A stretch of DNA of 64,000 bases from Rhizorhabdus histidinilytica (GTDB lineage Bacteria > Pseudomonadota > Alphaproteobacteria > Sphingomonadales > Sphingomonadaceae): NCBI RefSeq assembly GCF_900167915.1, contig NZ_FUYM01000011.1, forward strand, positions 124,001-188,000, in the 5' to 3' direction. Position 1 is the stretch's first letter; each line of letters starts with the position of its first letter. The notes below the pieces were generated by a model. It did no database searches and was not told where the DNA came from. It saw only the letters and a list, made by a program, of their open reading frames with translations. A program made the translations under genes and the position numbers. Positions 1-64,000 of this stretch are shown piece after piece.

Positions 1-1
1 C

Positions 2-904
2 AATTGGGGCCGCTGGGGCGACGACGACCAGATCGGCGCGGCCAACCTGCTGACGCCCGATGTGGTGAAGGCCGGCGCCGGCGCGGTCGCGCGGGGGCGG
101 GTGCTCAGCCTCAGCCTGCCGATCAAGGGATCGACGTCGAGCAACGCGCCCTGCACGGTGCCGCACCTGCGCGGCCGGCCGCTGCCGCAGCATTTCATGT
201 CGATCGACGGCGGCGACTATCTGGCCGGGGCGAAGCCGCCCGCCGGCCTGTCGATCGCCGACGACGCGCTGATCGTGTCGCCGCACGGCACCACCACGCA
301 CATGGACGCGCTATGCCACATGTGGAACGGCAGCCGCCTCTACAACGGCCATGACAGCGCGCGCATCCGCAGCTACGGCGCGCTCCGCTGCGGCATCGAG
401 CAGCTTCCGGGGATCGCGACCCGCGGCGTCTTCCTCGACGTCGCGCGCCATCGCGGCCGCGACATCCTCGACCCCGCCGACCGTATCACCGCCGCCGACC
501 TGGAGGCGATGTGCGCGGCCGCCGGTGTGACGATAGGGGCGGGCGACGCGGTGGTGCTGCGCACTGGCTGGACCAAGCAGTTCTACCGAAGCGCCGACAC
601 CTATTGGGGCGGCGAGCCGGGCCTCGCCACCGACGGTGCGCTGTGGCTGGCCGAACGCGATGTCGTCGCCGTCGCCGCCGACAACAGCGCGATCTGCGGC
701 CTCAATGCACAGGGCGGCGCGGACGAGGACCTCGACGGCGACATCCACATGATCTTCCTGTGGCGGCACGGCATCTACCTGATGGAGATGCTGTGGCTGG
801 AGGAGCTGGCCGAGGCCGCGCCCGCGACCTTCCAGTTCGTCGTCGCCCCGCTCAAGATCGTCGGCGGCACCGGCAGCCCGATCAACCCGCTGGCCATCCT
901 CTGA
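2..904 (+). CDS. Cyclase-family (kynurenine formamidase-like) hydrolase, 5' partial
   Basis: The reading frame is already open at base 2, so the start lies upstream of the window; about 300 residues are visible. The first residues read WGxxDQxGAANLLTP, the usual opening of PF04199 cyclase-family proteins. The metal-binding signature is seen as HGTTTHMDALCH near visible residues 94-105, a variant of the family HxGTHxDxxxH. Members are metal-dependent hydrolases acting on amides, lactones or cyclic products. It is followed after one base by a DUF35 gene and appears to head, or belong to, the plus-strand operon that runs to 6546. A gtg or Met codon near base 62 is internal, because the conserved N-terminal motif lies before it. 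The family is well supported; the substrate is not known. Confidence 0.85.
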   Translation, partial: NWGRWGDDDQIGAANLLTPDVVKAGAGAVARGRVLSLSLPIKGSTSSNAPCTVPHLRGRPLPQHFMSIDGGDYLAGAKPPAGLSIADDALIVSPHGTTTHMDALCHMWNGSRLYNGHDSARIRSYGALRCGIEQLPGIATRGVFLDVARHRGRDILDPADRITAADLEAMCAAAGVTIGAGDAVVLRTGWTKQFYRSADTYWGGEPGLATDGALWLAERDVVAVAADNSAICGLNAQGGADEDLDGDIHMIFLWRHGIYLMEMLWLEELAEAAPATFQFVVAPLKIVGGTGSPINPLAIL

Positions 905-905
905 C

Positions 906-1325
906 ATGGCCGCCAAACCGCTTCCCCAGCCGACCGAGCTGACTGCGCCCTATTGGCGCGCGGCGGCGGAGGGGCGGCTGGCGTTGCAGCATTGCCGGGG
1001 CTGCGGCCGCTGGATCCATTTTCCCGAGCCGCGCTGCGCCGAATGCGGGTCGGACGAGTTCGACTGGGACACGGTCTCGGGGCGCGGCACCGTCGCGACC
1101 TTCAGCGTCGTCCACCGCAGCTTCGTCGCGGGCTTCGACGGCGAGCCTTACGTCATCGCCTGGATCGACCTGCCCGAACAGCCGGGCCTGCGGGTCTTCG
1201 GCAACGTCACCGGCTGTGCGCCCGACGCGGTGCGGATCGGCATGGCGGTCGAGCTGTGGTTCGAGCGGCGCGGCGACATAGCGATGCCCAATTTCAGGAT
1301 GACCGAACGAGGGGAGCAGGAATGA
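906..1325 (+). CDS. DUF35 / OB-fold zinc-ribbon protein
   Basis: A protein of 139 residues with two Cys pairs, CRGC near residue 30 and CAEC near residue 44, forming the N-terminal rubredoxin-like zinc ribbon, followed by a beta-rich OB fold (TVATFSVVHRSF and the segment after it). The family is DUF35 (PF01796/PF12172). These proteins normally partner thiolases or aldolases acting on acyl-CoA substrates and are thought to help bind the CoA part. No thiolase gene is visible beside it; the next gene, overlapping by ATGA, is an acyl-CoA ligase. The missing partner may lie upstream of the window. Assignment to the family is firm, and the role here is inferred only. Confidence 0.85.
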   Translation: MAAKPLPQPTELTAPYWRAAAEGRLALQHCRGCGRWIHFPEPRCAECGSDEFDWDTVSGRGTVATFSVVHRSFVAGFDGEPYVIAWIDLPEQPGLRVFGNVTGCAPDAVRIGMAVELWFERRGDIAMPNFRMTERGEQE

Positions 1326-2872
1326 GCGCAAGGGCGCCCTACGGCAATTACGCGCATGCGGTACTGACCAACAACGCGGCCCGCACGCCCGATGACGTCG
1401 CGCTGGTCTATCGCGGCCAGAGCTACAGCTTCGACGCGCTCAACCGCCGGGTGAACCGCACCGCCAACGCGCTGCGCGCGCTGGGCGTCGAGCCGGGGCA
1501 GAAGGTCGCGTCGCTGCTCGGCGAGGCGCTGCACGTCGCCGAGACCTATTTCGCCGAGGCCAAGATCGGCGCGGTGATCGCCGCCTTCAATCCCTATTGG
1601 GCGCCCGACATGGTGGTGGAGATGGCGCGCCGGTCGAAGATCGACTGGCTGACCATCGACGCTCCCAACGCCAAGTTCGCCGAGACCGTCCGCGCCGAGC
1701 TGCCCGAGGTCAGGCTGATCGCGGTCGGCACCCGCATCGACGGCGCGGTGTCGCTCGACGACGCGCTCGCCCAGGCATCGGACGAGGAGCCGCCGCTCGG
1801 CGCCTTCTTCGACGACCCGATGGGCTTCTTCTACACGTCGGGCACGACCGGCACCTCGAAGGCGGTGGTCCACAGCCATTCGTCCTGCATCCAGATGAGC
1901 ACGGTGCTGTACGAGGTCGAGCGGTCGACGGACTCCGTCTGGGGATCGGGTCCAATTATCTGGGGCATCGGCTTCCCCTGCACGATCGGCGCGGCGTTCT
2001 ACGCCGGCATGAAGGTCGCCCTGGAGGACGATCTCGGCCCGGCGCGGCTGCTGGAGGCCGTTCAGCGCGAGCGCATCTCGCACATCACGATGATCCCCAG
2101 CCAATGGGCCGACATCCTCTCGAACCATCCGCACCAGGATTTCGACCTGTCGTCGCTCAAGGTGATCCTGCTCGGCGGCGAGCCGATCTCGCCCAACATC
2201 TTCTCGCGGCTGATGGAGCGGCTGCCCGGCCTGTCGCTCTACAGCTTCTATGGCCAGTCCGAAGGGCCCTATAACTGCGTCAACACGATCACCGAGGCGC
2301 ATCTGGCGGCGACGTCGGGCCGGGCGCGGGTGGGGCAGGCGGTGCGGACGATCGGCGCGAACGGCGAGCGTGTCGTCGGCGTGCCGGGCGAGATCGTCAT
2401 GACCGGCCCGCACCTGTTCCAGGGCTATGACGGCCAGCCCGACAAGACCGCCGAAGTGCTGAAGGACGGCTGGTTCCACACCGGCGACCTCGGCCTGATG
2501 GACGAGAGCGGCCGGCTGACGGTGCTCGGCCGCAAGGAGGACGCGATCAGCCGGGGCGGCCATTATCTGCGGCCGATCCAGATCGAGGACGTCGCCGGCA
2601 CGATCGAGGGCGTGGCCGAGGCCGGCGTCGCGGGCAGCCCGGCGGGCGCGCCCGAGCAGAAGATCATCCTCGCGGTCTCGCCCCAGCCTGGCGCCACGCT
2701 CGACGAGGCCGGGCTGCGCGCGCGGCTCGAGGCGCTGCTGCCGGCGGAGGCGATGCCGGACCTGATCGTCGTGGCCGACAGCCTGCCGCACGGCAATGAC
2801 GCCTCGGGCGGGCGCGGCAAGCTGCTGCGGCGCGAGATCCGCGCGCTTTACGAAGGCCGGCTCGCGGGATGA
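1322..2872 (+). CDS. AMP-forming acyl-CoA ligase
   Basis: A 516-residue ANL-superfamily ligase that would activate a carboxylic acid to its CoA thioester via an acyl-adenylate. The ATP-binding P-loop motif YTSGTTGTSKAVVHSH starts near residue 171. Later motifs are YGQSEG, GWFHTGDLG and GRKEDAISRGGHYL, where the last replaces the usual GGxNI/K stretch before the C-terminal domain. The start at 1322 gives an ATGA overlap with the DUF35 stop; a much longer open frame runs upstream but overlaps the DUF35 gene and carries no family similarity. Its neighbours suggest that it activates an intermediate made by the hydrolases of this operon. Substrate specificity cannot be read from the sequence. Confidence 0.88.
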   Translation: MSARAPYGNYAHAVLTNNAARTPDDVALVYRGQSYSFDALNRRVNRTANALRALGVEPGQKVASLLGEALHVAETYFAEAKIGAVIAAFNPYWAPDMVVEMARRSKIDWLTIDAPNAKFAETVRAELPEVRLIAVGTRIDGAVSLDDALAQASDEEPPLGAFFDDPMGFFYTSGTTGTSKAVVHSHSSCIQMSTVLYEVERSTDSVWGSGPIIWGIGFPCTIGAAFYAGMKVALEDDLGPARLLEAVQRERISHITMIPSQWADILSNHPHQDFDLSSLKVILLGGEPISPNIFSRLMERLPGLSLYSFYGQSEGPYNCVNTITEAHLAATSGRARVGQAVRTIGANGERVVGVPGEIVMTGPHLFQGYDGQPDKTAEVLKDGWFHTGDLGLMDESGRLTVLGRKEDAISRGGHYLRPIQIEDVAGTIEGVAEAGVAGSPAGAPEQKIILAVSPQPGATLDEAGLRARLEALLPAEAMPDLIVVADSLPHGNDASGGRGKLLRREIRALYEGRLAG

Positions 2873-4023
2873 CGGTGCGCGAGCGCATCGAGGGCCGCTG
2901 GGACCCGGCCTTCCGCCGGGTCGCCGACGCCTTCCTGGGCTTGTTCGACCCGGCCCGCGACGGCGCGACCGAGGTCGGCGCGGCGATGTGTCTGATCGTC
3001 GAGGGGCGGGTCGTCGCCCATATCTGGGGAGGGGTCGCCGACAGCGCGGGGACGCCGTGGCGGGCCGAGACCGCACCCTGCGTCTTCTCCTGCACCAAGG
3101 GCGTGGCGGCGAGCCTGTTCCACATCCTCGCCGAGAAGCACGGCGTCGACTATGACGCACCCGTCGCGCGCTGGTGGCCGGAGTTCGCGGCGGCCGGCAA
3201 GGCCGACATCAGCGTCCGCGAGCTGCTCGCCCACCAGGCCGGGCTCGGCCGGCTGCCCGATCCGGCGGCGCCGGGCCATGTCCTCGACTGGGATCGTGTC
3301 ACCACGGCGCTCGCCGCCGCACCGGCCTTCGGGACGCGCCCGCGCCGGTCGGGCTATCATGCGCTGACCTTCGGCTGGCTGATCGGCGAGCTGATGATGC
3401 GGATCGCCGGCGACGATCTCGACAGGCTGCTCGACCGCCATCTCAACGGACCGCTCGGCACCCGCTTCGCCTGGCGCGGTGCAGCGTTGCCCGCCGATCG
3501 GGTTGCGATGCTCGCCTCGGCCAATCCGGGCGCCCCGGTCTGGGCGACCGGCGGCGACCAGCAATTCGCCGGCATCACCTCGCTCGACGACTGGACCCTG
3601 CTGACGCCGGCGGTCGCCGCCTCGGCCGGCTGGCGCGCGGCCAACGGGCTCGGCGCTGGCGGCCATTCGGACGCGTTCAGCCTCGCCACCATCTATGCCG
3701 CGCTGATTGATCGCCACGCGCCGGTCCTGTCGCGCGAACGGCTCGCGATCGCCACCGCCGAGCAATATCGCGGCGAGGACGCGCTGCTCGGCAACGACGT
3801 CGCCTATGGGCTGGGCTACCAGTTGCCGGCGGGCGGCGTCTCGCTCGGCCATGTCGACCGGCCCGGCACGGCGCTGTTCGGCCACAAGGGCGCCTATGGA
3901 TCGATCGGCGTCGCCGATCCCGATCGCGGCTTCGCGCTCGGCTACGTCACCAATCTGTGCGGCGAGATGGGCGATCGCAGCCGCAACGGCGCGCTGCTCG
4001 ACGCGGCGCTGGCGTGCTTCTGA
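2869..4023 (+). CDS. Serine hydrolase, beta-lactamase/EstB fold
   Basis: A 384-residue protein of the class C beta-lactamase-like (PF00144) family. The catalytic SxxK tetrad is SCTK at residues 74-77, and a Tyr motif (GYHALTFGW) lies near residue 163. It ends with the usual family segment GHKGAYGSIGVADP, equivalent to the HxG third motif. No signal peptide is evident, so it probably acts in the cytoplasm as an esterase, lactonase or amidase, not as a beta-lactamase. Its ATG overlaps the ligase stop by four bases, indicating translational coupling. Family call is confident; substrate unknown. Confidence 0.85.
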   Translation: MTVRERIEGRWDPAFRRVADAFLGLFDPARDGATEVGAAMCLIVEGRVVAHIWGGVADSAGTPWRAETAPCVFSCTKGVAASLFHILAEKHGVDYDAPVARWWPEFAAAGKADISVRELLAHQAGLGRLPDPAAPGHVLDWDRVTTALAAAPAFGTRPRRSGYHALTFGWLIGELMMRIAGDDLDRLLDRHLNGPLGTRFAWRGAALPADRVAMLASANPGAPVWATGGDQQFAGITSLDDWTLLTPAVAASAGWRAANGLGAGGHSDAFSLATIYAALIDRHAPVLSRERLAIATAEQYRGEDALLGNDVAYGLGYQLPAGGVSLGHVDRPGTALFGHKGAYGSIGVADPDRGFALGYVTNLCGEMGDRSRNGALLDAALACF

Positions 4024-4040
4024 CATAAGAGGAGGGGACG

Positions 4041-4970
4041 ATGCGCATCTCGATGGCGCTGGGCCTGAACCAGTTCGACAATCCGGCCGAGTTCATGTCG
4101 GTCGCGGCGATCGCCGAGATGGCGCAGGCGCTGGAGACGGCGGGGATCGACGCCTGCTACGTCACCGATCATCCCGCGCCCGCGCAGGCCTGGCTCGCGG
4201 CGGGCGGCCATTCGGCGCTCGATCCCTTCGTCCAGCTCACCGCCGTTGCGGCGGTCAGCACGAAGCTGAAGCTCCACAGCCAGATCGTCGTGCTGCCCTA
4301 TCGCAACCCCTTCCTCACCGCCAAGGCGGCGGCCAGCCTCGACGTGATCTCGGGCGGGCGGATGATCATGGGCGTCGGCGTCGGCTATATGAAGGCAGAG
4401 TTCGCGGCGCTGGGCGTCCCGTTCGAGAAGCGTGGCGCCCTGGTCGACGAAGCGTTGCAGGCGATGAAGCTTGCCTGGACCGGAGAGCCGGTCAGCTTCA
4501 CCGGCCATGCCTTCGACGCGCAGGACGTGCAGCTCCTGCCGCTGCCGGTCCAGCGGCCGCATCCGCCGATCTGGTGCGGCGGCAACAGCGAGAAGGCGAT
4601 CCGCCGCGCCGTCACCTGGTGCGACGGCTGGGCGCCCTTCCCGGCGCGGGGCAAGCTCAGCGCGATCACCGGCACCGACCAGCTCACCTCGGTCGCCGAG
4701 CTCGCCGACAAGATCGCCTTTGCCAGGGAGCTGTGCGCCGAGCAGGGGCGGACCCGGCCGTTCGACGTCTGCATGGTGCCGTTCGACATGACCCTCTACA
4801 ACGGCACCCGCCTCAACGCGCAGGCGATCATCGACCAGCTGGAGGAACTGGCGGCGGCCGGGGTGACGTGGAGCGCGGTCGCGCTGCCGCAGAACGACCG
4901 CGGCCAATATGTCGAGAACGTCCTGTGGTTCGGGGAGGAGGTGCTGGCCCGGATCGGCGGCCGGGCATGA
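4041..4970 (+). CDS. LLM-class flavin-dependent oxidoreductase
   Basis: A 309-residue luciferase-like monooxygenase (PF00296) preceded by a strong ribosome binding site, GAGGAGGGGACG directly before ATG. Typical family segments include YVTDHPAP, the LDVISGGRMIMGVGVGYM region around residue 110, and RPHPPIWCGGNSEKAIRRA. The order and spacing resemble the subgroup usually called F420-dependent (TIGR03619-like), although many proteobacterial members use FMNH2. It probably hydroxylates or oxidatively cleaves an intermediate of this operon. It lies 17 bases after the serine hydrolase and overlaps the next gene by ATGA. Cofactor and substrate are uncertain. Confidence 0.85.
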   Translation: MRISMALGLNQFDNPAEFMSVAAIAEMAQALETAGIDACYVTDHPAPAQAWLAAGGHSALDPFVQLTAVAAVSTKLKLHSQIVVLPYRNPFLTAKAAASLDVISGGRMIMGVGVGYMKAEFAALGVPFEKRGALVDEALQAMKLAWTGEPVSFTGHAFDAQDVQLLPLPVQRPHPPIWCGGNSEKAIRRAVTWCDGWAPFPARGKLSAITGTDQLTSVAELADKIAFARELCAEQGRTRPFDVCMVPFDMTLYNGTRLNAQAIIDQLEELAAAGVTWSAVALPQNDRGQYVENVLWFGEEVLARIGGRA

Positions 4971-5776
4971 CCGCGCCCATCGACGACCGGCCGGTGCCGG
5001 ATATCCGGCTGGGCGGCATGCTGTTCTCGCTCGCCCAGCCCGATCCGGGTTGGGAGCGCCATTTCCACCGCTGGTACGAGCGCGACCATTTCTACGCGGG
5101 GTGCATGGCCGGGGCTGGCTTCTTCGCCGGCCGCCGCTGGCTCGCCACCCGCGCGATGCGGGCCGAGCGCTTTCCCGAGACGACGCCGGTCGCCGACGAC
5201 ATCCGCGACGGGAGCTTCCTCGTCACCTATTGGGTGCTGGGCGAGCGGCTCGACGAGACAATCATCTGGTCGGTCGATCAGGTGCTCCGGCTGCACCGGC
5301 AGGGCCGGATGGAGGCGCCCCGCCGCAACATCTCGACCGGCTATTACCGCTATGCCGGCGGCGCCTTCCGCGACGAGGACGGGGTGCCGGCCGAACTCGC
5401 GCTCGACCATGGCTATCCGGGCGCCATGGCCATCATGGTCGACGCGGCTGAGGATGGCGACGCGGTCGCCGACTGGCTGCGTGACGATGTCCTGCCGGGG
5501 CTGATCGCTGGAACGGCGGTGCCGATGGCGCTGTGCTTCCGGCCGGTGCCGCTGCCCGACAATGCGCCGGGCAACGTCGCGCGGCCCGACCCCGCCTATT
5601 TCCGGCAGCGGGTGCTGGTGCTCGCCTTCTTCGACACGCCGCCGCCGACCGACTGGGACGCGGTGCCGCGCGCCGTCGAGGCCGCGCTACAGGCGGCCGG
5701 GCGTGGCGCGCTCGTCTTTGCCGGCCATTTCATCCCCACGGTGCCCGGCACCGATACCCATGTGGACCAGCTATGA
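4967..5776 (+). CDS. Unrecognised protein, possible two-fold EthD-like barrel
   Basis: A 269-residue protein whose family I do not recognise. The start at 4967 gives an ATGA overlap with the LLM gene; the longer open frame upstream is antisense-like noise across two other genes. The N-terminal half contains PGWERHFHRWYERDHFYAG, a pattern seen in ferredoxin-like dimeric alpha-beta barrel proteins (EthD/NIPSNAP type), and the C-terminal half has a second beta-rich segment (RVLVLAFFDTPPPTDW). This suggests a tandem barrel that might bind a small hydrophobic intermediate or catalyse an isomerisation or decyclisation. Overlap on both sides shows it is an integral member of the operon. The function is not known. 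Confidence 0.7.
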   Translation: MTAPIDDRPVPDIRLGGMLFSLAQPDPGWERHFHRWYERDHFYAGCMAGAGFFAGRRWLATRAMRAERFPETTPVADDIRDGSFLVTYWVLGERLDETIIWSVDQVLRLHRQGRMEAPRRNISTGYYRYAGGAFRDEDGVPAELALDHGYPGAMAIMVDAAEDGDAVADWLRDDVLPGLIAGTAVPMALCFRPVPLPDNAPGNVARPDPAYFRQRVLVLAFFDTPPPTDWDAVPRAVEAALQAAGRGALVFAGHFIPTVPGTDTHVDQL

Positions 5777-6546
5777 CCGATCGTCTCTTTCCCGAAGGCG
5801 CCACGCTCCTGTTCGGCGGCAGCGGCGGGCTCGGCGGAGCGGTTGCCCTCGAATTCGCCCGCGCCGGCAGCGCGGTGGCGCTCGGCTATCGCGGCAACCG
5901 CGAGAAGGCCGAGGCGATGGCGGCCGAGATCGCGGCCGCCGGGGTCGAGGCCAGCACCGTCCAGGCCGACCTCACCGACCGCGCCAGCGTCGAGGCCGCG
6001 ATCGCCGCGGCGGTCGAGCGGCACGGCCGGGTCCACAGCATCGTCTTCGCCGCCGGCCCGCTGGTCCCGCAAATCTACATGTCGCAGGTGACGCCTGAGC
6101 AGTGGAAGGCCGCCTTCGCGATCGAGGTCGATGGCTTCTTCAACGTGGTGCAGGCCGCTCTGCCTCATTTCCGCGCGGCGGGCGGCGGCTCCTTCGTCCA
6201 TATCGGATCGGCCGGCGACCGGCTGTGGCCGGGCAAGGACGGCCTGTCGGTGGTGCCCAAGGCCGCCAACGAGGCGCTGGTGCGCGGCATCGCGCGCGAG
6301 GAGGGCCGCTTCGGCATCCGCGCCAATTCAGTGCTGGTCGGGGTGATCGCCGGGGGCATGTTCGACAAGCTCGACGCGATCGGCCATTTCGACGAGGCGT
6401 GGAAGGAGGCGACCCAGAAGTCGCTCTCGATCAAGCGCTACGGCAAGCCGGCCGAGATCGGCCACGCCGCGGTGTTCCTTGCGTCGGACCGCGCCGCCTA
6501 TGTCACCGGCGAGCAGATTTCGGTGTCCGGCGGCTTCGGGGTCTGA
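5773..6546 (+). CDS. Atypical short-chain dehydrogenase/reductase lacking the catalytic Tyr
   Basis: A 257-residue SDR overlapping the previous gene by ATGA. The nucleotide-binding glycine motif is FGGSGGLGGA near residue 14 and the C-terminal segment YVTGEQISVSGGFGV is typical of classical SDRs. A catalytic-type Ser is present in IGSAGDRLW. The expected YxxxK is replaced by SVVPK, so the Lys is kept but the Tyr is a Ser. That makes ordinary keto/alcohol redox chemistry doubtful; it may be a divergent reductase, an isomerase, or use another proton donor. It is the last gene of the first plus-strand operon and is followed by an inverted repeat. Confidence 0.82.
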   Translation: MTDRLFPEGATLLFGGSGGLGGAVALEFARAGSAVALGYRGNREKAEAMAAEIAAAGVEASTVQADLTDRASVEAAIAAAVERHGRVHSIVFAAGPLVPQIYMSQVTPEQWKAAFAIEVDGFFNVVQAALPHFRAAGGGSFVHIGSAGDRLWPGKDGLSVVPKAANEALVRGIAREEGRFGIRANSVLVGVIAGGMFDKLDAIGHFDEAWKEATQKSLSIKRYGKPAEIGHAAVFLASDRAAYVTGEQISVSGGFGV

Positions 6547-6559
6547 GGACCCTTTTCCC

Positions 6560-6653
6560 GTCATCCCGGCGAAAGCCGGGATCTCCCTTCTTTTCCTCCT
6601 TCGTCTCCCCGAACACGGGAAAGGCAGGGAGATCCCAGCTTTCGCTGGGATGA
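6560..6653. repeat. REP-like inverted repeat pair between convergent genes
   Basis: Two inverted copies of a roughly 27-base unit face each other: the first at 6560-6588 contains TCATCCCGGCGAAAGCCGGG, the second at 6626-6653 contains its near-complement, with ATCCCAGCTTTCGCTGGGAT at its core. Each unit is itself a small hairpin. They sit between the stop of the SDR (6546) and the stop of the alpha/beta hydrolase (6672), so they may act as a bidirectional terminator. A single further copy of the unit is at 8403-8426. Confidence 0.8.
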
Positions 6654-6671
6654 CGAGATGGGGAGAGCTTC

Positions 6672-7562
6672 CTAAGGCCAGGCCGACAGCAGCCCGTTGA
6701 CCGCCGCGACGAACGCCAGCGGGTGATCGATCATGATGTGGTGGCCCGCGTCGGGCACCGTCGCGATCGGAGTGAAGCGGGGACGGAGCTCGCGGATGCG
6801 GTCGGCGGCGTCGTCGGCCATGATCTGGGTCTCGCCGCCCAGGATGAAGGCGATCGGCACGTCGGCGGACGCCAGCAATTCCAGCACGTCGGGCTCGCGG
6901 TCGAGCCGGCTCCACATCGAGAAGTCGAAGCGCCAGCGCCAGCCGGGCCGGTCGCCGCCCTGCTCGACGATCGACCGCTCGGCGACATAGTCGCGGACGA
7001 AGGCGGGGGCGTCGCGGTCGGGCGGCACGAAGCGGAAGCGCGCCAGCGCCTCCTCGCGCGTCGCGAAGATCGGCGAAGGGCGGCTCGAATAGACGAAATT
7101 CTCGACCACGCCGGGGGCGGGAAATCCGCCGGTGTCGATCAGGACCAGCGCCGACAGCGCCTCGGGCATCTCGGCGGCGACGACCAGCGACGGGTGGCCG
7201 CCGAAGCTGTGCGCCATCCAGATCGGCGGGACCGGCCCGTCGAGCAGCCCCGTCTCCCGCGCGACCGCGACCGCCTCGCGCGCGAAGCCGTGGATCGAAT
7301 AGCGTTCGCGCCAGTCGGACCGACCCATCCCCGACCAGGAGAAGGCGACCACCCGATAGCGGTCGGCGAACATCGGTGCGATGAAGCTCCACCAGTCGGC
7401 ATGCGCCGCGCCGCCGTGGAGCAGGAACAGCCCGGGGTTCGCCGGATCGCCCCAGGCCAATGTCTCGATGGTCGCGCCCTCGGCCCGCACCGTCCCGCGT
7501 TCAGGGGGGCAGGCGAGCGCGTCGCGGAACCAGGCCGGTCCGGCCGCTGCTGTCGATGTCAT
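6672..7562 (-). CDS. Alpha/beta-fold hydrolase
   Basis: A 296-residue alpha/beta hydrolase (Abhydrolase_1). Visible elements are the oxyanion segment LFLLHGGAAHADWW near residue 49, the nucleophile elbow AHSFGGHPS (SxGG, a variant of GxSxG), a later Asp in the LGGETQI/ADDAADR region and the catalytic His in DAGHHIMIDHP. The start at 7562 is chosen because the family N-terminus begins there; the open frame extends 88 codons further only by overlapping the cupin gene. It is last in the minus-strand series amidohydrolase, TauD, cupin, hydrolase. It could cleave an ester, lactone or C-C bond; substrate unknown. Confidence 0.85.
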   Translation of the reverse strand: MTSTAAAGPAWFRDALACPPERGTVRAEGATIETLAWGDPANPGLFLLHGGAAHADWWSFIAPMFADRYRVVAFSWSGMGRSDWRERYSIHGFAREAVAVARETGLLDGPVPPIWMAHSFGGHPSLVVAAEMPEALSALVLIDTGGFPAPGVVENFVYSSRPSPIFATREEALARFRFVPPDRDAPAFVRDYVAERSIVEQGGDRPGWRWRFDFSMWSRLDREPDVLELLASADVPIAFILGGETQIMADDAADRIRELRPRFTPIATVPDAGHHIMIDHPLAFVAAVNGLLSAWP

Positions 7563-7578
7563 TCGCTGGATGGCCGGA

Positions 7579-8286
7579 TCAGGCGGCCTGCTTGCCGAAC
7601 GCCGCGAGCACCGCGACGACGCCCTCGTCGCCCGCGACCACCGGGGCAAACGCTTCGCCCTCACCGGCCCACAGGCAGGATTTGGGGCCATAGACCTGGC
7701 CGTCGACCTCGGCGCTGCCGGAGATGACCAGCAGGAAGCGGCCATGGCTCGCCTCGGCGGGGAAGGCGAGGGCCTCGCCTGGCGCGGCGCTGAGCCGATA
7801 GGCGCCGACTCCGTCGGGCTGGGCAAAGATGGGGGCGATGCCCGCCGCTGCTTCGGCCGCCTCGTCGACCTCGCCCATCAGCATCCGCCGCTTCGACCCG
7901 CTGGTGTGGCGTGCCTCGCGCAGCAGCTTCGCCTCGGCCGGCATCTGGTGATAGCTGGTGGTCGAAACCGGCCGCAGCGTGAAATAGGCATAGCCTTGCT
8001 CGGTCGCGATGATCGGGCCGTAGGTCGTATAGGCGTCGGTATAGTGGATCGATCCGGGGTGCAGCTCGAAGCGGCCGAGCTTCGCATTGCCCTCGACGAA
8101 GATCTGGAACTGATCGACGGCATGGAAATGGCCGGGGATGACGTGGCCGGCGCCCGCGCGGACCAGGAAGGCCTGCGGCGTGTCGCTGTCGATCTGTCGC
8201 TCGCCGATGAAGTCGGTCGCGCTTGCCACCCCGTCGCTCTGAACGCGGTTCGCCGCCATCGCCTGCTCGAGAGTCGCGCCGATCAT
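7579..8286 (-). CDS. Two-domain cupin protein
   Basis: A 235-residue protein beginning MIGATLEQAM after a strong ribosome binding site (GGAGGGACAGG before ATG). The first cupin domain shows GHVIPGHFHAVDQFQIFVEG near residues 47-66, with two His of the metal site, and a second beta-barrel segment (FPAEASHGRFLLVISGSAEV) lies near residue 180. It could be a metal-dependent dioxygenase, isomerase or non-enzymatic sensor. It stands 152 bases downstream of the TauD gene, and that gap carries an operator-like palindrome at 8322-8339, so it may have its own promoter. The same neighbourhood (amidohydrolase, TauD, cupin) recurs at 18960-22124. Confidence 0.78.
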   Translation of the reverse strand: MIGATLEQAMAANRVQSDGVASATDFIGERQIDSDTPQAFLVRAGAGHVIPGHFHAVDQFQIFVEGNAKLGRFELHPGSIHYTDAYTTYGPIIATEQGYAYFTLRPVSTTSYHQMPAEAKLLREARHTSGSKRRMLMGEVDEAAEAAAGIAPIFAQPDGVGAYRLSAAPGEALAFPAEASHGRFLLVISGSAEVDGQVYGPKSCLWAGEGEAFAPVVAGDEGVVAVLAAFGKQAA

Positions 8287-8321
8287 CCTGTCCCTCCATT
8301 CCTTATTAGAGGTAGAATTAT

Positions 8322-8339
8322 AGCAAGCGACTGGTTGGT
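8322..8339. promoter_or_regulatory. Candidate operator, family A (TetR-like palindrome)
   Basis: AGCAAGCGACTGGTTGGT matches 14 of 18 positions of the palindrome ACCAAGCGATCGCTTGGT shared by six other sites in the window. It lies 36 bases upstream of the cupin start on the minus strand, where a repressor would block transcription. Confidence 0.55.
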
Positions 8340-8402
8340 TCAAGCCCAGCCGCCCGATCCGTGTCATTGCCTTCCTGCGACCAACGCGACAATGAAGAAG
8401 GG

Positions 8403-8426
8403 AGATCCCAGCTTCTGCTGGGATGA
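8403..8426. repeat. Single REP-like unit
   Basis: A solitary copy of the unit found twice at 6560-6653, with core ATCCCAGCTTCTGCTGGGAT. It lies just beyond the TauD stop codon at 8439 and may protect or terminate that transcript. Confidence 0.7.
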
Positions 8427-8438
8427 CGTGACATGAGC

Positions 8439-9374
8439 TCAGACCTTCCCAAGCACCCGGCCGAGACCATAATCGCCGGCCAGGCTGGTCCGCTGCATGC
8501 GGCGCGGATGGTGCGGGGGGACGCCTTCGGCCGAATGCAGCGCCCGCCAATTGTCCCAGATGATCATGTCGCCCACCGCCCATCGGTGGAAATAGGCGAA
8601 GTCGGCGGTGCAGCAATGGTCGATCACCGCGCCGAGCAGCGCGTCGCCCTTGGGATCGTCCATGCCGACGATGCCGACCGCGAACAGCGGCGCGACGTTG
8701 AGCACCTTCCGGCCGCTGTCGCGATCGGTATAGACCATCGGGTGGGCGACCGGCGGGAAATCGCGGTCGAGCACGTCGCCGTCGAACATCCCGGCCTTCA
8801 TCGATGGCGCCACCAGCGCCATGTCGGCGGGGCGGCAATAGCGGCGCTTCATCATGTCGGGCTGGAAGCGATAGACAACGTCGAGTCCCTCGATCCGCCG
8901 CTTGAGATCGTCGGGCAGCAGCTCGTACAGGCGGATGCGGTCCATGAAGCCGGTGCGGCCGCCCTCGGGCGGCACCTCCAGCGCGCGCAGCATGCTGCCA
9001 TGGTTGATCTCGGCCATGTAGGACAGGTCGAAATGCCAGGGCAGCCAGCCGGCCAGCTCGCGCCCCTCGATCCGGTAGACGGCATGGTAGGACAGGTCCC
9101 CCGGCCGCCGGGGCGGGGTGTAGGACATGTCGACCACCTCGGGAAAACCCTCGACCTGGTTCCTGTTGACCGGGTGGACCTGGAGCCTGCCGAAGCAGCG
9201 GCTGAGCGCGACATGGATGTCGGGCGAGGTGCCGATGCGCGGGAATAGCAGCACGCCATGGTCGGCGAAGGCCCGGCGCAGCGCCTCGGTCATTGCGGGA
9301 TCGCCGATCCGGGCGGGATCGAGGGTGATGCGCGCGCCGACATGGGGGGAGAGCTTCTCGATGGTGATGGGCAT
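8439..9374 (-). CDS. TauD/TfdA-family Fe(II)/2-oxoglutarate dioxygenase (copy 1)
   Basis: A 311-residue member of the TauD/TfdA family (PF02668), which hydroxylates substrates using Fe(II), O2 and 2-oxoglutarate. The iron site is seen as WHFD (HxD) near residue 113, with the distal His in DNWRALHSAEG near residue 279 and the 2-oxoglutarate-binding Arg in HPRRMQRTS just after. The start at 9374 leaves 11 bases after the amidohydrolase stop, so the two are co-transcribed. A longer upstream frame merely overlaps that gene. A paralogue in the same context is at 20738-21619. Typical TauD/TfdA substrates are sulfonates, phenoxyacetates and carnitine-like compounds; the substrate here is unknown. 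Confidence 0.88.
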   Translation of the reverse strand: MPITIEKLSPHVGARITLDPARIGDPAMTEALRRAFADHGVLLFPRIGTSPDIHVALSRCFGRLQVHPVNRNQVEGFPEVVDMSYTPPRRPGDLSYHAVYRIEGRELAGWLPWHFDLSYMAEINHGSMLRALEVPPEGGRTGFMDRIRLYELLPDDLKRRIEGLDVVYRFQPDMMKRRYCRPADMALVAPSMKAGMFDGDVLDRDFPPVAHPMVYTDRDSGRKVLNVAPLFAVGIVGMDDPKGDALLGAVIDHCCTADFAYFHRWAVGDMIIWDNWRALHSAEGVPPHHPRRMQRTSLAGDYGLGRVLGKV

Positions 9375-9385
9375 GGCGGCCTCCC

Positions 9386-11068
9386 TCACGCGGTGGCGCG
9401 GCCGGGGCGCAGCACCCGGCCGGGATAGGCGCCGCTGTGCCGGCCATCCTCGAACAGGCTGGCGCCGTTGACGATGACGTGGCGAATCCCCTCGGCCTCG
9501 ACGACGAGGCGGCGGGCGCCGCCAGGCAGGTCGTCGCGCGGCACCGGCCGGGCGCTGTCCGATCCCACCGTCGCGGGGTCGAAGATGACGATGTCGGCCG
9601 CGAGGCCTGGCTTCAGGCGGCCGCGATCGGAGAGGCCGAAGAAATCGGCCGGGTCCGAGGTCAGCCGCATCACCGCCGTCTCCAGGTCGAGCAGCCCGCG
9701 CCGGCGGACCAGGTCGCCGAGCATCTCGGTGGTGTAGCCGGCGTTGCACAATATACCGACATGGGCGCCGCCGTCGGACAGGCCGATCAGGGTGCGGGGA
9801 TCGCCGAGGAATTCCTCCGGCACGCCGAAACGGACGGCGGTGAACTCGGTCGCGAGATCGTCCTCCAGCGCAAGATCGAAGAAGGCGTCGACCGGGTCCT
9901 GCCCACGCTCCGCGCCGATCTCGACGATGTTGCGGCCGATCAGCCGCTCAAAATCGGGCCGGCCGGTCGCGATCACCCAGACCATCGACCAGTCGCCGTG
10001 GAAGGCGGCGGCCTGTTCGACGAGATCGTCGCGGAACGCCCGGCGGAAGGCCGGGTCGCGATAGATCGCGGCCTGCACGTCGCGGGGCTGGTTGAACACG
10101 CCGCGCAGCGACGCAAAGGATGACAGCATGAACGGGTCGCGCAGGTTGAGGTCGCTGACCAGGTTGGTCGAATGCATCTGCGGCCGCGCGCCGCGCGCGA
10201 CCAGCGGCGCGACCTGCTCCATCGCGCGGAAATGCTCCTCGGGCTTGTCGAGGAATTTCATCAGCGCGAGGAAGGTCAGCGGCGCGCGGCTGGCGCCGAG
10301 CATGCGGTCGAGCAGCTCGAAGTCGGCGGGCTTCATCCACGGCGCGACCGATCCGATCGCCATCTCGATCGCGCCGCGCCCGATCTCGCCCAGCTCGGTC
10401 GCATAGGCGACCAACTCGTCGGCGCTGGCCGGCACGCTGGCGAGCGGCTTGCCCTGATAGCCGATGTGCGACGGGGCCTGGGTCGAGGAGAAGCCGACCG
10501 CGCCGGCCGCCATCGCCTCGCGCAGCAGCGCGCGGATGCGGGTCGTCTCCTCCGCCGTCGCCGGGCGCTCCATCGCCTCGTCGCCCAGCACATAGCGACG
10601 GAAAGGCGCGAGCGGGGCAAGGAAGGCGAGGTTGAGCCCGCAGCCGCGCTGCTCGGCGGCGTCCATATAGTCGGGGAAGCTCTCCCAGTCCCAGCTCAGC
10701 CCTTGTTCGAGCGTCTCATAGGGGATCGCCTCCAGGTTCACGAGGTCCCAGGTCGCCTTCTCGCGATCCTCGGGCCGGCAGGGTGCGACGCCGACCCCGC
10801 AATTGCCGAGCACCACGGTGGTGACGCCGTGCCAGCTCGACGGGGTCAGCAGCGGGTCCCAGCACAGCTGCGCGTCATAATGGGTGTGCGGATCGACGAA
10901 GCCGGGAGCGACGATCATGCCGGCCGCATCGATGGTGCGGGCGGCGTCGCCGTCGATCGTGCCGATTGCGGCGATGCGTCCGTCCTTCACGGCCACATCG
11001 GCGTCGAAGCGTGACGCGCCGGTGCCGTCGATGACGGTCCCGTTCCGGATCAGAAGGTCGAAGGACAT
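9386..11068 (-). CDS. D-aminoacylase-like amidohydrolase (copy 1)
   Basis: A 560-residue metal-dependent hydrolase of the N-acyl-D-amino-acid deacylase group (Amidohydro_3). It begins FDLLIRNGTVIDGTGA, has the metal motif DPHTHYD near residue 61, the NCGVGVAPC segment near residue 90, a later SDGGAHVG with the catalytic Asp, and the C-terminal PGLAADIVIFD strand. The family hydrolyses N-acyl amides and related C-N bonds. It follows the IclR gene on the same strand; the 148-base gap holds a palindromic candidate operator at 11115-11150. A paralogue at 18960-20693 heads a second cassette of the same order. Confidence 0.88.
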   Translation of the reverse strand: MSFDLLIRNGTVIDGTGASRFDADVAVKDGRIAAIGTIDGDAARTIDAAGMIVAPGFVDPHTHYDAQLCWDPLLTPSSWHGVTTVVLGNCGVGVAPCRPEDREKATWDLVNLEAIPYETLEQGLSWDWESFPDYMDAAEQRGCGLNLAFLAPLAPFRRYVLGDEAMERPATAEETTRIRALLREAMAAGAVGFSSTQAPSHIGYQGKPLASVPASADELVAYATELGEIGRGAIEMAIGSVAPWMKPADFELLDRMLGASRAPLTFLALMKFLDKPEEHFRAMEQVAPLVARGARPQMHSTNLVSDLNLRDPFMLSSFASLRGVFNQPRDVQAAIYRDPAFRRAFRDDLVEQAAAFHGDWSMVWVIATGRPDFERLIGRNIVEIGAERGQDPVDAFFDLALEDDLATEFTAVRFGVPEEFLGDPRTLIGLSDGGAHVGILCNAGYTTEMLGDLVRRRGLLDLETAVMRLTSDPADFFGLSDRGRLKPGLAADIVIFDPATVGSDSARPVPRDDLPGGARRLVVEAEGIRHVIVNGASLFEDGRHSGAYPGRVLRPGRATA

Positions 11069-11114
11069 GGGCTCTCCTTACGGCTGGGCATCGCTCGGCC
11101 GTTGGCGGCGAATC

Positions 11115-11150
11115 GTTCATATATATGTTTGAATATTCTGTAATATGAAC
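11115..11150. promoter_or_regulatory. Candidate IclR operator, family B
   Basis: Perfect 8-base inverted arms, GTTCATAT at 11115-11122 and ATATGAAC at 11143-11150, are separated by 20 AT-rich bases. The element sits 47 bases upstream of the amidohydrolase start and just below the IclR gene. An imperfect copy with the same 20-base spacing is at 15820-15855. GTTC-type arms are known for IclR-family sites such as those of PcaU/PcaR, so the adjacent regulator is the natural candidate. Confidence 0.55.
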
Positions 11151-11216
11151 AAGAGGCGTGCGTCAACGCGCCGCGCAGGACGGACGATCGTGTGCGATGA
11201 AGCCGAAATGGAGCGG

Positions 11217-12041
11217 TCAGACTGCCGCGATGGAATGTCCGAGCAGGCCGGAAATCTCGCGGCCCGCCTCGCGCACCGCGTCGGCCAGCTCGTCCGACCG
11301 CTGGAGCGCTCGGCTGACCACCGAGGAGATGATCACCACCCCCGCGATCGTGCCGCCGGCATCGAAGACCGGCGCGCCGAAGCCGAGGATGCTCTCGTCC
11401 ATCTGGCCGATGGCGATCGACACGCCCTGCTCGCGCACCTGGCGGTACATCGCCTTGAGCTCGTCGATCCCGGTCAGCGTCTTGGCCGTGTGGCGGACGC
11501 GGTCGACCGAGCGGAGATAGGCGTCGACGAAGCCGTCCGGCAGGTGCGCCAGCATCACCCAACCCCCGGTCGAGGCATAGAGCGGCGTATGGTTGCCTAT
11601 GATCCCCGAGACGCGCACCGTGTGGCGGCTCTCGATCGCGTCGACATAGACGACATGGCGCTCGTCCTGCGACAGCACGCCCAGGATCACCGTCTCGCCC
11701 ACCTTGTCCGCGAGCCGCTGGAGTGCGGGCCGCGCGATCGCCGGCAGCCGGCCCGAGCGCAGGGTCGAGATGATCAGGTTGGCGAGGGCATAGGCTTCCC
11801 GCCCGAGATGGTAGGCGCCATTGGCCGAGGTGACGTAGCCCAGGCTCTGCAACCCGCGCAGGATGTTGAGCAGGCTGCTCTTGGGGATGCCGGTCTGCGC
11901 GCTGAGCGAAGCGAGGCTGGCACCGTTCGGCGAAGCGCGGGACAGCAGGTCGAGGATTTGCGGCAGCCGTGCCACCGACAGGGTCGCCGCTCCGCGCGGG
12001 GCGATCTGCGGGGTGACGGCGGCGGCGGAACGTGGCGGCAT
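11217..12041 (-). CDS. IclR-family transcriptional regulator
   Basis: A 274-residue regulator with an N-terminal winged helix-turn-helix (LPQILDLLSRA followed by LSAQTGIPKSSLLNILRGL, residues about 26-66) and a C-terminal IclR effector domain (GIIGNHTPLYASTGGWVMLA, then the GVVIISSVV strand). The family senses small aromatic or organic acids and binds palindromes in its own or neighbouring promoters. It lies between the TonB receptor and the amidohydrolase, all on the minus strand, and probably controls the amidohydrolase-TauD-cupin genes below it and the MFS/TonB-receptor operon above. Effector unknown. Confidence 0.9.
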   Translation of the reverse strand: MPPRSAAAVTPQIAPRGAATLSVARLPQILDLLSRASPNGASLASLSAQTGIPKSSLLNILRGLQSLGYVTSANGAYHLGREAYALANLIISTLRSGRLPAIARPALQRLADKVGETVILGVLSQDERHVVYVDAIESRHTVRVSGIIGNHTPLYASTGGWVMLAHLPDGFVDAYLRSVDRVRHTAKTLTGIDELKAMYRQVREQGVSIAIGQMDESILGFGAPVFDAGGTIAGVVIISSVVSRALQRSDELADAVREAGREISGLLGHSIAAV

Positions 12042-12177
12042 GCTTCCCTCGTGTCGGTCGGGCGGCGGTCGGTCGGGCGACGGGGCGCACTCCTCTCTCC
12101 TCTCCTACAGAAGCGGCCGGTTGGCCACACGAATCTTGGAAGGCGCCGGCGTCCGGAAGGATGCCGGCGCCTTCGGT

Positions 12178-14460
12178 TCAATAGACGATGCGGGCGGTGC
12201 CGCCGATCCGGCGGGGCTGGCCGAACACCTGCACGCCGAAGCCCGAGGCACCGAAGTCGACGCCGCCGGTGACGATGTCCTTGTCGAGCAGGTTCTCGCC
12301 CCACACCGACAGCTCGAGCTTCGCGCGCGGCCCGACGTCGACGTCGGCCAGGGTGATGCGCGCGCTCAGCAGCTTCTGGCCGGGATCGCGCACCTCATTG
12401 TTGAACGGGTTCACGTTCGGCAGGTTGATCGTGTGGAAATAGCGCGTGCTGCTCCACGAATAGTCGGCCCTTACCGACAGCGTCCCCATCGACAGCGGCG
12501 GGAACTCATATTGCGCGCCGACATGCGTCGTCCATTTCGGCACATAGGGGACGTGCGCCTGGTCGGCATAGTTGGTGATGACGTTGTTCGCCGGGTTCGG
12601 GAAATAGATCTCGTCATAGACCGCCTTGGTGTAGCCGATGCTGCCGTCGATGGTCAGGCCGCGCAGCGGGATCGCCTGCACCTCGCCCTCGAACCCCTGG
12701 AAATGCGCCTGGGCGTTGGAGGTGAAGCCCGATCCGCCGCCCGGCGTTATGCCGGTGAACTGATTGACCTGAAGGTCCTTGTAGTCGGTATAGAACACCG
12801 CACCGTTCCAGCGCAGCCGCCGGTCGAACCATTCGGACTTGATGCCCGCTTCATAGGCCATCGCCTTTTCCGGCTCGAACAGGAAGCTGCCCGCCGCCGC
12901 GGCGCGGGTGTTGAAGCCGCCCGAACGATAGCCGGTGCCGACCCGGCCGTAGAGCATCAGCGCATCGGTCGCCTGGAAGTTCAGCGTGACGTTGTAGGCG
13001 GTGTTGTGGAAAGTGCGCTCGCCGCTGCGCGCGATCGTCGAGAGTTGCCGCGCGCGCTTCTTGTCGATCGTGTAACGCAGGCCGACGGTCAGCTCGACCC
13101 GGTCGTCGAGGATCGGCGGCGTGTAGCTCGTCTGACCGAAGCCGGCATAGGAAGTGCCGTGGATCTTGTAGTCGGTCAGGCTGGTCGCGTTGGTGCCGAC
13201 CAGGCCGACATTGGGCACATTGGCGATACGGGTGGAGAAGCTGGTATTCTCGTCGCGGCCGTGCTCGTCGAAATAATAGAAGCCGGCGACATAGTCGAAG
13301 CGCCCGGCCGATCCGAGCAACTGGAACTCCTGCGAATATTGGTGCTGCCGGATATAGCGGTCGCTCTCCGACGGTTGGACATGCGCGACCGCGCCCGCCG
13401 CCGAGACGACGCCGAGCAGGTTGGCGGCGACATAGATGGTCGGGACATAGGAGAAGATCTTGCGATAGGCGCTGATCGACTTGAGGGTCAGTGCGGGGCC
13501 GACCTCATATTCGAGGGTCAGGGCATGGCCGTAGCTGCGGGTGCGCTGCGGCTTGCGCACCGCCAGCGGCACCGTGTCCGACCGGCCCTGCTGGATGAAG
13601 AAGGGATCGCCGCCCAGCGCGGTCGAACGGCCGTAATAGGTGCGGACGGTCGGGGTCGCCGCGACGAACTGATAGGCGGCGGGGCGGCCCTGCTGGGCGT
13701 TGTAGTCGAACGCATAATCGGCGGAGAAGTCGCCCCAGCGGCCATGGACGCGGGTCCACACCGCATCGCTGGCGAGAGCGCCGGGGTCCTTGTCGTCAGG
13801 GGCATAGGGATTGTCGACGAAGCCGTCGCGCTGGCGCCGCTGGTAGCTGACCGTCGCGGCGATGCCGGTGCCGCCGATCTCGCCGGTGTTGATCCGGGCG
13901 AGCGCGACGAACTGGTTGCCCTCGGCATATTCGAGCTTGGCGGTGGCTCCGAAATCGGCCGAAGGCGCCTTGGTGACGAGGTTGATCGCGCCGCCGGTGG
14001 TGTTGCGGCCGAACAGCGTGCCCTGCGGACCGCGCAGCACCTCGACCCGCTGCAGGTCGACCAGGTCGAAATTGCCGGCGTTGGACCGCGCGATATAGAC
14101 ACCGTCGAGATAGATGCCGACAGCCTGGTCGATCGCCAGGATCGGGTCGGCATTGCCGATGCCGCGGATATAGGCGACCGTGCCCGCGATCGATCCGCCC
14201 GCCGGGGCGAGCGCGATATTGGGGGTGAGCTGGCTCAGCCGGTCGACCGTCAGCACGCGCTGCTGCTCGATCTGGGCGGAGGACAGCGCCGATACCGACA
14301 CCGGGGTCGACTGCAATATCTCCTCGCGCCGCCGCGCGGTGACGGTGATCTCCTCGAGCCGGATGCCGTCGCCGCCGTCCTGTGCGAAGGCGGGTTCGGT
14401 GACCAGACAGGCCGCCGCGCAGCCCGCCAGCATCATCGTTCGTGCCCTCAACTGAACCAT
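12178..14460 (-). CDS. TonB-dependent outer-membrane receptor 1
   Basis: A 760-residue receptor starting MVQLRARTMMLAGCAAACL after the Shine-Dalgarno GGAGGGGACA; this start gives a short signal peptide ending near PAFAQ. The plug domain has ITVTARRREEILQSTPVSVS, then VEVLRGPQGTLFGRNTTGG, and the beta-barrel ends with an aromatic residue (TARIVY). It would import a large or scarce organic substrate across the outer membrane. It lies 55 bases below the MFS gene in the same orientation, so the two probably form an uptake operon. It resembles the receptor at 32402-34681 in plug motifs and barrel layout. Confidence 0.92.
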   Translation of the reverse strand: MVQLRARTMMLAGCAAACLVTEPAFAQDGGDGIRLEEITVTARRREEILQSTPVSVSALSSAQIEQQRVLTVDRLSQLTPNIALAPAGGSIAGTVAYIRGIGNADPILAIDQAVGIYLDGVYIARSNAGNFDLVDLQRVEVLRGPQGTLFGRNTTGGAINLVTKAPSADFGATAKLEYAEGNQFVALARINTGEIGGTGIAATVSYQRRQRDGFVDNPYAPDDKDPGALASDAVWTRVHGRWGDFSADYAFDYNAQQGRPAAYQFVAATPTVRTYYGRSTALGGDPFFIQQGRSDTVPLAVRKPQRTRSYGHALTLEYEVGPALTLKSISAYRKIFSYVPTIYVAANLLGVVSAAGAVAHVQPSESDRYIRQHQYSQEFQLLGSAGRFDYVAGFYYFDEHGRDENTSFSTRIANVPNVGLVGTNATSLTDYKIHGTSYAGFGQTSYTPPILDDRVELTVGLRYTIDKKRARQLSTIARSGERTFHNTAYNVTLNFQATDALMLYGRVGTGYRSGGFNTRAAAAGSFLFEPEKAMAYEAGIKSEWFDRRLRWNGAVFYTDYKDLQVNQFTGITPGGGSGFTSNAQAHFQGFEGEVQAIPLRGLTIDGSIGYTKAVYDEIYFPNPANNVITNYADQAHVPYVPKWTTHVGAQYEFPPLSMGTLSVRADYSWSSTRYFHTINLPNVNPFNNEVRDPGQKLLSARITLADVDVGPRAKLELSVWGENLLDKDIVTGGVDFGASGFGVQVFGQPRRIGGTARIVY

Positions 14461-14515
14461 TGTCCCCTCCTCTGTCGTCATTGTGGAATCCAGGCAGGCT
14501 GGTGGACGTGGCGGG

Positions 14516-15772
14516 TCAGCTCGTCGGCTGGGTGCCTCCGCCACCGGTGCGGGCGCGGACCGCCGGCACGCCGGTGCGCAGGCCGATCGTCGCCGACAGG
14601 AACAGGGTGATGCCGATCGCCAGGAAGGCGCCGTGGCCGCCCAGGTTGGTGAACAGCAGGAAGAACAGCAGCGGGCTCAGGAACTGGCCCAGATTGATCG
14701 CGGGCGACAGCAGCCCGATCGCGCGCCCGCGCGTCTCGGGTGCGGCCCGGTCGAGCAGGATGTTGAGCATATAGGGCTGCATCAGCCCGCCGCCGGTGCC
14801 GAGCAGGATGCAGCCGAAAGCCGACAGCATCAGCATGTGCGACAGGCCGAGGATGGTGACGCCCGATCCGATCAGCGCCAGGTTGAGCGCGAACATCCGC
14901 CGCGCGCCGATCCGCACCTGCAGGCTGCCGTAGAACAGCGATCCGATGGTGTAGGCCAGCGTGCCGGCGGTGATCACCCAGGCGATGGTGGTCGGCGGCA
15001 CGTCATGGTCCGACGCCAGCAGCAGCGGCACCTGCGTCTGGTTGAGGATGGTGATCGTCGAGATCGCCAGCACCACCGCATAGACCGGCCAGAGGATCAG
15101 GACGGCCATCGTCCCGGTGCCGCCGGCCGCGGCGCGTCCCTTCTCGCGCGGCGGCGATTCGACCGCGAACAGGACGATGCACAGCATCACCAGCGCGACC
15201 GCGCCGTAGAGGGCGAACGGCATGCGCCAGCCCGCAGCCTCGGCGATCCGGGCCGACATCATCACCGACAGCACCGCGAAGCCAGCCGCCACCGTCGTCT
15301 TGAAGCCGAGCGCGCGGGCCCGCCCGCCGCCCACCAGGCTATCGCCGAGCAGGGTGACGCTGGCGGTGAAGATCGTCGCCGCGCAGAAGCCCAGGCCGAA
15401 GCGTGCGGCGAACAGCGCGGGGGCGCTTTCGAGCACCAGCCCGGCCGATCCGAACAGTCCGTAGAGTGGCAGCGCGGCGAGCAGCACCTGCCTGATGCCG
15501 GCCCGCTCGATCAGCCAGCCGGCGATCGGGCCGCCGACCACCACCCCCAGGCTGGCGGTGGTCACGACGAGCTGCGCGACCAGCGCGGCCGAGGCGTCGT
15601 GGCCGAAATGGGATTTGATCGCGACCATGCTGGGCGACAGCGCGGTCGTCATCAGGCCGGTGAAGCAACCGCCCGAGATCATCACGAAGATCGCCAGCAT
15701 CCGCCGGAAGCGTGCGACGGGGCTCGCGCCCAGCGCGACATAATCGCCCAAGCTGGCACTCTGGCTGTCCAC
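14516..15772 (-). CDS. MFS transporter 1
   Basis: A 418-residue major facilitator with about twelve hydrophobic segments. The start is the GTG at 15772, supported by GAGAGG six bases upstream and by the family N-terminus; no in-frame ATG is closer. The first helix region reads FVMISGGCFTGLMTTALSPS and the loop 2-3 motif is GWLIERAGIRQV. The close paralogue at 28069 shares the same loop (GWLIERIGIRAV), which suggests transport of related compounds. It precedes the TonB receptor and its promoter region carries both family A and family B operator-like sites. Confidence 0.87.
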   Translation of the reverse strand: MDSQSASLGDYVALGASPVARFRRMLAIFVMISGGCFTGLMTTALSPSMVAIKSHFGHDASAALVAQLVVTTASLGVVVGGPIAGWLIERAGIRQVLLAALPLYGLFGSAGLVLESAPALFAARFGLGFCAATIFTASVTLLGDSLVGGGRARALGFKTTVAAGFAVLSVMMSARIAEAAGWRMPFALYGAVALVMLCIVLFAVESPPREKGRAAAGGTGTMAVLILWPVYAVVLAISTITILNQTQVPLLLASDHDVPPTTIAWVITAGTLAYTIGSLFYGSLQVRIGARRMFALNLALIGSGVTILGLSHMLMLSAFGCILLGTGGGLMQPYMLNILLDRAAPETRGRAIGLLSPAINLGQFLSPLLFFLLFTNLGGHGAFLAIGITLFLSATIGLRTGVPAVRARTGGGGTQPTS

Positions 15773-15819
15773 AGCCTGCCTCTCCCGATCCGTGCCTACC
15801 GATCGTTGCGGCCAGCATC

Positions 15820-15855
15820 GTTCCTATATGTGATCATGTGACGATAAATGTGAAC
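15820..15855. promoter_or_regulatory. Candidate IclR operator, family B (imperfect)
   Basis: GTTCCTAT at 15820-15827 and ATGTGAAC at 15848-15855 form imperfect inverted arms with the same 20-base spacing as the perfect element at 11115-11150. The site is 48 bases upstream of the MFS start on the minus strand. Confidence 0.4.
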
Positions 15856-15864
15856 GGTTTGCCT

Positions 15865-15882
15865 GTCAACCGACCGGTTGGT
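15865..15882. promoter_or_regulatory. Candidate operator, family A
   Basis: GTCAACCGACCGGTTGGT matches 13 of 18 positions of the family A palindrome and lies inside the near-palindrome CAACCGACCGGTTGGTTG (15867-15884). It is in the divergent gap between MFS transporter 1 and the alcohol dehydrogenase. Confidence 0.5.
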
Positions 15883-15974
15883 TGAGTTGAATTCCAGGGT
15901 AGGGGCAGGCTCGCCCGCCGGAAATAGACGTTGTTCCATTGCGAAATGAATGATGCTCATGGTGATTTTTACCA

Positions 15975-15992
15975 AACAAGCGATTGTCTGGT
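15975..15992. promoter_or_regulatory. Candidate operator, family A
   Basis: AACAAGCGATTGTCTGGT matches 14 of 18 positions of the family A palindrome. It is 58 bases upstream of the alcohol dehydrogenase start, in the same divergent gap as the site at 15865-15882. Confidence 0.5.
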
Positions 15993-16050
15993 TTTTCCGT
16001 GGCTGCTAGTTTCGTGCCGCTTGCCCGGAGAGGCGAGAAAGGAGAGCCGG

Positions 16051-17169
16051 ATGCGCGCAGCCCTGTTGCACCATGACAGTCATACCCCGCGGCTGGAGGA
16101 GGTCGCGGTCGAGGAGCCCCGCTTCGGCGAGGTGCTGGTCCGGATCGCCGCCTCGGGCATCTGCGGGTCGGACCTCCACGTCGTCCACAATCGCAGCAAT
16201 GTCGGCAAGGACCGCCCGGTCATCCTGGGCCATGAGGGCGCGGGCGTGGTCGAGGCGGTCGGGCCCGGTGTCCGCGACCTCAAGCGGGGCGACCATGTCG
16301 TGATGGCGATGTTCGGGCCGTGCGGCCATTGCGATCAGTGCAACAGCGGCAAGCTCCAATTCTGCGACGGCCCCGAGTTCAAGAGCGCGGTCGGGCGCAT
16401 GGCCGACGATTCGACCCGCTTCTCGCAGGATGGGCGCATGGTCTTTCCAATGGTCGGCGTCGGCTCGCTCGCCGAATATGCGGTGATGCGGGAGGCGATG
16501 CTGGTCAAGGTCGCGCCGCATCTGCCGCTCGACCGGCTTTGCTTCTGCGCCTGTTCGGTGACGACCGGGCTCGGCGCGGTATTCAACGTCGCCAGGGTGA
16601 CGCCGGGGGCCAGCGTCGCGGTGATCGGCTGTGGCGGCGTCGGCCTCAACGTGATCCAGGGATCGCGGATCGCGGGCGCGTCGCGCATCATCGCGATCGA
16701 CACCAATCGGGCGAAGCTCGACATCGCTTCGAACATGGGCGCGACCGACCTGATCCAGAGCGGCGGCGACCCGGCCGAGGTCGACGCGGCGGTCAAGGCG
16801 CTCGAACCGCGTGGCGTGGATTTCGCCTTCGAGGTGGTCGGCAATCATGCGCTGATCCGCCAGGCGGTGGGCTTCACCGGGCGCGGCGGGACGACGGTGA
16901 TGATCGGCGGCGTGCCCTGGGCGTCGGACGTCTCGGTCAATGCCGGGTTGCTGTTCGGCGAGCGCAAGCTGATGGGCTGCCTCGGCGGCGGCAACATACC
17001 GGGGCGGGAGATCCCGCGCATCGTCGGCCTCTACGAGCGCGGCATGCTAAAGCTCGACGAACTGGTAGGGAAGACCTTCGATTTCAACGACATCGGCGAG
17101 GCGATCGCCGAGGCCGACCGGGCGCAGACCGCGAAGACCGTGGTCGCGATCGACCGCGCCTTGCTCTGA
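16051..17169 (+). CDS. Zinc-dependent alcohol dehydrogenase
   Basis: A 372-residue medium-chain dehydrogenase. The catalytic zinc ligands are in GICGSDLH and GHEGAGVVE, and the structural zinc is bound by the four Cys of CGHCDQCNSGKLQFC. The Rossmann motif is GCGGVGLNVIQG, followed by AIDTNRAK whose Asp points to NAD+ over NADP+. The start at 16051 follows GAAAGGAGAGCCGG and removes a 40-codon upstream extension of no family similarity. It is 18 bases from an aldehyde dehydrogenase, so the pair can oxidise a primary alcohol to a carboxylic acid. Two family A operators lie upstream. Confidence 0.92.
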   Translation: MRAALLHHDSHTPRLEEVAVEEPRFGEVLVRIAASGICGSDLHVVHNRSNVGKDRPVILGHEGAGVVEAVGPGVRDLKRGDHVVMAMFGPCGHCDQCNSGKLQFCDGPEFKSAVGRMADDSTRFSQDGRMVFPMVGVGSLAEYAVMREAMLVKVAPHLPLDRLCFCACSVTTGLGAVFNVARVTPGASVAVIGCGGVGLNVIQGSRIAGASRIIAIDTNRAKLDIASNMGATDLIQSGGDPAEVDAAVKALEPRGVDFAFEVVGNHALIRQAVGFTGRGGTTVMIGGVPWASDVSVNAGLLFGERKLMGCLGGGNIPGREIPRIVGLYERGMLKLDELVGKTFDFNDIGEAIAEADRAQTAKTVVAIDRALL

Positions 17170-17187
17170 TAGGAATGGGGAAACGAC

Positions 17188-18684
17188 ATGGCGGACTATG
17201 ACCGCGCCGACACGCGCGTGCGGCGCTTCCAGAATCTGATCGACGGCCAGTCGCGGCCGGCCGCGAACGGTGGCTGGATCGACAGCATCGATCCCGCGAC
17301 CGGGCAGGTCTGGGCGCAGATTCCCGACGGCCGCGCCGACGATGTGGACGCTGCCGTCGCCGCCGCGAAGCGCGCCTTCCGCGGGCCGTGGCGGCAGATG
17401 GCGGCGGCGCAGCGCGCGGCGCTGCTGCGTAAGGTGGCCGATCTGGTCGCCCCCCGGCTGGAGGAGCTGGCGGTCATCGAGACCCGCGACAACGGCAAGA
17501 TCATCAACGACACCCGGGCCGGAGACATCCCCGCGATCGCGCAGATGTTCCATTACTGGGCGGGTGCCGCCGACAAGATCCACGGCGAGACGATCCAGGT
17601 CAGCCCCGCGAGCGTGAACTATGTCCAGCGCGAGCCGATCGGCGTGGTCGGCATCATCGTGCCGTGGAACTCGCCGGGCTCGGTGTTCGCGGCGAAGGTC
17701 GGCGCGGCGCTGGCGGCGGGGAACACCGTCGTCGTCAAGCCGGCCGAGACCGCGTCCTGCTCGATCCTCGTCCTTGCGGAGCTGTTCGAACAGGCGGGCT
17801 TCCCGCCCGGCGTGGTCAACGTGGTCGCCGGCCTCGGAGCGGAGGCGGGGGACGCGATCGCCGGCCATCCCGACGTCGGCAAGATCAGCTTCACCGGATC
17901 GACCCTGACCGCGCGGGCGATCACCCGCCGCTCGGCCGAGGCGATCAAGCCGTTGAGCTTCGAGCTGGGCGGCAAGTCGGCCAACATCGTCTTCGCCGAC
18001 GCCGATCTCGATGCGGCAGCCATCGGCGTCACCACGATGGGCATCTTCAACGGCGCCGCCGGCCAGTCGTGCATTGCCGGGTCGCGCATCCTGGTGCAGC
18101 GCCCGATCTATGACGAGATGATCGAGCGGATGGTGAAGATCATCACCGGCATCCGGTTGGGTGATCCGATGGACGCCGCCAGCCAGATGGGCCCGATCGC
18201 GCTCGACCGGCAATTCGAGAAGGTGAAATCCTATCTCGACCTCGGCCGGCAGGAAGGCGGCGAGGCGGTGTGCGGTGGTCTGGCTGGCGAGGCGGTGTTC
18301 GGCGCCGGATCGCCCCATGCCGGCGGCTATTTCGTCCAGCCGACGCTGTTCGCCGGGCTCGACAACCGGGCACGCACCGTGCGCGAGGAGATTTTCGGCC
18401 CGGTCGCCTGCGTGCTGCCGTTCGACGATGCCGAGGAGGCGGTCGCGATCGCCAATGATTCGAACTATGGCCTCGCCTGCGGGCTGTGGACCAACGATCT
18501 CAAGCGCGCCCACCGCATGGCGGCGGCGATCGAGGCGGGGGCGGTGTGGGTCAACACCTATCGCCGCCTGCACTGGGCGGTGCCGTTCGGCGGCTACAAG
18601 GACAGCGGCTATGGCCGCGACAGCGGAATGGAGAGCCTGCGCGGCTATCAGCAGACCAAGTCGGTCTGGATCGATCTAGCCTAA
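17188..18684 (+). CDS. NAD(P)-dependent aldehyde dehydrogenase
   Basis: A 498-residue aldehyde dehydrogenase (PF00171). Visible are PWNSPGSVFAAKVGAALAAG near residue 160, the catalytic Glu motif FELGGKSANI near residue 257, the catalytic Cys in GQSCIAGSR near residue 292, and the C-terminal PFGGYKDSGYGRD. It has the usual family length and is preceded by AGGAATGGGG. It should complete oxidation of the aldehyde made by the neighbouring alcohol dehydrogenase. The 275 bases after it are AT-rich and hold the promoter region of the next operon. Confidence 0.93.
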   Translation: MADYDRADTRVRRFQNLIDGQSRPAANGGWIDSIDPATGQVWAQIPDGRADDVDAAVAAAKRAFRGPWRQMAAAQRAALLRKVADLVAPRLEELAVIETRDNGKIINDTRAGDIPAIAQMFHYWAGAADKIHGETIQVSPASVNYVQREPIGVVGIIVPWNSPGSVFAAKVGAALAAGNTVVVKPAETASCSILVLAELFEQAGFPPGVVNVVAGLGAEAGDAIAGHPDVGKISFTGSTLTARAITRRSAEAIKPLSFELGGKSANIVFADADLDAAAIGVTTMGIFNGAAGQSCIAGSRILVQRPIYDEMIERMVKIITGIRLGDPMDAASQMGPIALDRQFEKVKSYLDLGRQEGGEAVCGGLAGEAVFGAGSPHAGGYFVQPTLFAGLDNRARTVREEIFGPVACVLPFDDAEEAVAIANDSNYGLACGLWTNDLKRAHRMAAAIEAGAVWVNTYRRLHWAVPFGGYKDSGYGRDSGMESLRGYQQTKSVWIDLA

Positions 18685-18861
18685 TCCTGTTCCAAACCTA
18701 TCAAGTGCTTAGTGTCATTTTCCGGTCATTCGCGATTCTCGCATTTGCTGCCGGTTCGAAATCCAGGAAGAAAATTTTAAAATAAGATACTGATTTCTAT
18801 AAATTAAAAGAAGGTGTGCCGCCGTCCGCTCCGGCACGCATCCCTTCTTCTCGTCGATATA

Positions 18862-18879
18862 GACAAGCGATCGGTTGGT
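18862..18879. promoter_or_regulatory. Candidate operator, family A
   Basis: GACAAGCGATCGGTTGGT matches 15 of 18 positions of the family A palindrome. It lies 80 bases upstream of amidohydrolase copy 2, in the AT-rich gap 18685-18959, which otherwise shows no gene. Confidence 0.6.
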
Positions 18880-18959
18880 GGATAGATTGCGAGTCAGCAG
18901 GGCGATTCAGCCAGACCGCGGCAGCGGCGCAGGGTTCGCCCCATCGATAGGAGAAGTGG

Positions 18960-20693
18960 ATGACGGGCGTTGCCGAACATTTCGATCTTCTGATCCGCAA
19001 CGGCATCGTCGTCGACGGCACCGGCCTGCCGCGCCGCCGGCTCGACGTCGGCATCCGCGACGGCAGGATCGCCAAGTTCGCGCATCTGGGGGAAGCGACC
19101 GCCGACGAGGAGATCGACGCCGCAGGCTGCATCGTCGCCCCCGGCATCGTCGATCCGCACACCCATTATGATCCGCAGATCACCTTCGACCCTTATGCCA
19201 CCGTATCCTGCTTCCACGGCGTGACGACGGTGCTGGCGGGCAATTGCGGCTTCTCGGTCGCGCCCTGCAAGGCCGAGGACCGCGAATATCTGAAGGGCAT
19301 CTTCGCCCGGGTGGAGGAGATGAACCCGATCGCGCTCGGCGCCGTCCGCTGGGACGAGTTCGAGACGTTCGACGAATTCCTCCAGACCCGCAAAGGCAGG
19401 CTCGGCATCAACTTCGCCTGCTATGTCGGCCATTCGAACCTGCGCCGCTGGGTGATGGGCGACGATTCGCATCGCCGCGCGGCGACCGAGGACGAGGTCC
19501 GGCAGATGCGGGCGATGCTGGCCGAGGCGCTGGAGGCCGGCGCCGCCGGCCTCTCCTCCTCGGCGGCGGCGGTGCACATGGACATCAACGGCGACCCGGT
19601 GCCGTCGCGCCTCGCCGAGCGCTCCGAATTCCTGGCGCTGGCCGAGGAACTGGGCCGCTTCGGCAAGGGGTCGATCACCTTCCTGCCGGCCAGCTCGATC
19701 GGCGGCCTCAACGAGGAGGACAAGGAGTATCTGATCGAGCTCGGCAAGCGATCGGGCGTGCCGATCATCATCCAGGGGCTGGGCGGGCGCAACAAGGTCG
19801 ATGCCCCGACCGCGACCTGGGAGGCGTCGGTCGAATTCCTCGACCGGGCGACGGCGGCCGGTGCGCCGGTCTATTCGCTGCTGATCTCCCGCCCGTTCGA
19901 CCGGCCGGTGGTGTTCAGCCCCGAATGCCCGCATTATGCGGCGGTCGCGTCGTGGCATGCGATGATGCGGCTGCCGAAGGCGGAGCGCGACGCGCTGTTG
20001 CGCGATCCCGCCGCACGCGACGAGATGCGCCAGGCGGTCGAGAACTACAACCGTGATCCCAAGAAGGGCACGATCCTGCCGCCGCCGCTGTGGACCGCGC
20101 TGTTCGTCGACCATGTCGCGAACGATCGCAATGCCGGGCTGCAGGGCAAGAGCGTCGCCGAGATCGCCGCGGAAACCGGCAAGGCGCCCGGCGACGTAGT
20201 GCTCGACCTACTGCTCGACGAGGACATGGCGACCGAGTTCCGCTGGCGCACCGAGACCCCCGAATGGGCCGAGGCGGTGCGCGTCGCGCAGCAGGACCCG
20301 CGCATGATCGTCGGCGTGTCCGACGGCGGCGCCCATCTCGCCAAGGACGACGCGGCCGATTGGAGCTCCTACTTCCTGCGCTCCTGGGTGCTCGATCGCG
20401 GCGCCTGGACGCTGGAGGAGGGCATCCGCCAGATCACCCAGATCCCGGCCTCGCTGCTCGGCCTGGTCGATCGCGGCACGCTGAAGGTGACCGGCCCGGC
20501 CGACATCATGATCTTCGATCCCGAGACGATCGGCCCGTGGCGCAAGGAATTCGCGCGCGACCTGCCGGGCGGCGTCGGGCGGTTCAAGGCGTGGGGCAAG
20601 GGCGTCAAGGCGACGATCGTCAACGGCCGGCCGATCGTCCTCGACGGCGCGCTGACCACCAACCTGCCCGGCGAGGTGGTGTCGCCGGCCTGA
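18960..20693 (+). CDS. D-aminoacylase-like amidohydrolase (copy 2)
   Basis: A 577-residue amidohydrolase with FDLLIRNGIVVDGTGLP at the N-terminus, metal motif DPHTHYDPQ near residue 67, NCGFSVAPC near residue 96, and VSDGGAHLAKDDAAD with the catalytic Asp near residue 450. It ends with the TGPADIMIFDPETIGPW strand typical of N-acyl-D-amino-acid deacylase-like enzymes. A GGAGAAG ribosome site precedes ATG. It heads an operon-like run in which TauD, cupin and HyuB/HyuA follow. The same first three functions occur in the same order on the minus strand at 7579-11068, so the module seems duplicated. Confidence 0.9.
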   Translation: MTGVAEHFDLLIRNGIVVDGTGLPRRRLDVGIRDGRIAKFAHLGEATADEEIDAAGCIVAPGIVDPHTHYDPQITFDPYATVSCFHGVTTVLAGNCGFSVAPCKAEDREYLKGIFARVEEMNPIALGAVRWDEFETFDEFLQTRKGRLGINFACYVGHSNLRRWVMGDDSHRRAATEDEVRQMRAMLAEALEAGAAGLSSSAAAVHMDINGDPVPSRLAERSEFLALAEELGRFGKGSITFLPASSIGGLNEEDKEYLIELGKRSGVPIIIQGLGGRNKVDAPTATWEASVEFLDRATAAGAPVYSLLISRPFDRPVVFSPECPHYAAVASWHAMMRLPKAERDALLRDPAARDEMRQAVENYNRDPKKGTILPPPLWTALFVDHVANDRNAGLQGKSVAEIAAETGKAPGDVVLDLLLDEDMATEFRWRTETPEWAEAVRVAQQDPRMIVGVSDGGAHLAKDDAADWSSYFLRSWVLDRGAWTLEEGIRQITQIPASLLGLVDRGTLKVTGPADIMIFDPETIGPWRKEFARDLPGGVGRFKAWGKGVKATIVNGRPIVLDGALTTNLPGEVVSPA

Positions 20694-20737
20694 CGCGGCG
20701 GGCCAGGACGCAGGACAAACAGGAGAGGGTTGGACGG

Positions 20738-21619
20738 ATGGACATCCGCAAGGTGACGGCGAATATCGGGGCGGACGTGCACGGCGTCGACCTGTCCCAG
20801 CCGCTCGACAAGGGCGTGGTGGCGGAGATTCGCGCCGCACTGCTCGAGCATCTGGTCTTGTTCTTCCGCGGGCAGCGCAAGCTGTCGGTCGAGGAGCATG
20901 TCCGCTTCGGGCGCTATTTCGGCGACATCGATCTGCCGCTGTTCCGCACGGCATCGTCGCCCGCGCCCGAGGTGATCGTCCTCGATCAGAAGAACCCGAA
21001 GGGCGAGGGCGCCGATAGCTGGCACGCGGACAACACCTATATGCCGGCGCCGCCGATGGGATCGATCCTCCAGGCGCACCTGCTGCCGTCGATCGGCGGC
21101 GACACCTGCTTCGCCAACATGTACGCCGCCTATGACGCGCTGTCGCCGAACCTGCGCGCGATGCTGGACGGGCTCAACGCGATCCACTCGCTCGAACAGA
21201 TGGCCGAGCGGACCAAGCATGTCATGGGCGCCTCGCTGCGCGACAAGGTCGACCAGTGGCCGCCGGTGCTCCACCCGGTCGTCGCGGTCCATCCCGAGAC
21301 CGGCCGCCGCCTGCTCAACGTCAATGCCAACTGGACGGTGGCGATCGACGGGATGAGCCGGGCCGAAAGCGACGCGCTGCTGCGCCTGCTCTACGATCAT
21401 GTCCGCAGCCCGGAATTCCAGGTGCGGCTGCGCTGGAACACCGGCGACGTCGCCTTCTGGGACAACCGGGCCGTGCAGCATTATGCCGTCGCCGACTATC
21501 GCGAGCGCCGGATGATGCAGCGGGTGACGATCGCCGGCACCCGCATCCAGGGCATTCCCGACGCGGAACGCGCCAATGGGAAACGAGGGGCCGATCGCGA
21601 AACCGCGCACGCCCACTGA
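20738..21619 (+). CDS. TauD/TfdA-family dioxygenase (copy 2)
   Basis: A 293-residue Fe(II)/2-oxoglutarate dioxygenase. It begins MDIRKVTANIGADVHGVDL, typical of TauD/TfdA; the iron ligands are WHADNTY (HxD) near residue 95 and the His in DNRAVQHYAVADY near residue 250, followed by RRMMQRVTI with the cosubstrate Arg. The start at 20738 comes after AGGAGAGGGTTGGACGG and removes a long upstream extension that overlaps the amidohydrolase. It is 44 bases below the amidohydrolase. It is closer to canonical TfdA/TauD in length than copy 1 and may act on a different step of the same substrate type. Confidence 0.9.
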   Translation: MDIRKVTANIGADVHGVDLSQPLDKGVVAEIRAALLEHLVLFFRGQRKLSVEEHVRFGRYFGDIDLPLFRTASSPAPEVIVLDQKNPKGEGADSWHADNTYMPAPPMGSILQAHLLPSIGGDTCFANMYAAYDALSPNLRAMLDGLNAIHSLEQMAERTKHVMGASLRDKVDQWPPVLHPVVAVHPETGRRLLNVNANWTVAIDGMSRAESDALLRLLYDHVRSPEFQVRLRWNTGDVAFWDNRAVQHYAVADYRERRMMQRVTIAGTRIQGIPDAERANGKRGADRETAHAH

Positions 21620-21641
21620 AAAAGATCATCGGAGAGGATGC

Positions 21642-22124
21642 ATGGACGAGACGATCGACCCCAATCTCAACAAGAAGGCTCGCTTCACCCATCTCGACGA
21701 CTTCAAGTGGCAGGAGGTCCGCCGCCAGCAGCATGGCGACCGCACCGCCTCGGTCCGCGAGAAGTGGATGGAGTTCTCCGACAAATATCTGTCGCTCTAC
21801 GCCGAATGGGATGCGGGCATGGTGGTCCGCCCGCACGGGCACAACAGCAACCACGTGGTCTTCGTCCTCGACGGCGACATGATGTGCGGCGATATCCATT
21901 GCCCGGCCGGCACCCATATCGCGCTCGACAAGGGCGACACCTTCGGCCCGTTCATCGCGGGCCCCAACGGGGTCAAGCTGTTCGAGGTGATGATGGGCGA
22001 CCCGCGCTCCTTTCCCGCCAATCGCGAGGAGTATGAGAAGCTGCTCGCCGACAAGGGCATCGTCCCGCTTCCCAACCCGCCGATCGACATGCCGAGCTGG
22101 CTGAAGGACACGAGGAACAACTGA
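21642..22124 (+). CDS. Single-domain cupin protein
   Basis: A 160-residue cupin. Its metal-binding first motif is RPHGHNSNHVVFVLDGDMMC near residue 64; the second motif (FGPFIAGPNG) lacks the usual His, so metal binding may be incomplete. The start at 21642 follows GGAGAGGATGC; a longer frame from 21576 would overlap the dioxygenase end. The protein could be an isomerase, a dioxygenase, or a small binding protein used by the neighbouring enzymes. It lies 22 bases after the TauD gene and one base before hyuB. Confidence 0.8.
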   Translation: MDETIDPNLNKKARFTHLDDFKWQEVRRQQHGDRTASVREKWMEFSDKYLSLYAEWDAGMVVRPHGHNSNHVVFVLDGDMMCGDIHCPAGTHIALDKGDTFGPFIAGPNGVKLFEVMMGDPRSFPANREEYEKLLADKGIVPLPNPPIDMPSWLKDTRNN

Positions 22125-22125
22125 G

Positions 22126-23889
22126 GTGAGCCAGCCGACCGGCGGTGCCGTCGAAACGAGCCGGGGGCTCGACCCGATCCTGTGCGAGGTCGTCAAGAAC
22201 AGCCTGATGCTGGTCGCGCAGGAGGCCGGCATCCGCGCCGCGCGCAGCGCGGGATCGACCTTCGTCGCGGCCTCGGCCGAGATCGCCTGCACCCTCTACG
22301 ACGCCGACGCCCGGCTGATCGCGCAGACCGAGGTGGGGATCATGCACTCGGCCGCGCTGCGGGCCATGCTGCAGGCCGTGCTGCGCGATCACCCGCCCGA
22401 GACGCTGGTCGAGGGCGACGTGCTGATCGTCAACGATCCCTTCGCCGGCGGCGTCCACCCGACCGATGTCGGCGCCTTCCGCCCGGTGTTCCACGAGGGC
22501 AGGCCCGCTTTCTACTGCGGGCTGATGATGATCGTGTCGGACCTGGGCGGGCTGTCGTCGGGCGGGCTGCCGGCCAATGCCAGCGAATGCTTCCACGAGG
22601 GGCTGACCATCCCGCCGACCAAGCTCTACCGCGCGGGTCAGCTCGACGAGGCGGTGACGCGGCTGATCTGCTCGAACAGCCGCACCCCTGCCAAGCTGAT
22701 GAGCGACATCAACGCGCTGGCGGCGGGCGGCAACGTCGCGGCGCTGCGGCTGGCGGAGATGGTCGCGAAGTTCGGCTACGAACCGCTCGGCGATATGATC
22801 GACGAGCTGCTCGACTATTCGGAGCGGCTCGTCCGCCAGGGCTTCGCCGACATGCCCGACGGCGTCTACACCGGCAGCTTCACGGTCGAGAATGACGGCA
22901 TCGTCCCCGACCGCGACTACCCCGTCCATGTCCGGATCGAGATCGACGGATCGGAATGCCGGCTCGACTTCACCGGCAGCGCGAAACAGGCGACCGGCGC
23001 GATCAACTCGACCGCGTCGCAGACGCTGTCGTGCATCAACTATGCGCTGCGCTGCCATCTCGACCCGACCATCCCGATGAACGAGGGCTTCTATCGCCCG
23101 ATCGAGGTGCTGCTGCCGCCGGGCACGGTGGTGAACTGTTCCTATCCGTCGGCGTGCAACATCCGGCTGGCGACCGGGCAGGCGGTGATCGACGCGGTGC
23201 TGCAGGCGCTGTCGGTGATCGACGAGACCCGCTCGATGGCGCCTGGCGCCACCGTCCACACCCTCAACATCCAAGGCGCGACCCCGGACGGCAGCGGGCT
23301 GTGGAGCATGCTCGACGTCTGCTTCGGGTCGTGCGGGGCGCGCCATGGCGAGGACGGCGGCGACGGCCTGCCGCTGCTGTTCCATGGCCAGGCCGGCTAT
23401 GAGCGGAATCTCGAAGGCTATGAGTGGGGCCATCCGGTCCGCTACCGCTGCTACCGGCTGGCGCCCGACACGGGCGGCCCGGGCCGCTGGCGCGGCGGCG
23501 CGGGGCTGGTCAAGGAGATCGAGTTCCAGACCGACGTGGTGATCACCGCGCGGGCGACCGACCGCTTCGACCGCCCCCCGCCCGGCATCGGGGGCGGGCT
23601 GGCCGGCAGCGGCGCGGCCTGGATCGTCAACCGGGGCGAGGCGGGCGAATATGCCTTGCCCGGCAAGATCACCAATCATCGGCTGAAGGCCGGCGACGTG
23701 CTGACCATCATGTGTCCGGGCGGCGGCGGGCTGGGCGACCCGCGGGAGCGCGATCCGGCGCTGGTGCTCGCCGACGTCGAGGAAGGGATCGTCTCGGTCG
23801 AGGCGGCAAGGGAGGTCTACAGGGTCGTGCTCAACCCGGATCGCACCGGCATCGACGACGCGGCGACCGAGGTGCTGCGCCGTGGCTGA
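22126..23889 (+). CDS. hyuB: Hydantoinase B/oxoprolinase-type subunit
   Basis: A 587-residue HyuB protein (PF02538). It starts with GTG at 22126. Family segments include LDPILCEVVKNSLMLVAQE at the N-terminus, DVLIVNDPFAGGVHPTDVG near residue 105, and the glycine-rich C-terminal GPGRWRGGAGLVKEIEF and CPGGGGLGDP. HyuB works with HyuA in ATP-dependent cleavage of cyclic amides (N-methylhydantoinase, 5-oxoprolinase) or in ATP-dependent carboxylation (acetone or acetophenone carboxylase). It overlaps hyuA by eight bases. Ring-opening of a cyclic amide would fit the amidohydrolase at the head of this operon, but carboxylation cannot be excluded. Confidence 0.9.
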   Translation: MSQPTGGAVETSRGLDPILCEVVKNSLMLVAQEAGIRAARSAGSTFVAASAEIACTLYDADARLIAQTEVGIMHSAALRAMLQAVLRDHPPETLVEGDVLIVNDPFAGGVHPTDVGAFRPVFHEGRPAFYCGLMMIVSDLGGLSSGGLPANASECFHEGLTIPPTKLYRAGQLDEAVTRLICSNSRTPAKLMSDINALAAGGNVAALRLAEMVAKFGYEPLGDMIDELLDYSERLVRQGFADMPDGVYTGSFTVENDGIVPDRDYPVHVRIEIDGSECRLDFTGSAKQATGAINSTASQTLSCINYALRCHLDPTIPMNEGFYRPIEVLLPPGTVVNCSYPSACNIRLATGQAVIDAVLQALSVIDETRSMAPGATVHTLNIQGATPDGSGLWSMLDVCFGSCGARHGEDGGDGLPLLFHGQAGYERNLEGYEWGHPVRYRCYRLAPDTGGPGRWRGGAGLVKEIEFQTDVVITARATDRFDRPPPGIGGGLAGSGAAWIVNRGEAGEYALPGKITNHRLKAGDVLTIMCPGGGGLGDPRERDPALVLADVEEGIVSVEAAREVYRVVLNPDRTGIDDAATEVLRRG

Positions 23890-26020
23890 TCGTCCCACCT
23901 ATTTCGTCGGCGTCGACGTCGGCGGTACCTTCACCGATCTCGTCATCGTCTGCAGCCAGACCGGCGAGGTCCGCAACGTCAAGACGCTGACCACCCCGGC
24001 CGAGCCGGTCAGGGGCGTGATGAACGCGGTGCGCGAGGCGCTGGCGTTGGTCGGGGCGACCGGCGCCCAGATCGATCGCGTCGTCCATGCGACGACGCTG
24101 CCGACCAATCTTGTGCTCGAACGCAAGGGCGCGAAGGTCGGCTTCGTCACCACGCTCGGCTTTGGCGACATGTTCCGGATCAGCAAGCAGAAGCCGATCG
24201 GATCGAACCGCTACGACCTGAGCTACCGCCGGCCCGAGCCGCTGGTCGCGCGCGGCATGGTCGCCGAGATATGCGAGCGGATGGATCATCTGGGCCAAGT
24301 GATCACGCCGCTCGACGTCGCCGACGCGGAAGCGCGGATCGCGGCGCTCGCCGCCAAGGGGCCCGAGGCGGTCGCGATCTGCCTGATGCACGGCTATGCC
24401 AATCCCGATCATGAGCAGCGCGTGGCCGAGATCGCGCGCCGCCACATGCCCGGCGCCTATGTCTGCATCTCGTCCGACATCTGGCCCGAATATCAGGAAT
24501 ATGAGCGCGCCTCGACGGCGGTGCTTTCGGCCTATATCGGTCCGACCTTCTCGGGCTATGTCAACGAGCTGGAACGGGCGTTGCGTGACCTGGGCTATGC
24601 CCGGCCGCTGCAGATCATGCAGTCGAGCGGCGGGGTGATGACCGCCGCCGCCGCCGCCCGCAAGGCCGCCTACATGATCGAGAGCGGTCCCGCCGCCGGC
24701 ATCATGGCGACCGCCGAGCTCGGCCGCGCCTGCGGCTTCGACAACCTGATCTCGTTCGACATGGGTGGAACCACCGCCAAGGCCGGCGTCGTCCAGAACG
24801 GCCAGCCGCGCATCACCAACGACTTCCGCGTCGGCGGCAAGGCGAGCGCGGGCGGGCGCGACGCGGGCGAGCCGATCAAGGTGCCGGTGATCGACCTGGC
24901 CGAGGTCGGCGCCGGCGGCGGATCGATCGCCTGGGTCGATCGCGGCGGCTTCCTCCAGCTCGGGCCGGAAAGCGCCAGCTCCGAACCAGGGCCCGCCTGC
25001 TACGGCTTCGGCGGGACCGAGATGACGGTGACCGACGCCAACCTGCTGCTCGGCTATCTCGATCCGGACTATTTCCTCGGCGGGACGATGAAGATCCATC
25101 CCGATCGCAGCCGCGCGGCGGCGGATCGGCTGGCGGCGAAGCTCGGCATCGACGCGACCGGGGTGGCGCGGGGCATCCACATGCTGGCCAACACCAACAT
25201 GGCCTCGGCGATCCGCATCGTCACGCTTCAGCGCGGCATCGACCCGCGCGAATATGTGCTGACCGCCTCGGGCGGGGCGGGGCCGCTCCACGTCGTCGGC
25301 GTCGCCGAGCATTTCGGCATCCCGACCGTGATCATCCCGCCGTCACCGGGAGTCCGCTCCGCCTTCGGGCTGCTCGTCGCCGACATGGCCTATGACCAGA
25401 TCGCGATGGCGGCGGACGTCTCGACCGGCAATTTCGCTACGCTCGACGCGCAGTTCGCCCAGCTCGAAGCGGAGGGGCGCGAGCAGCTCCGCCGCGATGG
25501 GTTCGAGGAGGGGATCGTCGTCGAGCGCGCGGTGTCGATCCGCTTCGAGAGCCAGGTGCTCGACCTGACCATCCCGATCCCCGACGGCCCGGTCGATGCC
25601 GCCGTCATCGCGGCGGCCGAAGCGAGCTTCCGCGAACTCTATGCCGCGACCGCCGGGTTGCGGCCGACGGACCGCTGCACGCTGGTCCATTGCAAGGTCC
25701 GCGTCGTCGCCCATGTCCGCAAGCCCGAGCAGGCGGTCCACGCGCCGCGCCCGGGCGATGCGGCACAGGCGGTGAAGCGGCGGCGGCCCGCCTATTTCAC
25801 GGCGGCCGGCGGCTTTGTCGACACGCCGGTCTACGATCGCGCCCGGCTGGCGCCCGGCGACGCCTTCGCCGGCCCCGCGATCGTCGAGGAACCGGAATCC
25901 ACGACGATCTGCCCGCCCGGCTATGTCGTCGAGGTCGACCGCCACCTGAACCTGGTCATCGAGCGCAACGGCCTCGATGAGCGGGCTTCGATCCGGGAAA
26001 ATCTGGTCACATGTCTCTGA
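23882..26020 (+). CDS. hyuA: Hydantoinase A/oxoprolinase-type ATP-binding subunit
   Basis: A 712-residue HyuA protein starting with GTG inside the hyuB end. The ASKHA-type phosphate motif is GVDVGGTFTDL near residue 10, followed by HATTLPTNLVLERKG (Hydant_A_N). The Hydantoinase_A domain shows FDMGGTTAKAGVVQNG near residue 293 and SEPGPACYGFGG near residue 366. The C-terminal region (PAIVEEPESTTICPPGYVVE) is usual for the family. It supplies ATP-dependent activation for the HyuAB complex. It overlaps the following SDR by ten bases. No carboxylase gamma subunit is seen, which slightly favours a hydantoinase/oxoprolinase role over acetone carboxylase. Confidence 0.92.
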   Translation: MADRPTYFVGVDVGGTFTDLVIVCSQTGEVRNVKTLTTPAEPVRGVMNAVREALALVGATGAQIDRVVHATTLPTNLVLERKGAKVGFVTTLGFGDMFRISKQKPIGSNRYDLSYRRPEPLVARGMVAEICERMDHLGQVITPLDVADAEARIAALAAKGPEAVAICLMHGYANPDHEQRVAEIARRHMPGAYVCISSDIWPEYQEYERASTAVLSAYIGPTFSGYVNELERALRDLGYARPLQIMQSSGGVMTAAAAARKAAYMIESGPAAGIMATAELGRACGFDNLISFDMGGTTAKAGVVQNGQPRITNDFRVGGKASAGGRDAGEPIKVPVIDLAEVGAGGGSIAWVDRGGFLQLGPESASSEPGPACYGFGGTEMTVTDANLLLGYLDPDYFLGGTMKIHPDRSRAAADRLAAKLGIDATGVARGIHMLANTNMASAIRIVTLQRGIDPREYVLTASGGAGPLHVVGVAEHFGIPTVIIPPSPGVRSAFGLLVADMAYDQIAMAADVSTGNFATLDAQFAQLEAEGREQLRRDGFEEGIVVERAVSIRFESQVLDLTIPIPDGPVDAAVIAAAEASFRELYAATAGLRPTDRCTLVHCKVRVVAHVRKPEQAVHAPRPGDAAQAVKRRRPAYFTAAGGFVDTPVYDRARLAPGDAFAGPAIVEEPESTTICPPGYVVEVDRHLNLVIERNGLDERASIRENLVTCL

Positions 26021-26769
26021 ACGGACTTTCGGTGCTCGTCACCGGCGCGGCGCAGGGCGTCGGCCGGGGGATCGCCCTCGCCGCCGCCGCCGAGGGCGCG
26101 GCCGTCGCCGTCACCGCGCGGCGGATCGAAGCGGCGCAGGCCGTCGCCGACGAGATCGCGGCGCGCGGGGGCCGGGCGACGGCGCTGACCTGCGATGTCG
26201 GCGACCGTGCCAGCGTCGAGGCGGCGATCGCCGGTACGGTTGCCGCCTTCGGCAAGCTCGACGGGTTGGTCCACAATGCAGTCAGCGGCTTCTCCAGCGT
26301 GCCGGTCGCGATCGAGGACGTGCCCGAGGACAATTGGGACGACCAGATGCGGGTCAGCTTCCGCGGCACCCTCCATTGCGCGCAGGCGGCCTTCCCGGCG
26401 TTGCGCGCCAGCGGGGGGACGCTGGTGGTGCTGACGTCCAACGCCGGGATCGAGGGCAATCCCTCGATCGGGCCCTATTCGGCGATGAAGGGGGCGCAGC
26501 GCGGCTTCATCAAGAGCCTGGCGCGCGAATGGGGGCCGCTCGGCATCCGCGTCAACGGCATCGCCCCGGTCGCGCTGACCCCGGCGATGGACAAATTCTT
26601 CGAGCTGCATCCGCACATGGTGCCGGTTATCTCGAACCGCGCCGCGCTGGGCCGGATCGGCGATTGCGAAAGCGACATCGGAGCGGGCGTCGCCTTCCTG
26701 CTCGGACCGCAGAGCCGGTTCGTCAGCGGCCAGACGCTGATCCTCACGGGCGGGGCCTATATGCTATGA
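26011..26769 (+). CDS. Classical SDR oxidoreductase
   Basis: A 252-residue SDR with VTGAAQGVGRGIAL near residue 10, the catalytic Ser in LTSNAGIEG, and the catalytic YSAMK near residue 155 (Tyr and Lys both present). The C-terminal GQTLILTGGAYML matches the family. It overlaps the end of hyuA by ten bases and the start of the next gene by ATGA, so it is translationally coupled on both sides. It probably oxidises or reduces a hydroxy/keto intermediate. The next gene is a shortened SDR without a catalytic Tyr/Lys pair, so the two may form a heteromer. Confidence 0.9.
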   Translation: MSLNGLSVLVTGAAQGVGRGIALAAAAEGAAVAVTARRIEAAQAVADEIAARGGRATALTCDVGDRASVEAAIAGTVAAFGKLDGLVHNAVSGFSSVPVAIEDVPEDNWDDQMRVSFRGTLHCAQAAFPALRASGGTLVVLTSNAGIEGNPSIGPYSAMKGAQRGFIKSLAREWGPLGIRVNGIAPVALTPAMDKFFELHPHMVPVISNRAALGRIGDCESDIGAGVAFLLGPQSRFVSGQTLILTGGAYML

Positions 26770-27335
26770 GCGGAGACGAACGACGGGCGATCGTGGCGGG
26801 CGAGGGACCGCTGGCGGACGCGGTCGCCGCGGCGATCGCGAAGGTAGGGTTCGCGGTCGAGCAGGCCGGCCGGGACCTTCCGGGCACGGCGGCGGTCGAC
26901 CTGGTCGTCGCCCTGCCGATCACCGACATCCGAACCGACGACTTCGCGACGCTGGCGGAGGACGCCTGGATCAACCTGGCCGAACGGCCGATGGACGAGG
27001 TCCGCCACCTGCTGGCGACGCTGTCCCCCCGGATGCGCGAGCCGGGCGGGGCGCTGCTGATCGCGCTGCCCAATATCGGCATGCTCGGTGTGGCGGGGAC
27101 GGCCGCGCAGACGATGGCGGCCGAGGGGATCAGGACGCTGGCCAAAGCGGTCGCCAAGGCCTGGCGACCGCGCGGCCTCCGCGTCAATTGCGCGATGCTC
27201 TCCGCCGCCCAGCTCGAAGCCGCCGATGCCGACGTCGCGCGCGCGATCGCCGGCATCGCGACCGCGAGCGCGGGCGCGGATTTCGCCGCGACCGGCAACA
27301 GCATCCTGATCGACGGCGAACAGACGTCGGTCTGA
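26766..27335 (+). CDS. Degenerate SDR-like protein
   Basis: A 189-residue protein with a compressed Rossmann start (AIVAGEGPLADAVAAAIAKVG) and SDR-like middle and end parts: PGGALLIALPNIGMLGVAG, then AKAWRPRGLRVNCAML and TGNSILIDGEQTSV. The position of the catalytic YxxxK is replaced by TAAQT and the glycine-rich loop is poor, so it is unlikely to be catalytically active alone. The start at 26766 gives an ATGA overlap with the active SDR. An inactive partner subunit is the best guess, by analogy with the BbsC/BbsD pair of toluene degradation. A dying gene is possible but the intact, coupled frame argues against it. Confidence 0.75.
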   Translation: MSGDERRAIVAGEGPLADAVAAAIAKVGFAVEQAGRDLPGTAAVDLVVALPITDIRTDDFATLAEDAWINLAERPMDEVRHLLATLSPRMREPGGALLIALPNIGMLGVAGTAAQTMAAEGIRTLAKAVAKAWRPRGLRVNCAMLSAAQLEAADADVARAIAGIATASAGADFAATGNSILIDGEQTSV

Positions 27336-27349
27336 ACGGGGAGGGGCAG

Positions 27350-28045
27350 GTGGCACGGATCGACAGCTTCGACGGGGATCGTTTCGACGCCTATGTCGCC
27401 ACCCCGGCGGAGGGCGCGCCTGCGCCCGGCATCGTCGTCATCCAGGAGATACGCGGCGTCAACGAGGACATCCGCGGCATCTGCGACCGGCTGGCGCGGC
27501 AGGGCTATCTGGCGATCGCGCCCGACATGCTGTGGCGGCAGGAGCGCAACGCGGTGTTCGATCCCGACACGCCCGCCGGCTGGGACAAGGCGATGGCGCT
27601 GCACGAGGGCTTCGACGAGGACAAGGCGGTGCGCGACATCGCCTCGGCGGTCGACTGGCTGCGCGCCCTGCCCGGCTGCTCGGGCAAGGTCGGGGTGATC
27701 GGCTATTGCCTGGGCGGCAAGCTCGCCTTCCTGTCCGCCGCGCGGGCCGGGGCCGACGCGGCGGTCGCCTATTACGGGATCGGCATCGAACATGTGCTCG
27801 ACGCGATCGACGACGGTTTCGCGCCGACCCTGCTGCATGTCGCCGCGCTCGACCGCTTCGTGCCGGAGGAGGCGCAGGCGGCGCTGGCCGGACAGGCGCG
27901 CCGGACGCCGGCGCTGACCACCCACATCTACGCCGGCGCGCACCACGCCTTCGCGCGATCGGAAGGCGTGCATTTCCATGCCGATGCCAGCGCCCTGGCG
28001 CAGCGGCGCACCGAGGAATTCCTGCAACGGCACCTGCGCGGCTAG
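27350..28045 (+). CDS. Dienelactone hydrolase family protein
   Basis: A 231-residue DLH (PF01738). The Cys nucleophile is in GYCLGGK near residue 122, the acid in HVAALDRFVPEE near residue 170 and the His in GAHHAFARS near residue 200, giving a Cys-Asp-His triad. The start is the GTG at 27350 after GGGGAGGGGCAG; no ATG fits the conserved N-terminus (RFDAYVATPAEG). Classical members open the dienelactone of chlorocatechol degradation, but many catabolic clusters use DLH-type enzymes on other lactones or esters. It lies 14 bases after the degenerate SDR. Confidence 0.9.
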   Translation: MARIDSFDGDRFDAYVATPAEGAPAPGIVVIQEIRGVNEDIRGICDRLARQGYLAIAPDMLWRQERNAVFDPDTPAGWDKAMALHEGFDEDKAVRDIASAVDWLRALPGCSGKVGVIGYCLGGKLAFLSAARAGADAAVAYYGIGIEHVLDAIDDGFAPTLLHVAALDRFVPEEAQAALAGQARRTPALTTHIYAGAHHAFARSEGVHFHADASALAQRRTEEFLQRHLRG

Positions 28046-28068
28046 GTCGCGCATCGAGGAGAGGACGA

Positions 28069-29340
28069 ATGGCGATCGCAGTGGACGCAAACCAGCCGGA
28101 GGGTCGGCGGCTGCGCGGCTTCATCGCCGAGGCGCCGACCCCGACGGCGCGGGCGAGGGCGTTTCTCGCGCTGCTGCTCGTGCTGGTGCCGCCGGTGTTC
28201 ACCGCGATGATGGGGACGCCGGTTGTGCCGATCATCCCGGCGGTGGCGAAGCATTTCGGCGGCGGTGACGCGGGCGCCTTCGCGGCGCAGATGATGGTGA
28301 CGGTTCCGTGCATCGGCGTGATCATCGGCGGCCCGGTCGCCGGCTGGCTGATCGAGCGGATCGGAATCCGCGCGGTGATCATCGGCAGCGCGGTGCTGAT
28401 GGGGCTCGCAGGCATGGCCGGCGCCGTCGTCCACGACATCGTGCCCTTCCTGTTCAGCCGGCTGCTCGTCGGCTTCGGCGCGGCGGGCGGCTATACCGCT
28501 CTGCTCACCCTGGCCGGGCTGCTGTTCCAGGGGCGGACGCTCGCCCGCGTGCTCGGCTACCAGGCCTCGGTAGCGGCGGTCGTCTCGATGGGGTCGATCA
28601 TGATCTCGGGCTATATCGCCGAGCATGTCGAATGGCGGGTGTCCTACGGCCTCTACGCGCTGGTGCTGCTGTTCGTGCCGCTGGCGCTGCTTGGCCGCTG
28701 GCCGGCCCAGCCGGTGTCGGTCCAGGCCCGCGCGGCGGGGGCCGGGGCGTTCGGGCGGATCTGGCCGATCCTGCTGATCATGATCCCGATCTACGCCGCC
28801 GCCTTCATGTCGGTGGTGCAGGGGTCGTTCATGATGACCGCCAACGGCATCACCAAGCCGACGCTCCAGTCGACCCTGATCTCGATGGCGACGATCATGT
28901 TCACGATCAGCTCGTGGAACTATGGCCGGCTCCGCAGCCGGCTGTCGGGGCCGATGACCTTCGTGGTGGCACTGCTGCTGCTCGGCGGCGGAATCGTCCT
29001 GATGGGCAGCCTTCATCCGGTCTGGGCGATGGGCCTGTCCTGCGCGATGATGGGTGCAGGGGCGGGCATCGCCACCCCCTATCTGTCGCAGCAGATTCTG
29101 GAGCGGGTGACGGCGGAGCAGCGCGGCCGCGCAGTCGGCTTCATCGCCCCCGCGCATTATCTGGGCGAGTTCGCCAATCCCTTCATCATGCACCCGCTGC
29201 GGATGGCGATCGGCATCCACGCCGCCTTCATCCTGTTCGGGGCTTTCATCATGCTCGGCGCGCTGTTCGCCTTCCGCGCGAACCGCAAGCCCGCCAGTGC
29301 CGATCCCGAATCGGCGCCCGAACCGGTGGCGGCGGCATGA
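28069..29340 (+). CDS. MFS transporter 2
   Basis: A 423-residue major facilitator with twelve predicted membrane segments. The start follows GAGGAGAGGACGA. The first helix is near LLLVLVPPVFTAMMGTPVVP, the 2-3 loop motif is GWLIERIGIRAV, and the tail is cytoplasmic (RANRKPASADPESAP). The N-terminal signature and loop resemble MFS transporter 1 (14516-15772), so these are probably paralogues serving the two paralogous amidohydrolase-TauD-cupin cassettes. It overlaps the next SDR by ATGA. Confidence 0.88.
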   Translation: MAIAVDANQPEGRRLRGFIAEAPTPTARARAFLALLLVLVPPVFTAMMGTPVVPIIPAVAKHFGGGDAGAFAAQMMVTVPCIGVIIGGPVAGWLIERIGIRAVIIGSAVLMGLAGMAGAVVHDIVPFLFSRLLVGFGAAGGYTALLTLAGLLFQGRTLARVLGYQASVAAVVSMGSIMISGYIAEHVEWRVSYGLYALVLLFVPLALLGRWPAQPVSVQARAAGAGAFGRIWPILLIMIPIYAAAFMSVVQGSFMMTANGITKPTLQSTLISMATIMFTISSWNYGRLRSRLSGPMTFVVALLLLGGGIVLMGSLHPVWAMGLSCAMMGAGAGIATPYLSQQILERVTAEQRGRAVGFIAPAHYLGEFANPFIMHPLRMAIGIHAAFILFGAFIMLGALFAFRANRKPASADPESAPEPVAAA

Positions 29341-30182
29341 TCGACCTGGGTGGACAGATCCATGTCGTCGCCGGCGCGGGCGGCGGCGGGATCGGGACCT
29401 CGGCCTGCCTGCTGCTGGCCAGAGCGGGGGCGACGGTGCTCGCAGTCGACAAGACCGACCTCGGCTGCGCCAGCGCCACCGAGGCGCTGGCGCAGTACGG
29501 ACCGCAGCATCGCGTCGTCCAGGCCGACCTTACCGACGAGGCGGCGCTTGCCGATGCTTTGGCCGACGCGGGGCCGGTGCGTGGGCTGGTCAACGTCGTC
29601 GGCGGTATCACCAGCCAGGATCTGATCGCGCCGCTGCTGGCCACCGGGGCGATGGACATCTTCGATCGGCTGATGCGGTTCAACACGGTGCCGACGCTTG
29701 CCGCGTCGCGGACGGTCGCGCGCGCGATGGTTGGGCACGGGCAGGGCGGCAGCATCGTCAACATCGCCTCGGCCGCCGGTCTTGCCGGCATGCCGTTCGG
29801 CGCGGGTTATGCCGCCGCCAAGGCCGCGCTGATCAACCTCACCCGGACGATGGCGGCCGAATGGGGCGGCGCCGGCGTGCGGGTCAACGCGATCGCGCCG
29901 GGCAGCATCGCCACCGCCAAGCTCGGCCGCCAGCGCTTCGACGGCGGGGCCGACGAGAAGGACCGCGCCGCGAAGGCGGTGGTGCCGCTCGGCCGCCGCG
30001 GCCTGCCTGAAGATATCGCCGGGGTGGCGCTTTTCCTGCTGTCGGACCTTGCCGCCTATGTGTCGGGGCAGGTGATCGCCGTCGACGGCGGCATGCTCGC
30101 CCGGCCGCCTTACAACGACGCGGACGGACTGCCTGTGTTCATGACCGATCCGGCGCTGCGCGAGCGGCTGCTGGGGGACTGA
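29337..30182 (+). CDS. SDR oxidoreductase
   Basis: A 281-residue SDR with the glycine motif VVAGAGGGGIGTSACL near residue 10, the catalytic Ser in NIASAAGLAG, and YAAAK near residue 160. The C-terminal GQVIAVDGGMLARPP is followed by an extra tail of about 20 residues. Its start overlaps the MFS stop by ATGA. Its last 44 bases overlap the 3' end of the convergent amidohydrolase gene at 30139. It is probably the last gene of the plus-strand operon that begins at 18960. Substrate unknown. Confidence 0.9.
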   Translation: MIDLGGQIHVVAGAGGGGIGTSACLLLARAGATVLAVDKTDLGCASATEALAQYGPQHRVVQADLTDEAALADALADAGPVRGLVNVVGGITSQDLIAPLLATGAMDIFDRLMRFNTVPTLAASRTVARAMVGHGQGGSIVNIASAAGLAGMPFGAGYAAAKAALINLTRTMAAEWGGAGVRVNAIAPGSIATAKLGRQRFDGGADEKDRAAKAVVPLGRRGLPEDIAGVALFLLSDLAAYVSGQVIAVDGGMLARPPYNDADGLPVFMTDPALRERLLGD

Positions 30183-31191
30183 TCGCCTCGCTGGCCTCCG
30201 GCAGTCGATAGGCCCGGCGCGCGGTTCCCGCGAACAGGGCGGCGCGCTCGTCGGCCGACCAGCCGGCGCTGATCCGCTTGAAGGCGTTCCACAGGCGGAC
30301 ATAGCTGCAGGTCGCGGAATCGACCGGGAAGTTGCTCTCGAACATGCAGCGGTCGGCGCCGAACAGCTCGACACAGGTCTCCACCACCGGGCGCCAGGCG
30401 GCGACCAGCTCGTCGACCGTCGCCGGCGGCTCGCGCATGTGGAGCGGCGATCCGGCGAACGGCATGCCGAGCCCGCCGATCTTGACCAGCGCATTGGGTC
30501 GCGCCGCCAGCCGCGCCATGCCGTCGCGCCACAGCGCGAAGGTCTCGGCCGGGCGGGTGCCGTGATTGCCGATGCCGAGCAGCCCGCCGACATGGTCGAG
30601 GATGATCGCCGTGTCGGGAAAGGCGGCGGCGAGGTCGGCGAGCTCGCCGATCTGCGGATGGAAGATCCAGGCGTCGAACGACAGGCCGAGCGGTGCGAGC
30701 CGCGCGAATCCGGCGCGGAAGCCGGGGTCGGCGAGCAGGCCCGGCGGCGGCCGGCGCGGCCAATTGTCGAACAGCGGATCGTCGTCCCGATTGGCCGACT
30801 GGCGGATGCCGCGGAAGCGGCCCTCGCCGGCGTCGACATGCGCCTCCAGGACCGGCGCCACCGCGTCGCCCAGTTGCAGGTCGGCGTGGCCGACGATGCC
30901 CGCGCAAAGCCCCGGTGACGCGCCCTTGGCCGAGCCGAGGAAGAACAATGTCTCGCCGACCGGGCGCAGGCTTTCCGGCCCGTCGGCGAAATAATGCGCG
31001 CCGCATTCGATCGCCACGGTTTGGACGATCCGGTGTCCCGCGCCGAGGTCGGCGAGCAGGTCGGGCGTGTGGTAGCGGCGGCCGCCGCGCGGCCCCAGCG
31101 CGGCGATGCCGTCCCACAGATGATGGTGCGGATCGACGATCGGCAGGTCGGGCTCGATCGCGACGTCGTCCCCGGCCAGGCCTTCGGTCAT
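30139..31191 (-). CDS. Amidohydrolase-2 family protein, lactonase-like
   Basis: A 350-residue metal-dependent hydrolase of the COG3618 (sugar-lactonase/PDC-hydrolase-like) branch. Visible are IVDPHHHLWDG near residue 19, ILDHVGGLLG near residue 202, and MFESNFPVDSA near residue 297, the family version of the terminal Asp/Asn motif. The start at 31191 overlaps the upstream gene by ATGA. The 3' end overlaps the convergent SDR by 44 bases, which is unusually long. It may open a lactone or decarboxylate a cyclic acid produced in this island. Confidence 0.85.
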   Translation of the reverse strand: MTEGLAGDDVAIEPDLPIVDPHHHLWDGIAALGPRGGRRYHTPDLLADLGAGHRIVQTVAIECGAHYFADGPESLRPVGETLFFLGSAKGASPGLCAGIVGHADLQLGDAVAPVLEAHVDAGEGRFRGIRQSANRDDDPLFDNWPRRPPPGLLADPGFRAGFARLAPLGLSFDAWIFHPQIGELADLAAAFPDTAIILDHVGGLLGIGNHGTRPAETFALWRDGMARLAARPNALVKIGGLGMPFAGSPLHMREPPATVDELVAAWRPVVETCVELFGADRCMFESNFPVDSATCSYVRLWNAFKRISAGWSADERAALFAGTARRAYRLPEASEAISPPAAARAAPDRS

Positions 31192-32285
31192 GCCGCGACC
31201 AGCCCCTTGCCGGTGATCATCGGCAGGTCGAACGGCGTCACCACGCCGGGCGGCGCCGCGACCACGACGGGGATGGCGTTGACGATGCGCAGCGCGGTGG
31301 CGAGCGTGCCGGGCACGGTCGGATCGGCATAGCCGGGATTGCCGACCTCCAGCACCCAATCGGGATCGCCGCTGATCTGGACGCGATAGCCGCCGCCGAT
31401 GCCGATCGGCCCTTTCGGCCAGTGCGGGGCGTCCTCGACGCGCAGCCGGGTGACGTGCTCGACGACGACGGCTGCCTTGCCGGCGACGATGCCGCGCACC
31501 TCGAAGCGGATGCCGGCGGAGCTGCCCTTCACGATCGTGCCCGCCGGGATGGTAAAGGTCTCGGGCGCGGGATAGAGCTCGTAATATTCCTCGGTGCGGT
31601 CGAGCTTGAGGCCGAGCTGCTCGGCGATCAGCCGCACCACCGAGCCCCACATCATGTCGAGCACGCCGGGCCGGGCGATCGGCGGAACCTCGTCGATCGG
31701 CTTGCCGAAGCCGAATTTGCCGGTGATCGCGTCGGGCTTGTCCCAGACGCCGTAGCTCATCACCTCGCTGACCCGGATCGTGTCGATCCGCCGGGTCACG
31801 CCCGACAGGGCGAGCGGCAGGATGTCGTGCATGAAGCCCGGATCGAGGCCCGAGGTGAAGCAGGTCGTGCCGCCCTCGCGGCAGGCGGCCTCGAGGCGGC
31901 GGACGATCTCCTGGTCGGCGCTGCCCGGGTGGACCAGCGGGATGATCGCCGTCGACACGACGTTGATGCCGGCGCGCAGCAGGTCGCACATATGGTCGGC
32001 GGCATCCGATTGGCGATTGCCGGTCGTAACCCCTTCGCGGCCCGACGTGCCGGCCGAGCAGAAGGAGACGCAGTCGGGCTTCAGCGCGATCAGCGCGTCG
32101 CCGTCGTCGGTGGCGATGATGCCGGTCGGCGTGTCGAGACCGCAGATCTCGGCAGCGTCCTTGCCGACCTTGGCCGGGTCGCTGACCACCAGCCCGACCA
32201 GTTCCAGCTCGGGATGGCTGATGATCGAGCGCAGCGCATTCTTTCCGACATTGCCCGTGGCCCATTGGCCGACGCGGATCGCCAT
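31188..32285 (-). CDS. DapB-like NAD(P)H-dependent dehydrogenase
   Basis: A 365-residue protein with an N-terminal dihydrodipicolinate-reductase-type Rossmann domain (RVGQWATGNVGKNALRSI) and a long C-terminal domain. Such proteins are often annotated as 2,4-diaminopentanoate dehydrogenase-like or simply dihydrodipicolinate reductase. Family segments include ALKPDCVSFCSAG near residue 67 and TSGLDPGFMHDILPLAL near residue 145. It is not a biosynthetic DapB by length. The start at 32285 follows a GGGAGAGGACAGTC stretch. It shares a four-base overlap with the amidohydrolase and lies 116 bases below the TonB receptor. It may handle an amine or imine intermediate. Confidence 0.8.
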   Translation of the reverse strand: MAIRVGQWATGNVGKNALRSIISHPELELVGLVVSDPAKVGKDAAEICGLDTPTGIIATDDGDALIALKPDCVSFCSAGTSGREGVTTGNRQSDAADHMCDLLRAGINVVSTAIIPLVHPGSADQEIVRRLEAACREGGTTCFTSGLDPGFMHDILPLALSGVTRRIDTIRVSEVMSYGVWDKPDAITGKFGFGKPIDEVPPIARPGVLDMMWGSVVRLIAEQLGLKLDRTEEYYELYPAPETFTIPAGTIVKGSSAGIRFEVRGIVAGKAAVVVEHVTRLRVEDAPHWPKGPIGIGGGYRVQISGDPDWVLEVGNPGYADPTVPGTLATALRIVNAIPVVVAAPPGVVTPFDLPMITGKGLVAA

Positions 32286-32401
32286 GACTGTCCTCTCCCT
32301 ATTCGTCCTTCCCGAAAAAAGGGCGCCGGATCACGGCGCCCCCTTTCCATCGGTTGGAAGCCGGCCGGCTGTTGGCTCCGGCCGGCTCCCGTCCCCCGTT
32401 C

Positions 32402-34681
32402 TCAGAAGCTGACCTTGAGATCGAGGCCGAAGCGCCGCGGCGGCGCATAGCTGTTGATCGCGAAGCCCAGCGCACCGAAGTCGATGCCCGAGATGATGTT
32501 GTGGCGGTTGGTGATGTTGTCGACATAGAAGGACAGGTCGACCGTGGTCGCGCCGAGCGAGATGTCGGTCAGGCCGATCCGCCCGTCGAGCCGCTTGTTC
32601 GCGCCCGACCGGATGTTCCGGTAGAAGACGTTCCCCGAGAACTGGTTCGCGTGGAAGAAGCGGTTGCTCATATAGGAATAGGCGAGCCGGGCCAGCGGTC
32701 GGCCGAAGCCGACGTCGTCGCCTTCATACTGGATGCTCGCATTGGCCGTCCATTTCGGCACATAGGGGAATTCGCTCTGGTCGGCGGCGTTGAAGAAGGT
32801 GCCGGGCACCGCCGGATTGGGAGCGATGAACACCTTGTACTTGGGATCGACGTAGCCGAGGCTGCTCGACAGGGTCAGGCCCTTCACCGGCACCGCCTGC
32901 AATTCGCCCTCGAAGCCCTTGAACGTCGCCTTCGCGTTGGAGGTGAAGCCGCCGCTGTTGCCGACCGCGGTGGTGACGAACTGGGTCACCTGCAGGTTGC
33001 TGTAGTCGGTGTGGAACACCGCGGCGTTCCAGCGCAGCCGCCGGTCGAAGAACTCGGTCTTGATGCCGGCTTCAACCGTCTTCGCCTTCTCGGGCAGGAA
33101 GACGAAGTTCTGCGTCGCCGAGGCGCGGGTGTTGAACCCGCCCGAGCGATAGCCGGTGCCGTAGCGGGCATAGGTCATCACGCGATCGGTGAACTGGTAG
33201 GAAACGATCGCGTTGAACGAGGTGTTGTTGAAGGTGTTCTTGCCGTTGCGGATGCTCGGCAGAGTCTGGCTCACCTCCTTCTTGTCCTTGGTGTAGCGGA
33301 CACCGGCGGTCAGCTCGAGCTTGTCGTCGAGCGCGGCCGGGCGATAGCTCGCCTGGCCGAAGGCCGCATAGGACTTCGCCTTGAAACCGAATTGCAGCAC
33401 CGATGCGGTGTTCGACGCCAGGGTCGGCGAGATGACGAAGGTCGAATTGGACGGGTTGGTCGTCGACCCGTCCTCCTTGAAGTAATAGAGGCCCGCGACA
33501 TATTTGAATTGGCCGGTGTCGCCGAGCACCTGGAATTCCTGCGAAACCTGGTCGGTCTCCTCGACCTTCTTGAGGCTCAGGAACGGATAGACTTCCTTGA
33601 TGCCGGTCGTGGTCGGGCCGAACACGCCGGGCGGGCCGTAATAGGTGCCCAGCGGATTGGCGCGATAGGAACGGAAGCCGGTGATCGACTTGAAGTTCAA
33701 CGCGTCCGACACATGATATTCGAGGGTCAGGCCATGGCCCCAGATCTTGACCTTCTGCTGCCCGGCGATGGCGAGGTTGAGCGACTTCTTGTAGGACTCG
33801 CTGACGTTGCTCAGGAACAGGCCGCCATTGGTGGCGTTGGTGTAATAGCCGCGGACGTTGTTCGAGATGAAGCGCGGCTGCTGCGCCAGCGGCAGGCCCC
33901 TCAGGTCGTTCCAGTCGAAGATGTAGGTGGCGCTGAAATCGCCCCATTCGCCCTTCACCTTCGCCCATACCGCATCGCTGTTGAGGCTGCCCGGCGTCGT
34001 CGCCCGGCTCGACGAGAAGGGGTTCTTGGTGAAGCCGGCATGCTCCATATGCTGGTAGGACAGCGTCGCCGCGATCCCGGTATTGCCGAGCTTGCCGGTG
34101 TCGAAGCGGGCGGCCGCCTGCCGCTCGCGATAATTGGCGACGCCCAGCTTGATCGCGCCGCCCATCTCCTCCGACGGGTCCTTGGTGGTCATGCTGATCG
34201 CGCCGCCGGTGGTGTTGCGGCCAAACAGCGTGCCCTGCGGGCCGCGCAGCACTTCGACCCGCTGCAGGTCGACCAGCGCGAAGTTCGCCGCGTTGCTGCG
34301 GCCGACATAGATGCCGTCGATGTAGATGCCGACCGGCGAGTCGACCGTCAGCAGCGGCTCCTGCGTGCCGATGCCGCGGATGAAGGCGGTGTTGCCGCCC
34401 AGGAAGCCCGACTGCTGCTGGATCGAGACGTTCGGGACCATCGTCGTGATCCGGTCGATCTGGGTGACGTTGGCGCGCGCGAGCATCTTTTCGGACACCG
34501 CCGACACCGACACCGGCGTGGTCTGCAGATTTTCCGCCTGGCGGCGGGCGGTCACGACGATCTCCTCGAGGCCCTGGCGCTGCTCGTCCGCCTGGTCGGG
34601 GACGGTCTGCGCCGAGGCGCCGTTTGCCAAGGCCGTCAGTGAAACGCCGGCCAGGATGGTCAACACCGTTTTGCGTGTCAT
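32402..34681 (-). CDS. TonB-dependent outer-membrane receptor 2
   Basis: A 759-residue receptor with signal peptide MTRKTVLTILAGVSLTALAN ending at ASAQ. The plug domain contains EEIVVTARRQAENLQTTPVS and VEVLRGPQGTLFGRNTTGG, and the barrel ends with GLDLKVSF, whose last residue is the usual terminal Phe. It resembles receptor 1 closely in its plug and last strands. Its 175-base upstream region carries two family A operators (34720-34737 and 34808-34825), the highest local density in the window. It presumably imports the island's growth substrate. Confidence 0.93.
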   Translation of the reverse strand: MTRKTVLTILAGVSLTALANGASAQTVPDQADEQRQGLEEIVVTARRQAENLQTTPVSVSAVSEKMLARANVTQIDRITTMVPNVSIQQQSGFLGGNTAFIRGIGTQEPLLTVDSPVGIYIDGIYVGRSNAANFALVDLQRVEVLRGPQGTLFGRNTTGGAISMTTKDPSEEMGGAIKLGVANYRERQAAARFDTGKLGNTGIAATLSYQHMEHAGFTKNPFSSSRATTPGSLNSDAVWAKVKGEWGDFSATYIFDWNDLRGLPLAQQPRFISNNVRGYYTNATNGGLFLSNVSESYKKSLNLAIAGQQKVKIWGHGLTLEYHVSDALNFKSITGFRSYRANPLGTYYGPPGVFGPTTTGIKEVYPFLSLKKVEETDQVSQEFQVLGDTGQFKYVAGLYYFKEDGSTTNPSNSTFVISPTLASNTASVLQFGFKAKSYAAFGQASYRPAALDDKLELTAGVRYTKDKKEVSQTLPSIRNGKNTFNNTSFNAIVSYQFTDRVMTYARYGTGYRSGGFNTRASATQNFVFLPEKAKTVEAGIKTEFFDRRLRWNAAVFHTDYSNLQVTQFVTTAVGNSGGFTSNAKATFKGFEGELQAVPVKGLTLSSSLGYVDPKYKVFIAPNPAVPGTFFNAADQSEFPYVPKWTANASIQYEGDDVGFGRPLARLAYSYMSNRFFHANQFSGNVFYRNIRSGANKRLDGRIGLTDISLGATTVDLSFYVDNITNRHNIISGIDFGALGFAINSYAPPRRFGLDLKVSF

Positions 34682-34719
34682 TCCTCTACCCCTCTCCCAA
34701 ACATCACTCTATTTTGTTC

Positions 34720-34737
34720 ACCAAGTGATTGCTTGTT
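34720..34737. promoter_or_regulatory. Candidate operator, family A
   Basis: ACCAAGTGATTGCTTGTT matches 15 of 18 positions of the family A palindrome. It starts 39 bases upstream of the TonB receptor 2 start codon. Confidence 0.6.
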
Positions 34738-34807
34738 ATTCAAAACGAGTCAAGACGTTCGCTGATATCAACTGAAAAAAGCCTTATCGTTTCGGAATAT
34801 CATGCAC

Positions 34808-34825
34808 ATAGAGCGACCGCTTGGT
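34808..34825. promoter_or_regulatory. Candidate operator, family A
   Basis: ATAGAGCGACCGCTTGGT matches 14 of 18 positions of the family A palindrome; its right half is nearly perfect and the left half is weaker. It lies 127 bases upstream of TonB receptor 2 and 32 bases beyond the stop of the upstream LLM gene. Confidence 0.45.
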
Positions 34826-34856
34826 TATGGTGGCGGCATTGCGCAGGATTCCGCGT

Positions 34857-35990
34857 TCAGGCCGAACCCTGGCCGGCGCGATAGGCCGGTATGACATGCT
34901 CGCCGATCAGCCGGATCGTTTCCATGATGTCGGCGTGGGCAATTCCGCCCATCTGGAAAAGGAACAATATTTCGTCGGCGCCGGCCTCGGCGAGGCGGCG
35001 GACGTGGCGCAGGCAGTCCTGGGGATCGCCATAGGCGTCGTCGGCGACGTCGTGGATCGTCTCACGCGGGGACGACTCGATCCGCTCCTCGGAGATGTAT
35101 GCGACGACATTGGCCTTGCGCTCGGCCAGCGCGGCGGCGTTCTCGTCGGCCGACAGGTCCTCGGCGCTCGGGCGCGGGCCGCCCTGGTACCAGTGGGCGA
35201 GCGATTCGACGAAGAAGCGCTGCCCGCGCAGCCCGACCCGGCGGGCGCGCTCGCGATCCTCCAGCACGATCGTCGGGCACAAGGCGGCGAGGTGCTCGAT
35301 CGGGCGGAAGCCGACCTGCCTGGCCGGATCGCGCCCTGCATAGGCCTCGCGATAGACGGCGCTCTTGCGCGCGACCTCGGCCGGGCCGCTGAAGGCGAGG
35401 ACCAGCGCGCCGATGCCGCGCTCGCCGGCGGTCAGCAGGGCGTCGTCCTTGGTGCAGGCCATGTAGATCGGCGGGTGCGGCGTCTGCCACGGCTTGGGAT
35501 GGATCTCGCGCGGGGGGATCTTCACATAGGTGCCGTCGTGCGAGACGACCTCCTCGGTCATGATCCTGGGGATCAGGTACATCGACTCGGTGATCATCGG
35601 CGGCAGGTCGGCCAGCTCATAGCCGAAGGTCCCCGCCTCCTGCTGGGTGCCGCCCTTGCCCATGCCGAAATGGACGCGCCCCTTCGACAATATGTCGAGG
35701 GTCGCGATCCGTTCGGCGACCTTGACCGGGTGGTTCATCGCCGGCGGCAGGCAGACGACGCCATGGCCGATGCCGAGCCGCGTCGTCCGCCCCGCCAGAT
35801 AAGCGAGGAAGGTCTCGGGTGCGGACATATGCGCATATTGGGTGAGCGCGGTATGCTCGACCGCCCACACCGTGTCGAAGCCGAGCCGTTCGGCGAGCAA
35901 TGCCTGCTCGACGATCTCGTGGAAGACGCGCGCCTCGTTCTCGCGCGACGTGTCCACCATCTGGGCTTCGTAGATGATCGAGAATTTCAT
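34857..35990 (-). CDS. LLM-class flavin-dependent monooxygenase 2
   Basis: A 377-residue luciferase-like enzyme beginning MKFSIIYEAQMVD after AGGAAGCAGGCC; the longer frame from 36035 adds only a basic, low-complexity stretch. Family features are LLAERLGFDTVWAVEHT, RIATLDILSKGRVHFGMGKG near residue 95, and PHPPIYMACTKDDALLTAGE near residue 170. It has the longer form of the family, like alkanal or long-chain monooxygenases. It lies between TonB receptor 2 and a repeat element, on the same strand as both flanking genes. Substrate unknown. Confidence 0.86.
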   Translation of the reverse strand: MKFSIIYEAQMVDTSRENEARVFHEIVEQALLAERLGFDTVWAVEHTALTQYAHMSAPETFLAYLAGRTTRLGIGHGVVCLPPAMNHPVKVAERIATLDILSKGRVHFGMGKGGTQQEAGTFGYELADLPPMITESMYLIPRIMTEEVVSHDGTYVKIPPREIHPKPWQTPHPPIYMACTKDDALLTAGERGIGALVLAFSGPAEVARKSAVYREAYAGRDPARQVGFRPIEHLAALCPTIVLEDRERARRVGLRGQRFFVESLAHWYQGGPRPSAEDLSADENAAALAERKANVVAYISEERIESSPRETIHDVADDAYGDPQDCLRHVRRLAEAGADEILFLFQMGGIAHADIMETIRLIGEHVIPAYRAGQGSA

Positions 35991-36079
35991 GGCCTGCTTC
36001 CTGCCTGTCCGGGTTCGCGGGCCTTGTCGGCGCACCGCGGCCGCCGCGCCTCGTCCAGTTGGACGAGGTCGCCCCTGAA

Positions 36080-36266
36080 CCGTTCATCCTGAGAGTCTGA
36101 CTCAAAAGTCCCCGCTCGCCCTGAGGAAGCATTGAGCCTGGTCGAAATGCTGTCTCGAAGGGGCGTTCGAGGCTGGAAATATCCTTCGAGACGGGCCTTC
36201 GCCAGGCTCAGTCCTCCTCAGGATGAGCGGTAAGGGGTGTTCCGGTCAGACTCTCAGGATGAGCGG
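36080..36266. repeat. MITE-like element with 22-base terminal inverted repeats
   Basis: The ends, 36080-36101 (CCGTTCATCCTGAGAGTCTG then AC) and 36245-36266, are inverted repeats identical at 21 of 22 positions. Inside is a second inverted pair around 36116-36165 and 36183-36230 (TCGAAATGCTGTCTCGAAGG against CCTTCGAGACGGGCCTTCGC). The 187-base element encodes nothing and lies between the LuxR stop and the LLM start, so it may separate the two transcripts. No clear target duplication was found by eye. Confidence 0.65.
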
Positions 36267-36282
36267 ATGGGGGTGCGTCCAA

Positions 36283-37434
36283 TCAAAGGCGGGATGCTCT
36301 GGCTTTGCGATCGACGGCGGCCGGCCGCTCGGCGGGGACCAGCGTCTGGACGAGGGCGAGCAGCTCGGCCTGCCGGGTCGTGCCGGTCTTGGCGAAGATC
36401 GCGCGGAGATGCGCGCGTGCCGTGTTGTAGGTGATGCCGAGCCGCGAGGCGGCCTCGCGCAGCGTCTCGCCATTGGCCATCGCGGCGGTGACCGACGCTT
36501 CGGCGAAGGTGAGCGGCAGGGGGCCGCGCAGCGTCGCCGCGTCGAAGCGCGACCGGCGCGCCGGATCGCGCACCCGCAGCAGCAGCAGCTCGCGGTCCGA
36601 CGTCCAGACCGGCATCGCCGGCCGGATCGGGCGCACCGCGACGGCGATCGGCACGTCGTCGCCGGCCGGATCGACCAGCAGGGTGCAACCGGCTTCGTCG
36701 CCATGGCCGGGCGCCGCGTCGAGATAGGCGCCGAGCTGCCGGTCTGCCGCCGGGGTCGCCAGGCGCAGCCGGGTGTTGGACGTGCTCAGCCCCGCCCGGC
36801 GCGCGATCAGCTCGTCGGCGATGCCGTCGCTGACCATGATCCGGCGGTCGCGGTCGATCACTAGCGTGCCCTGTCCGCTCGCCGCCAGCGCGTCGCGCAG
36901 GATCGCGCATTCGGCGTCCCGGCGCATCGTCAGCGCCAGGCCCCTGAGCGCGATCGCCAGGTGCGGCACCATCGCCTCCATCCGCCCCCGCTCGCGCCTG
37001 CCGAAATCGGGCAGGCCGAGCAGCCGCGCGACCCTGACCCGCGCGACCAGGCCGGGGGCGGGGGTCATGTCGACGCCCAATATCTGATTGCCGACCGTTT
37101 CCGACAGATAAGCGCGGATGGCGCGGACCTCGCCCGCCGATCGTCGGCTCAGGAACTCGCCGAACGACACCACCCGTGTCTGCGGCAGTCCGACGAAGGG
37201 GTCGGTCGCGAAATGGCGGTCGACATAGAGCGCGGCGCGATGCCGGTCGCTGCCCGGCGACAGGATCTCGCGCGGGCGGTCCTCGCCAACGCGGGTCAGC
37301 AGCAGCACCGCGCGGCTCGCCCCCATATGGTCGGCGAAGGCGAGCAGGAATCGGTTCCATGCGGCGACGTCGGCCACGCCGGCATACAGCGCCTCGAGCA
37401 GCCTCGCGGGCGGCGTCTCGTCGCGTGTGGCCAT
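36283..37434 (-). CDS. LuxR-type transcriptional regulator
   Basis: A 383-residue protein with a C-terminal LuxR helix-turn-helix (LPLTFAEASVTAAMANGETL, then ASRLGITYNTARAHLRAIFA, residues about 300-350). The N-terminal 290 residues contain no domain I can name; a PAS-like segment (LVIDRDRRIMVSDGIADELI) lies near residue 195. It has no receiver-domain Asp motif, so it is probably a stand-alone ligand-sensing regulator. It is transcribed away from the divergent ipdA-like gene, with 172 bases between that include the best family A operator. It may activate the CoA-transferase-like pair. Confidence 0.82.
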   Translation of the reverse strand: MATRDETPPARLLEALYAGVADVAAWNRFLLAFADHMGASRAVLLLTRVGEDRPREILSPGSDRHRAALYVDRHFATDPFVGLPQTRVVSFGEFLSRRSAGEVRAIRAYLSETVGNQILGVDMTPAPGLVARVRVARLLGLPDFGRRERGRMEAMVPHLAIALRGLALTMRRDAECAILRDALAASGQGTLVIDRDRRIMVSDGIADELIARRAGLSTSNTRLRLATPAADRQLGAYLDAAPGHGDEAGCTLLVDPAGDDVPIAVAVRPIRPAMPVWTSDRELLLLRVRDPARRSRFDAATLRGPLPLTFAEASVTAAMANGETLREAASRLGITYNTARAHLRAIFAKTGTTRQAELLALVQTLVPAERPAAVDRKARASRL

Positions 37435-37563
37435 GGCTCTCCCCTTCCGGTGGCTCGGCTGATTCGGTCAGGCTATCAAGCGAATGTCCGGGTGGCAACC
37501 GGCCGCGGCCTGTGGCGGTGATACTTGGGATATTATCCCGAATATCGTCTGGCGATGTTGACA

Positions 37564-37581
37564 ACCAAGCGATCGCTTAGC
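37564..37581. promoter_or_regulatory. Candidate operator, family A (best copy)
   Basis: ACCAAGCGATCGCTTAGC matches 16 of 18 positions and contains the perfect 12-base palindrome AAGCGATCGCTT (37567-37578). It ends 25 bases upstream of the ipdA-like start, where binding would block transcription. Confidence 0.65.
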
Positions 37582-37606
37582 AAAGCGAGGGGCAGAGGAG
37601 AGAGCC

Positions 37607-38491
37607 ATGACGACTACGTTCGACAAGCGAATGTCGATCGATGACATCATCGCCAGCCTGTCCGATGGGATGACCATCGGCATTGGCGGCTGGGCGACCC
37701 GGCGCAAGCCGATGGCGCTGGTCCGGGCGCTGGCCCGGTCGAAGCTGAAGGACCTGACCGTGGTGTCCTATGGCGGACCCGACGTCGGCGTGCTCGCTGC
37801 CGCCGGCAAGATCGCGAAGCTCGCCTTCGCCTTCGTCTCGCTCGATCACATCCCGATCGAGCCACATTTCAAGAAGGCGCGCCAGGCGGGCCTGAAGGTG
37901 TGGGAGATGGACGAAGGCATGCTCCACTGGGGCCTGCGCGCCGCCGCGATGCACCTTCCCTTCCTGCCGACCCGCTGTGGCATGGCGACCTCGGTCGCCG
38001 AGCATCCGGGCCTTCGCACGATCCGCAGTCCTTATGCGGACGGGGAGGAGCTGATCGCGATGCCGGCGCTCCGGCTCGACGCCGCGCTGCTTCACGTCCA
38101 CCGCTCGGACGAGCGGGGCAACGCGCTGATCCTGTCGCCGGATCCCTTCTTCGACGAGCTGATGGCGCGCGCCGCCGACCGGGTGTTCCTGAGCGCCGAG
38201 CGCATCGTCCCGACCGAGGAGCTGGGCCTGCCCGGCAACGCCCGTTTCCACCCTTTCGAGCGCGCGGTCGTCACCGGCGTCGCGGAGGCGCCGTTCGGCG
38301 CGCACCCGACCAGCGCCGCCCCCGATTACGAGATCGATATGAAGCATCTTCGCCATTATGTCGCGTCGGCCGAGAGCGACGACGCGTGGAACGCCTATCG
38401 CGCCGCCCATGTCGACGTTGACCAGGCCGCCTATGTCGCATCGGTCGGCGGCGCCGACGCGATCCTTGCCGCGCCCAGGCCGGTGTACTGA
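37607..38491 (+). CDS. ipdA: IpdA-like CoA-transferase-family subunit alpha
   Basis: A 294-residue class I CoA-transferase-fold protein. From memory of the family, it matches steroid-degradation IpdA at MTIGIGGWATRRKPMALVRA, EMDEGMLHWGL, LIAMPALRLDAALLH, VFLSAERIVPTEEL and EAPFGAHPTSAAPDYE. IpdA/IpdB hydrolyse a cyclic beta-diketone CoA ester, opening the last steroid ring instead of moving CoA. The start follows GAGGAGAGAGCC. It is followed two bases later by the beta subunit. Whether the substrate here is a steroid, a terpenoid or another alicyclic CoA ester is not known; ordinary CoA transfer is the main alternative. Confidence 0.78.
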   Translation: MTTTFDKRMSIDDIIASLSDGMTIGIGGWATRRKPMALVRALARSKLKDLTVVSYGGPDVGVLAAAGKIAKLAFAFVSLDHIPIEPHFKKARQAGLKVWEMDEGMLHWGLRAAAMHLPFLPTRCGMATSVAEHPGLRTIRSPYADGEELIAMPALRLDAALLHVHRSDERGNALILSPDPFFDELMARAADRVFLSAERIVPTEELGLPGNARFHPFERAVVTGVAEAPFGAHPTSAAPDYEIDMKHLRHYVASAESDDAWNAYRAAHVDVDQAAYVASVGGADAILAAPRPVY

Positions 38492-38493
38492 CC

Positions 38494-39288
38494 ATGGCCC
38501 GGCATACGCTCACCGAACTGATCATCGCCCGCGCCGCCAAGGCCTGGGCCGACGATCCCGAATGGCTGGCCACCGGCATCACCCCCGTGCCGCGCCTCGC
38601 GGCCGGCCTCGCCAAGACGCTCTACAATCCGCGCCTGATGATCACCGACGGCGAGAACTGGTTCGCGCGCGATCCGGTGCCGCTCGGCCCGCGCGACGGC
38701 TTCGAGCCGGTGATCGAGGGCTGGGCGCCCTATCTGCGCACCTTCGACAATCTGTGGAACGGCCGCCGCCACGCGATGGTCGCCCCGGTGCAGATCGACC
38801 GCTACGGCCAGACCAACATCAGCGTGATCGGCGACCATGACCAACCGAAGGCGGCGCTGCTCGGCGCACGCGGCTTCCCCGGCAATTCGATCCACCATCC
38901 GAACAGCTTCTTCTTCCCCGCGCACAACAAGCGGGCCTTCGTCGAGGGTGAGGTCGATTATGTCTGCATGGCGGGCTATAATCCGGCGCGCTGGCCGGGC
39001 GGGCGCAAGCCGTTCAGGCTTGAGCTGCGGCTGATCCTCACCAATTTGTGCGTGATGGACTTCGGTGGGCCAGGCCATGCGATCCGGCTGGTCTCGCTCC
39101 ACCCGGGCGTGAGCTTCGAGGAGGTGCAGGACAATACCGGCTTCCCGATCCACCGCGACGGTGGAGGGACGCCCGAGACGCCGGCCCCGACCGACGAGGA
39201 ACTGGCGGTGATCGCCCGGCTCGATCCGCACGACGTCCGCGCCACGATCATCAAGGGGAATCCGCCCGGCCGGCCCGAATGGGGGTGA
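38494..39288 (+). CDS. ipdB: IpdB-like CoA-transferase-family subunit beta
   Basis: A 264-residue protein matching IpdB in NPRLMITDGENWFARD, IEGWAPYLRTFDNLWNGRRH, QIDRYGQTNISVIGDH, GFPGNSIHHPNSF and DFGGPGHAIRLVSLHPGV. The last motif and the GRRHAMVAPVQIDRYGQ stretch are characteristic of IpdB-type proteins. The usual catalytic Glu motif of true CoA transferases (such as ENG) is not seen, in line with hydrolase function. It lies two bases from ipdA, as in known ipdAB operons. A repeat hairpin separates it from the convergent ligase gene. Confidence 0.78.
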   Translation: MARHTLTELIIARAAKAWADDPEWLATGITPVPRLAAGLAKTLYNPRLMITDGENWFARDPVPLGPRDGFEPVIEGWAPYLRTFDNLWNGRRHAMVAPVQIDRYGQTNISVIGDHDQPKAALLGARGFPGNSIHHPNSFFFPAHNKRAFVEGEVDYVCMAGYNPARWPGGRKPFRLELRLILTNLCVMDFGGPGHAIRLVSLHPGVSFEEVQDNTGFPIHRDGGGTPETPAPTDEELAVIARLDPHDVRATIIKGNPPGRPEWG

Positions 39289-39305
39289 GGCCTTTATCGG
39301 CAACC

Positions 39306-39436
39306 ATCATGCTGAACTCGTTTCAGCATCCACCGGGAGGCACTCTCCGGACCGGGCGGTTCCTGCGACGACCATGTCGCACAACGCCTGCCCCGCTCGA
39401 CCGACTTGGTGGATGCTGAAACAAGTTCAGCATGAC
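39306..39436. repeat. Inverted repeat pair between convergent genes
   Basis: Inverted copies at 39306-39334 (ATGCTGAACTCGTTTCAGCA at the core) and 39408-39436 (TGCTGAAACAAGTTCAGCAT at the core) lie between the ipdB stop and the ligase stop. Each copy is itself a hairpin. They are a different sequence family from the 6560 repeats and probably act as a bidirectional terminator. Confidence 0.7.
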
Positions 39437-39440
39437 GGGC

Positions 39441-40895
39441 TTACCCGATCATCGCCGCGCGGACGGCGGCGAGGCTGACCTTCAGTGAGGGGGTGCGTGG
39501 CAGTTCGTCGGCGACGGCGATCCGCACCGGGATATGGGTCGAGGGCAGCCGCTCGCGCAGATGGGCGAGCAGCACCGCCTCGTCGGCATCCGCGCCGCCG
39601 TGCAGCTCGACCATCGCGGCGGGGACGGCCCCCAGCCGCGCGTCGGGCAGGCCGACCACCGCCGCGTCCCGGACCGCGCGGTGCTCGCGCAGCGCGTCGG
39701 CGACGCGCTCGGGCATGATCTTGAAGCCGCCGCGCATGATCGCGCCGTCGTGCCGGCCGAGATGATAGACATAGCCGTCGGCGTCGATGCGGATCAGGTC
39801 GGTGGTCGCCACCCAGTCGGGCCGGATCGCCGGACAGCGGACCTGCATCAGCCCCTCGCGCCCGTCCTCGACCGGCGATCCGTCGTCGGGATCGATCACG
39901 CGCAGCTCCACGCCGGGCATCGGCAGGCCGACGCTGCCGCGCTTGGCGTCGCCGACCGCGCGGCGCATCTCGGGGGTCCAGCGGACGATCGTGCCGCAGA
40001 ATTCGGTTGCGCCCAGCCCCCAGTGGATCGGGATGCCGTAATGGCGCTCGAACCGCTCCTGAATGTCGGGATCGAGCGGTGCCGATCCGCCGTAGATCGC
40101 GGTGACGCTCGCCAGGTGCGCGCGCGGGATGTCGGCGTCGAGCGTCATGCGGATCGCCGCCGGGGGCAGGCCCAGCATCGGCGGCCGGTGGCGGCGCACA
40201 GCGTCGGCCAGCGCCTCGGCCGAGAATTTCTCGATCAGGACGAGCGGGGCGCCCTGCGCGCCGCTTGCCGCGAGCAGGCTCAGCCCGCCGATCCCGCTCA
40301 GCGGCCAGACGTTGATCTGCGGCGGGGGGCCGTCGGCGCCCTCGCCCTCGGGCGCGCTGTCGACCGCGCGCTGGAGGACGTGGAGCGGCAGCGGCAGCCG
40401 CTTGGGCGGGCCGGTGGTGCCGCTCGACAATATCTCGATCACGCCATCATCGGCCGCCCCGGCGATGATCGCGCACTCCAGCCCGTCGACCGGCGCCGGC
40501 AGGAAAGGCTCCTCGGCCAGCGCGATGCCCGCGCAGCCGATGCGGGCGCAGCTCGCCGCGATCGGCGGCCAGTCCTCGGCATCGGCGATCAGCGCGGCGG
40601 CGCCGAGCCGCTCGATCTCGGCGGACAGCGCGGCGGCGGGCAGGAAGGGGTGGACCAGGCTGATCGATCGCCGCGCCGCCACCAGCGCGAGCATCGCCGC
40701 CGCGTGCGAGGCGCGGTTGCGCGCGACCAGGCCGATCCGCGCGCCGGGGGCGACGCCGGCCGCCGCCAGCAGCGTATCGAGCCGGTCCGCGAAGCGGCCG
40801 ACCTCCCGCCAGCTTATCCAGCGACCGCGGAACTCGATTGCCGTGCGCTCGCCGAGTTCGCGGAAGGACCGCCGGATGCGATCGGCCACGTCCAT
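39441..40895 (-). CDS. AMP-forming acyl-CoA ligase 2
   Basis: A 484-residue ANL-family ligase. The P-loop is ILSSGTTGPPKRLPL near residue 153, then IYGGSAPL, GATEFCGTIV, the ATP-binding DGYVYHLGRHDGAIMRGGFK near residue 375, and a C-terminal Lys in RTPSLKVSL. It is short for the family (usual 500-550). It lies five bases after the amidohydrolase gene in the same orientation and overlaps the ipdB-side repeat on its 3' flank. It may activate the acid that enters the ring-opening and beta-oxidation steps of this region. Confidence 0.88.
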   Translation of the reverse strand: MDVADRIRRSFRELGERTAIEFRGRWISWREVGRFADRLDTLLAAAGVAPGARIGLVARNRASHAAAMLALVAARRSISLVHPFLPAAALSAEIERLGAAALIADAEDWPPIAASCARIGCAGIALAEEPFLPAPVDGLECAIIAGAADDGVIEILSSGTTGPPKRLPLPLHVLQRAVDSAPEGEGADGPPPQINVWPLSGIGGLSLLAASGAQGAPLVLIEKFSAEALADAVRRHRPPMLGLPPAAIRMTLDADIPRAHLASVTAIYGGSAPLDPDIQERFERHYGIPIHWGLGATEFCGTIVRWTPEMRRAVGDAKRGSVGLPMPGVELRVIDPDDGSPVEDGREGLMQVRCPAIRPDWVATTDLIRIDADGYVYHLGRHDGAIMRGGFKIMPERVADALREHRAVRDAAVVGLPDARLGAVPAAMVELHGGADADEAVLLAHLRERLPSTHIPVRIAVADELPRTPSLKVSLAAVRAAMIG

Positions 40896-40899
40896 CGTC

Positions 40900-42087
40900 T
40901 CAGTCCCGTCGCCCTTCGAGCAAGCCTTGCAGGTTGCTGCTCATGATCTGCCGTTTCTGCGCCATGTCGAACCCGGCCAGTTCCTCGACATAGTCGAGCG
41001 GCTCCGCGGTGCCTTCGGGGTGCGGCCAGTCGCTGCCGAACAGGATGCGCGATATGTCCATGTGCCGCGCCAGCTCGCCGACGTCGTCCTCGACGAAGGG
41101 CGCGACGAAGATGTGGCGGTGGAACGCCTCGACCGGATCGCGGCCGAAGGCCTGCGGCATCTGGCCATGGACATAGCGCAGCGTCTCGATCAGCGGGCGG
41201 ACCCAGGCGGCGCCGTTCTCGATGCAGGCGATCCGCACATCCGGATGCCGGTCGAACACGCCGCCGCAGATCAGCGCGGCGACCGTGTCGGCGATCGCCC
41301 GGTCGATGATGCGCAGGCAGTTGACCAGGGGATTGGGCTCGAACGGCAGCCATTCGGCGCCGCCGGTCCACATCGTGATCAGCGTGTCGTAATTGGTGTC
41401 GGCGGCGTGGATCGCGACGAAGATCCGCGCCTCCGCGATCCGTGCCCAGAAGGGGTCGAATTCGGGCAGGCCCATCGACCGCGACCCGCGATAGCCGGGC
41501 ACCGGCGCCGGCCGGATGCAGACGCAGCGCGCACCCTGCGCCAGCAGCCAGTCGAGCTCGGCCAGCGCCCGGTCCATGTCGGCGAGCGAGATGATCGGCA
41601 CGCCGAACATCCGCCCGTGCCGCGCGAAGCCCCATTCCTCGCTGGTCCACAGGTTGAGCGCGTGGAGCGCGTCGTGGAGCAGGCCATGGTCGTAGGCCAT
41701 GCGGTTCTCGATCGCCGAGAACAGCGTTGGGAAGAACAGCGCGGCATGGACGCCGTGGCGGTCCATCACCGCCAGCCTCTTCTCGCCGCGCCGAAATTCG
41801 TCGGGCGGGGCGATCGCCTTGCCCTGGATCTCGCGCAGCGAGCGGCCCTCGCGGTTGCGGGCGCGGTAGAAGTCGAGATGCGCGCCCGGCGCCGCCACCC
41901 GCTCGAAGGTCGGGTTGGGGATATATTGGGAGATCCTGCCGCCGATGGCGAGCTTCTTGCGCCCGTCGACCGTGACGAACTGGATCTGGTCGCGCCATTT
42001 GGCCGGCAGGTGGCGCAGGATCGCATCTTCGGGTTCGTAGAAATGATTGTCCGCGTCATAGACGGGGAAGGGCAGGGTGTCGGTCAT
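40900..42087 (-). CDS. Amidohydrolase-2 family protein (ACMSD-like)
   Basis: A 395-residue metal-dependent protein of the COG2159 decarboxylase/hydrolase group. It begins TDTLPFPVYDADNHFYEPED, where DADNH is the family variant of the HxH metal motif; a second His lies in FVAIHAADTN near residue 225 and the terminal Asp in ILFGSDWPHPEG near residue 350. The start at 42087 fits the family N-terminus; a longer frame to 42465 overlaps the crotonase gene. Such proteins in sphingomonads and mycobacteria often sit in aromatic or steroid clusters. Whether it decarboxylates or hydrolyses is unknown. Confidence 0.85.
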   Translation of the reverse strand: MTDTLPFPVYDADNHFYEPEDAILRHLPAKWRDQIQFVTVDGRKKLAIGGRISQYIPNPTFERVAAPGAHLDFYRARNREGRSLREIQGKAIAPPDEFRRGEKRLAVMDRHGVHAALFFPTLFSAIENRMAYDHGLLHDALHALNLWTSEEWGFARHGRMFGVPIISLADMDRALAELDWLLAQGARCVCIRPAPVPGYRGSRSMGLPEFDPFWARIAEARIFVAIHAADTNYDTLITMWTGGAEWLPFEPNPLVNCLRIIDRAIADTVAALICGGVFDRHPDVRIACIENGAAWVRPLIETLRYVHGQMPQAFGRDPVEAFHRHIFVAPFVEDDVGELARHMDISRILFGSDWPHPEGTAEPLDYVEELAGFDMAQKRQIMSSNLQGLLEGRRD

Positions 42088-42187
42088 CGTCCACGCTCGT
42101 CTGGGGAAATCGTAACCATGCTGGCGGCCGGCGGGCGCTTGCGGCAAGCCGTGCGGCGGCTTTTCCGAAGGCGCGGAAAGGCGCCGA

Positions 42188-42967
42188 TCACCAGCCCCGG
42201 AACGCCGGCGGGCGCCGCTCGACGAAGGCGAGCGCGGCCTCGCGGCCGTCATGCGACAGGCTGGCGCGGGCGTTGCCGGGTGCTTCGGCGGCAATGCTTT
42301 CCTCGAAGGCCAGCGTCTCGGCGGCGGCGAGGTTGCGTTTGATCGCGGCATAGACGCCGGTCGGCCCCTGCGCGAGCCGCCGGGCGAGCGCGGTCGCCTC
42401 GGTATCGAGCGCGTCGTCGGCGACGACCCGGGTGACGAGGCCGATCGCCAGCGCCTGCGTGGCATCGATCTTCTCGTCGAGCAGGAACAGCTCGCGCGCC
42501 CGCGCCGCGCCGAGCAACCGGGTGAGCAGATAGGCGCCGCCCGGATCGCCGCAGCGCCCGGCGCTGGCGAAGGCGAGCTTGAAGACGGCGCTGTCGGCAG
42601 CGATGCGCAGGTCGCAGGCGGCGGCGAGCAGCAATCCGCTGCCGGCCGCCGGACCGCGCACCGCCGCGACGGTCGGCTTGCCCATGTGGCGGAGCAGCGT
42701 CAGCGCGCGCGAATCGCGCAGCATGATCGCCGCGACCGTGTCGGGACGGAGATCGTCGCCGGGCTTGTCGTCGCCGCCCAGATCATGGCCCGCGCAGAAG
42801 CCGCGTCCCGCGCCGGCGAGCAGCAGGCAGCGGACGGCGGGGTCGATCGCGGCATCATCGAGCGCGGCGATCAGTTCGGCGAGCAGCGCCGGGGTCAGCG
42901 CGTTGAGCCGCTCGGGCCGGTCGAGCGTCAGTGTCCGCACGCCGTCCGCGTCGGCGATGCGCAGCAT
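42188..42967 (-). CDS. Enoyl-CoA hydratase/isomerase (crotonase) 1
   Basis: A 259-residue crotonase. It has TLTLDRPERLNAL near residue 12, the oxyanion-hole segment FCAGHDLGG near residue 57, AAVRGPAAGSGLLLAAACDL near residue 100 and FASAGRCGDPGG near residue 133, where an Asp takes the place of the second catalytic Glu. That pattern is seen in PaaG-like isomerases and hydrolases. The stop is 100 bases before the amidohydrolase start, and its ATG overlaps the previous gene's stop by one base. It is one of two adjacent crotonases. Confidence 0.88.
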   Translation of the reverse strand: MLRIADADGVRTLTLDRPERLNALTPALLAELIAALDDAAIDPAVRCLLLAGAGRGFCAGHDLGGDDKPGDDLRPDTVAAIMLRDSRALTLLRHMGKPTVAAVRGPAAGSGLLLAAACDLRIAADSAVFKLAFASAGRCGDPGGAYLLTRLLGAARARELFLLDEKIDATQALAIGLVTRVVADDALDTEATALARRLAQGPTGVYAAIKRNLAAAETLAFEESIAAEAPGNARASLSHDGREAALAFVERRPPAFRGW

Positions 42968-43782
42968 CAGTCCTTGCCCTTCATGCCGGGCAGGTCGGTC
43001 AGCACGAACTGGCCGCTTTGCGCATAGGCCGACGCATGGCCGAGCTGGTGGATGTCGAAGCAGCTTTGCAGCGCGGCGGCCTGTCCCTGGATGTCGAGCG
43101 TCTGGTTGACCGCGCGCTTGGCCATGGCGAGCGCGTGGGGGTGCATCCGGGCGATCTCGGCGGCGAGCGCGCGGGCGGCGTCGTCGAGCTCGGCGCGGGG
43201 CACCACCCGGTTGACCATGCCGCGACGCTCGGCCTCATGCGCGTCGATCGGCCGGGCGGTGAACAGCATCTCCTTCGCCTTGCGCGCGCCCAGTTCCCAG
43301 GTGTGGCCGTGATATTCGACCCCGCCGATCCCCATCAGCACCACCGGATCGGAGAAGCGGGCATCGTCGGCGGCGACGATCAGGTCGCACGGCCATGCGA
43401 GCAGCAGCCCGCCGGCGATGCACGCGCCCTGCACCGCCGCGATCGACGGCTTGGGGATGTCGCGCCAGCGCCGCGAGAAGCCGAGATAGTGGCGCGCCTC
43501 CCATTGATGGATGCCAAGCAGGCCGTGCGTCGGGATCGAGGCGGCGATCCGCTGGAAGGGGCCCTTGGCGACCTCCTCCGGGCCGATGTCGTGGCCGGCC
43601 GAGAAATGGGGACCCTCGGCGCGCAGCAGGATCACGCGCACCGCATCGTCCGCCGCCGCCCGTTCCCAGGCGTCGTTGAGTTCCTCCAGCAATTGCTGGT
43701 TCTGCGCGTTGCGCCGGTCGGGCCGGTCGAGCGTGATCGTCGCGATCCGGTCGGCGACGGCGTAGCCGATGAAATCTGCCAT
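42967..43782 (-). CDS. Enoyl-CoA hydratase/isomerase (crotonase) 2
   Basis: A 271-residue crotonase starting MADFIGYAVADRIATITLDR after GGAGGACAT; a start six codons earlier lacks this site. Oxyanion-hole segments are FSAGHDIGPEE near residue 61 and AVQGACIAGGLLLAWPCDL near residue 115, and the active region includes MGIGGVEYHGHTWELGARKA, a pattern common in actinobacterial and sphingomonad EchA proteins of steroid and long-chain pathways. It overlaps crotonase 1 by one base (TGATG). It is divergent from the fused acyl-CoA dehydrogenase, with 128 bases between. Confidence 0.89.
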   Translation of the reverse strand: MADFIGYAVADRIATITLDRPDRRNAQNQQLLEELNDAWERAAADDAVRVILLRAEGPHFSAGHDIGPEEVAKGPFQRIAASIPTHGLLGIHQWEARHYLGFSRRWRDIPKPSIAAVQGACIAGGLLLAWPCDLIVAADDARFSDPVVLMGIGGVEYHGHTWELGARKAKEMLFTARPIDAHEAERRGMVNRVVPRAELDDAARALAAEIARMHPHALAMAKRAVNQTLDIQGQAAALQSCFDIHQLGHASAYAQSGQFVLTDLPGMKGKD

Positions 43783-43910
43783 ATGTCCTCCAGCCGCCAT
43801 CGATGCGCCGGCTGGGTGATGACCGCATGGGAGAAGCGGCGGCTTCCGACGGGCTGGAAGCGATGCGGCGCGGTTTGACAGCCCGCCGCTGCCGCCGCGA
43901 AGCCCGATGC

Positions 43911-45986
43911 ATGAATCTCGACCTCACCGATCAGCAGCGGCTGGTGCGCGATGCTGCCGAACGCTTCTTCGCGGCCGAATGCCCCGCCGATGTCGTGCGC
44001 GCCGCCGAACGCGATGCCTTTTCGCCCGACCTCTGGGCCAAGGCGGTCGCGGCCGGTTTCGTCGCGATGCGCGCGTCCGAGGCGGCGGGCGGTGCCGATG
44101 CCGATCTGTTGGAGGCGGCCTTGCTCTGCGAGCAGGCGGGGCGCCGGCTGGCGCCGATCCCGCTCGTCGATGCTCTCGCTGCCGCGCGGCTGCTTGGTGA
44201 GGTGGGCGGCGACGTAACGGAACTGCACGAGGGACCGTTGCTGCTCGGTGCGGGCGCGGGGCGGCGGATCGTCGCAACCGGCGGCAAGCTGGCGATCGTG
44301 GCGCCCGACGGTTCGGCCGCGTCGCTGGCGTCGGGCCCGGCGGCGCTCGACCGTCACGCGGCGGCGCTGGCCGAGCGCGACCTGCTGTCGGCGGCCTGGC
44401 TGGTCGGCGCGGCGCAGGAGGCGGTGGCGATGGCGGCGGCCTATGCCGCGCAGCGCCGCCAGTTCGGCAAGCCGATCGGCGCCTTCCAGGCGGTCGCGCA
44501 CCCGCTCGCCAACGCCGCGACCGATCTCGACGCGGGGCGGCTGCTGGTGTGGCGCGCGATCTGGGCGATCGCCGCCGGGCGCGACGATGCCGGCGCATCG
44601 ATCGCGATGGCGCGCTGGTGGGCGGCGACGGCGGCGCGGCGCGCGGCGCGGACGGCGCTGCGCAGCTTCGGCGGCTATGGCCTGTCGCTCGAATCCGACA
44701 TCCAGCTCTATTTCACCGCGATCAACCGCGCGGCGCTGATCGACGGCGATCCCGACGCGGCGCTCGCCGAGGTCGGCGACCGGCTCTGGGCGGGGGAAGC
44801 GACGGCGCTCCCCGAGACGCGCGATCCGGGTATCGACTTCGGCTTCGGCGCGGCGGCCGAGCGCTTCGCCAACGAGGCTCGGCGCTTCTTCGAGGCCGAG
44901 CTGACCGACCAGCTGCGCGCGACCGCGCATCATTCGACTGACGGCCACGACCCCGGCTTCCACCGCAAGCTGGCGGCGGCGGGGCTCGCCTATCCCGACT
45001 GGCCGCGCCGCTGGGGCGGGGCGGAGCGCAGCCCCTATGAGGTGTCGGCGCTCGCCCGCGTGTTCGAGGAATATCGCTGGACCCGCGTGCCGATCGGCAT
45101 CACCAACATGGGTGCACGAATGGTGATGCAGTTCGGATCACCTGAATTGCAGAAGGAGGTGCTGCCGCGCCTTGCCGAGGGGGCCGCGCTCTCCTGTCTC
45201 GGTTTCAGCGAGCCGGATTCGGGATCGGACATCTATGCGGCCCGTACCCGCGCGGTGCGCGACGGCGATGACTGGATCATCGACGGGCAGAAGATGTTCA
45301 CCACCGGCGCACATATCGCCGACTATGTGCTGCTGCTCGCGCGCACCGATGCGTCGCAGCCCAAGCATCGCGGGCTGACGATCTTCTTCGTGCCGCTGAT
45401 GCTGCCCGGCGTGTCGATCCGGCCGGTCCACACGCTGCAGGACGAGCGCACCAACATCAGCTTCTACGACCAGGTCCGCGTGCCCGATCGCTACCGGCTT
45501 GGGCCCGTCGACGGCGGCATGGCGGTAATGGCGGCGGCGATGGCGATCGAGCATGGCGGGGAAGGCTATCACGTCCTCCAGCACAGCCTGCTCGACGCCG
45601 CGTTGCGCTGGGCCCGGACAGCGGACGCGGGCGGGTGCGCGCCGATCGACGATCGCGCCGTCCGCACCCGGATCGCACGCGTGGCGACGCATGTCGAACT
45701 GGCCGACCTGCTCTGCCGCCGCGCCACCTGGGCCACGGCGACCGCACGGTCGAGCCGCGCGACGGGACCGATGGCGAAGCTCTTCGCGACCGAGAGCTAC
45801 ATGGCCGACACCGCCGACCTGATGGCGCTGGCGGCGCCCGCCTCGCTCGACCCCGCAACCCCGGCATTGGTCGAGATCGAGGAGAAGCACCGCCAGGCGA
45901 TCGGCCAGACCATCTATGGCGGCACCAGCGAGATCCACCGCACCATCATCGCCGAACAGGCACTCGGCCTGCCGCGGGCGGGGTAA
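43911..45986 (+). CDS. Fused two-domain acyl-CoA dehydrogenase
   Basis: A 691-residue protein made of two acyl-CoA dehydrogenase units. The first (about 1-320) starts NLDLTDQQRLVRDAAERFF, has a reduced middle domain and ends with QRRQFGKPIGAFQAVAH and RSFGGYGLS. The second (about 330-691) is complete: LAYPDWPRRWGGAERSP, CLGFSEPDSGSDIYAARTRA, GQKMFTTGAHIADYVLL and QTIYGGTSEIHRTIIAEQ. The layout is like FadE34 and fused forms of the heteromeric steroid acyl-CoA dehydrogenases, which act on large ring-bearing CoA esters. The start at 43911 is the first that begins the conserved domain; no clear ribosome site precedes it. Its stop touches the convergent CMD gene. Confidence 0.86.
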   Translation: MNLDLTDQQRLVRDAAERFFAAECPADVVRAAERDAFSPDLWAKAVAAGFVAMRASEAAGGADADLLEAALLCEQAGRRLAPIPLVDALAAARLLGEVGGDVTELHEGPLLLGAGAGRRIVATGGKLAIVAPDGSAASLASGPAALDRHAAALAERDLLSAAWLVGAAQEAVAMAAAYAAQRRQFGKPIGAFQAVAHPLANAATDLDAGRLLVWRAIWAIAAGRDDAGASIAMARWWAATAARRAARTALRSFGGYGLSLESDIQLYFTAINRAALIDGDPDAALAEVGDRLWAGEATALPETRDPGIDFGFGAAAERFANEARRFFEAELTDQLRATAHHSTDGHDPGFHRKLAAAGLAYPDWPRRWGGAERSPYEVSALARVFEEYRWTRVPIGITNMGARMVMQFGSPELQKEVLPRLAEGAALSCLGFSEPDSGSDIYAARTRAVRDGDDWIIDGQKMFTTGAHIADYVLLLARTDASQPKHRGLTIFFVPLMLPGVSIRPVHTLQDERTNISFYDQVRVPDRYRLGPVDGGMAVMAAAMAIEHGGEGYHVLQHSLLDAALRWARTADAGGCAPIDDRAVRTRIARVATHVELADLLCRRATWATATARSSRATGPMAKLFATESYMADTADLMALAAPASLDPATPALVEIEEKHRQAIGQTIYGGTSEIHRTIIAEQALGLPRAG

Positions 45987-46313
45987 CTACTCCCCGCGCT
46001 TCTTCACCACTTCGAGAAACGTCCGCGACGCTGAGACGGAGGCTGGCCAGGAAGCGTAGAAGGCGAGATGCAGCAACGCCTCGCCCATCTCCTCCCGCGT
46101 CACGCCGTTGTCGAGCGCGAGGCCGATATGCGCCTCCAGCTGCTGGTGCCGGTTCGCGGTCATCAGTGCGGCGACGGTCAGCAGCGACCGGTCCCGCTTC
46201 GACAGGCCCTCACGCTCCCACACCTCCTCATAGAGGATGCGGTCGGTCATCTCGACGAAGGCGGGGGCGAGCGCGGCGAGCTCGTCCCCCTTGGCGCCGC
46301 TCGGCCGCTTCAC
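45987..46313 (-). CDS. Carboxymuconolactone decarboxylase-family protein (small)
   Basis: A 108-residue CMD-family (PF02627) protein with YEEVWEREGLSKRDRSLLTV, then RHQQLEAHIGLALDNGVTRE and LLHLAFYASWP. The start is the GTG at 46313, overlapping the hydratase/lyase stop as GTGA; no ATG suits. It lacks the CxxC of AhpD-type members, so it is not a peroxidase-type CMD. It is the last gene of the minus-strand ferA-ferB-like operon and directly abuts, with no gap, the stop of the convergent acyl-CoA dehydrogenase. Role unknown. Confidence 0.82.
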   Translation of the reverse strand: MKRPSGAKGDELAALAPAFVEMTDRILYEEVWEREGLSKRDRSLLTVAALMTANRHQQLEAHIGLALDNGVTREEMGEALLHLAFYASWPASVSASRTFLEVVKKRGE

Positions 46314-47176
46314 GAGGCGTCCCGGTTGTAGTGACCGTGGCCGGGCTTGAAGGTCTTCTCGTCGAGGAACTGGGTCATGCCCTGGGCGCGGCCCTTCTCG
46401 ACGTCGACGAAGGTGGTCTGGTCGCCCTTGGCGGTGAGATATTCCGCCGCCAGCTCCCAGTTCATCTCGCGGGCATATTTGTAGGCCATGCGCGCCTGGC
46501 GCAGCACGGTCGGGTTCTTCTCGGCGAGGATCAGCGCCAGCTCGCGGGTGCGTTCGCGCAGCCGGTCGGCCGGAACCGCCTCGTTGACCAGGCCGAGCTC
46601 CTTGGCGCGCCTGCCGTCGAACTTCTCGCCGGTCATGACGTAGTAGAGCGCCTCGCGGTCGCCCATCAGCGTCGAGATCGCCTTGGAGACGACGCCGCCC
46701 GGGATGATCCCCCAGTTGATCTCCGACAGGCCGAACACCGCGGCCTCGTCGGCGATGGCGAGGTCGCAGCAGATCAGCGGGGTGAAGGCGCCGCCGAAGC
46801 ACCAGCCGTTGACCATCGCGATGGTCGGCTTGGCGTAGTACATCAAGGTCCGCCACTGCCAGGCGCGGGTCTCGCGATAGGCGCGGTGCCGCTCGACGTC
46901 GGAGATGGCGTCGGTGGCGCGAAAGAAGTCCTTCAGGTCCATGCCGGCGGAGAAGGCGTCGCCGCTGCCGGTCAGCACGATCACCTTGCAGCGGTCGTCG
47001 ATTTCGAGCGCGTCGAGCACCGCGTTCATCTCGCGCGCCAGCCCGACGCTCATAGCATTGCGCTTGTCGGGGCGGTTGAGGTGGACCCAGGCGATCCCCT
47101 CGTCGAATTTCACGAGGACGTCGTTTCCGCCGGGGACGGGCTTCTCTTCTGCGGTGGGTGCGGTCATGGTCGCCAT
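46310..47176 (-). CDS. ferB: Hydroxycinnamoyl-CoA hydratase/lyase
   Basis: A 288-residue crotonase that matches p-hydroxycinnamoyl-CoA hydratase/lyase (Ech/FerB/HCHL) in AWVHLNRPDKRNAMSVGLAR, FSAGMDLKDFFR, YAKPTIAMVNGWCFGGAF, FGLSEINWGIIPGG and YYVMTGEKFDGRRAKELGLV, plus the C-terminal FLDEKTFKPGHGHY. The enzyme hydrates feruloyl-, coumaroyl- or caffeoyl-CoA and cleaves it to a benzaldehyde and acetyl-CoA. AGAGGAAGAG precedes ATG. It lies 19 bases below the acyl-CoA synthetase. The match is much closer than to general crotonases, so the call is fairly secure, although a related side-chain cleavage is possible. Confidence 0.85.
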   Translation of the reverse strand: MATMTAPTAEEKPVPGGNDVLVKFDEGIAWVHLNRPDKRNAMSVGLAREMNAVLDALEIDDRCKVIVLTGSGDAFSAGMDLKDFFRATDAISDVERHRAYRETRAWQWRTLMYYAKPTIAMVNGWCFGGAFTPLICCDLAIADEAAVFGLSEINWGIIPGGVVSKAISTLMGDREALYYVMTGEKFDGRRAKELGLVNEAVPADRLRERTRELALILAEKNPTVLRQARMAYKYAREMNWELAAEYLTAKGDQTTFVDVEKGRAQGMTQFLDEKTFKPGHGHYNRDAS

Positions 47177-47195
47177 CTCTTCCTCTCTCGTCTGG

Positions 47196-49376
47196 TCAGC
47201 TTTGCGGGGTGCCGGTGACCAGCAGGGCGTCGAGCGCGACCGCGCCTTCGCCGGCTGCGTGGACCATCAGCGGGTTGATATCGATCTCCTCGATGCCGAT
47301 TCCGGCGCGCATCGCGGCGCCGAGCCGGACCACCACATCGGCGACGGCGTCGACGTCGCGCGCCGGCCGGCCGCGAAAGGTGTCGAGCAGCTTCGCGCCG
47401 CGCATCGTCCGGATGCGGTCGACGGCGCGGGCATGGCCGATGTCGGCGGGGAGCAATATGGTGGCGTCGAGCGCCTCGGTCAGTACGCCCCCCAGGCCGA
47501 CCAGGATCGACGGCCCCCACTCGGCGTGGTGGCGGGCGCCGACGATCATCTCCAGCCCCGGCGCCGACATCTGCTCGACCAGCACGCCGTCGAGCCGGAC
47601 GCCGCCGACATTGGCGATCAGCCGGGTCCACCCGGCGCGCAGCACGGCCTCGTCGGCGAGGTTCAGGATGACGCCGCCCATGTCGCTCTTGTGCGACAGC
47701 GCGGCCGCCTGCGCCTTGAGCACGACCGGGAAGCCGATCCTCGCCGCGATCTCCAGCGCCTGCTCGACGGTCACGGCAAGGCCACCCTCGGGCACGCGCA
47801 CGCCGATCCGGCGGAGGAAATCCTTGCCGAGATATTCGGGCTTCACGCCCGGCGCGGCCCAGCCGTCGAGGCCGGTCGCGGCCGGGGTCCGATCATTGGC
47901 GGCGGCGAGCGCATCGGCATAGCGGCCGACCGCGGCGAAGGCGCGCATCGCGCGCTCGGGAGAGCGGAACAGCGGCGTCTCGCTCTCGCGCATCGCCGCG
48001 ACGAATTCGGGATCGAGCGGGGCTTCGTCGCCGATGATGGCCATCGCCACCGGCTTGGCCGCGCCGACCGCCTCGGGGATCACCGCCTCGGCCTTGGCAC
48101 GCTGCTGCGGCGGGGCGCCGCCGGCCAGCGCCAGCAACACGCCGCCCACCGCCGGATCGGCCAGCATCGCCGCGGTCGAGGCGCCGAAGATCGCGCCGCT
48201 GACGAAGCCGGTCGTGCCGACGTCCAGCGGATTGTCGATCTCCATCCCCTCGGGCAGCGCGGTGGCGATCCGTGTGCGGGTGGCGGCGGAGATGTCGGCC
48301 AGGTCGAGGCCGATATCCTCGGCGAAGTCGAAGCCCATGCCCCGGATCGCGCCGGAATTGGTGACGATCGCGAGGCGACCCTGCGGCGGCTCGGGGAAGC
48401 GGTGGAGCATCGCCACCGTGTCGAGCATCTCGTCCATCGTCGCGACGGTGACGACGGCTTCGTTCTCGACCGCGCTCTTCATCAACGCATAGTCGCCGAC
48501 CATCGCGCCGGTGTGCGACTGCGCCGCCGCCTGGCCGCGCCGGCTCCGTCCCGGATGGAGCAGCACGACGGGAATGCGCGCGGCACGCGCGCGGCGCGCC
48601 GCGGCGAGGAAGGCGGCGGGTTCGCGGATCTGTTCGGCATAGAGCGCGATCGCCGAGGCGGAGCGGCCGGCGACGATCACGTCGATCAGATCGCTCGCCG
48701 TCACCACCGCCTCGTTGCCGGTCGCGACCGACATCGACACCGAAACGCCGCGCCCCTGCATCGCGGCTCGCATCCCCGAAGCGGTCGCGCCGCTCTGCGC
48801 GACCACGGCCACCGTGCGCGTGCGGAGCGCGGCGACGGGCTGCATCGGTTCGAAGCTCAGCGCGATGCCCGCGGCATAGTTGACGAAGCCCAGGCAGTTG
48901 GGCCCGAGCAATGCGAGCCCGGCCTCGCGGCAGCGGCGCGCGATCGCCTGCTGTTCCTGCCGGCCTTCCTCGCCCGCCTCGGCGAAGCCCGAGGCGAAGA
49001 CGATCACGCCGCCGACCCCGCGCCGCGCGCAGGCCTCGACCGCCGGCAGGATGGCCGCGCGCGGCACGTTGAGCACGACCGCGTCGACGCCCTCGGGCAG
49101 GTCGTCGCAGGATTTCAGGCAGGGCCGCCCGTCGATCGCATCGCGGGTCGGGCTGATCAGGTGGACCGGCCCGGTAAAACCGAATCGCACGACATTGGCG
49201 AGCACGGCGCCGCCCATCGTCTTCGCATCGGGCGAGGCGCCGGCAATGGCGATCGAGCGGGGAGCGAGCATGCGGGCCAGGCCCGATGCGACGGTCGACG
49301 CAATCTGCCCGTCCTCAATCGGCCGGGTCAGCACCGCGGCACCGCCCTCGACATCGCTCTTCTCGGCATGCGGCAA
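47196..49376 (-). CDS. ferA: NDP-forming acyl-CoA synthetase, probable hydroxycinnamoyl-CoA synthetase
   Basis: A 726-residue NDP-forming acyl-CoA synthetase with a CoA-binding Rossmann domain (RSIAIAGASPDAKTMGGAVL near residue 40), two succinyl-CoA-synthetase-like domains with the His-loop region QSHTGAMVGDYALMKSA near residue 285, and a C-terminal ATP-grasp (FPVVLKAQAAALSHKSDMGG near residue 555). The start is TTG at 49376, supported by AGGGGAGAAGAGC; ATG at 49369 is in another frame. Its partner ferB-like gene follows 19 bases on, as in sphingomonad ferulate catabolism. Synthetase type is certain; the ferulate/coumarate substrate is inferred from the pairing. Confidence 0.8.
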   Translation of the reverse strand: MPHAEKSDVEGGAAVLTRPIEDGQIASTVASGLARMLAPRSIAIAGASPDAKTMGGAVLANVVRFGFTGPVHLISPTRDAIDGRPCLKSCDDLPEGVDAVVLNVPRAAILPAVEACARRGVGGVIVFASGFAEAGEEGRQEQQAIARRCREAGLALLGPNCLGFVNYAAGIALSFEPMQPVAALRTRTVAVVAQSGATASGMRAAMQGRGVSVSMSVATGNEAVVTASDLIDVIVAGRSASAIALYAEQIREPAAFLAAARRARAARIPVVLLHPGRSRRGQAAAQSHTGAMVGDYALMKSAVENEAVVTVATMDEMLDTVAMLHRFPEPPQGRLAIVTNSGAIRGMGFDFAEDIGLDLADISAATRTRIATALPEGMEIDNPLDVGTTGFVSGAIFGASTAAMLADPAVGGVLLALAGGAPPQQRAKAEAVIPEAVGAAKPVAMAIIGDEAPLDPEFVAAMRESETPLFRSPERAMRAFAAVGRYADALAAANDRTPAATGLDGWAAPGVKPEYLGKDFLRRIGVRVPEGGLAVTVEQALEIAARIGFPVVLKAQAAALSHKSDMGGVILNLADEAVLRAGWTRLIANVGGVRLDGVLVEQMSAPGLEMIVGARHHAEWGPSILVGLGGVLTEALDATILLPADIGHARAVDRIRTMRGAKLLDTFRGRPARDVDAVADVVVRLGAAMRAGIGIEEIDINPLMVHAAGEGAVALDALLVTGTPQS

Positions 49377-49460
49377 AGCTCTTCTCCCCTGGCCGACGGT
49401 ACGGCGCTGCGTCCCTTGCGGCGGTCCGGCATGGCCGGTCCAATGCCGATTTCGCCGGCT

Positions 49461-49498
49461 AATGATAGAATCAAGATATGAAATAGACGAATATCATT
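49461..49498. promoter_or_regulatory. Inverted repeat in divergent promoter region
   Basis: AATGATA at 49461-49467 and TATCATT at 49492-49498 are perfect 7-base inverted arms 24 bases apart in the AT-rich gap between ferA and the cupin operon. It could be an operator for either side, but short AT-rich arms arise easily by chance. Confidence 0.3.
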
Positions 49499-49597
49499 CA
49501 ATACTATACATTTATCAGTGGGGCTGTTATAGGCGATGGAAAGCCGCCTGTCGACGGTTCTAAGCTTGGCTTATATCATGTGGGAGAGAGGGTCCGA

Positions 49598-50518
49598 ATG
49601 TACGGACGCGACGATCTGAGGACGACCCTGGCTCCCGCGCGATCCGGGCGGGTTCCGACCGCTTTCAAGAAGGCCAGCTATGCGCTGTTCACCGGCACCG
49701 AGCCGCAGGATGCCTCGGCGCTCAGCCGTGACTGGTATGCACGCGGACAGACGATGATCGTCGCCTATAGCGAGGCCGAGGCGGGCGCCGTGTTCGACCG
49801 GGCCGACCAGGTCGACGAATATGCGGTGGTGCTGCCTGACGAGGGTGCCGAGCTGCTGATCGAGATTCCCGAAGGGGGTGAGACGGTATCGGGCCGGGCG
49901 ATCGCGTTCGTGCCCGGTGGGCGCAGCCGGATCACGGTGGTGAAGGGCGGGCGGCTGCTGCGCCTGTTCACGACGCGATCGGCCGACCTCGCCGCCAAAT
50001 GCTCGAACGCCGCCGCCTATGCCGAACCCGATCCCAACGTCGCGCCCTATGCCGCCTGGCCCGATCCGGTCGGCGGCCGCAAGGTGCGCGTCTATTCGGG
50101 CAATGTCGCGCCGCAGGAGGGGCGGTTCGGGCGCATCTATCGCGGCTCGACGATCATGGTGAACTTCGGCGACGGCCGGGTCGGGCCGCGCTCGCCCGAC
50201 AATCTCTCGCCGCATCATCACGACGATTTCGAGCAATATTCGATCGCGCTCGACGGCGACTATGTCCACCATCTGCGCTGGCCCTGGATCAGCGACTCGA
50301 CCCGCTGGATCGACGACGATCATGAGCGCATTGCCGCGCCTTCGGTCGCGGTGATCCCGCCGCCCGCCATCCACACGTCGCAGGGCATGGCGCCGGGGCT
50401 GAACCGGCTGCTCGACGTCTTCTGCCCGCCGCGCCGCGACTTTTCGCTGAAGCCGGGCTGGGTGCTCAACGCGGATGACTATCCGATGCCTGCCGACGAC
50501 CAGGAGACCGGCGCATGA
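49598..50518 (+). CDS. Cupin-domain protein
   Basis: A 306-residue protein starting MYGRDDLRTTLAPARSG after GGGAGAGAGGGTCCGA; an in-frame GTG at 49580 is possible but adds only six residues overlapping that site. The C-terminal cupin shows LSPHHHDDFEQYSIALDGDY near residue 205 with metal-binding His and Glu, and IPPPAIHTSQG near residue 260 with the distal His. A degenerate N-terminal barrel is likely (about residues 50-140). It heads an operon with a DUF6282 hydrolase, an aldehyde dehydrogenase and folD. Function unknown; dioxygenase or isomerase are options. Confidence 0.78.
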   Translation: MYGRDDLRTTLAPARSGRVPTAFKKASYALFTGTEPQDASALSRDWYARGQTMIVAYSEAEAGAVFDRADQVDEYAVVLPDEGAELLIEIPEGGETVSGRAIAFVPGGRSRITVVKGGRLLRLFTTRSADLAAKCSNAAAYAEPDPNVAPYAAWPDPVGGRKVRVYSGNVAPQEGRFGRIYRGSTIMVNFGDGRVGPRSPDNLSPHHHDDFEQYSIALDGDYVHHLRWPWISDSTRWIDDDHERIAAPSVAVIPPPAIHTSQGMAPGLNRLLDVFCPPRRDFSLKPGWVLNADDYPMPADDQETGA

Positions 50519-51435
50519 CCGACCGTATCAGCGCGCTGCTGCGTGGCGCGATCGATCTGCATTGCCACAGCGGCCCCTCGGTGATGCCGCGCCGCCTCAA
50601 CCATGTCGAGGCGATCCGCGAGGGCGAGGAAGCGGGGCTGCGCGCGATCCTGTTCAAGGACCATTATTATTCGGTCACGCCGGTCGCCGAGCTGCTCAAG
50701 GAGACGATGCCGGGCAAGGTGATGCTGCTGACCGGCGTGCCGCTCAACAACACCACCGGCGGGCTCAATCCCTATGCGGTCGAGCATGGCTTCAAGCTCG
50801 GTGCGCGGCTGGTGTGGATGCCGACCTTCTCGGCCGCCAACCATATCCGCCACTCGCACCGCAAGCAGTTCCTGCCGACCAAGGAGAAGATGCTGCCGCC
50901 GCGCGCGCTGACCGTCGTCGACGATCGCGGCGCCCTGCTCGACGAGGTGAAGCTGATCCTCGACCAGATCGCCGCGCAGGATGCGGTGCTGTCGGCCGGC
51001 CATCTCCACATCAGCGAGATCTGGCCCCTGTTCGCCGAGGCGAAGGCGCGGGGCGTCGGGCGTCTGCTGGTCAACCATCCGAGTTTCCTGATCGACGCGA
51101 GCCATGCCGACATGACCGAGCTGGCGGCGATGGGCGCCTATCTCGAGCATAGCTGCTGCATGTGGGCCGGGGTACAGGGCAGGAACTACACCAAGGAAGG
51201 GCTGAAGGCCCTGATCGACGCGGGCGGGGTCGCCAGCACGATCATTGGATCGGACCTGGGGCAGGTCGGCAATCCGACGCCGGTCGAGGGTTTGCGCCAC
51301 GTCATCCAGATGCTCATTGATCTCGGCTATGATGATGACGATATCCGCCGCATGATCGGTGGCAACGCGGCGAAGCTGATGGGTCTCGACGAGACCGCCG
51401 GCTCGGCCGCGGCGCCGGCGATGCAGACCGCCTGA
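50515..51435 (+). CDS. DUF6282-type metal-dependent hydrolase
   Basis: A 306-residue protein with the metal motif GAIDLHCHSGPSVMPRR near residue 11, LFKDHYYSVTPVAELLKE near residue 45, GHLHISEIWPL near residue 162, HPSFLIDASHADM near residue 188 and TIIGSDLGQVGNPTPVEG near residue 243, a TIM-barrel amidohydrolase/PHP-like pattern. Its start overlaps the cupin stop by ATGA. The family is named DUF6282 and its reaction is not established. By position it should hydrolyse an intermediate between the cupin and aldehyde dehydrogenase steps. Confidence 0.82.
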   Translation: MTDRISALLRGAIDLHCHSGPSVMPRRLNHVEAIREGEEAGLRAILFKDHYYSVTPVAELLKETMPGKVMLLTGVPLNNTTGGLNPYAVEHGFKLGARLVWMPTFSAANHIRHSHRKQFLPTKEKMLPPRALTVVDDRGALLDEVKLILDQIAAQDAVLSAGHLHISEIWPLFAEAKARGVGRLLVNHPSFLIDASHADMTELAAMGAYLEHSCCMWAGVQGRNYTKEGLKALIDAGGVASTIIGSDLGQVGNPTPVEGLRHVIQMLIDLGYDDDDIRRMIGGNAAKLMGLDETAGSAAAPAMQTA

Positions 51436-51452
51436 CCGCCCAAGGAGCCACG

Positions 51453-52871
51453 ATGAAACGCCAATATTTCCTGCTTGTCGACGGACAGGCGCATCCCGGA
51501 GCCACGAGCTTCGACGTCATCAACCCGGCGCTGGGCAAGCCCTTCGCGCGCTGCCCGAAGGCGGATCGCGCGATCCTCGACCAGGCGGTGGCCGCGGCGA
51601 AGCGTGCCTTCCCGGGCTGGGCGGCGACCCCGGCCGACGAACGCGCCCGGCTGCTGACGAGCATTGCCGACGCGCTCGCCGAAAAGGTCGACGAATTCGC
51701 GGCGGTGCTGACCGCCGAGCAGGGCAAGCCCCTCGATCAGGCGGCAGGCGAGGTCAAAGGCGCGGTCAACGTGCTGCGGACTTTCGCCGGCATGCGGCTG
51801 GAACCGAAGGTGCTGCGCGACGATGCGCGCCAGCGGATCGTCGAGCATCGCGTGCCGCTGGGCGTGGTCGCCGGCATCACGCCGTGGAACTTCCCGCTGG
51901 TCCTGCTGATCAACAAGCTCGGCCCGGCGCTGATGGCCGGCAACACGATGGTCGCCAAGCCGGCGCCGACCACGCCCCTGACCACACTGATGTTCGGCGA
52001 GCTGTGCCGCGACGTGCTGCCCGCCGGCGTGCTCAATATCATCTGCGACGAGAATGAGCTGGGCGGCGCGCTTTCCAGCCACCCCGACATCGCCAAGGTC
52101 TCGTTCACCGGATCGACCGCGACCGGCAAGAAGGTGCTCGCCTCGACCGCCGAGACGCTGAAGCGGGTGACGCTGGAGCTGGGCGGCAACGACGCGGCGA
52201 TCGTCCTCGACGACGTCGACACCAAGACGGTCGCCCGCAAGGTGTTCGACGGCGCGATGCGCAACGCCGGCCAGGTCTGCATCGCGACCAAGCGCGCCTA
52301 TGTGCCCGAGGCGATCTACGACGATTTCTGCGACGAGCTCGGCAGGCTGGCGCGCGAGACGGTGGTCGACGACGGCACCCGCCAGGGCGCCCAGATCGGC
52401 CCGGTCCAGAACCGCCAGCAATATGAGAAGCTGACCGCGCTGATCGCCGACGCCGCGCAGAGCGGGACGATCGTCGCCGGCGGCGAGCCGATGGACGGCC
52501 CGGGCTATTTCATCCGTCCGACCATCGTCCGCGACATCGCCGAGGATACGCCGCTGGTCCGCGAGGAACAGTTCGGACCGGTCCTCCCGGTGCTCAAGTA
52601 CAACGACATCGACGAGCTGCTCGAACGCGTCAACGACACCGAATATGGGCTGGGCGGCACGATCTGGGCCAGTGACGTCGAGCGTGCGAGCGAGCTCGCG
52701 CTGCGTGTCCGCACCGGCACCGTGTGGGTGAACCGTCCGCAAGGCGTCGATCCTCGAGTCCCCTTCCGCGGCGCCAAGCAGTCGGGTATCGGCACCGAAA
52801 TGGGTGAGGCGGGATTCGAGGAATATACGCAGGGACAGATCGTCAGCGTATCCCTCGGGGAGCTTGCCTGA
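51453..52871 (+). CDS. Aldehyde dehydrogenase 2
   Basis: A 472-residue aldehyde dehydrogenase. Visible are GITPWNFPLVLLINKLGPAL near residue 139, SFTGSTATGKKV near residue 216, the catalytic Glu motif VTLELGGNDAAIV near residue 238, the catalytic Cys in GQVCIATKRAYV near residue 271, and PFRGAKQSGIGTEMG at the end. AAGGAGCCACG precedes ATG. With a hydroxycinnamate module next door, an aromatic aldehyde such as vanillin or 4-hydroxybenzaldehyde is a reasonable substrate, but the family also covers aliphatic semialdehydes. Confidence 0.92.
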   Translation: MKRQYFLLVDGQAHPGATSFDVINPALGKPFARCPKADRAILDQAVAAAKRAFPGWAATPADERARLLTSIADALAEKVDEFAAVLTAEQGKPLDQAAGEVKGAVNVLRTFAGMRLEPKVLRDDARQRIVEHRVPLGVVAGITPWNFPLVLLINKLGPALMAGNTMVAKPAPTTPLTTLMFGELCRDVLPAGVLNIICDENELGGALSSHPDIAKVSFTGSTATGKKVLASTAETLKRVTLELGGNDAAIVLDDVDTKTVARKVFDGAMRNAGQVCIATKRAYVPEAIYDDFCDELGRLARETVVDDGTRQGAQIGPVQNRQQYEKLTALIADAAQSGTIVAGGEPMDGPGYFIRPTIVRDIAEDTPLVREEQFGPVLPVLKYNDIDELLERVNDTEYGLGGTIWASDVERASELALRVRTGTVWVNRPQGVDPRVPFRGAKQSGIGTEMGEAGFEEYTQGQIVSVSLGELA

Positions 52872-52899
52872 CCCGGACGCCAACGTTCCGGAGAAGACC

Positions 52900-53805
52900 A
52901 TGGCCCCGAGCCACGCCGCGCTCGACAGCGCGGCCCGCGCGCATCGCATCGACGGGCGGGCGATCGCCCGCTCGCTCGACGAGGAGACCGCCGCCGCCGT
53001 CCGCGCCATCGTCGCGCGCGACGGGGCGCCGCCGGGGCTGGCGGTGGTGCTGGTCGGCGAGGATCCGGCGAGCGAGGTCTATGTCGGCCGCAAGATCGAG
53101 GCGTGCCGGCGGGTTGGCATCCTGTCCTTCGAGCATCGCCTGCCCGCGCAGACCACGCAGGACGCGCTGCTGACCCTGATCGCCCGACTCAACGCCGATC
53201 CGACGATCCACGGCATCCTGGTGCAGGTGCCGCTGCCGCCGCACATCGATGACGGCATGGTGCTGAGCGCGATCGACCCCGCCAAGGACGTCGACGGTTT
53301 CCACCCGGTCAATGTCGGCCGGCTGTCGACCGGCACCGGCGGGCTGGTGCCCTGTACCCCGCTCGGCGTGATGATGCTGCTCGACAGCGTGATCGACGAC
53401 ATGAAGGGCATGGACGCGGTCGTGATCGGCAAGTCGAATATCGTCGGCAAGCCGATCGCGATGCTGCTGCTCGAGCGCGAGGCGACCGTCACCGTCACCC
53501 ATATCGAGACGCGCGGCCTGCCCGACATCGTCCGCAAGGCCGACATCGTCGTCGCGGCGGCGGGCGCGCCCCGCCTGGTCAAGGGTTTCTGGGTGAAGGA
53601 GGGCGCCGTGATCATCGACGTCGGCATCACCCGCATGCCTGGCGAAGGCGGCAAGACCCGGCTGGTCGGCGACGTCGCCTATGACGAGGTCCAGCACGCC
53701 CGCGCGGTAACCCCCGTGCCCGGCGGGGTCGGCCCGATGACGATCGCCTGCCTGCTCGCCAACACGGTCAAGGCGGCGGAGATGCGGCGCGGTCAGAAGA
53801 AATAG
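52900..53805 (+). CDS. folD: Methylene-THF dehydrogenase/cyclohydrolase
   Basis: A 301-residue FolD. Signatures are LAVVLVGEDPASEVYVGRK near residue 48, VQVPLPPHIDD near residue 108, KDVDGFHPVNVGRL near residue 129, VIGKSNIVGKPIAMLLLERE near residue 175 and VTPVPGGVGPMTIACLL near residue 270. It interconverts 5,10-methylene- and 10-formyl-tetrahydrofolate with NADP+. Being the last gene of a catabolic operon, it is probably a dedicated copy, as in THF-dependent O-demethylation systems of sphingomonads. Its last 13 bases overlap the convergent amidohydrolase. Whether another folD exists in the genome cannot be seen here. Confidence 0.95.
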   Translation: MAPSHAALDSAARAHRIDGRAIARSLDEETAAAVRAIVARDGAPPGLAVVLVGEDPASEVYVGRKIEACRRVGILSFEHRLPAQTTQDALLTLIARLNADPTIHGILVQVPLPPHIDDGMVLSAIDPAKDVDGFHPVNVGRLSTGTGGLVPCTPLGVMMLLDSVIDDMKGMDAVVIGKSNIVGKPIAMLLLEREATVTVTHIETRGLPDIVRKADIVVAAAGAPRLVKGFWVKEGAVIIDVGITRMPGEGGKTRLVGDVAYDEVQHARAVTPVPGGVGPMTIACLLANTVKAAEMRRGQKK

Positions 53806-54593
53806 AAGCGCAGCGCCGCGTCGGACATGAGCCGGCGGGTGCGCGCGTCGGGGACGATCCGATAGAAGAGGTCGAGCGTCGCGGCATAGTCCACCGCGCG
53901 CTCGAAGCCGACGAAGGGCGCGTCGCTGCCCCAGAACAGACGCTCGGGTCCGGCCGCCGCGATCAGCCGCGCGGCATAGCCGGCAACCTCGTCCGCGCGC
54001 AGGCGGAAGCCGGCCGACAGCTTGACCCGGGTCCGTCCCCGTTCGACCGACCGGAGCACCGCAAGGAAACCCTCGCCCTCCATCCCGTGTTCGGCGCGGA
54101 GCAGGCCGAAATGGTCGACGACGATATCGATCCCGCTGTCGTCGAGTGCGGGCAGCAGGGCGGCGAGCTGCGCGCCGCTCAGGTTCAGCTCGATATGGAG
54201 CCCGGCATCGGCCAGCCGGCGGACGAAGCGGCGGAAGCGATAGCCGGCGGGATCGGGCAGCGCCGCCGCCGGCGGAAGCTGGTAGCGGACGCCGCACACG
54301 CCCTGCGCCTTCAATGTCGCCATCTCGGCTGGGCCGGTGTCGGGATCGAGCATGACCGTGGCACGCAGCCGACGGTGCCGGTCGAGCACCGATAATGTAT
54401 AGTCATTATAATCGCCGAACAGGCTGGCGGCGGTCACCACCCCGAAGCTGATGCCGTGCCGGTCGAGCTCGGCCAGATAGGTCTCGACCCGATAGTCGTA
54501 GTCGGGCCGGGTCCAGGCGGTGTCTGCGAACGGCATCGCGCGGTGGAAGACATGGCAATGCGCATCGACGACCGGAGGCTCGGGTACGGTCAT
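53793..54593 (-). CDS. LigI-like amidohydrolase (PDC-lactonase type)
   Basis: A 266-residue metal-dependent hydrolase of the amidohydrolase-2 family. Motifs are VVDAHCHVFHRAMPFADTA at the start (HxH), GVRYQLPPAA near residue 99, IVVDHFGLLRAEHG near residue 160 and LFWGSDAPFVGFER near residue 218 (terminal Asp). The pattern and length resemble 2-pyrone-4,6-dicarboxylate hydrolase LigI, which opens a pyrone in lignin-monomer catabolism. The start at 54593 overlaps the upstream amidohydrolase by ATGA. A PDC substrate is only an inference; related lactones are possible. Confidence 0.84.
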   Translation of the reverse strand: MTVPEPPVVDAHCHVFHRAMPFADTAWTRPDYDYRVETYLAELDRHGISFGVVTAASLFGDYNDYTLSVLDRHRRLRATVMLDPDTGPAEMATLKAQGVCGVRYQLPPAAALPDPAGYRFRRFVRRLADAGLHIELNLSGAQLAALLPALDDSGIDIVVDHFGLLRAEHGMEGEGFLAVLRSVERGRTRVKLSAGFRLRADEVAGYAARLIAAAGPERLFWGSDAPFVGFERAVDYAATLDLFYRIVPDARTRRLMSDAALRFYFF

Positions 54594-55486
54594 GCCCGGG
54601 CGGGCTGGCGGCTCGCGAACAGCGCCCGGCCATTGTCGTGCAGCAGCTTCGCCCGTTCGGCGTCGGTCAGCAGCGCGGTCGCGGCGACGGCATGCTCGAC
54701 CATCTCCTCATAGCTGTTCTTCGTGTTGCCATAATCGGATCCCCACATCACCCGATCGATCCCGTAGGTGTCGACCATGCGGCGCACGAAGCGGGCGGAG
54801 TCGATCCCGGTTTCGGCGAAGCGGTTGAAGTTGATCTGGGTGACCTTGAAATGGACGTTGGGGACGTAGAGCAGCGAGAGATGCTCGGCCCCGATCGTAC
54901 CCTCGTCGCCCTTGTCGACGGCGGGCCAGCCGCAATGGTCGAGGCAGATCGGCGTCGAGGGAAAGCGCTTGGCGAGCGCGATGATCCGGCCGAGCGCCGC
55001 TGCCGAGGCGACGCCCGGCGCGTACATCAGCACCATCCGCAGGCCGAGCTCGTCCGCGACCGCCCAGGTGTCGAGCGCGGCGGGTGAGTCGAGCCAGGGA
55101 TATTCGCCCGCCGCGTCGGGATAGCCGAACAGCCGCAGCCCGCAGACATTATGGGCGGCGGCGAGCGACCGCAGCTTCGCCGGGGTGGCCGGATCGGCGG
55201 CGTGGAGGATCAGCACCGTCGCCAGCCGGTCGGGATGCGCGTCGCCCACCGCCAGCGCATAGCTGTTGTCGGTCTTGTAGACGGTGTTGTACTGGACCGC
55301 TGCCCCGCCGGTGACGCCCAGCCGATCCCATAGCGGGATCAGCGTCGCCGGGGTCGCCGGGTTGGCGGCGATGCGGGCACGCACCGCCTCCTCGCCCTCG
55401 CGCGCGCCGGTGACGTCGATCGGGTATCGGTCGGTGTCGGCGGTGAAGAAATGGGCGTGGGTGTCAAACAGCCGGGCTTGCGGCAT
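54590..55486 (-). CDS. Amidohydrolase-2 family protein
   Basis: A 298-residue amidohydrolase beginning MPQARLFDTHAHFFTADTDR, with HxH near residue 10, ICLDHCGWPAVDKGDEG near residue 180 and RVMWGSDYGNTKNSYEEM near residue 240 containing the terminal Asp. The start at 55486 was chosen because the family N-terminus begins there; it overlaps the upstream MFS 3' end by 23 bases. It forms a coupled pair with the LigI-like gene. Two neighbouring paralogous hydrolases suggest successive or alternative lactone substrates. Confidence 0.84.
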   Translation of the reverse strand: MPQARLFDTHAHFFTADTDRYPIDVTGAREGEEAVRARIAANPATPATLIPLWDRLGVTGGAAVQYNTVYKTDNSYALAVGDAHPDRLATVLILHAADPATPAKLRSLAAAHNVCGLRLFGYPDAAGEYPWLDSPAALDTWAVADELGLRMVLMYAPGVASAAALGRIIALAKRFPSTPICLDHCGWPAVDKGDEGTIGAEHLSLLYVPNVHFKVTQINFNRFAETGIDSARFVRRMVDTYGIDRVMWGSDYGNTKNSYEEMVEHAVAATALLTDAERAKLLHDNGRALFASRQPARA

Positions 55487-56828
55487 GATGGTCTCCGGAT
55501 TGCGGCCGACGGGCGGCGAGACGGTTGGCGAGATGCATGGTGACTGCGGGGACGATCGCGATCGCCGAGAAGACGAAATAGGTGTCCATCCGATCGAGTC
55601 CGGCACCGAGCAGGAAGCCGCCGATCATCGGCCCGATGATCGCGCCGACCCGGCCGAAGCCGACGACGAAGCCGACGCCGGTGTTCTGCACGTCGGCGGG
55701 ATACATCTTCACCGCGACGAGGAACAGGCCGGTATAGGCGCCGACCACGAACAGGGTGGTGACCCCCGCCATCGCCAGCAGCGGCACCGGATCTGGCGGC
55801 TGGATGCCGAAGATGATCAGCGAAACCGCGGCGAGCGCGAAATAGATGGCGGTCAGCCGTCCCTCGCCGACCGGCTTTGCGAGCAGCCCCATGGTGAGGT
55901 GACCAAGCGCGCCGCACGCGCCGGTGATCATCCCGCTCGCCGCCGCGAGCGTCGGCGACAGGCCGGCATTGGCGAGGATCGTCGGCTTCCAGTTGAGCAG
56001 GAAATAGCCGACGATCGCATAGGTAAGCGAGGCGGCCCAGACGAGCAGGCTCGCCTGGCGCAGATCGGGGGCGAGCAGCGCCTTGATCGTGCCGCGCTCC
56101 CGGTGCGCCGCGTCGAGCGGGGGGAAGTCGGCCAGCGGCGGCTTCTGCGCGCGCGCCAGCAATTGGTTGATCCAGTCCAGGTCGCGCGGATGACGGCGCT
56201 TGGCGAGGAATTCGGGCGACTCGCCGAGCAGGGCGAGGCTCGCGACGAAGGTGGCCGCGTTGAGCAGGCCGGCCGCGACGAAGATCATCCGCCAACCCGA
56301 ATATTCGAGCGCGAGCACCGCAACCGCGCTGGCGGTCATCGTGCCGATGGTGAAGCCCAGATGGAGGATCGCGAGCGCGACGTTGCGGACCTTGTCGGTG
56401 CTGACCTCGGCGACCGTGGTGTTCAGGCAGACGACGAGCGTGCCCAGGCCGACACCGGTGACGAGGCGCAGCACGAGGAGCTGATAGACGTCGGTGGAGA
56501 CGCTGGTGAGGAGCAGTGCGGCCGCCAGTGAACCGATCGCGCCGAGCATCACCGGGCGGCGGCCGATCCTGTCGGCCAGCGGCGCCACCGCGAAGGCGCC
56601 GATCGAGAGCCCGACCGACGAGACGCCGAAGATGGTGCCGAGCACCGCCGGGGCGACGCCCCACTCCCGGGTCAGTACCGGCGCGGCCAGCGCCAGCGAC
56701 GCGACGTCGAAGCCGTCGGCGACGTTGCAGAAGCAGCAGAGCGCCACGACCAGATATTGGTAGGGGCTCATCGCCGCCGCCAGCAGCCCAGGTCTTTCCG
56801 ACCCCGCGCCCCGCGATGTTCCAGCCAC
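55464..56828 (-). CDS. MFS transporter 3 (aromatic acid:H+ symporter type)
   Basis: A 454-residue transporter. The best start is GTG at 56828 after GAGGGAGAGCGGC; the conserved part begins MSPYQYLVVALCCFCNVADG 19 residues later. The NVADGFDV sequence in helix 1, PLADRIGRRPVMLGAI loop and internal helix RLVTGVGLGTLVVCLN are marks of the AAHS family that imports aromatic acids such as 4-hydroxybenzoate. It is divergent from TonB receptor 3, and a paralogue of the same type (59999-61333) lies beyond that receptor. Confidence 0.88.
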   Translation of the reverse strand: MAGTSRGAGSERPGLLAAAMSPYQYLVVALCCFCNVADGFDVASLALAAPVLTREWGVAPAVLGTIFGVSSVGLSIGAFAVAPLADRIGRRPVMLGAIGSLAAALLLTSVSTDVYQLLVLRLVTGVGLGTLVVCLNTTVAEVSTDKVRNVALAILHLGFTIGTMTASAVAVLALEYSGWRMIFVAAGLLNAATFVASLALLGESPEFLAKRRHPRDLDWINQLLARAQKPPLADFPPLDAAHRERGTIKALLAPDLRQASLLVWAASLTYAIVGYFLLNWKPTILANAGLSPTLAAASGMITGACGALGHLTMGLLAKPVGEGRLTAIYFALAAVSLIIFGIQPPDPVPLLAMAGVTTLFVVGAYTGLFLVAVKMYPADVQNTGVGFVVGFGRVGAIIGPMIGGFLLGAGLDRMDTYFVFSAIAIVPAVTMHLANRLAARRPQSGDHHAASPAV

Positions 56829-57091
56829 GCCGCTCTCCCTCGTTTCCGCAGTCCGGCCGCGGTCGAGCGGCGGTGCGGATTTTTGCCTATATCTAACTTC
56901 ATTCGTCAATATGCGATTTCGCGGCTTGCGCAAACCTGAAACTGTATGTCATAAACAAGTATCGTTCGTCATATCATAATGAGTCACGGGCGTTGGCTCA
57001 TTCCATCGGCATGGGTTTCAGGGCCGGACGATCGATGGCCTGGACGTCAGCGGCACAGCGAAAGAACGCCGCACCAACCTGGGGAGGATCG

Positions 57092-59929
57092 ATGAAGAGG
57101 ACCATTTCCGTATCCACGCGCCTGCGGCCGTCGGCCTGGCTGGCTGGATCGAGCGCCGCCGCCTTGGCGCTGCCGCTGATCGCGATCGCGTCGCCGGCCG
57201 GAGCGCAGGTCGCCAGTCCGGCGCCCGCCGCAGCGGCCGAGAGCGACACGCGCTACGACGACAATCGGGAGATAACGGTCACGGGTTCGCGCCTGCGCAC
57301 CGGCTTCACCGCGCCGACCCCGGTCACCGCGATCGGCGACGCCCAGATCGAGAGCCGCGCGCTCAACACCGTCGCCGAGCTGAACTATGAAATCCCGCAG
57401 CTCCGCATCAACCAGAATATCGGCCGATCGAGCGAGCCGGTCGGCCAGAACGTCGCCGACCTTCGCGCGCTGGGCTCGGCGCGCACCCTGCTGCTGCTCG
57501 ACGGCCGCCGGCTCGCGGCGACCAGCCCGTTCGGCGGCATCGATACCAACATCTTCCCGGTCTCGCTGATCAACGGGGTCGAGGTGGTGACGGGCGGTGC
57601 GTCGGCCGCCTATGGCTCGGATGCGGTCGCCGGCGTGATCAACTTCTCGATCGACAAGAATTTCGAGGGGCTGAAGGTCGACGCGTCCTACGGCCAGTCC
57701 AAATATGACGATTTCCACCGCCCGGTGATCTCGGCCGCGGCCGGCAAGAGCTTCCTCGACGATCGGCTGCACGTGACGGTGGCGGGCGACTTCTTCCGCA
57801 ACACCGGCCAGACGCGGGTGGCGAGCCGGCCCTGGGGCCGGCGCAATTCGGTGCTGTTCAACAATCTCGGCTACACGCCGACCAACGGCCAGACCAAGAA
57901 TTTCATCGCCGACGGCGCGACCTTCTCGCGCATGACCTTCGGCGGCCTGATCGTCGCCCCCGCGACCAGCCCGCTCTACGGCATCCAGTTCGGGCCCAAC
58001 GGCACGCCGCAGCCCTTCGTCTACGGCAACCGGATCAACACGGTGTTCCAGCTCGGCGGGCAGGGCGACTCGATCGAGGACGAGGGCAACATCATGCCGC
58101 GCATCACCCGCTATTCGGGTTATGGACGGCTGAGCTACGAGGCGTCGGACAGCCTGTCCTTCTGGTCCGAGCTGCTCTGGTCGCGGGTCGAGGTGCAATC
58201 GGACCTCGCCCCCAACTATGACAGCGGCACGCTGACGATCCGGCGGGACAATGCCTTCCTGCCCACGTCGATCCGCGACATCATGACCGCGAACAACATC
58301 CCCTCGTTCAGCTTCGGCCGCATGAACCTGGAGGACGGCTTCTCCGAGAACAACAGCGTCACCCGCGCGATGCGCTACGCGGCAGGCGCCGAAGGCAAAT
58401 TCGGCGACGGCTGGAGCTGGGACGCCTTCGTCCAGCGGTCTGACAACCGCTTCCGCCAGGAAAGCGTCAACAACCGCATCCAGGCCAACTGGTTCGCGGG
58501 CGTCGATTCGGTGATCAGCCCGCTGACCGGCCAGCCCGTGTGCCGGATCAACGCCGACGCCAGCACCGCCAACGACAATCCAGCCTGCGTCCCGATCAAC
58601 GTCTTCGGTGTGGGATCGATCAGCCAGGCCGCGCTCGACTGGTATCGCGGCACGTCCTTCTATGCCGCCAAGATGCGCCAGAACGCCGCCGGCCTGAACG
58701 TCGCCGGCACCCCCTTCGCGACCTGGGCCGGAGACGTGTCGCTCGCCTTCGGCGGCGAATATCGGCGCGAGACCATCAACAGCGTCTCGGACGCCGTCTC
58801 GCTGGTGAGCGGCTGGCGCTCGATCAACCAGCAGCCCTTCTCGGGCAAGCTGAACGTCAAGGAGGTCTATGCCGAGGTTGGCGTGCCGCTGGCCAAGGAC
58901 GCGCGCTTCGCCAAGAGCCTCGAGCTCAACGGCGCGATCCGCTATGCGGACTACAGCTCGTCGGGCGGGGTCACGACCTGGAAGGTCGGCCTGAACTATT
59001 CGCCGATTTCCGACATCCGCTTCCGCGGCACGCTATCGCGCGACATCCGCGCCGCCAACATCAACGAGCTGTTCTCAGGCCGCAACCAGGTCATCAACAC
59101 GATCGTCGACCCGCGCGACAACGTCGCCAATTTCGTGACCCAGCTCACCGGCGGCAATCCGGCCCTCGATCCGGAAAAGGCCGACACCAAGGCGGTCGGC
59201 GTCGTGCTGCAGCCCGGCTTCGTCCCTGGGCTCAGCGTTTCGCTCGACTATTACTCGATCAAGATCAAGGACGCGATCACCTCGGTTCCGGCCCAGACGA
59301 TCGTCGACAATTGCCTGAAGCTCGGCATCGACAGCTTCTGCCCGTTCGTCGAGCTCGATGGCGCGGGCAAGATCAGCCGGGTGACCGCGACGCTGATCAA
59401 CACCCAGACGGTCAAGACCAGCGGTGTCGACTTCGAGGCGGCCTATCGCCGCCCGGTCGAATGGTTCGGGCAAAGCGACGGTACGATCGGCGCCCGGCTG
59501 CTCGTCACCTATGTCCATGACCTGAAGCTCACCACTTCGGGCGTGACGATCGACTATGTCGGCGACCTCGCCACCGACTATAGCGGCCAGCCGCGCTGGA
59601 AGGCCAATTTCGATCTGACCTATGCCGGCGGCCCGCTGAAGCTGGGCGCCTATGTCCGCTATATCGGCAGCGGCAAATTCCGCTCCTTCTACATCGACGA
59701 TGTCGACCTGCCGGCCGATCAGAACCATGTGAAGGGCCGCGCCTATGTCGACCTGTCGGCGGCGTACAAGATCACCGACGCGATCGAGCTCTACGGCAAG
59801 ATCGACAATCTCTTCAACAACGCCCCGCCGATCATTCCCAACAACATCGTCCAGCCGACCGTCTCCAACTCGCAGATGTTCGACAAGATCGGGCGCTTCT
59901 ACGTCGCAGGGGTGCGGCTGAAGCTCTGA
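57092..59929 (+). CDS. TonB-dependent outer-membrane receptor 3
   Basis: A 945-residue receptor, larger than the other two. The start at 57092 follows GGGGAGGATCG and gives the signal-like MKRTISVSTRLRPSAWLAGS, ending near PAGAQ. The plug has EITVTGSRLRTGF and LLLDGRRLAAT, then VVTGGASAAYGSDAVAGVIN, a different plug subtype from receptors 1 and 2. The barrel ends RFYVAGVRLKL. It lies between two aromatic-acid-type MFS genes, so it probably takes aromatic or lignin-derived oligomers across the outer membrane. Receptor TonB energy coupling genes are not in the window. Confidence 0.92.
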   Translation: MKRTISVSTRLRPSAWLAGSSAAALALPLIAIASPAGAQVASPAPAAAAESDTRYDDNREITVTGSRLRTGFTAPTPVTAIGDAQIESRALNTVAELNYEIPQLRINQNIGRSSEPVGQNVADLRALGSARTLLLLDGRRLAATSPFGGIDTNIFPVSLINGVEVVTGGASAAYGSDAVAGVINFSIDKNFEGLKVDASYGQSKYDDFHRPVISAAAGKSFLDDRLHVTVAGDFFRNTGQTRVASRPWGRRNSVLFNNLGYTPTNGQTKNFIADGATFSRMTFGGLIVAPATSPLYGIQFGPNGTPQPFVYGNRINTVFQLGGQGDSIEDEGNIMPRITRYSGYGRLSYEASDSLSFWSELLWSRVEVQSDLAPNYDSGTLTIRRDNAFLPTSIRDIMTANNIPSFSFGRMNLEDGFSENNSVTRAMRYAAGAEGKFGDGWSWDAFVQRSDNRFRQESVNNRIQANWFAGVDSVISPLTGQPVCRINADASTANDNPACVPINVFGVGSISQAALDWYRGTSFYAAKMRQNAAGLNVAGTPFATWAGDVSLAFGGEYRRETINSVSDAVSLVSGWRSINQQPFSGKLNVKEVYAEVGVPLAKDARFAKSLELNGAIRYADYSSSGGVTTWKVGLNYSPISDIRFRGTLSRDIRAANINELFSGRNQVINTIVDPRDNVANFVTQLTGGNPALDPEKADTKAVGVVLQPGFVPGLSVSLDYYSIKIKDAITSVPAQTIVDNCLKLGIDSFCPFVELDGAGKISRVTATLINTQTVKTSGVDFEAAYRRPVEWFGQSDGTIGARLLVTYVHDLKLTTSGVTIDYVGDLATDYSGQPRWKANFDLTYAGGPLKLGAYVRYIGSGKFRSFYIDDVDLPADQNHVKGRAYVDLSAAYKITDAIELYGKIDNLFNNAPPIIPNNIVQPTVSNSQMFDKIGRFYVAGVRLKL

Positions 59930-59998
59930 CCGGGGGCATCGGTCGGGGCGGGACCGGCGGTGCCGGCCCCGCCCCTTCGGGTTTCAACCAGGAGAGAG

Positions 59999-61333
59999 AT
60001 GCGCGTGTCCAGATCGCCCACCGACGTGATCCGACAGTCGCCGATGAGCGTCTATCAATATGCGATCATCGCCCTGTGCGTGCTCAGCTACGCATCCGAC
60101 GGGGTCGACGTCGTCACCCTGTCCTACGCCGCGCCGGCGCTGATGAAGGAATGGGGGATCTCGGCCGAGACCTTCGGCCTCGCCTATACGGCGACCCCGG
60201 TCGGGATCGCCGTCGGCTCCTTCTTCCTGTCGCCGCTCGCCGACAAGGTCGGCCGACGCACCCTCACCCTGTGGCTGCTCGGCTCGCTGGTGATCATGCT
60301 GTTCCTCACCGCGGTCAGCAGCTCGCTGCTGATGCTGGTGACGCTGCGGCTGCTGACCGGTGTCAGCCTCGGCGCGCTGGTCGTCTGCCTCAACGTGACG
60401 GTGTCGGAGTTCAGCAACGAGGAGCGGTCGAACCTGCTCGTCGGCATCCTCCACACCGGCTATTCGGCCGGCGGCATGGTGTGCGGCGCGCTCGCCGCGC
60501 TGCTGCTCGAGCCGCTCGGCTGGCGCGCGCTGTTCTTCGCCGCGGCCCTGCTCAGCGTCGTCAGTTTCGTGCTCAGCCTCTTCGTTCTCGCGGAATCGCC
60601 GATGTACCTCGTCGCGCGCCGCCCGGCGAACGCGCTCCAGCGGCTCAACGCGATCTTCCGCCGGATGAACAAGCCCGAGTTCGACAGCCTGCCGCCCGCA
60701 CCCGAGACCGTGGCGGGCGGCCGCAAGGGCCGGACGATCATCCCGCGCGCTCTGTGGTTCGGCACCGGGCTGCTCTGCCTCGCCGGCTTCGTCTTCACGG
60801 TCAGCGGCGGTTTCATGGCAAGCTGGCGGCCCAAGCTGCTCGACATGGCGCAGATGACGATGACCTGGAACGGCATCGCGGGGGTCTGCACCCATGGCGC
60901 CGGCATCTTCGCGCACCTGTTCGTCGGCGCGCTCGCCCGCAAGGTGGGCGAGCGCAAGATCGCAGTGATCTTCCTGATCGGCATGGGGCTGGCCTTCACC
61001 CTGCTCGGGATGGTGCCGGACGGTGCGATCGTGCCGCTGATCGTCGCATCGACCCTGTCGGGCTTCTTCAACGTCGGCGCCTTCACGGCGATCATCCTGG
61101 TGACTCTCAACTATTACGACGCTTCGGTGCGCAGCGCCGGGCTCGGCATCATGCTCGGCTGTTCGCGGGTCGGCGGGATCGTCGGGCCGCTGCTCGGCGG
61201 CTTCGCGATCGGCGCGGGCTTCGGCCGCTTCTGGACATTGTTCCTGTTCGCGGTGATCCTGGCGATCCCGGTCGTCGCGGCGATCTACGCGCGGTCGCGC
61301 GCGACGGGCGCGCCGGTGCCGGCGCATGCATAG
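59999..61333 (+). CDS. MFS transporter 4 (aromatic acid:H+ symporter type)
   Basis: A 444-residue transporter starting at the ATG at 59999 after AGGAGAG. Conserved features are SVYQYAIIALCVLSYASDGV in helix 1, PLADKVGRRTLTLWLLG in the 2-3 loop and RLLTGVSLGALVVCLN, all closely matching MFS transporter 3. It lies 69 bases after TonB receptor 3 in the same direction and so may be co-transcribed with it. The pair of near-identical architecture transporters around one receptor implies uptake of two related aromatic acids, or import with export. Confidence 0.88.
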   Translation: MRVSRSPTDVIRQSPMSVYQYAIIALCVLSYASDGVDVVTLSYAAPALMKEWGISAETFGLAYTATPVGIAVGSFFLSPLADKVGRRTLTLWLLGSLVIMLFLTAVSSSLLMLVTLRLLTGVSLGALVVCLNVTVSEFSNEERSNLLVGILHTGYSAGGMVCGALAALLLEPLGWRALFFAAALLSVVSFVLSLFVLAESPMYLVARRPANALQRLNAIFRRMNKPEFDSLPPAPETVAGGRKGRTIIPRALWFGTGLLCLAGFVFTVSGGFMASWRPKLLDMAQMTMTWNGIAGVCTHGAGIFAHLFVGALARKVGERKIAVIFLIGMGLAFTLLGMVPDGAIVPLIVASTLSGFFNVGAFTAIILVTLNYYDASVRSAGLGIMLGCSRVGGIVGPLLGGFAIGAGFGRFWTLFLFAVILAIPVVAAIYARSRATGAPVPAHA

Positions 61334-61358
61334 CCGAGCTGTATCGCGAGGACATGGA

Positions 61359-61841
61359 ATGACGATCATGCTTCGGTCGAGCCTGGCCATCGCCGCCGGC
61401 CTGCTCGTCGCAACGACCGCTGCGGCGCAGACGGCGCGGCCCGCGCTCGACTATGCCAGCGCGGCGAAGATTCGCGACACCTGCCTCGACTGGGCGTCGA
61501 AGAACGGCAAGCGGATGACGGTTGCCGTGATGGACACGCACGGCATGCTCGTCGCCTATGCGCATATGGACGGCGCCTCCTACCAGGCGGGCGAGGTGGC
61601 GCGCTGGAAGGCGACGGCCGCCTCGCGTTTCGGCCGTTCGACCGCCGATCTCGCCAGGCTGAACCCGGCCGCCAACGTGCCCAATGTCGCGACGATCCCC
61701 GGTGGCCTGCCGATCTACACCTCCGCCGGCGTCGCGCTCGGCGGCGTCGGCGTGTCGGGCGGGAAGATCGACGAGGATGTCGCATGCGGCACCGCCGGGA
61801 TCGCCGCCGCCGGCCTCAGCGCCGACAAGCCCGCATCCTGA
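61359..61841 (+). CDS. Secreted HbpS/GlcG-like protein
   Basis: A 160-residue protein of the GlcG/HbpS family (PF03928). The start MTIMLRSSLAIAAGLLVATT gives a clear signal peptide ending near TAAAQ, so it is periplasmic. The mature domain shows RMTVAVMDTHGMLVAYAHMD near residue 55, YQAGEVARWKATAASRFGRS and VGVSGGKIDEDVACGTAGIA, the usual family ends. GAGG lies eight bases upstream. Family members bind haem or small ligands but the role is not settled. It follows MFS transporter 4 by 25 bases and precedes an SDR by five. Confidence 0.85.
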   Translation: MTIMLRSSLAIAAGLLVATTAAAQTARPALDYASAAKIRDTCLDWASKNGKRMTVAVMDTHGMLVAYAHMDGASYQAGEVARWKATAASRFGRSTADLARLNPAANVPNVATIPGGLPIYTSAGVALGGVGVSGGKIDEDVACGTAGIAAAGLSADKPAS

Positions 61842-61846
61842 CCGGA

Positions 61847-62578
61847 ATGGGCATCCTGCGGGATCGGGTCGCGCTCGTCACCGGCGCCAGTTCCGGAATC
61901 GGCGAGGCATGCGCCTTCGCCTTCGCGGCCAGGGGCGCGAAGCTGGTGCTCGCCGCACGGCGCGCCGACCGGCTCGATACGCTCGCGACGCGGCTGGCGG
62001 CGGCGGGCACGGAAGCGCTGGCGGTCGCGACCGACGTCACCGACGAAAGCTCGGTCGAGCGGCTGTTCGCCGCTGCCATGGAGCGGTTCGGGCGGGTCGA
62101 CGTGCTGGTCAACAATGCCGGCATCGCCGACAGCACGCCGGCCGACGCGCTGGAACTGGCGCTGTGGCACAAGGTGATCGACACCAACCTGACCTCGGCC
62201 TTCCTCTGCGCGCGCGCCGCGATCCGCATCATGAAGCCGCAGGGCCATGGCCGGATCATCAATGTCGGCTCGATCTCCGCCCGCGTGCCGCGCGCGGACA
62301 GCCCGGCCTATACCGCCAGCAAATGGGGGCTCGACGGGCTCACCCGCGCGCTGGCGATCGACGGCCGCGCACACAATATCGCGGTCTCGGTCATGCACCC
62401 CGGCATCGTCGCGACCGAGCTGGGCGGGGGCGCCGCCGCTAGTCGGCCCGCCGAGCTGACCGCCGCGCCCGAGGACATCGCCGAGGTGATCGTCCACATG
62501 GCCGACATGCCCGACCACCTCAATTTCTACGAGGCGCTGGTCGTCCAGAACAAGATTCCGTTCCTGGGACGAGGGTAG
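61847..62578 (+). CDS. SDR oxidoreductase
   Basis: A 243-residue SDR. Motifs are VTGASSGIGEACAFAFAARG near residue 11, NNAGIADSTPADA, the catalytic Ser in NVGSISARVP and YTASKWGLDG near residue 152. The end (FYEALVVQNKIPFLGRG) is a family C-terminus. It begins five bases after the HbpS-like gene and ends the plus-strand run starting at the TonB receptor. It may reduce or oxidise an aromatic side-chain alcohol or ketone. No ribosome site stronger than CCGGA is seen. Confidence 0.9.
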   Translation: MGILRDRVALVTGASSGIGEACAFAFAARGAKLVLAARRADRLDTLATRLAAAGTEALAVATDVTDESSVERLFAAAMERFGRVDVLVNNAGIADSTPADALELALWHKVIDTNLTSAFLCARAAIRIMKPQGHGRIINVGSISARVPRADSPAYTASKWGLDGLTRALAIDGRAHNIAVSVMHPGIVATELGGGAAASRPAELTAAPEDIAEVIVHMADMPDHLNFYEALVVQNKIPFLGRG

Positions 62579-62613
62579 CCACCGCCTTTCCCAGAGCCCG
62601 ATGGACCAGGAGC

Positions 62614-63003
62614 TCAGTAGGCGTCGATCTCCTTCAGCGCCTCGGCGGCGAGCTGCCAGCTCTCCACGCCCCCGGCCACGCCGATGTAGAGCGTCGTCTG
62701 GAGCAGCACCTCGCGGATGTCGTCCTTGGTGGCGCCGTTGGCGATCGCGCATTTGACGAGGCGCTTCAGCGGGGTGTGGCGATTGAGCGCGGCGCAGATC
62801 GCCATGGTGATCAGGCTGCGCTCGCGCAGCGTCAGGCCCGGCCGGGTCCAGGTCTCGCCGAAGCAGGCGGACGTGACGTAGTTTTCCAGGGGCTCGTGGA
62901 AGTCGTCGGCGGCGTCGAGCCGCTCGACGCTTGCCGCGCCGAACAGCGCCTTGCGCATCTCGCGGCCGGCCTGAAAGGCGGGATCGTCGTGCTTCAATGC
63001 CAT
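62614..63003 (-). CDS. Carboxymuconolactone decarboxylase-like protein
   Basis: A 129-residue protein resembling PcaC-type decarboxylases in TWTRPGLTLRERSLITMAIC near residue 52 and ATKDDIREVLLQTTLYIGVA near residue 90. PcaC decarboxylates gamma-carboxymuconolactone in the protocatechuate pathway. AGGAAAGACC precedes the ATG at 63003. It lies eight bases below the HSL-type hydrolase on the same strand. The length is close to the usual 130 residues; the substrate is inferred only from the family. Confidence 0.86.
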   Translation of the reverse strand: MALKHDDPAFQAGREMRKALFGAASVERLDAADDFHEPLENYVTSACFGETWTRPGLTLRERSLITMAICAALNRHTPLKRLVKCAIANGATKDDIREVLLQTTLYIGVAGGVESWQLAAEALKEIDAY

Positions 63004-63011
63004 GGTCTTTC

Positions 63012-63947
63012 CTATGTCCGGAGGATGGTTCGGATCGATGTGCCGAGCCGCGTCATCTCGTCGCGCGCGGGGGCGGAGAAACGCAGTGCGCGGAGGAAGC
63101 CGTGCGGCATCGCCGGGGCGGTGCGCGTTTCGACGGCGACACCCGCCGCGCGCAGCCGGCCGGCATAGTCGTCGCCCTCCTCACGCATTGGATCGAGCGC
63201 GGCGCCGAGGAGGATCGCGGGCGGGAGGCCCGACAGGTCGGCGCAGCGCAGCGGCGCGGGGAGGCCGACCGGGTCGCGTGCATCGCACTCGTGCCAAGTG
63301 TGGAGCATCGCCTCGATGACGGGCCAGCTCAGCACCGGGTCCTCCGCGGTGCGGTGCGCTTCGCGCGCGACGAGGTCGAACATGCCGTAGATCAGCACCT
63401 GGGCGGCGATTGCCGGGCCGCCCCGGTCGCGCGTCAGGATCGATAGCTGTGCTGCGATGAAGGCGCCCGCGCTGTCGCCGGCGACGCCGATCCGCGCGGG
63501 ATCGATGCGCAGCTCCTCGGGCATGGCGTGCGCCCAGCCGAGCACCCCGAAACATTCGTCGATGATGGCGCGCGGCGTCGCCTCGGGCAGGCGGCTGTAA
63601 TGCACGCTGATCACCGTCGCGCCGCTCGCCTCGGCCAGCCCCATCGCCAGCGGCTCATAGCTTTCGATGCTGCCGATGGTGAAGCCGCCGCCGTGGAAAT
63701 AGACGAGCGCGGCTTGCGCTCCGTCTCCCGCCGGGCGGTAGATCCTGATCGGCGTCTCGCGGCCCTGGCCGACGACGAAGCTGGTCGCGACCGCCATCCC
63801 CTCGGGCCGGGGGATGGCGATGCGGTCTGCATGGCGATCGGCGAGCAGCCGCGCTGTTTCCAGCGGCGGCCGTTCTCCTGGCGGCGTCAGCCGCACCGCC
63901 GCGATATAGTCGGCGATCCCGTCGGCGAGGGTGGGGCCCGCCGGCAC
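63012..63947 (-). CDS. HSL-family alpha/beta hydrolase
   Basis: A 311-residue hydrolase of the hormone-sensitive-lipase family. The oxyanion motif YFHGGGFTIGS is near residue 84, the nucleophile elbow GVAGDSAGAFIAAQL near residue 155, an Asp in GAALDPMREEGDDYA near residue 250 and the His in PAMPHGFLRAL near residue 280. The start is GTG at 63947, two bases after the stop of the upstream frame (63950-63952); the frame stays open to the window edge but 311 residues is the normal family length. It is an esterase or lactonase with unknown substrate. Confidence 0.85.
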   Translation of the reverse strand: MPAGPTLADGIADYIAAVRLTPPGERPPLETARLLADRHADRIAIPRPEGMAVATSFVVGQGRETPIRIYRPAGDGAQAALVYFHGGGFTIGSIESYEPLAMGLAEASGATVISVHYSRLPEATPRAIIDECFGVLGWAHAMPEELRIDPARIGVAGDSAGAFIAAQLSILTRDRGGPAIAAQVLIYGMFDLVAREAHRTAEDPVLSWPVIEAMLHTWHECDARDPVGLPAPLRCADLSGLPPAILLGAALDPMREEGDDYAGRLRAAGVAVETRTAPAMPHGFLRALRFSAPARDEMTRLGTSIRTILRT

Positions 63948-63949
63948 CG

Positions 63950-64000
63950 TCAGGCCCAGAGGCGTTGCGATGCGAGCCTTGCGCCTTCGACCAGCGCAGA
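63950..64000 (-). CDS. C-terminal end of an upstream gene, partial
   Basis: Reading the minus strand in from the window edge gives the open segment SALVEGARLASQRLWA and a TGA at 63950-63952, two bases before the HSL-hydrolase GTG. It looks like a protein C-terminus in the same operon, but only 16 residues are visible and no family can be named. Confidence 0.4.
   Translation of the reverse strand, partial: SALVEGARLASQRLWA

Follow-up and report, generated by a model that had tools for sequence, protein, structure and literature searches.

Seven near-palindromic 18-bp words lie in the gaps between genes of the 64,000-nucleotide stretch analyzed here (the window), raising the question of whether one regulator joins the genes beside them and which protein that regulator would be. 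A sequence-only reading had placed these words at positions 8322, 15865, 15975, 18862, 34720, 34808 and 37564, with 13–16 of 18 matches to the consensus ACCAAGCGATCGCTTGGT and always in intergenic gaps. We recovered all seven 18-mers at these coordinates, agreeing with ACCAAGCGATCGCTTGGT at 14, 13, 14, 15, 15, 14 and 16 positions in site order (8322 to 37564), and independent gene calls placed 7/7 in gaps within a window that is 6.5% intergenic.

The genes next to these sites (to which no strand is assigned) span several functions. Site 1 (8322–8339) lies 36 bp 5′ of a cupin-like gene (7579–8286, minus strand; named from a sequence reading, with no Pfam match), while site 2 (15865–15882) lies 93 bp 5′ of MFS transporter 1 (14516–15772, minus strand) and site 3 (15975–15992) lies 58 bp 5′ of a zinc alcohol dehydrogenase gene (16051–17169, plus strand), the next gene after which encodes an aldehyde dehydrogenase (17188–18684). 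Amidohydrolase copy 2 (Amidohydro_3; 18960–20693, plus strand) has site 4 (18862–18879) 80 bp 5′ of it, and a weak short-form box (18695–18718) ranked 8 in the scan with a published-box matrix described below. Sites 5 (34720–34737) and 6 (34808–34825) lie 39 and 127 bp 5′ of TonB-dependent receptor 2 (32402–34681, minus strand), and a luciferase-like monooxygenase gene occupies 34857–35990 (minus strand). Site 7 (37564–37581) is 25 bp 5′ of an ipdA-like CoA-transferase-family gene (37607–38491, plus strand; 270 bits to 6co6_A), followed by an ipdB-like gene (38494–39288, plus strand; 160 bits to 6con_B), where we take 6co6 to be IpdAB. The hexamer TTGACA stands immediately 5′ of the site 7 palindrome. 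From the C/D-ring (HIP) gene set we found these ipdAB-like genes, with a site, and did not identify echA20, fadD3, fadE30, ipdC or ipdF; querying the PDB with a pair of conserved hypothetical proteins returned nothing useful.

We counted matches to ACCAAGCGATCGCTTGGT exhaustively, revealing eight window positions that agree at 13 or more of the 18 bases (the seven sites and a coding position at 47086) versus a mean of 3.2 and a maximum of 7 in 100 Markov resamples, and six with at least 14 matches versus a mean of 0.35 and a maximum of 3. Scored by a matrix built from the other six, each site beat all non-site positions in the 64 kb (7/7), and the full matrix gave seven window matches scoring at least 18 where 60 resamples gave a mean of 0.07 and a maximum of 1, a comparison that is partly circular. 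Past 37.6 kb, the window held no matrix match above 13. One could argue that palindrome-like words were simply picked by eye in gaps, as the 14-bp loose core CAASCGAYCGSTTG at up to 3 mismatches was no more enriched than in shuffles (57 found, 53 expected). Scanning with this loose consensus was abandoned for matrices and stricter counts because it showed no enrichment, and the unenriched core means that the signal resides in the full pattern and its placement. The leave-one-out ranks, the intergenic placement, and the footprint and independent KstR2 matrix presented below all speak against chance, to which we assign a negligible probability.

The comparison of coding sequence with gaps that had been proposed for the whole genome was carried out over 138.5 kb, of which 10.7% is intergenic, and here the best nine matrix matches all fell in gaps. 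Matrix rescoring elsewhere took in 30 of 74 rows (those with loci) and 16 other loci, with C58:6970 left out of locus inspection. Some genic matches were on par with the weakest real sites (C36:355716 at 19.8; C28:575001 at 18.2), and we set aside the strict in-gene matches as probable chance (these two plus C24:118360, C11:121783, C36:230553 and C17:136639). Two further matches scored 18.5 (C19:4400) and 17.4 (C20:28578), at loci examined for open frames alone.

As for the regulator, the sequence-only reading had argued that it must lie outside the window, and a TetR-family gene does lie there, on the minus strand at C42:115961–116581 (window −8039 to −7419). Its product has KstR2 as its best PDB matches (140 and 131 bits; next 69), shares about 37% identity with actinobacterial KstR2 over its whole length, is a reciprocal best match among PDB and the seven genomes compared, and possesses a near-identical recognition helix (AGILSGSLYYHF vs AGILSGSLYHHF, candidate regulator compared with KstR2). 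Conversely, the 2ibd segment retrieves the regulator at 137 bits, with a runner-up in its own genome of 53; we take the 2ibd chain to be Rhodococcus KstR2, its name in PDB being 'possible transcriptional regulator'. KstR2 residues R162 and W166 fall within the conserved motif KstR2-5 (YRFIRDTTW), are retained in the M. tuberculosis KstR2 chain and in 2ibd, and align with I and N in the regulator. These two are presumably HIP-CoA contact residues of KstR2 and, because they are replaced, we do not class the regulator as KstR2 itself; its effector may differ from HIP-CoA. A Bacillus FadR assignment (YsiA type) was rejected at 67 bits, given an NCBIfam equivalog cut-off of 200, and the KstR2-3 signature (PMC13176608) was dropped as a membership criterion because it is missing from 2ibd too.

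An eighth site (−7092 to −7075, 7.1 kb before the window) lies between the regulator gene and a divergent operon, and a short-form box lies at −7217 to −7194, also outside the window. The eighth site is 70 bp from the monooxygenase operon and 327 bp from the regulator gene, and as it is nearer the operon, self-regulation is unsure. The shared TetR-type regulon that had been proposed has good support, although its extent needs revising: the sites within the window do span the 30 kb first described, but the set is wider, with sites upstream of the window and on contig C28. We consider it highly likely that a single KstR2-like repressor of the TetR family, whose gene lies 7.4–8.0 kb upstream of the window, uses all these sites as its operators.

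KstR2 was described in actinobacteria (mycobacteria, rhodococci) as a regulator of the final stages of cholesterol degradation. The main consensus published for its box is palindromic and 14 bp long, AnCAAGnnCTTGnT (Kendall et al. 2010, PMC3068626). The resemblance of the CAAG half-site to KstR2 boxes proved real. That the spacing differs held in part: most of our sites are wider than AnCAAGnnCTTGnT, but the published R. jostii ro04652/53 box, which was not gel-shifted in that study, has identical spacing and matches ACCAAGCGATCGCTTGGT at 17 of 18 positions, so that wider spacing is not foreign to KstR2. A matrix from seven published KstR2 24-mers, used as printed, placed 7/8 sites in its top 9 over the 138.5 kb, with the top 10 matches all intergenic (site 34808 fell outside the top 20), whereas 300 column-permuted matrices gave an intergenic mean of 2.6 and maximum of 7, with at most 2 on sites. 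This as-printed scan is the sole independent test, since aligning the published boxes to our own consensus biases the scan, and a 14-bp symmetrised register was weaker (7/8 sites in the top 15, 5 coding matches included). The seven palindromes are very probably genuine control sites of the KstR2 type.

To evaluate conservation, we aligned the eight sites across four related genomes, where 6/144 columns varied versus 464/847 in non-coding flanks, in alignments that were anchored on the sites and whose columns are not truly independent. Sites 1, 4, 5 and 7 were constant in the four genomes, while 3/18, 2/18 and 1/18 columns varied in sites 2, 3 and 6, and individual sites decayed in single genomes (15865 in G009, score 14.9; 15975 in G008, score 17.5).

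Beyond the window, the predicted regulon takes in a riboflavin-type gene together with a second island, located on contig C28. It also recurs, reshuffled, in a distant alphaproteobacterium (G471), which possesses the regulator, homologues of island genes in a different order, and 5 untrained matches scoring at least 18; these share a single 72-kb contig, for which 60 resamples gave a mean of 0.08 and a maximum of 1. KstR2-like proteins were rare among the genomes sampled, found (own genome counted) in 4/148 relatives at E ≤ 1e-40, in 3/385 across the class at 1e-40 (10 at 1e-20) and in 1/398 across the phylum at 1e-30; in a named-genome scan, whose patterns would miss actinobacterial KstR2, 3 of the 80 loci kept (L148–L150) matched at least 48% over nearly the whole protein. 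An alternative is that the sites are real and read by some other TetR-family protein, the KstR2-like protein reading short-form boxes alone (at its own gene and on C28). The genome does contain 41 TetR_N matches, the boxes come in two forms, and in G391 the operon of the nearest KstR2 relative is preceded by the short form only. Also at odds with the KstR2-like repressor reading, boxes of the short form showed no genome-wide enrichment when up to 2 mismatches were allowed (26+26 vs control 40+32). However, the long form belongs to the published KstR2 set (R. jostii ro04652/53), it stands in front of the regulator gene in a Halioglobus MAG (ACCAAGCAATCGATTGGT, 183 bp 5′), and within the genus the motif count tracks the regulator, with 11 strand matches in each of four regulator-bearing genomes and 0–6 in ten without it, such that we find another TetR-family reader improbable.

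A regulator encoded within the island itself is less probable still. The island holds both an IclR-type gene (11217–12041) and a LuxR-type gene (36283–37434, minus strand; GerE domain slightly below cut-off), site 37564 fronts the latter at 130 bp as well as ipdA, and in Caenibius a LuxR-type gene adjoins the progesterone monooxygenase gene (PMC12239570). Yet the motif fits published KstR2 boxes, and no matrix match of at least 17 lies directly 5′ of the IclR-type gene.

Returning to the KstR2-like repressor, the described KstR2 regulon of Mycobacterium and Rhodococcus (PMC3068626) is alike in its TetR-type protein with a near-identical recognition helix, in CAAG/CTTG boxes in catabolic-island gaps, and in control of ipdAB (predicted here). 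It differs in that our host belongs to another phylum, the sites extend over ~45 kb and a second contig and are mostly of the wider 18-bp form, R162 and W166 are replaced, and the island possesses monooxygenases, amidohydrolases and TonB receptors. Another sphingomonad, Caenibius tardaugens, has steroid genes under a TetR-type regulator, EdcR (operator TnnCnnTACnAnTnGTAnnGnnA, C-terminal domain TetR_C_11; PMC8700777), but identity with EdcR was ruled out, as our regulator carries TetR_C_24 and the sites misfit TnnCnnTACnAnTnGTAnnGnnA. By gene description, the pdc progesterone cluster of the same species also has a luciferase-like monooxygenase beside a LuxR-type regulator, and a TetR gene is close by (PMC12239570). 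Neither an operator for pdc nor a proteobacterial KstR2-type regulon is described in the portions of the literature examined.

Sites, placement, conservation, regulator homology, published-box match and co-occurrence across lineages are sequence-based, and from them we infer binding, repression, an inducer and a substrate. Without inducer, a repressor dimer would occupy ACCAAGCnnnnGCTTGGT in or beside promoters and block seven units: cupin-like, MFS, alcohol dehydrogenase, amidohydrolase, TonB-receptor, ipdAB and luciferase-like monooxygenase. An intermediate of the pathway would free the repressor (an acyl-CoA derived from some polycyclic compound, steroid-like or other, is the likeliest candidate), jointly switching on uptake, oxidation and CoA-dependent steps, with the riboflavin-type gene and the second island on C28 induced along with the window units.

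More broadly, these patterns could represent a second KstR2-type branch in Proteobacteria that keeps the DNA-reading half and the box, has a changed pocket, and governs a reshuffling catabolic module for an undescribed polycyclic substrate. Luciferase-like and 2-oxoglutarate oxygenases would belong to this module, as would amidohydrolases, Ltp2/ChsH2-like genes, TonB receptors and, in a single genus, ipdAB; a RibBA-like gene for FMN supply would be co-induced with FMN-dependent monooxygenases. We hold this reading tentatively, at slightly under an even chance, because the changed pocket is drawn from two presumed HIP-CoA contact residues. If true, with carriers among sphingomonads, in one rhodospirillale and in a Halioglobus MAG, the regulator and its box would have been either retained or passed between phyla, and the ligand domain would have altered in part. 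The outcome is a gene list for a putative catabolic pathway with a named candidate regulator and predicted operators. Finally, the published KstR2 box may be worth re-reading, as the 18-bp ACCAAGCnnnnGCTTGGT is a closer fit than the 14-bp form to the site from R. jostii.

A sequence-only reading had placed seven near-palindromes fitting ACCAAGCGATCGCTTGGT across 8.3-37.6 kb of the window, and all seven 18-mers were recovered at 8322, 15865, 15975, 18862, 34720, 34808 and 37564 with 13-16 of 18 matches. Counting the window exhaustively, we found one further position at or above 13/18 (47086, in coding sequence), and six positions with at least 14/18, where 100 Markov resamples averaged 0.35 (max 3); a loose 14-bp core (≤3 mismatches) was not enriched in the window (57 vs 53 expected). 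Every site, scored with a matrix from the other six, exceeded all non-site window positions, and all seven lie in gaps between genes as called by our own codon-based procedure rather than standard annotation, such gaps making up 6.5% of the window. Over 138.5 kb of the same contig (C42), the eight top matrix matches were these seven sites plus a new one at C42:116908 (-7092 relative to the window start), followed in ninth rank by a narrower, short-form box at C42:116784, with all nine intergenic (intergenic share, 10.7%). Genome-wide, the 14-bp core at ≤1 mismatch gave 16+12 strand matches vs 4+4 for its reversed control; the corresponding figures for the wider pattern, with ≤2 mismatches allowed, were 40+34 vs 18+23; short-form boxes at ≤2 mismatches were not enriched (26+26 vs 40+32 in the control), and six strict matches elsewhere in the genome fall within genes.

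The island of catabolic genes around these sites is present in three more genomes of the genus (G008, G009 and G013). Across the four genomes, 6 of 144 columns vary in the eight sites vs 464 of 847 in non-coding flanks within 60 bp, in alignments anchored on the sites themselves (Fisher p 8e-35, columns taken as independent). Site 15865 has decayed in G009, and 15975 is weakened in G008.

The regulator had been expected outside the window, and a TetR gene was indeed found at C42:115961-116581, 7.4-8.0 kb before it, in a genome whose own search returned 41 TetR_N matches. Between this gene and a luciferase-like monooxygenase operon that diverges from it sits the eighth site, 327 bp from the gene and 70 bp from the operon. 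The product carries TetR_N and TetR_C_24 domains, and its best PDB match, at 140 bits, was 2ibd, an entry with the title ‘possible transcriptional regulator’ that we take to be Rhodococcus KstR2; M. tuberculosis KstR2 followed at 131, with the next at 69. Searching seven genomes in reverse with the 2ibd segment, the regulator and its relatives ranked first, at 137 bits vs 53 for the runner-up in R. histidinilytica. The recognition helix reads AGILSGSLYYHF in the regulator vs AGILSGSLYHHF in both KstR2 chains, whereas KstR2 R162 and W166, presumably the HIP-CoA contacts and retained in both chains, align with I and N; given these replacements, the protein is therefore not classed as KstR2 itself. 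To judge from these alignments, it should read DNA as KstR2 does and may sense another acyl-CoA. Together with the site statistics and conservation, this KstR2-like gene beside the eighth site supports the shared, predicted TetR-type regulon originally proposed.

The likeness to KstR2 boxes noted in that reading also held, and the caveat of ‘different spacing’ attached to it was mostly removed by one R. jostii box with this spacing. In the accessible text of Kendall et al. 2010 (PMC3068626), which tabulates nine KstR2 motif instances (seven distinct), the ro04652/04653 box, marked gel shift ‘not done’, holds ACCAAGCGATTGCTTGGT, identical at 17/18 positions to the reading's consensus. Running an independent matrix of the seven distinct 24-mers, as printed there, over C42, we found the top ten matches all intergenic; 15975, -7092, 8322, 37564, 34720, 18862 and 15865 all ranked in the top nine, two of the ten were short-form boxes at -7217 and 18695, and 34808 was absent from the top 20. 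Column-permuted versions (n=300) averaged 2.6 intergenic matches (max 7), with at most two on sites, and a symmetrised 14-bp register was weaker, with seven of the eight sites in the top 15 alongside five coding matches. No description of a proteobacterial KstR2 regulon was found in the literature searched, mostly without subscription papers.

Across genomes, the regulator occurs in four of the genus (R. histidinilytica and 3 of 13 others), and CAASCGAYYGSTTGGT at ≤1 mismatch has 11 strand matches in each of these four and 0-6 in the ten without it, with 0-2 per strand for its reversed control. In a further genome, G391, the regulator (48%) adjoins a counterpart of the divergent monooxygenase operon (monooxygenase 78%, hypothetical 51%, SDR 57%, ligase 55%, thiolase 65%, cyclase 71%, ChsH2-like 62%); a short-form box stands upstream. 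In G471, a congener of G391, the regulator (50%) lies on a 72-kb contig (G471:C26:1-72047; L264-L267) with homologues of island amidohydrolases, TauD, cupin-like, HyuAB, monooxygenase and SDR genes in reshuffled order. With a matrix not trained on G471, this contig has five long-form matches at or above 18 vs a mean of 0.08 (max 1) in 60 resamples, one of the five overlapping a listed open frame at its 5' end. The contig thus reads as a reshuffled island version, with regulator and sites, in a distant alphaproteobacterium. In a Halioglobus MAG (G881, locus L150), ACCAAGCAATCGATTGGT stands 183 bp upstream of the regulator gene, and a different contig carries a second site. As a control, 77 loci with more distant TetR genes were scored, and 9 of them held some match above 16 to the published-box matrix. 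Palindromic KstR2-like boxes were also seen near more distant TetR genes in Nocardioides (L158:10661 and L168:11232).

Further boxes lie elsewhere in the R. histidinilytica genome. The best among scored matches outside C42, and among all scored in the genome, is C28:236143 (L081:10143; score 27.7), flanked on one side by a gene for an acyl-CoA ligase and on the other by one for a RibBA-like protein combining DHBP synthase and GTP cyclohydrolase II domains, and it is conserved in G008 and G009; its placement suggests that FMN supply would be switched on together with FMN-dependent monooxygenases. Four more boxes at C28:180349-191694, the first overlapping the end of the preceding gene, stand next to island-gene homologues (HyuB 54%, HyuA 58%, thiolase 45%, TonB receptor 58%). 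An additional candidate is C23:234113 (score 19.1). About 1 kb from it, one open frame (C23:235072-235815, L087) holds two TetR_N matches, a double TetR reminiscent of Mce3R.

As to mode of control, called start codons lie 25-127 bp downstream of the sites and TTGACA immediately precedes palindrome 37564 at ipdA, which together fit the expectation for repression. In a simple promoter scan there, the ipdA direction yielded no sigma-70-like match; the only one was on the opposite strand, adjoining the site. The KstR2-like regulator would repress island units from predicted operators near promoters.

The ipdAB-like genes (window 37607-39288) match solved CoA-transferase chains, which we take to be IpdAB, at 270 and 160 bits. 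Thiolase C42:122801, whose best match is 6ok1 (titled lipid-transfer protein, 236 bits; presumably an Ltp2), lies near a ChsH2-like gene, a pairing that suggests encoded retro-aldol side-chain removal. In actinobacteria, ipdAB is a KstR2 target according to the accessible text of PMC5380842. A second ipdA (57%) exists elsewhere in the genomes of both R. histidinilytica and G008; in the former the second pair (C31:65588-69035, L246; 57% and 56%) adjoins a non-KstR2-like TetR gene with no KstR2-type box in the surrounding 40 kb, and the island pair would therefore be separately controlled there. G009 and G013 lack a second ipdA of this kind, having only 29-33% relatives, and the island pair may be the sole one in them; no box was found in the 20 kb examined around ipdAB-like genes of G391, G471 and G005. 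In the accessible text of PMC12239570, a luciferase-like monooxygenase of Caenibius acts on progesterone and is encoded near a LuxR-type regulator, the same arrangement as at window 34857-37434; that of PMC4810484 has S. wittichii RW1 growing on testosterone, and S. wittichii carrying its A/B-ring and C/D-ring genes in separate clusters. We infer that the island substrate is probably a steroid-like or other polycyclic compound. Two TonB receptors (12178-14436 and 32402-34681) are 46% identical, with sites only at the second, and a single 691-aa chain (43911-45986) contains two acyl-CoA dehydrogenase units.
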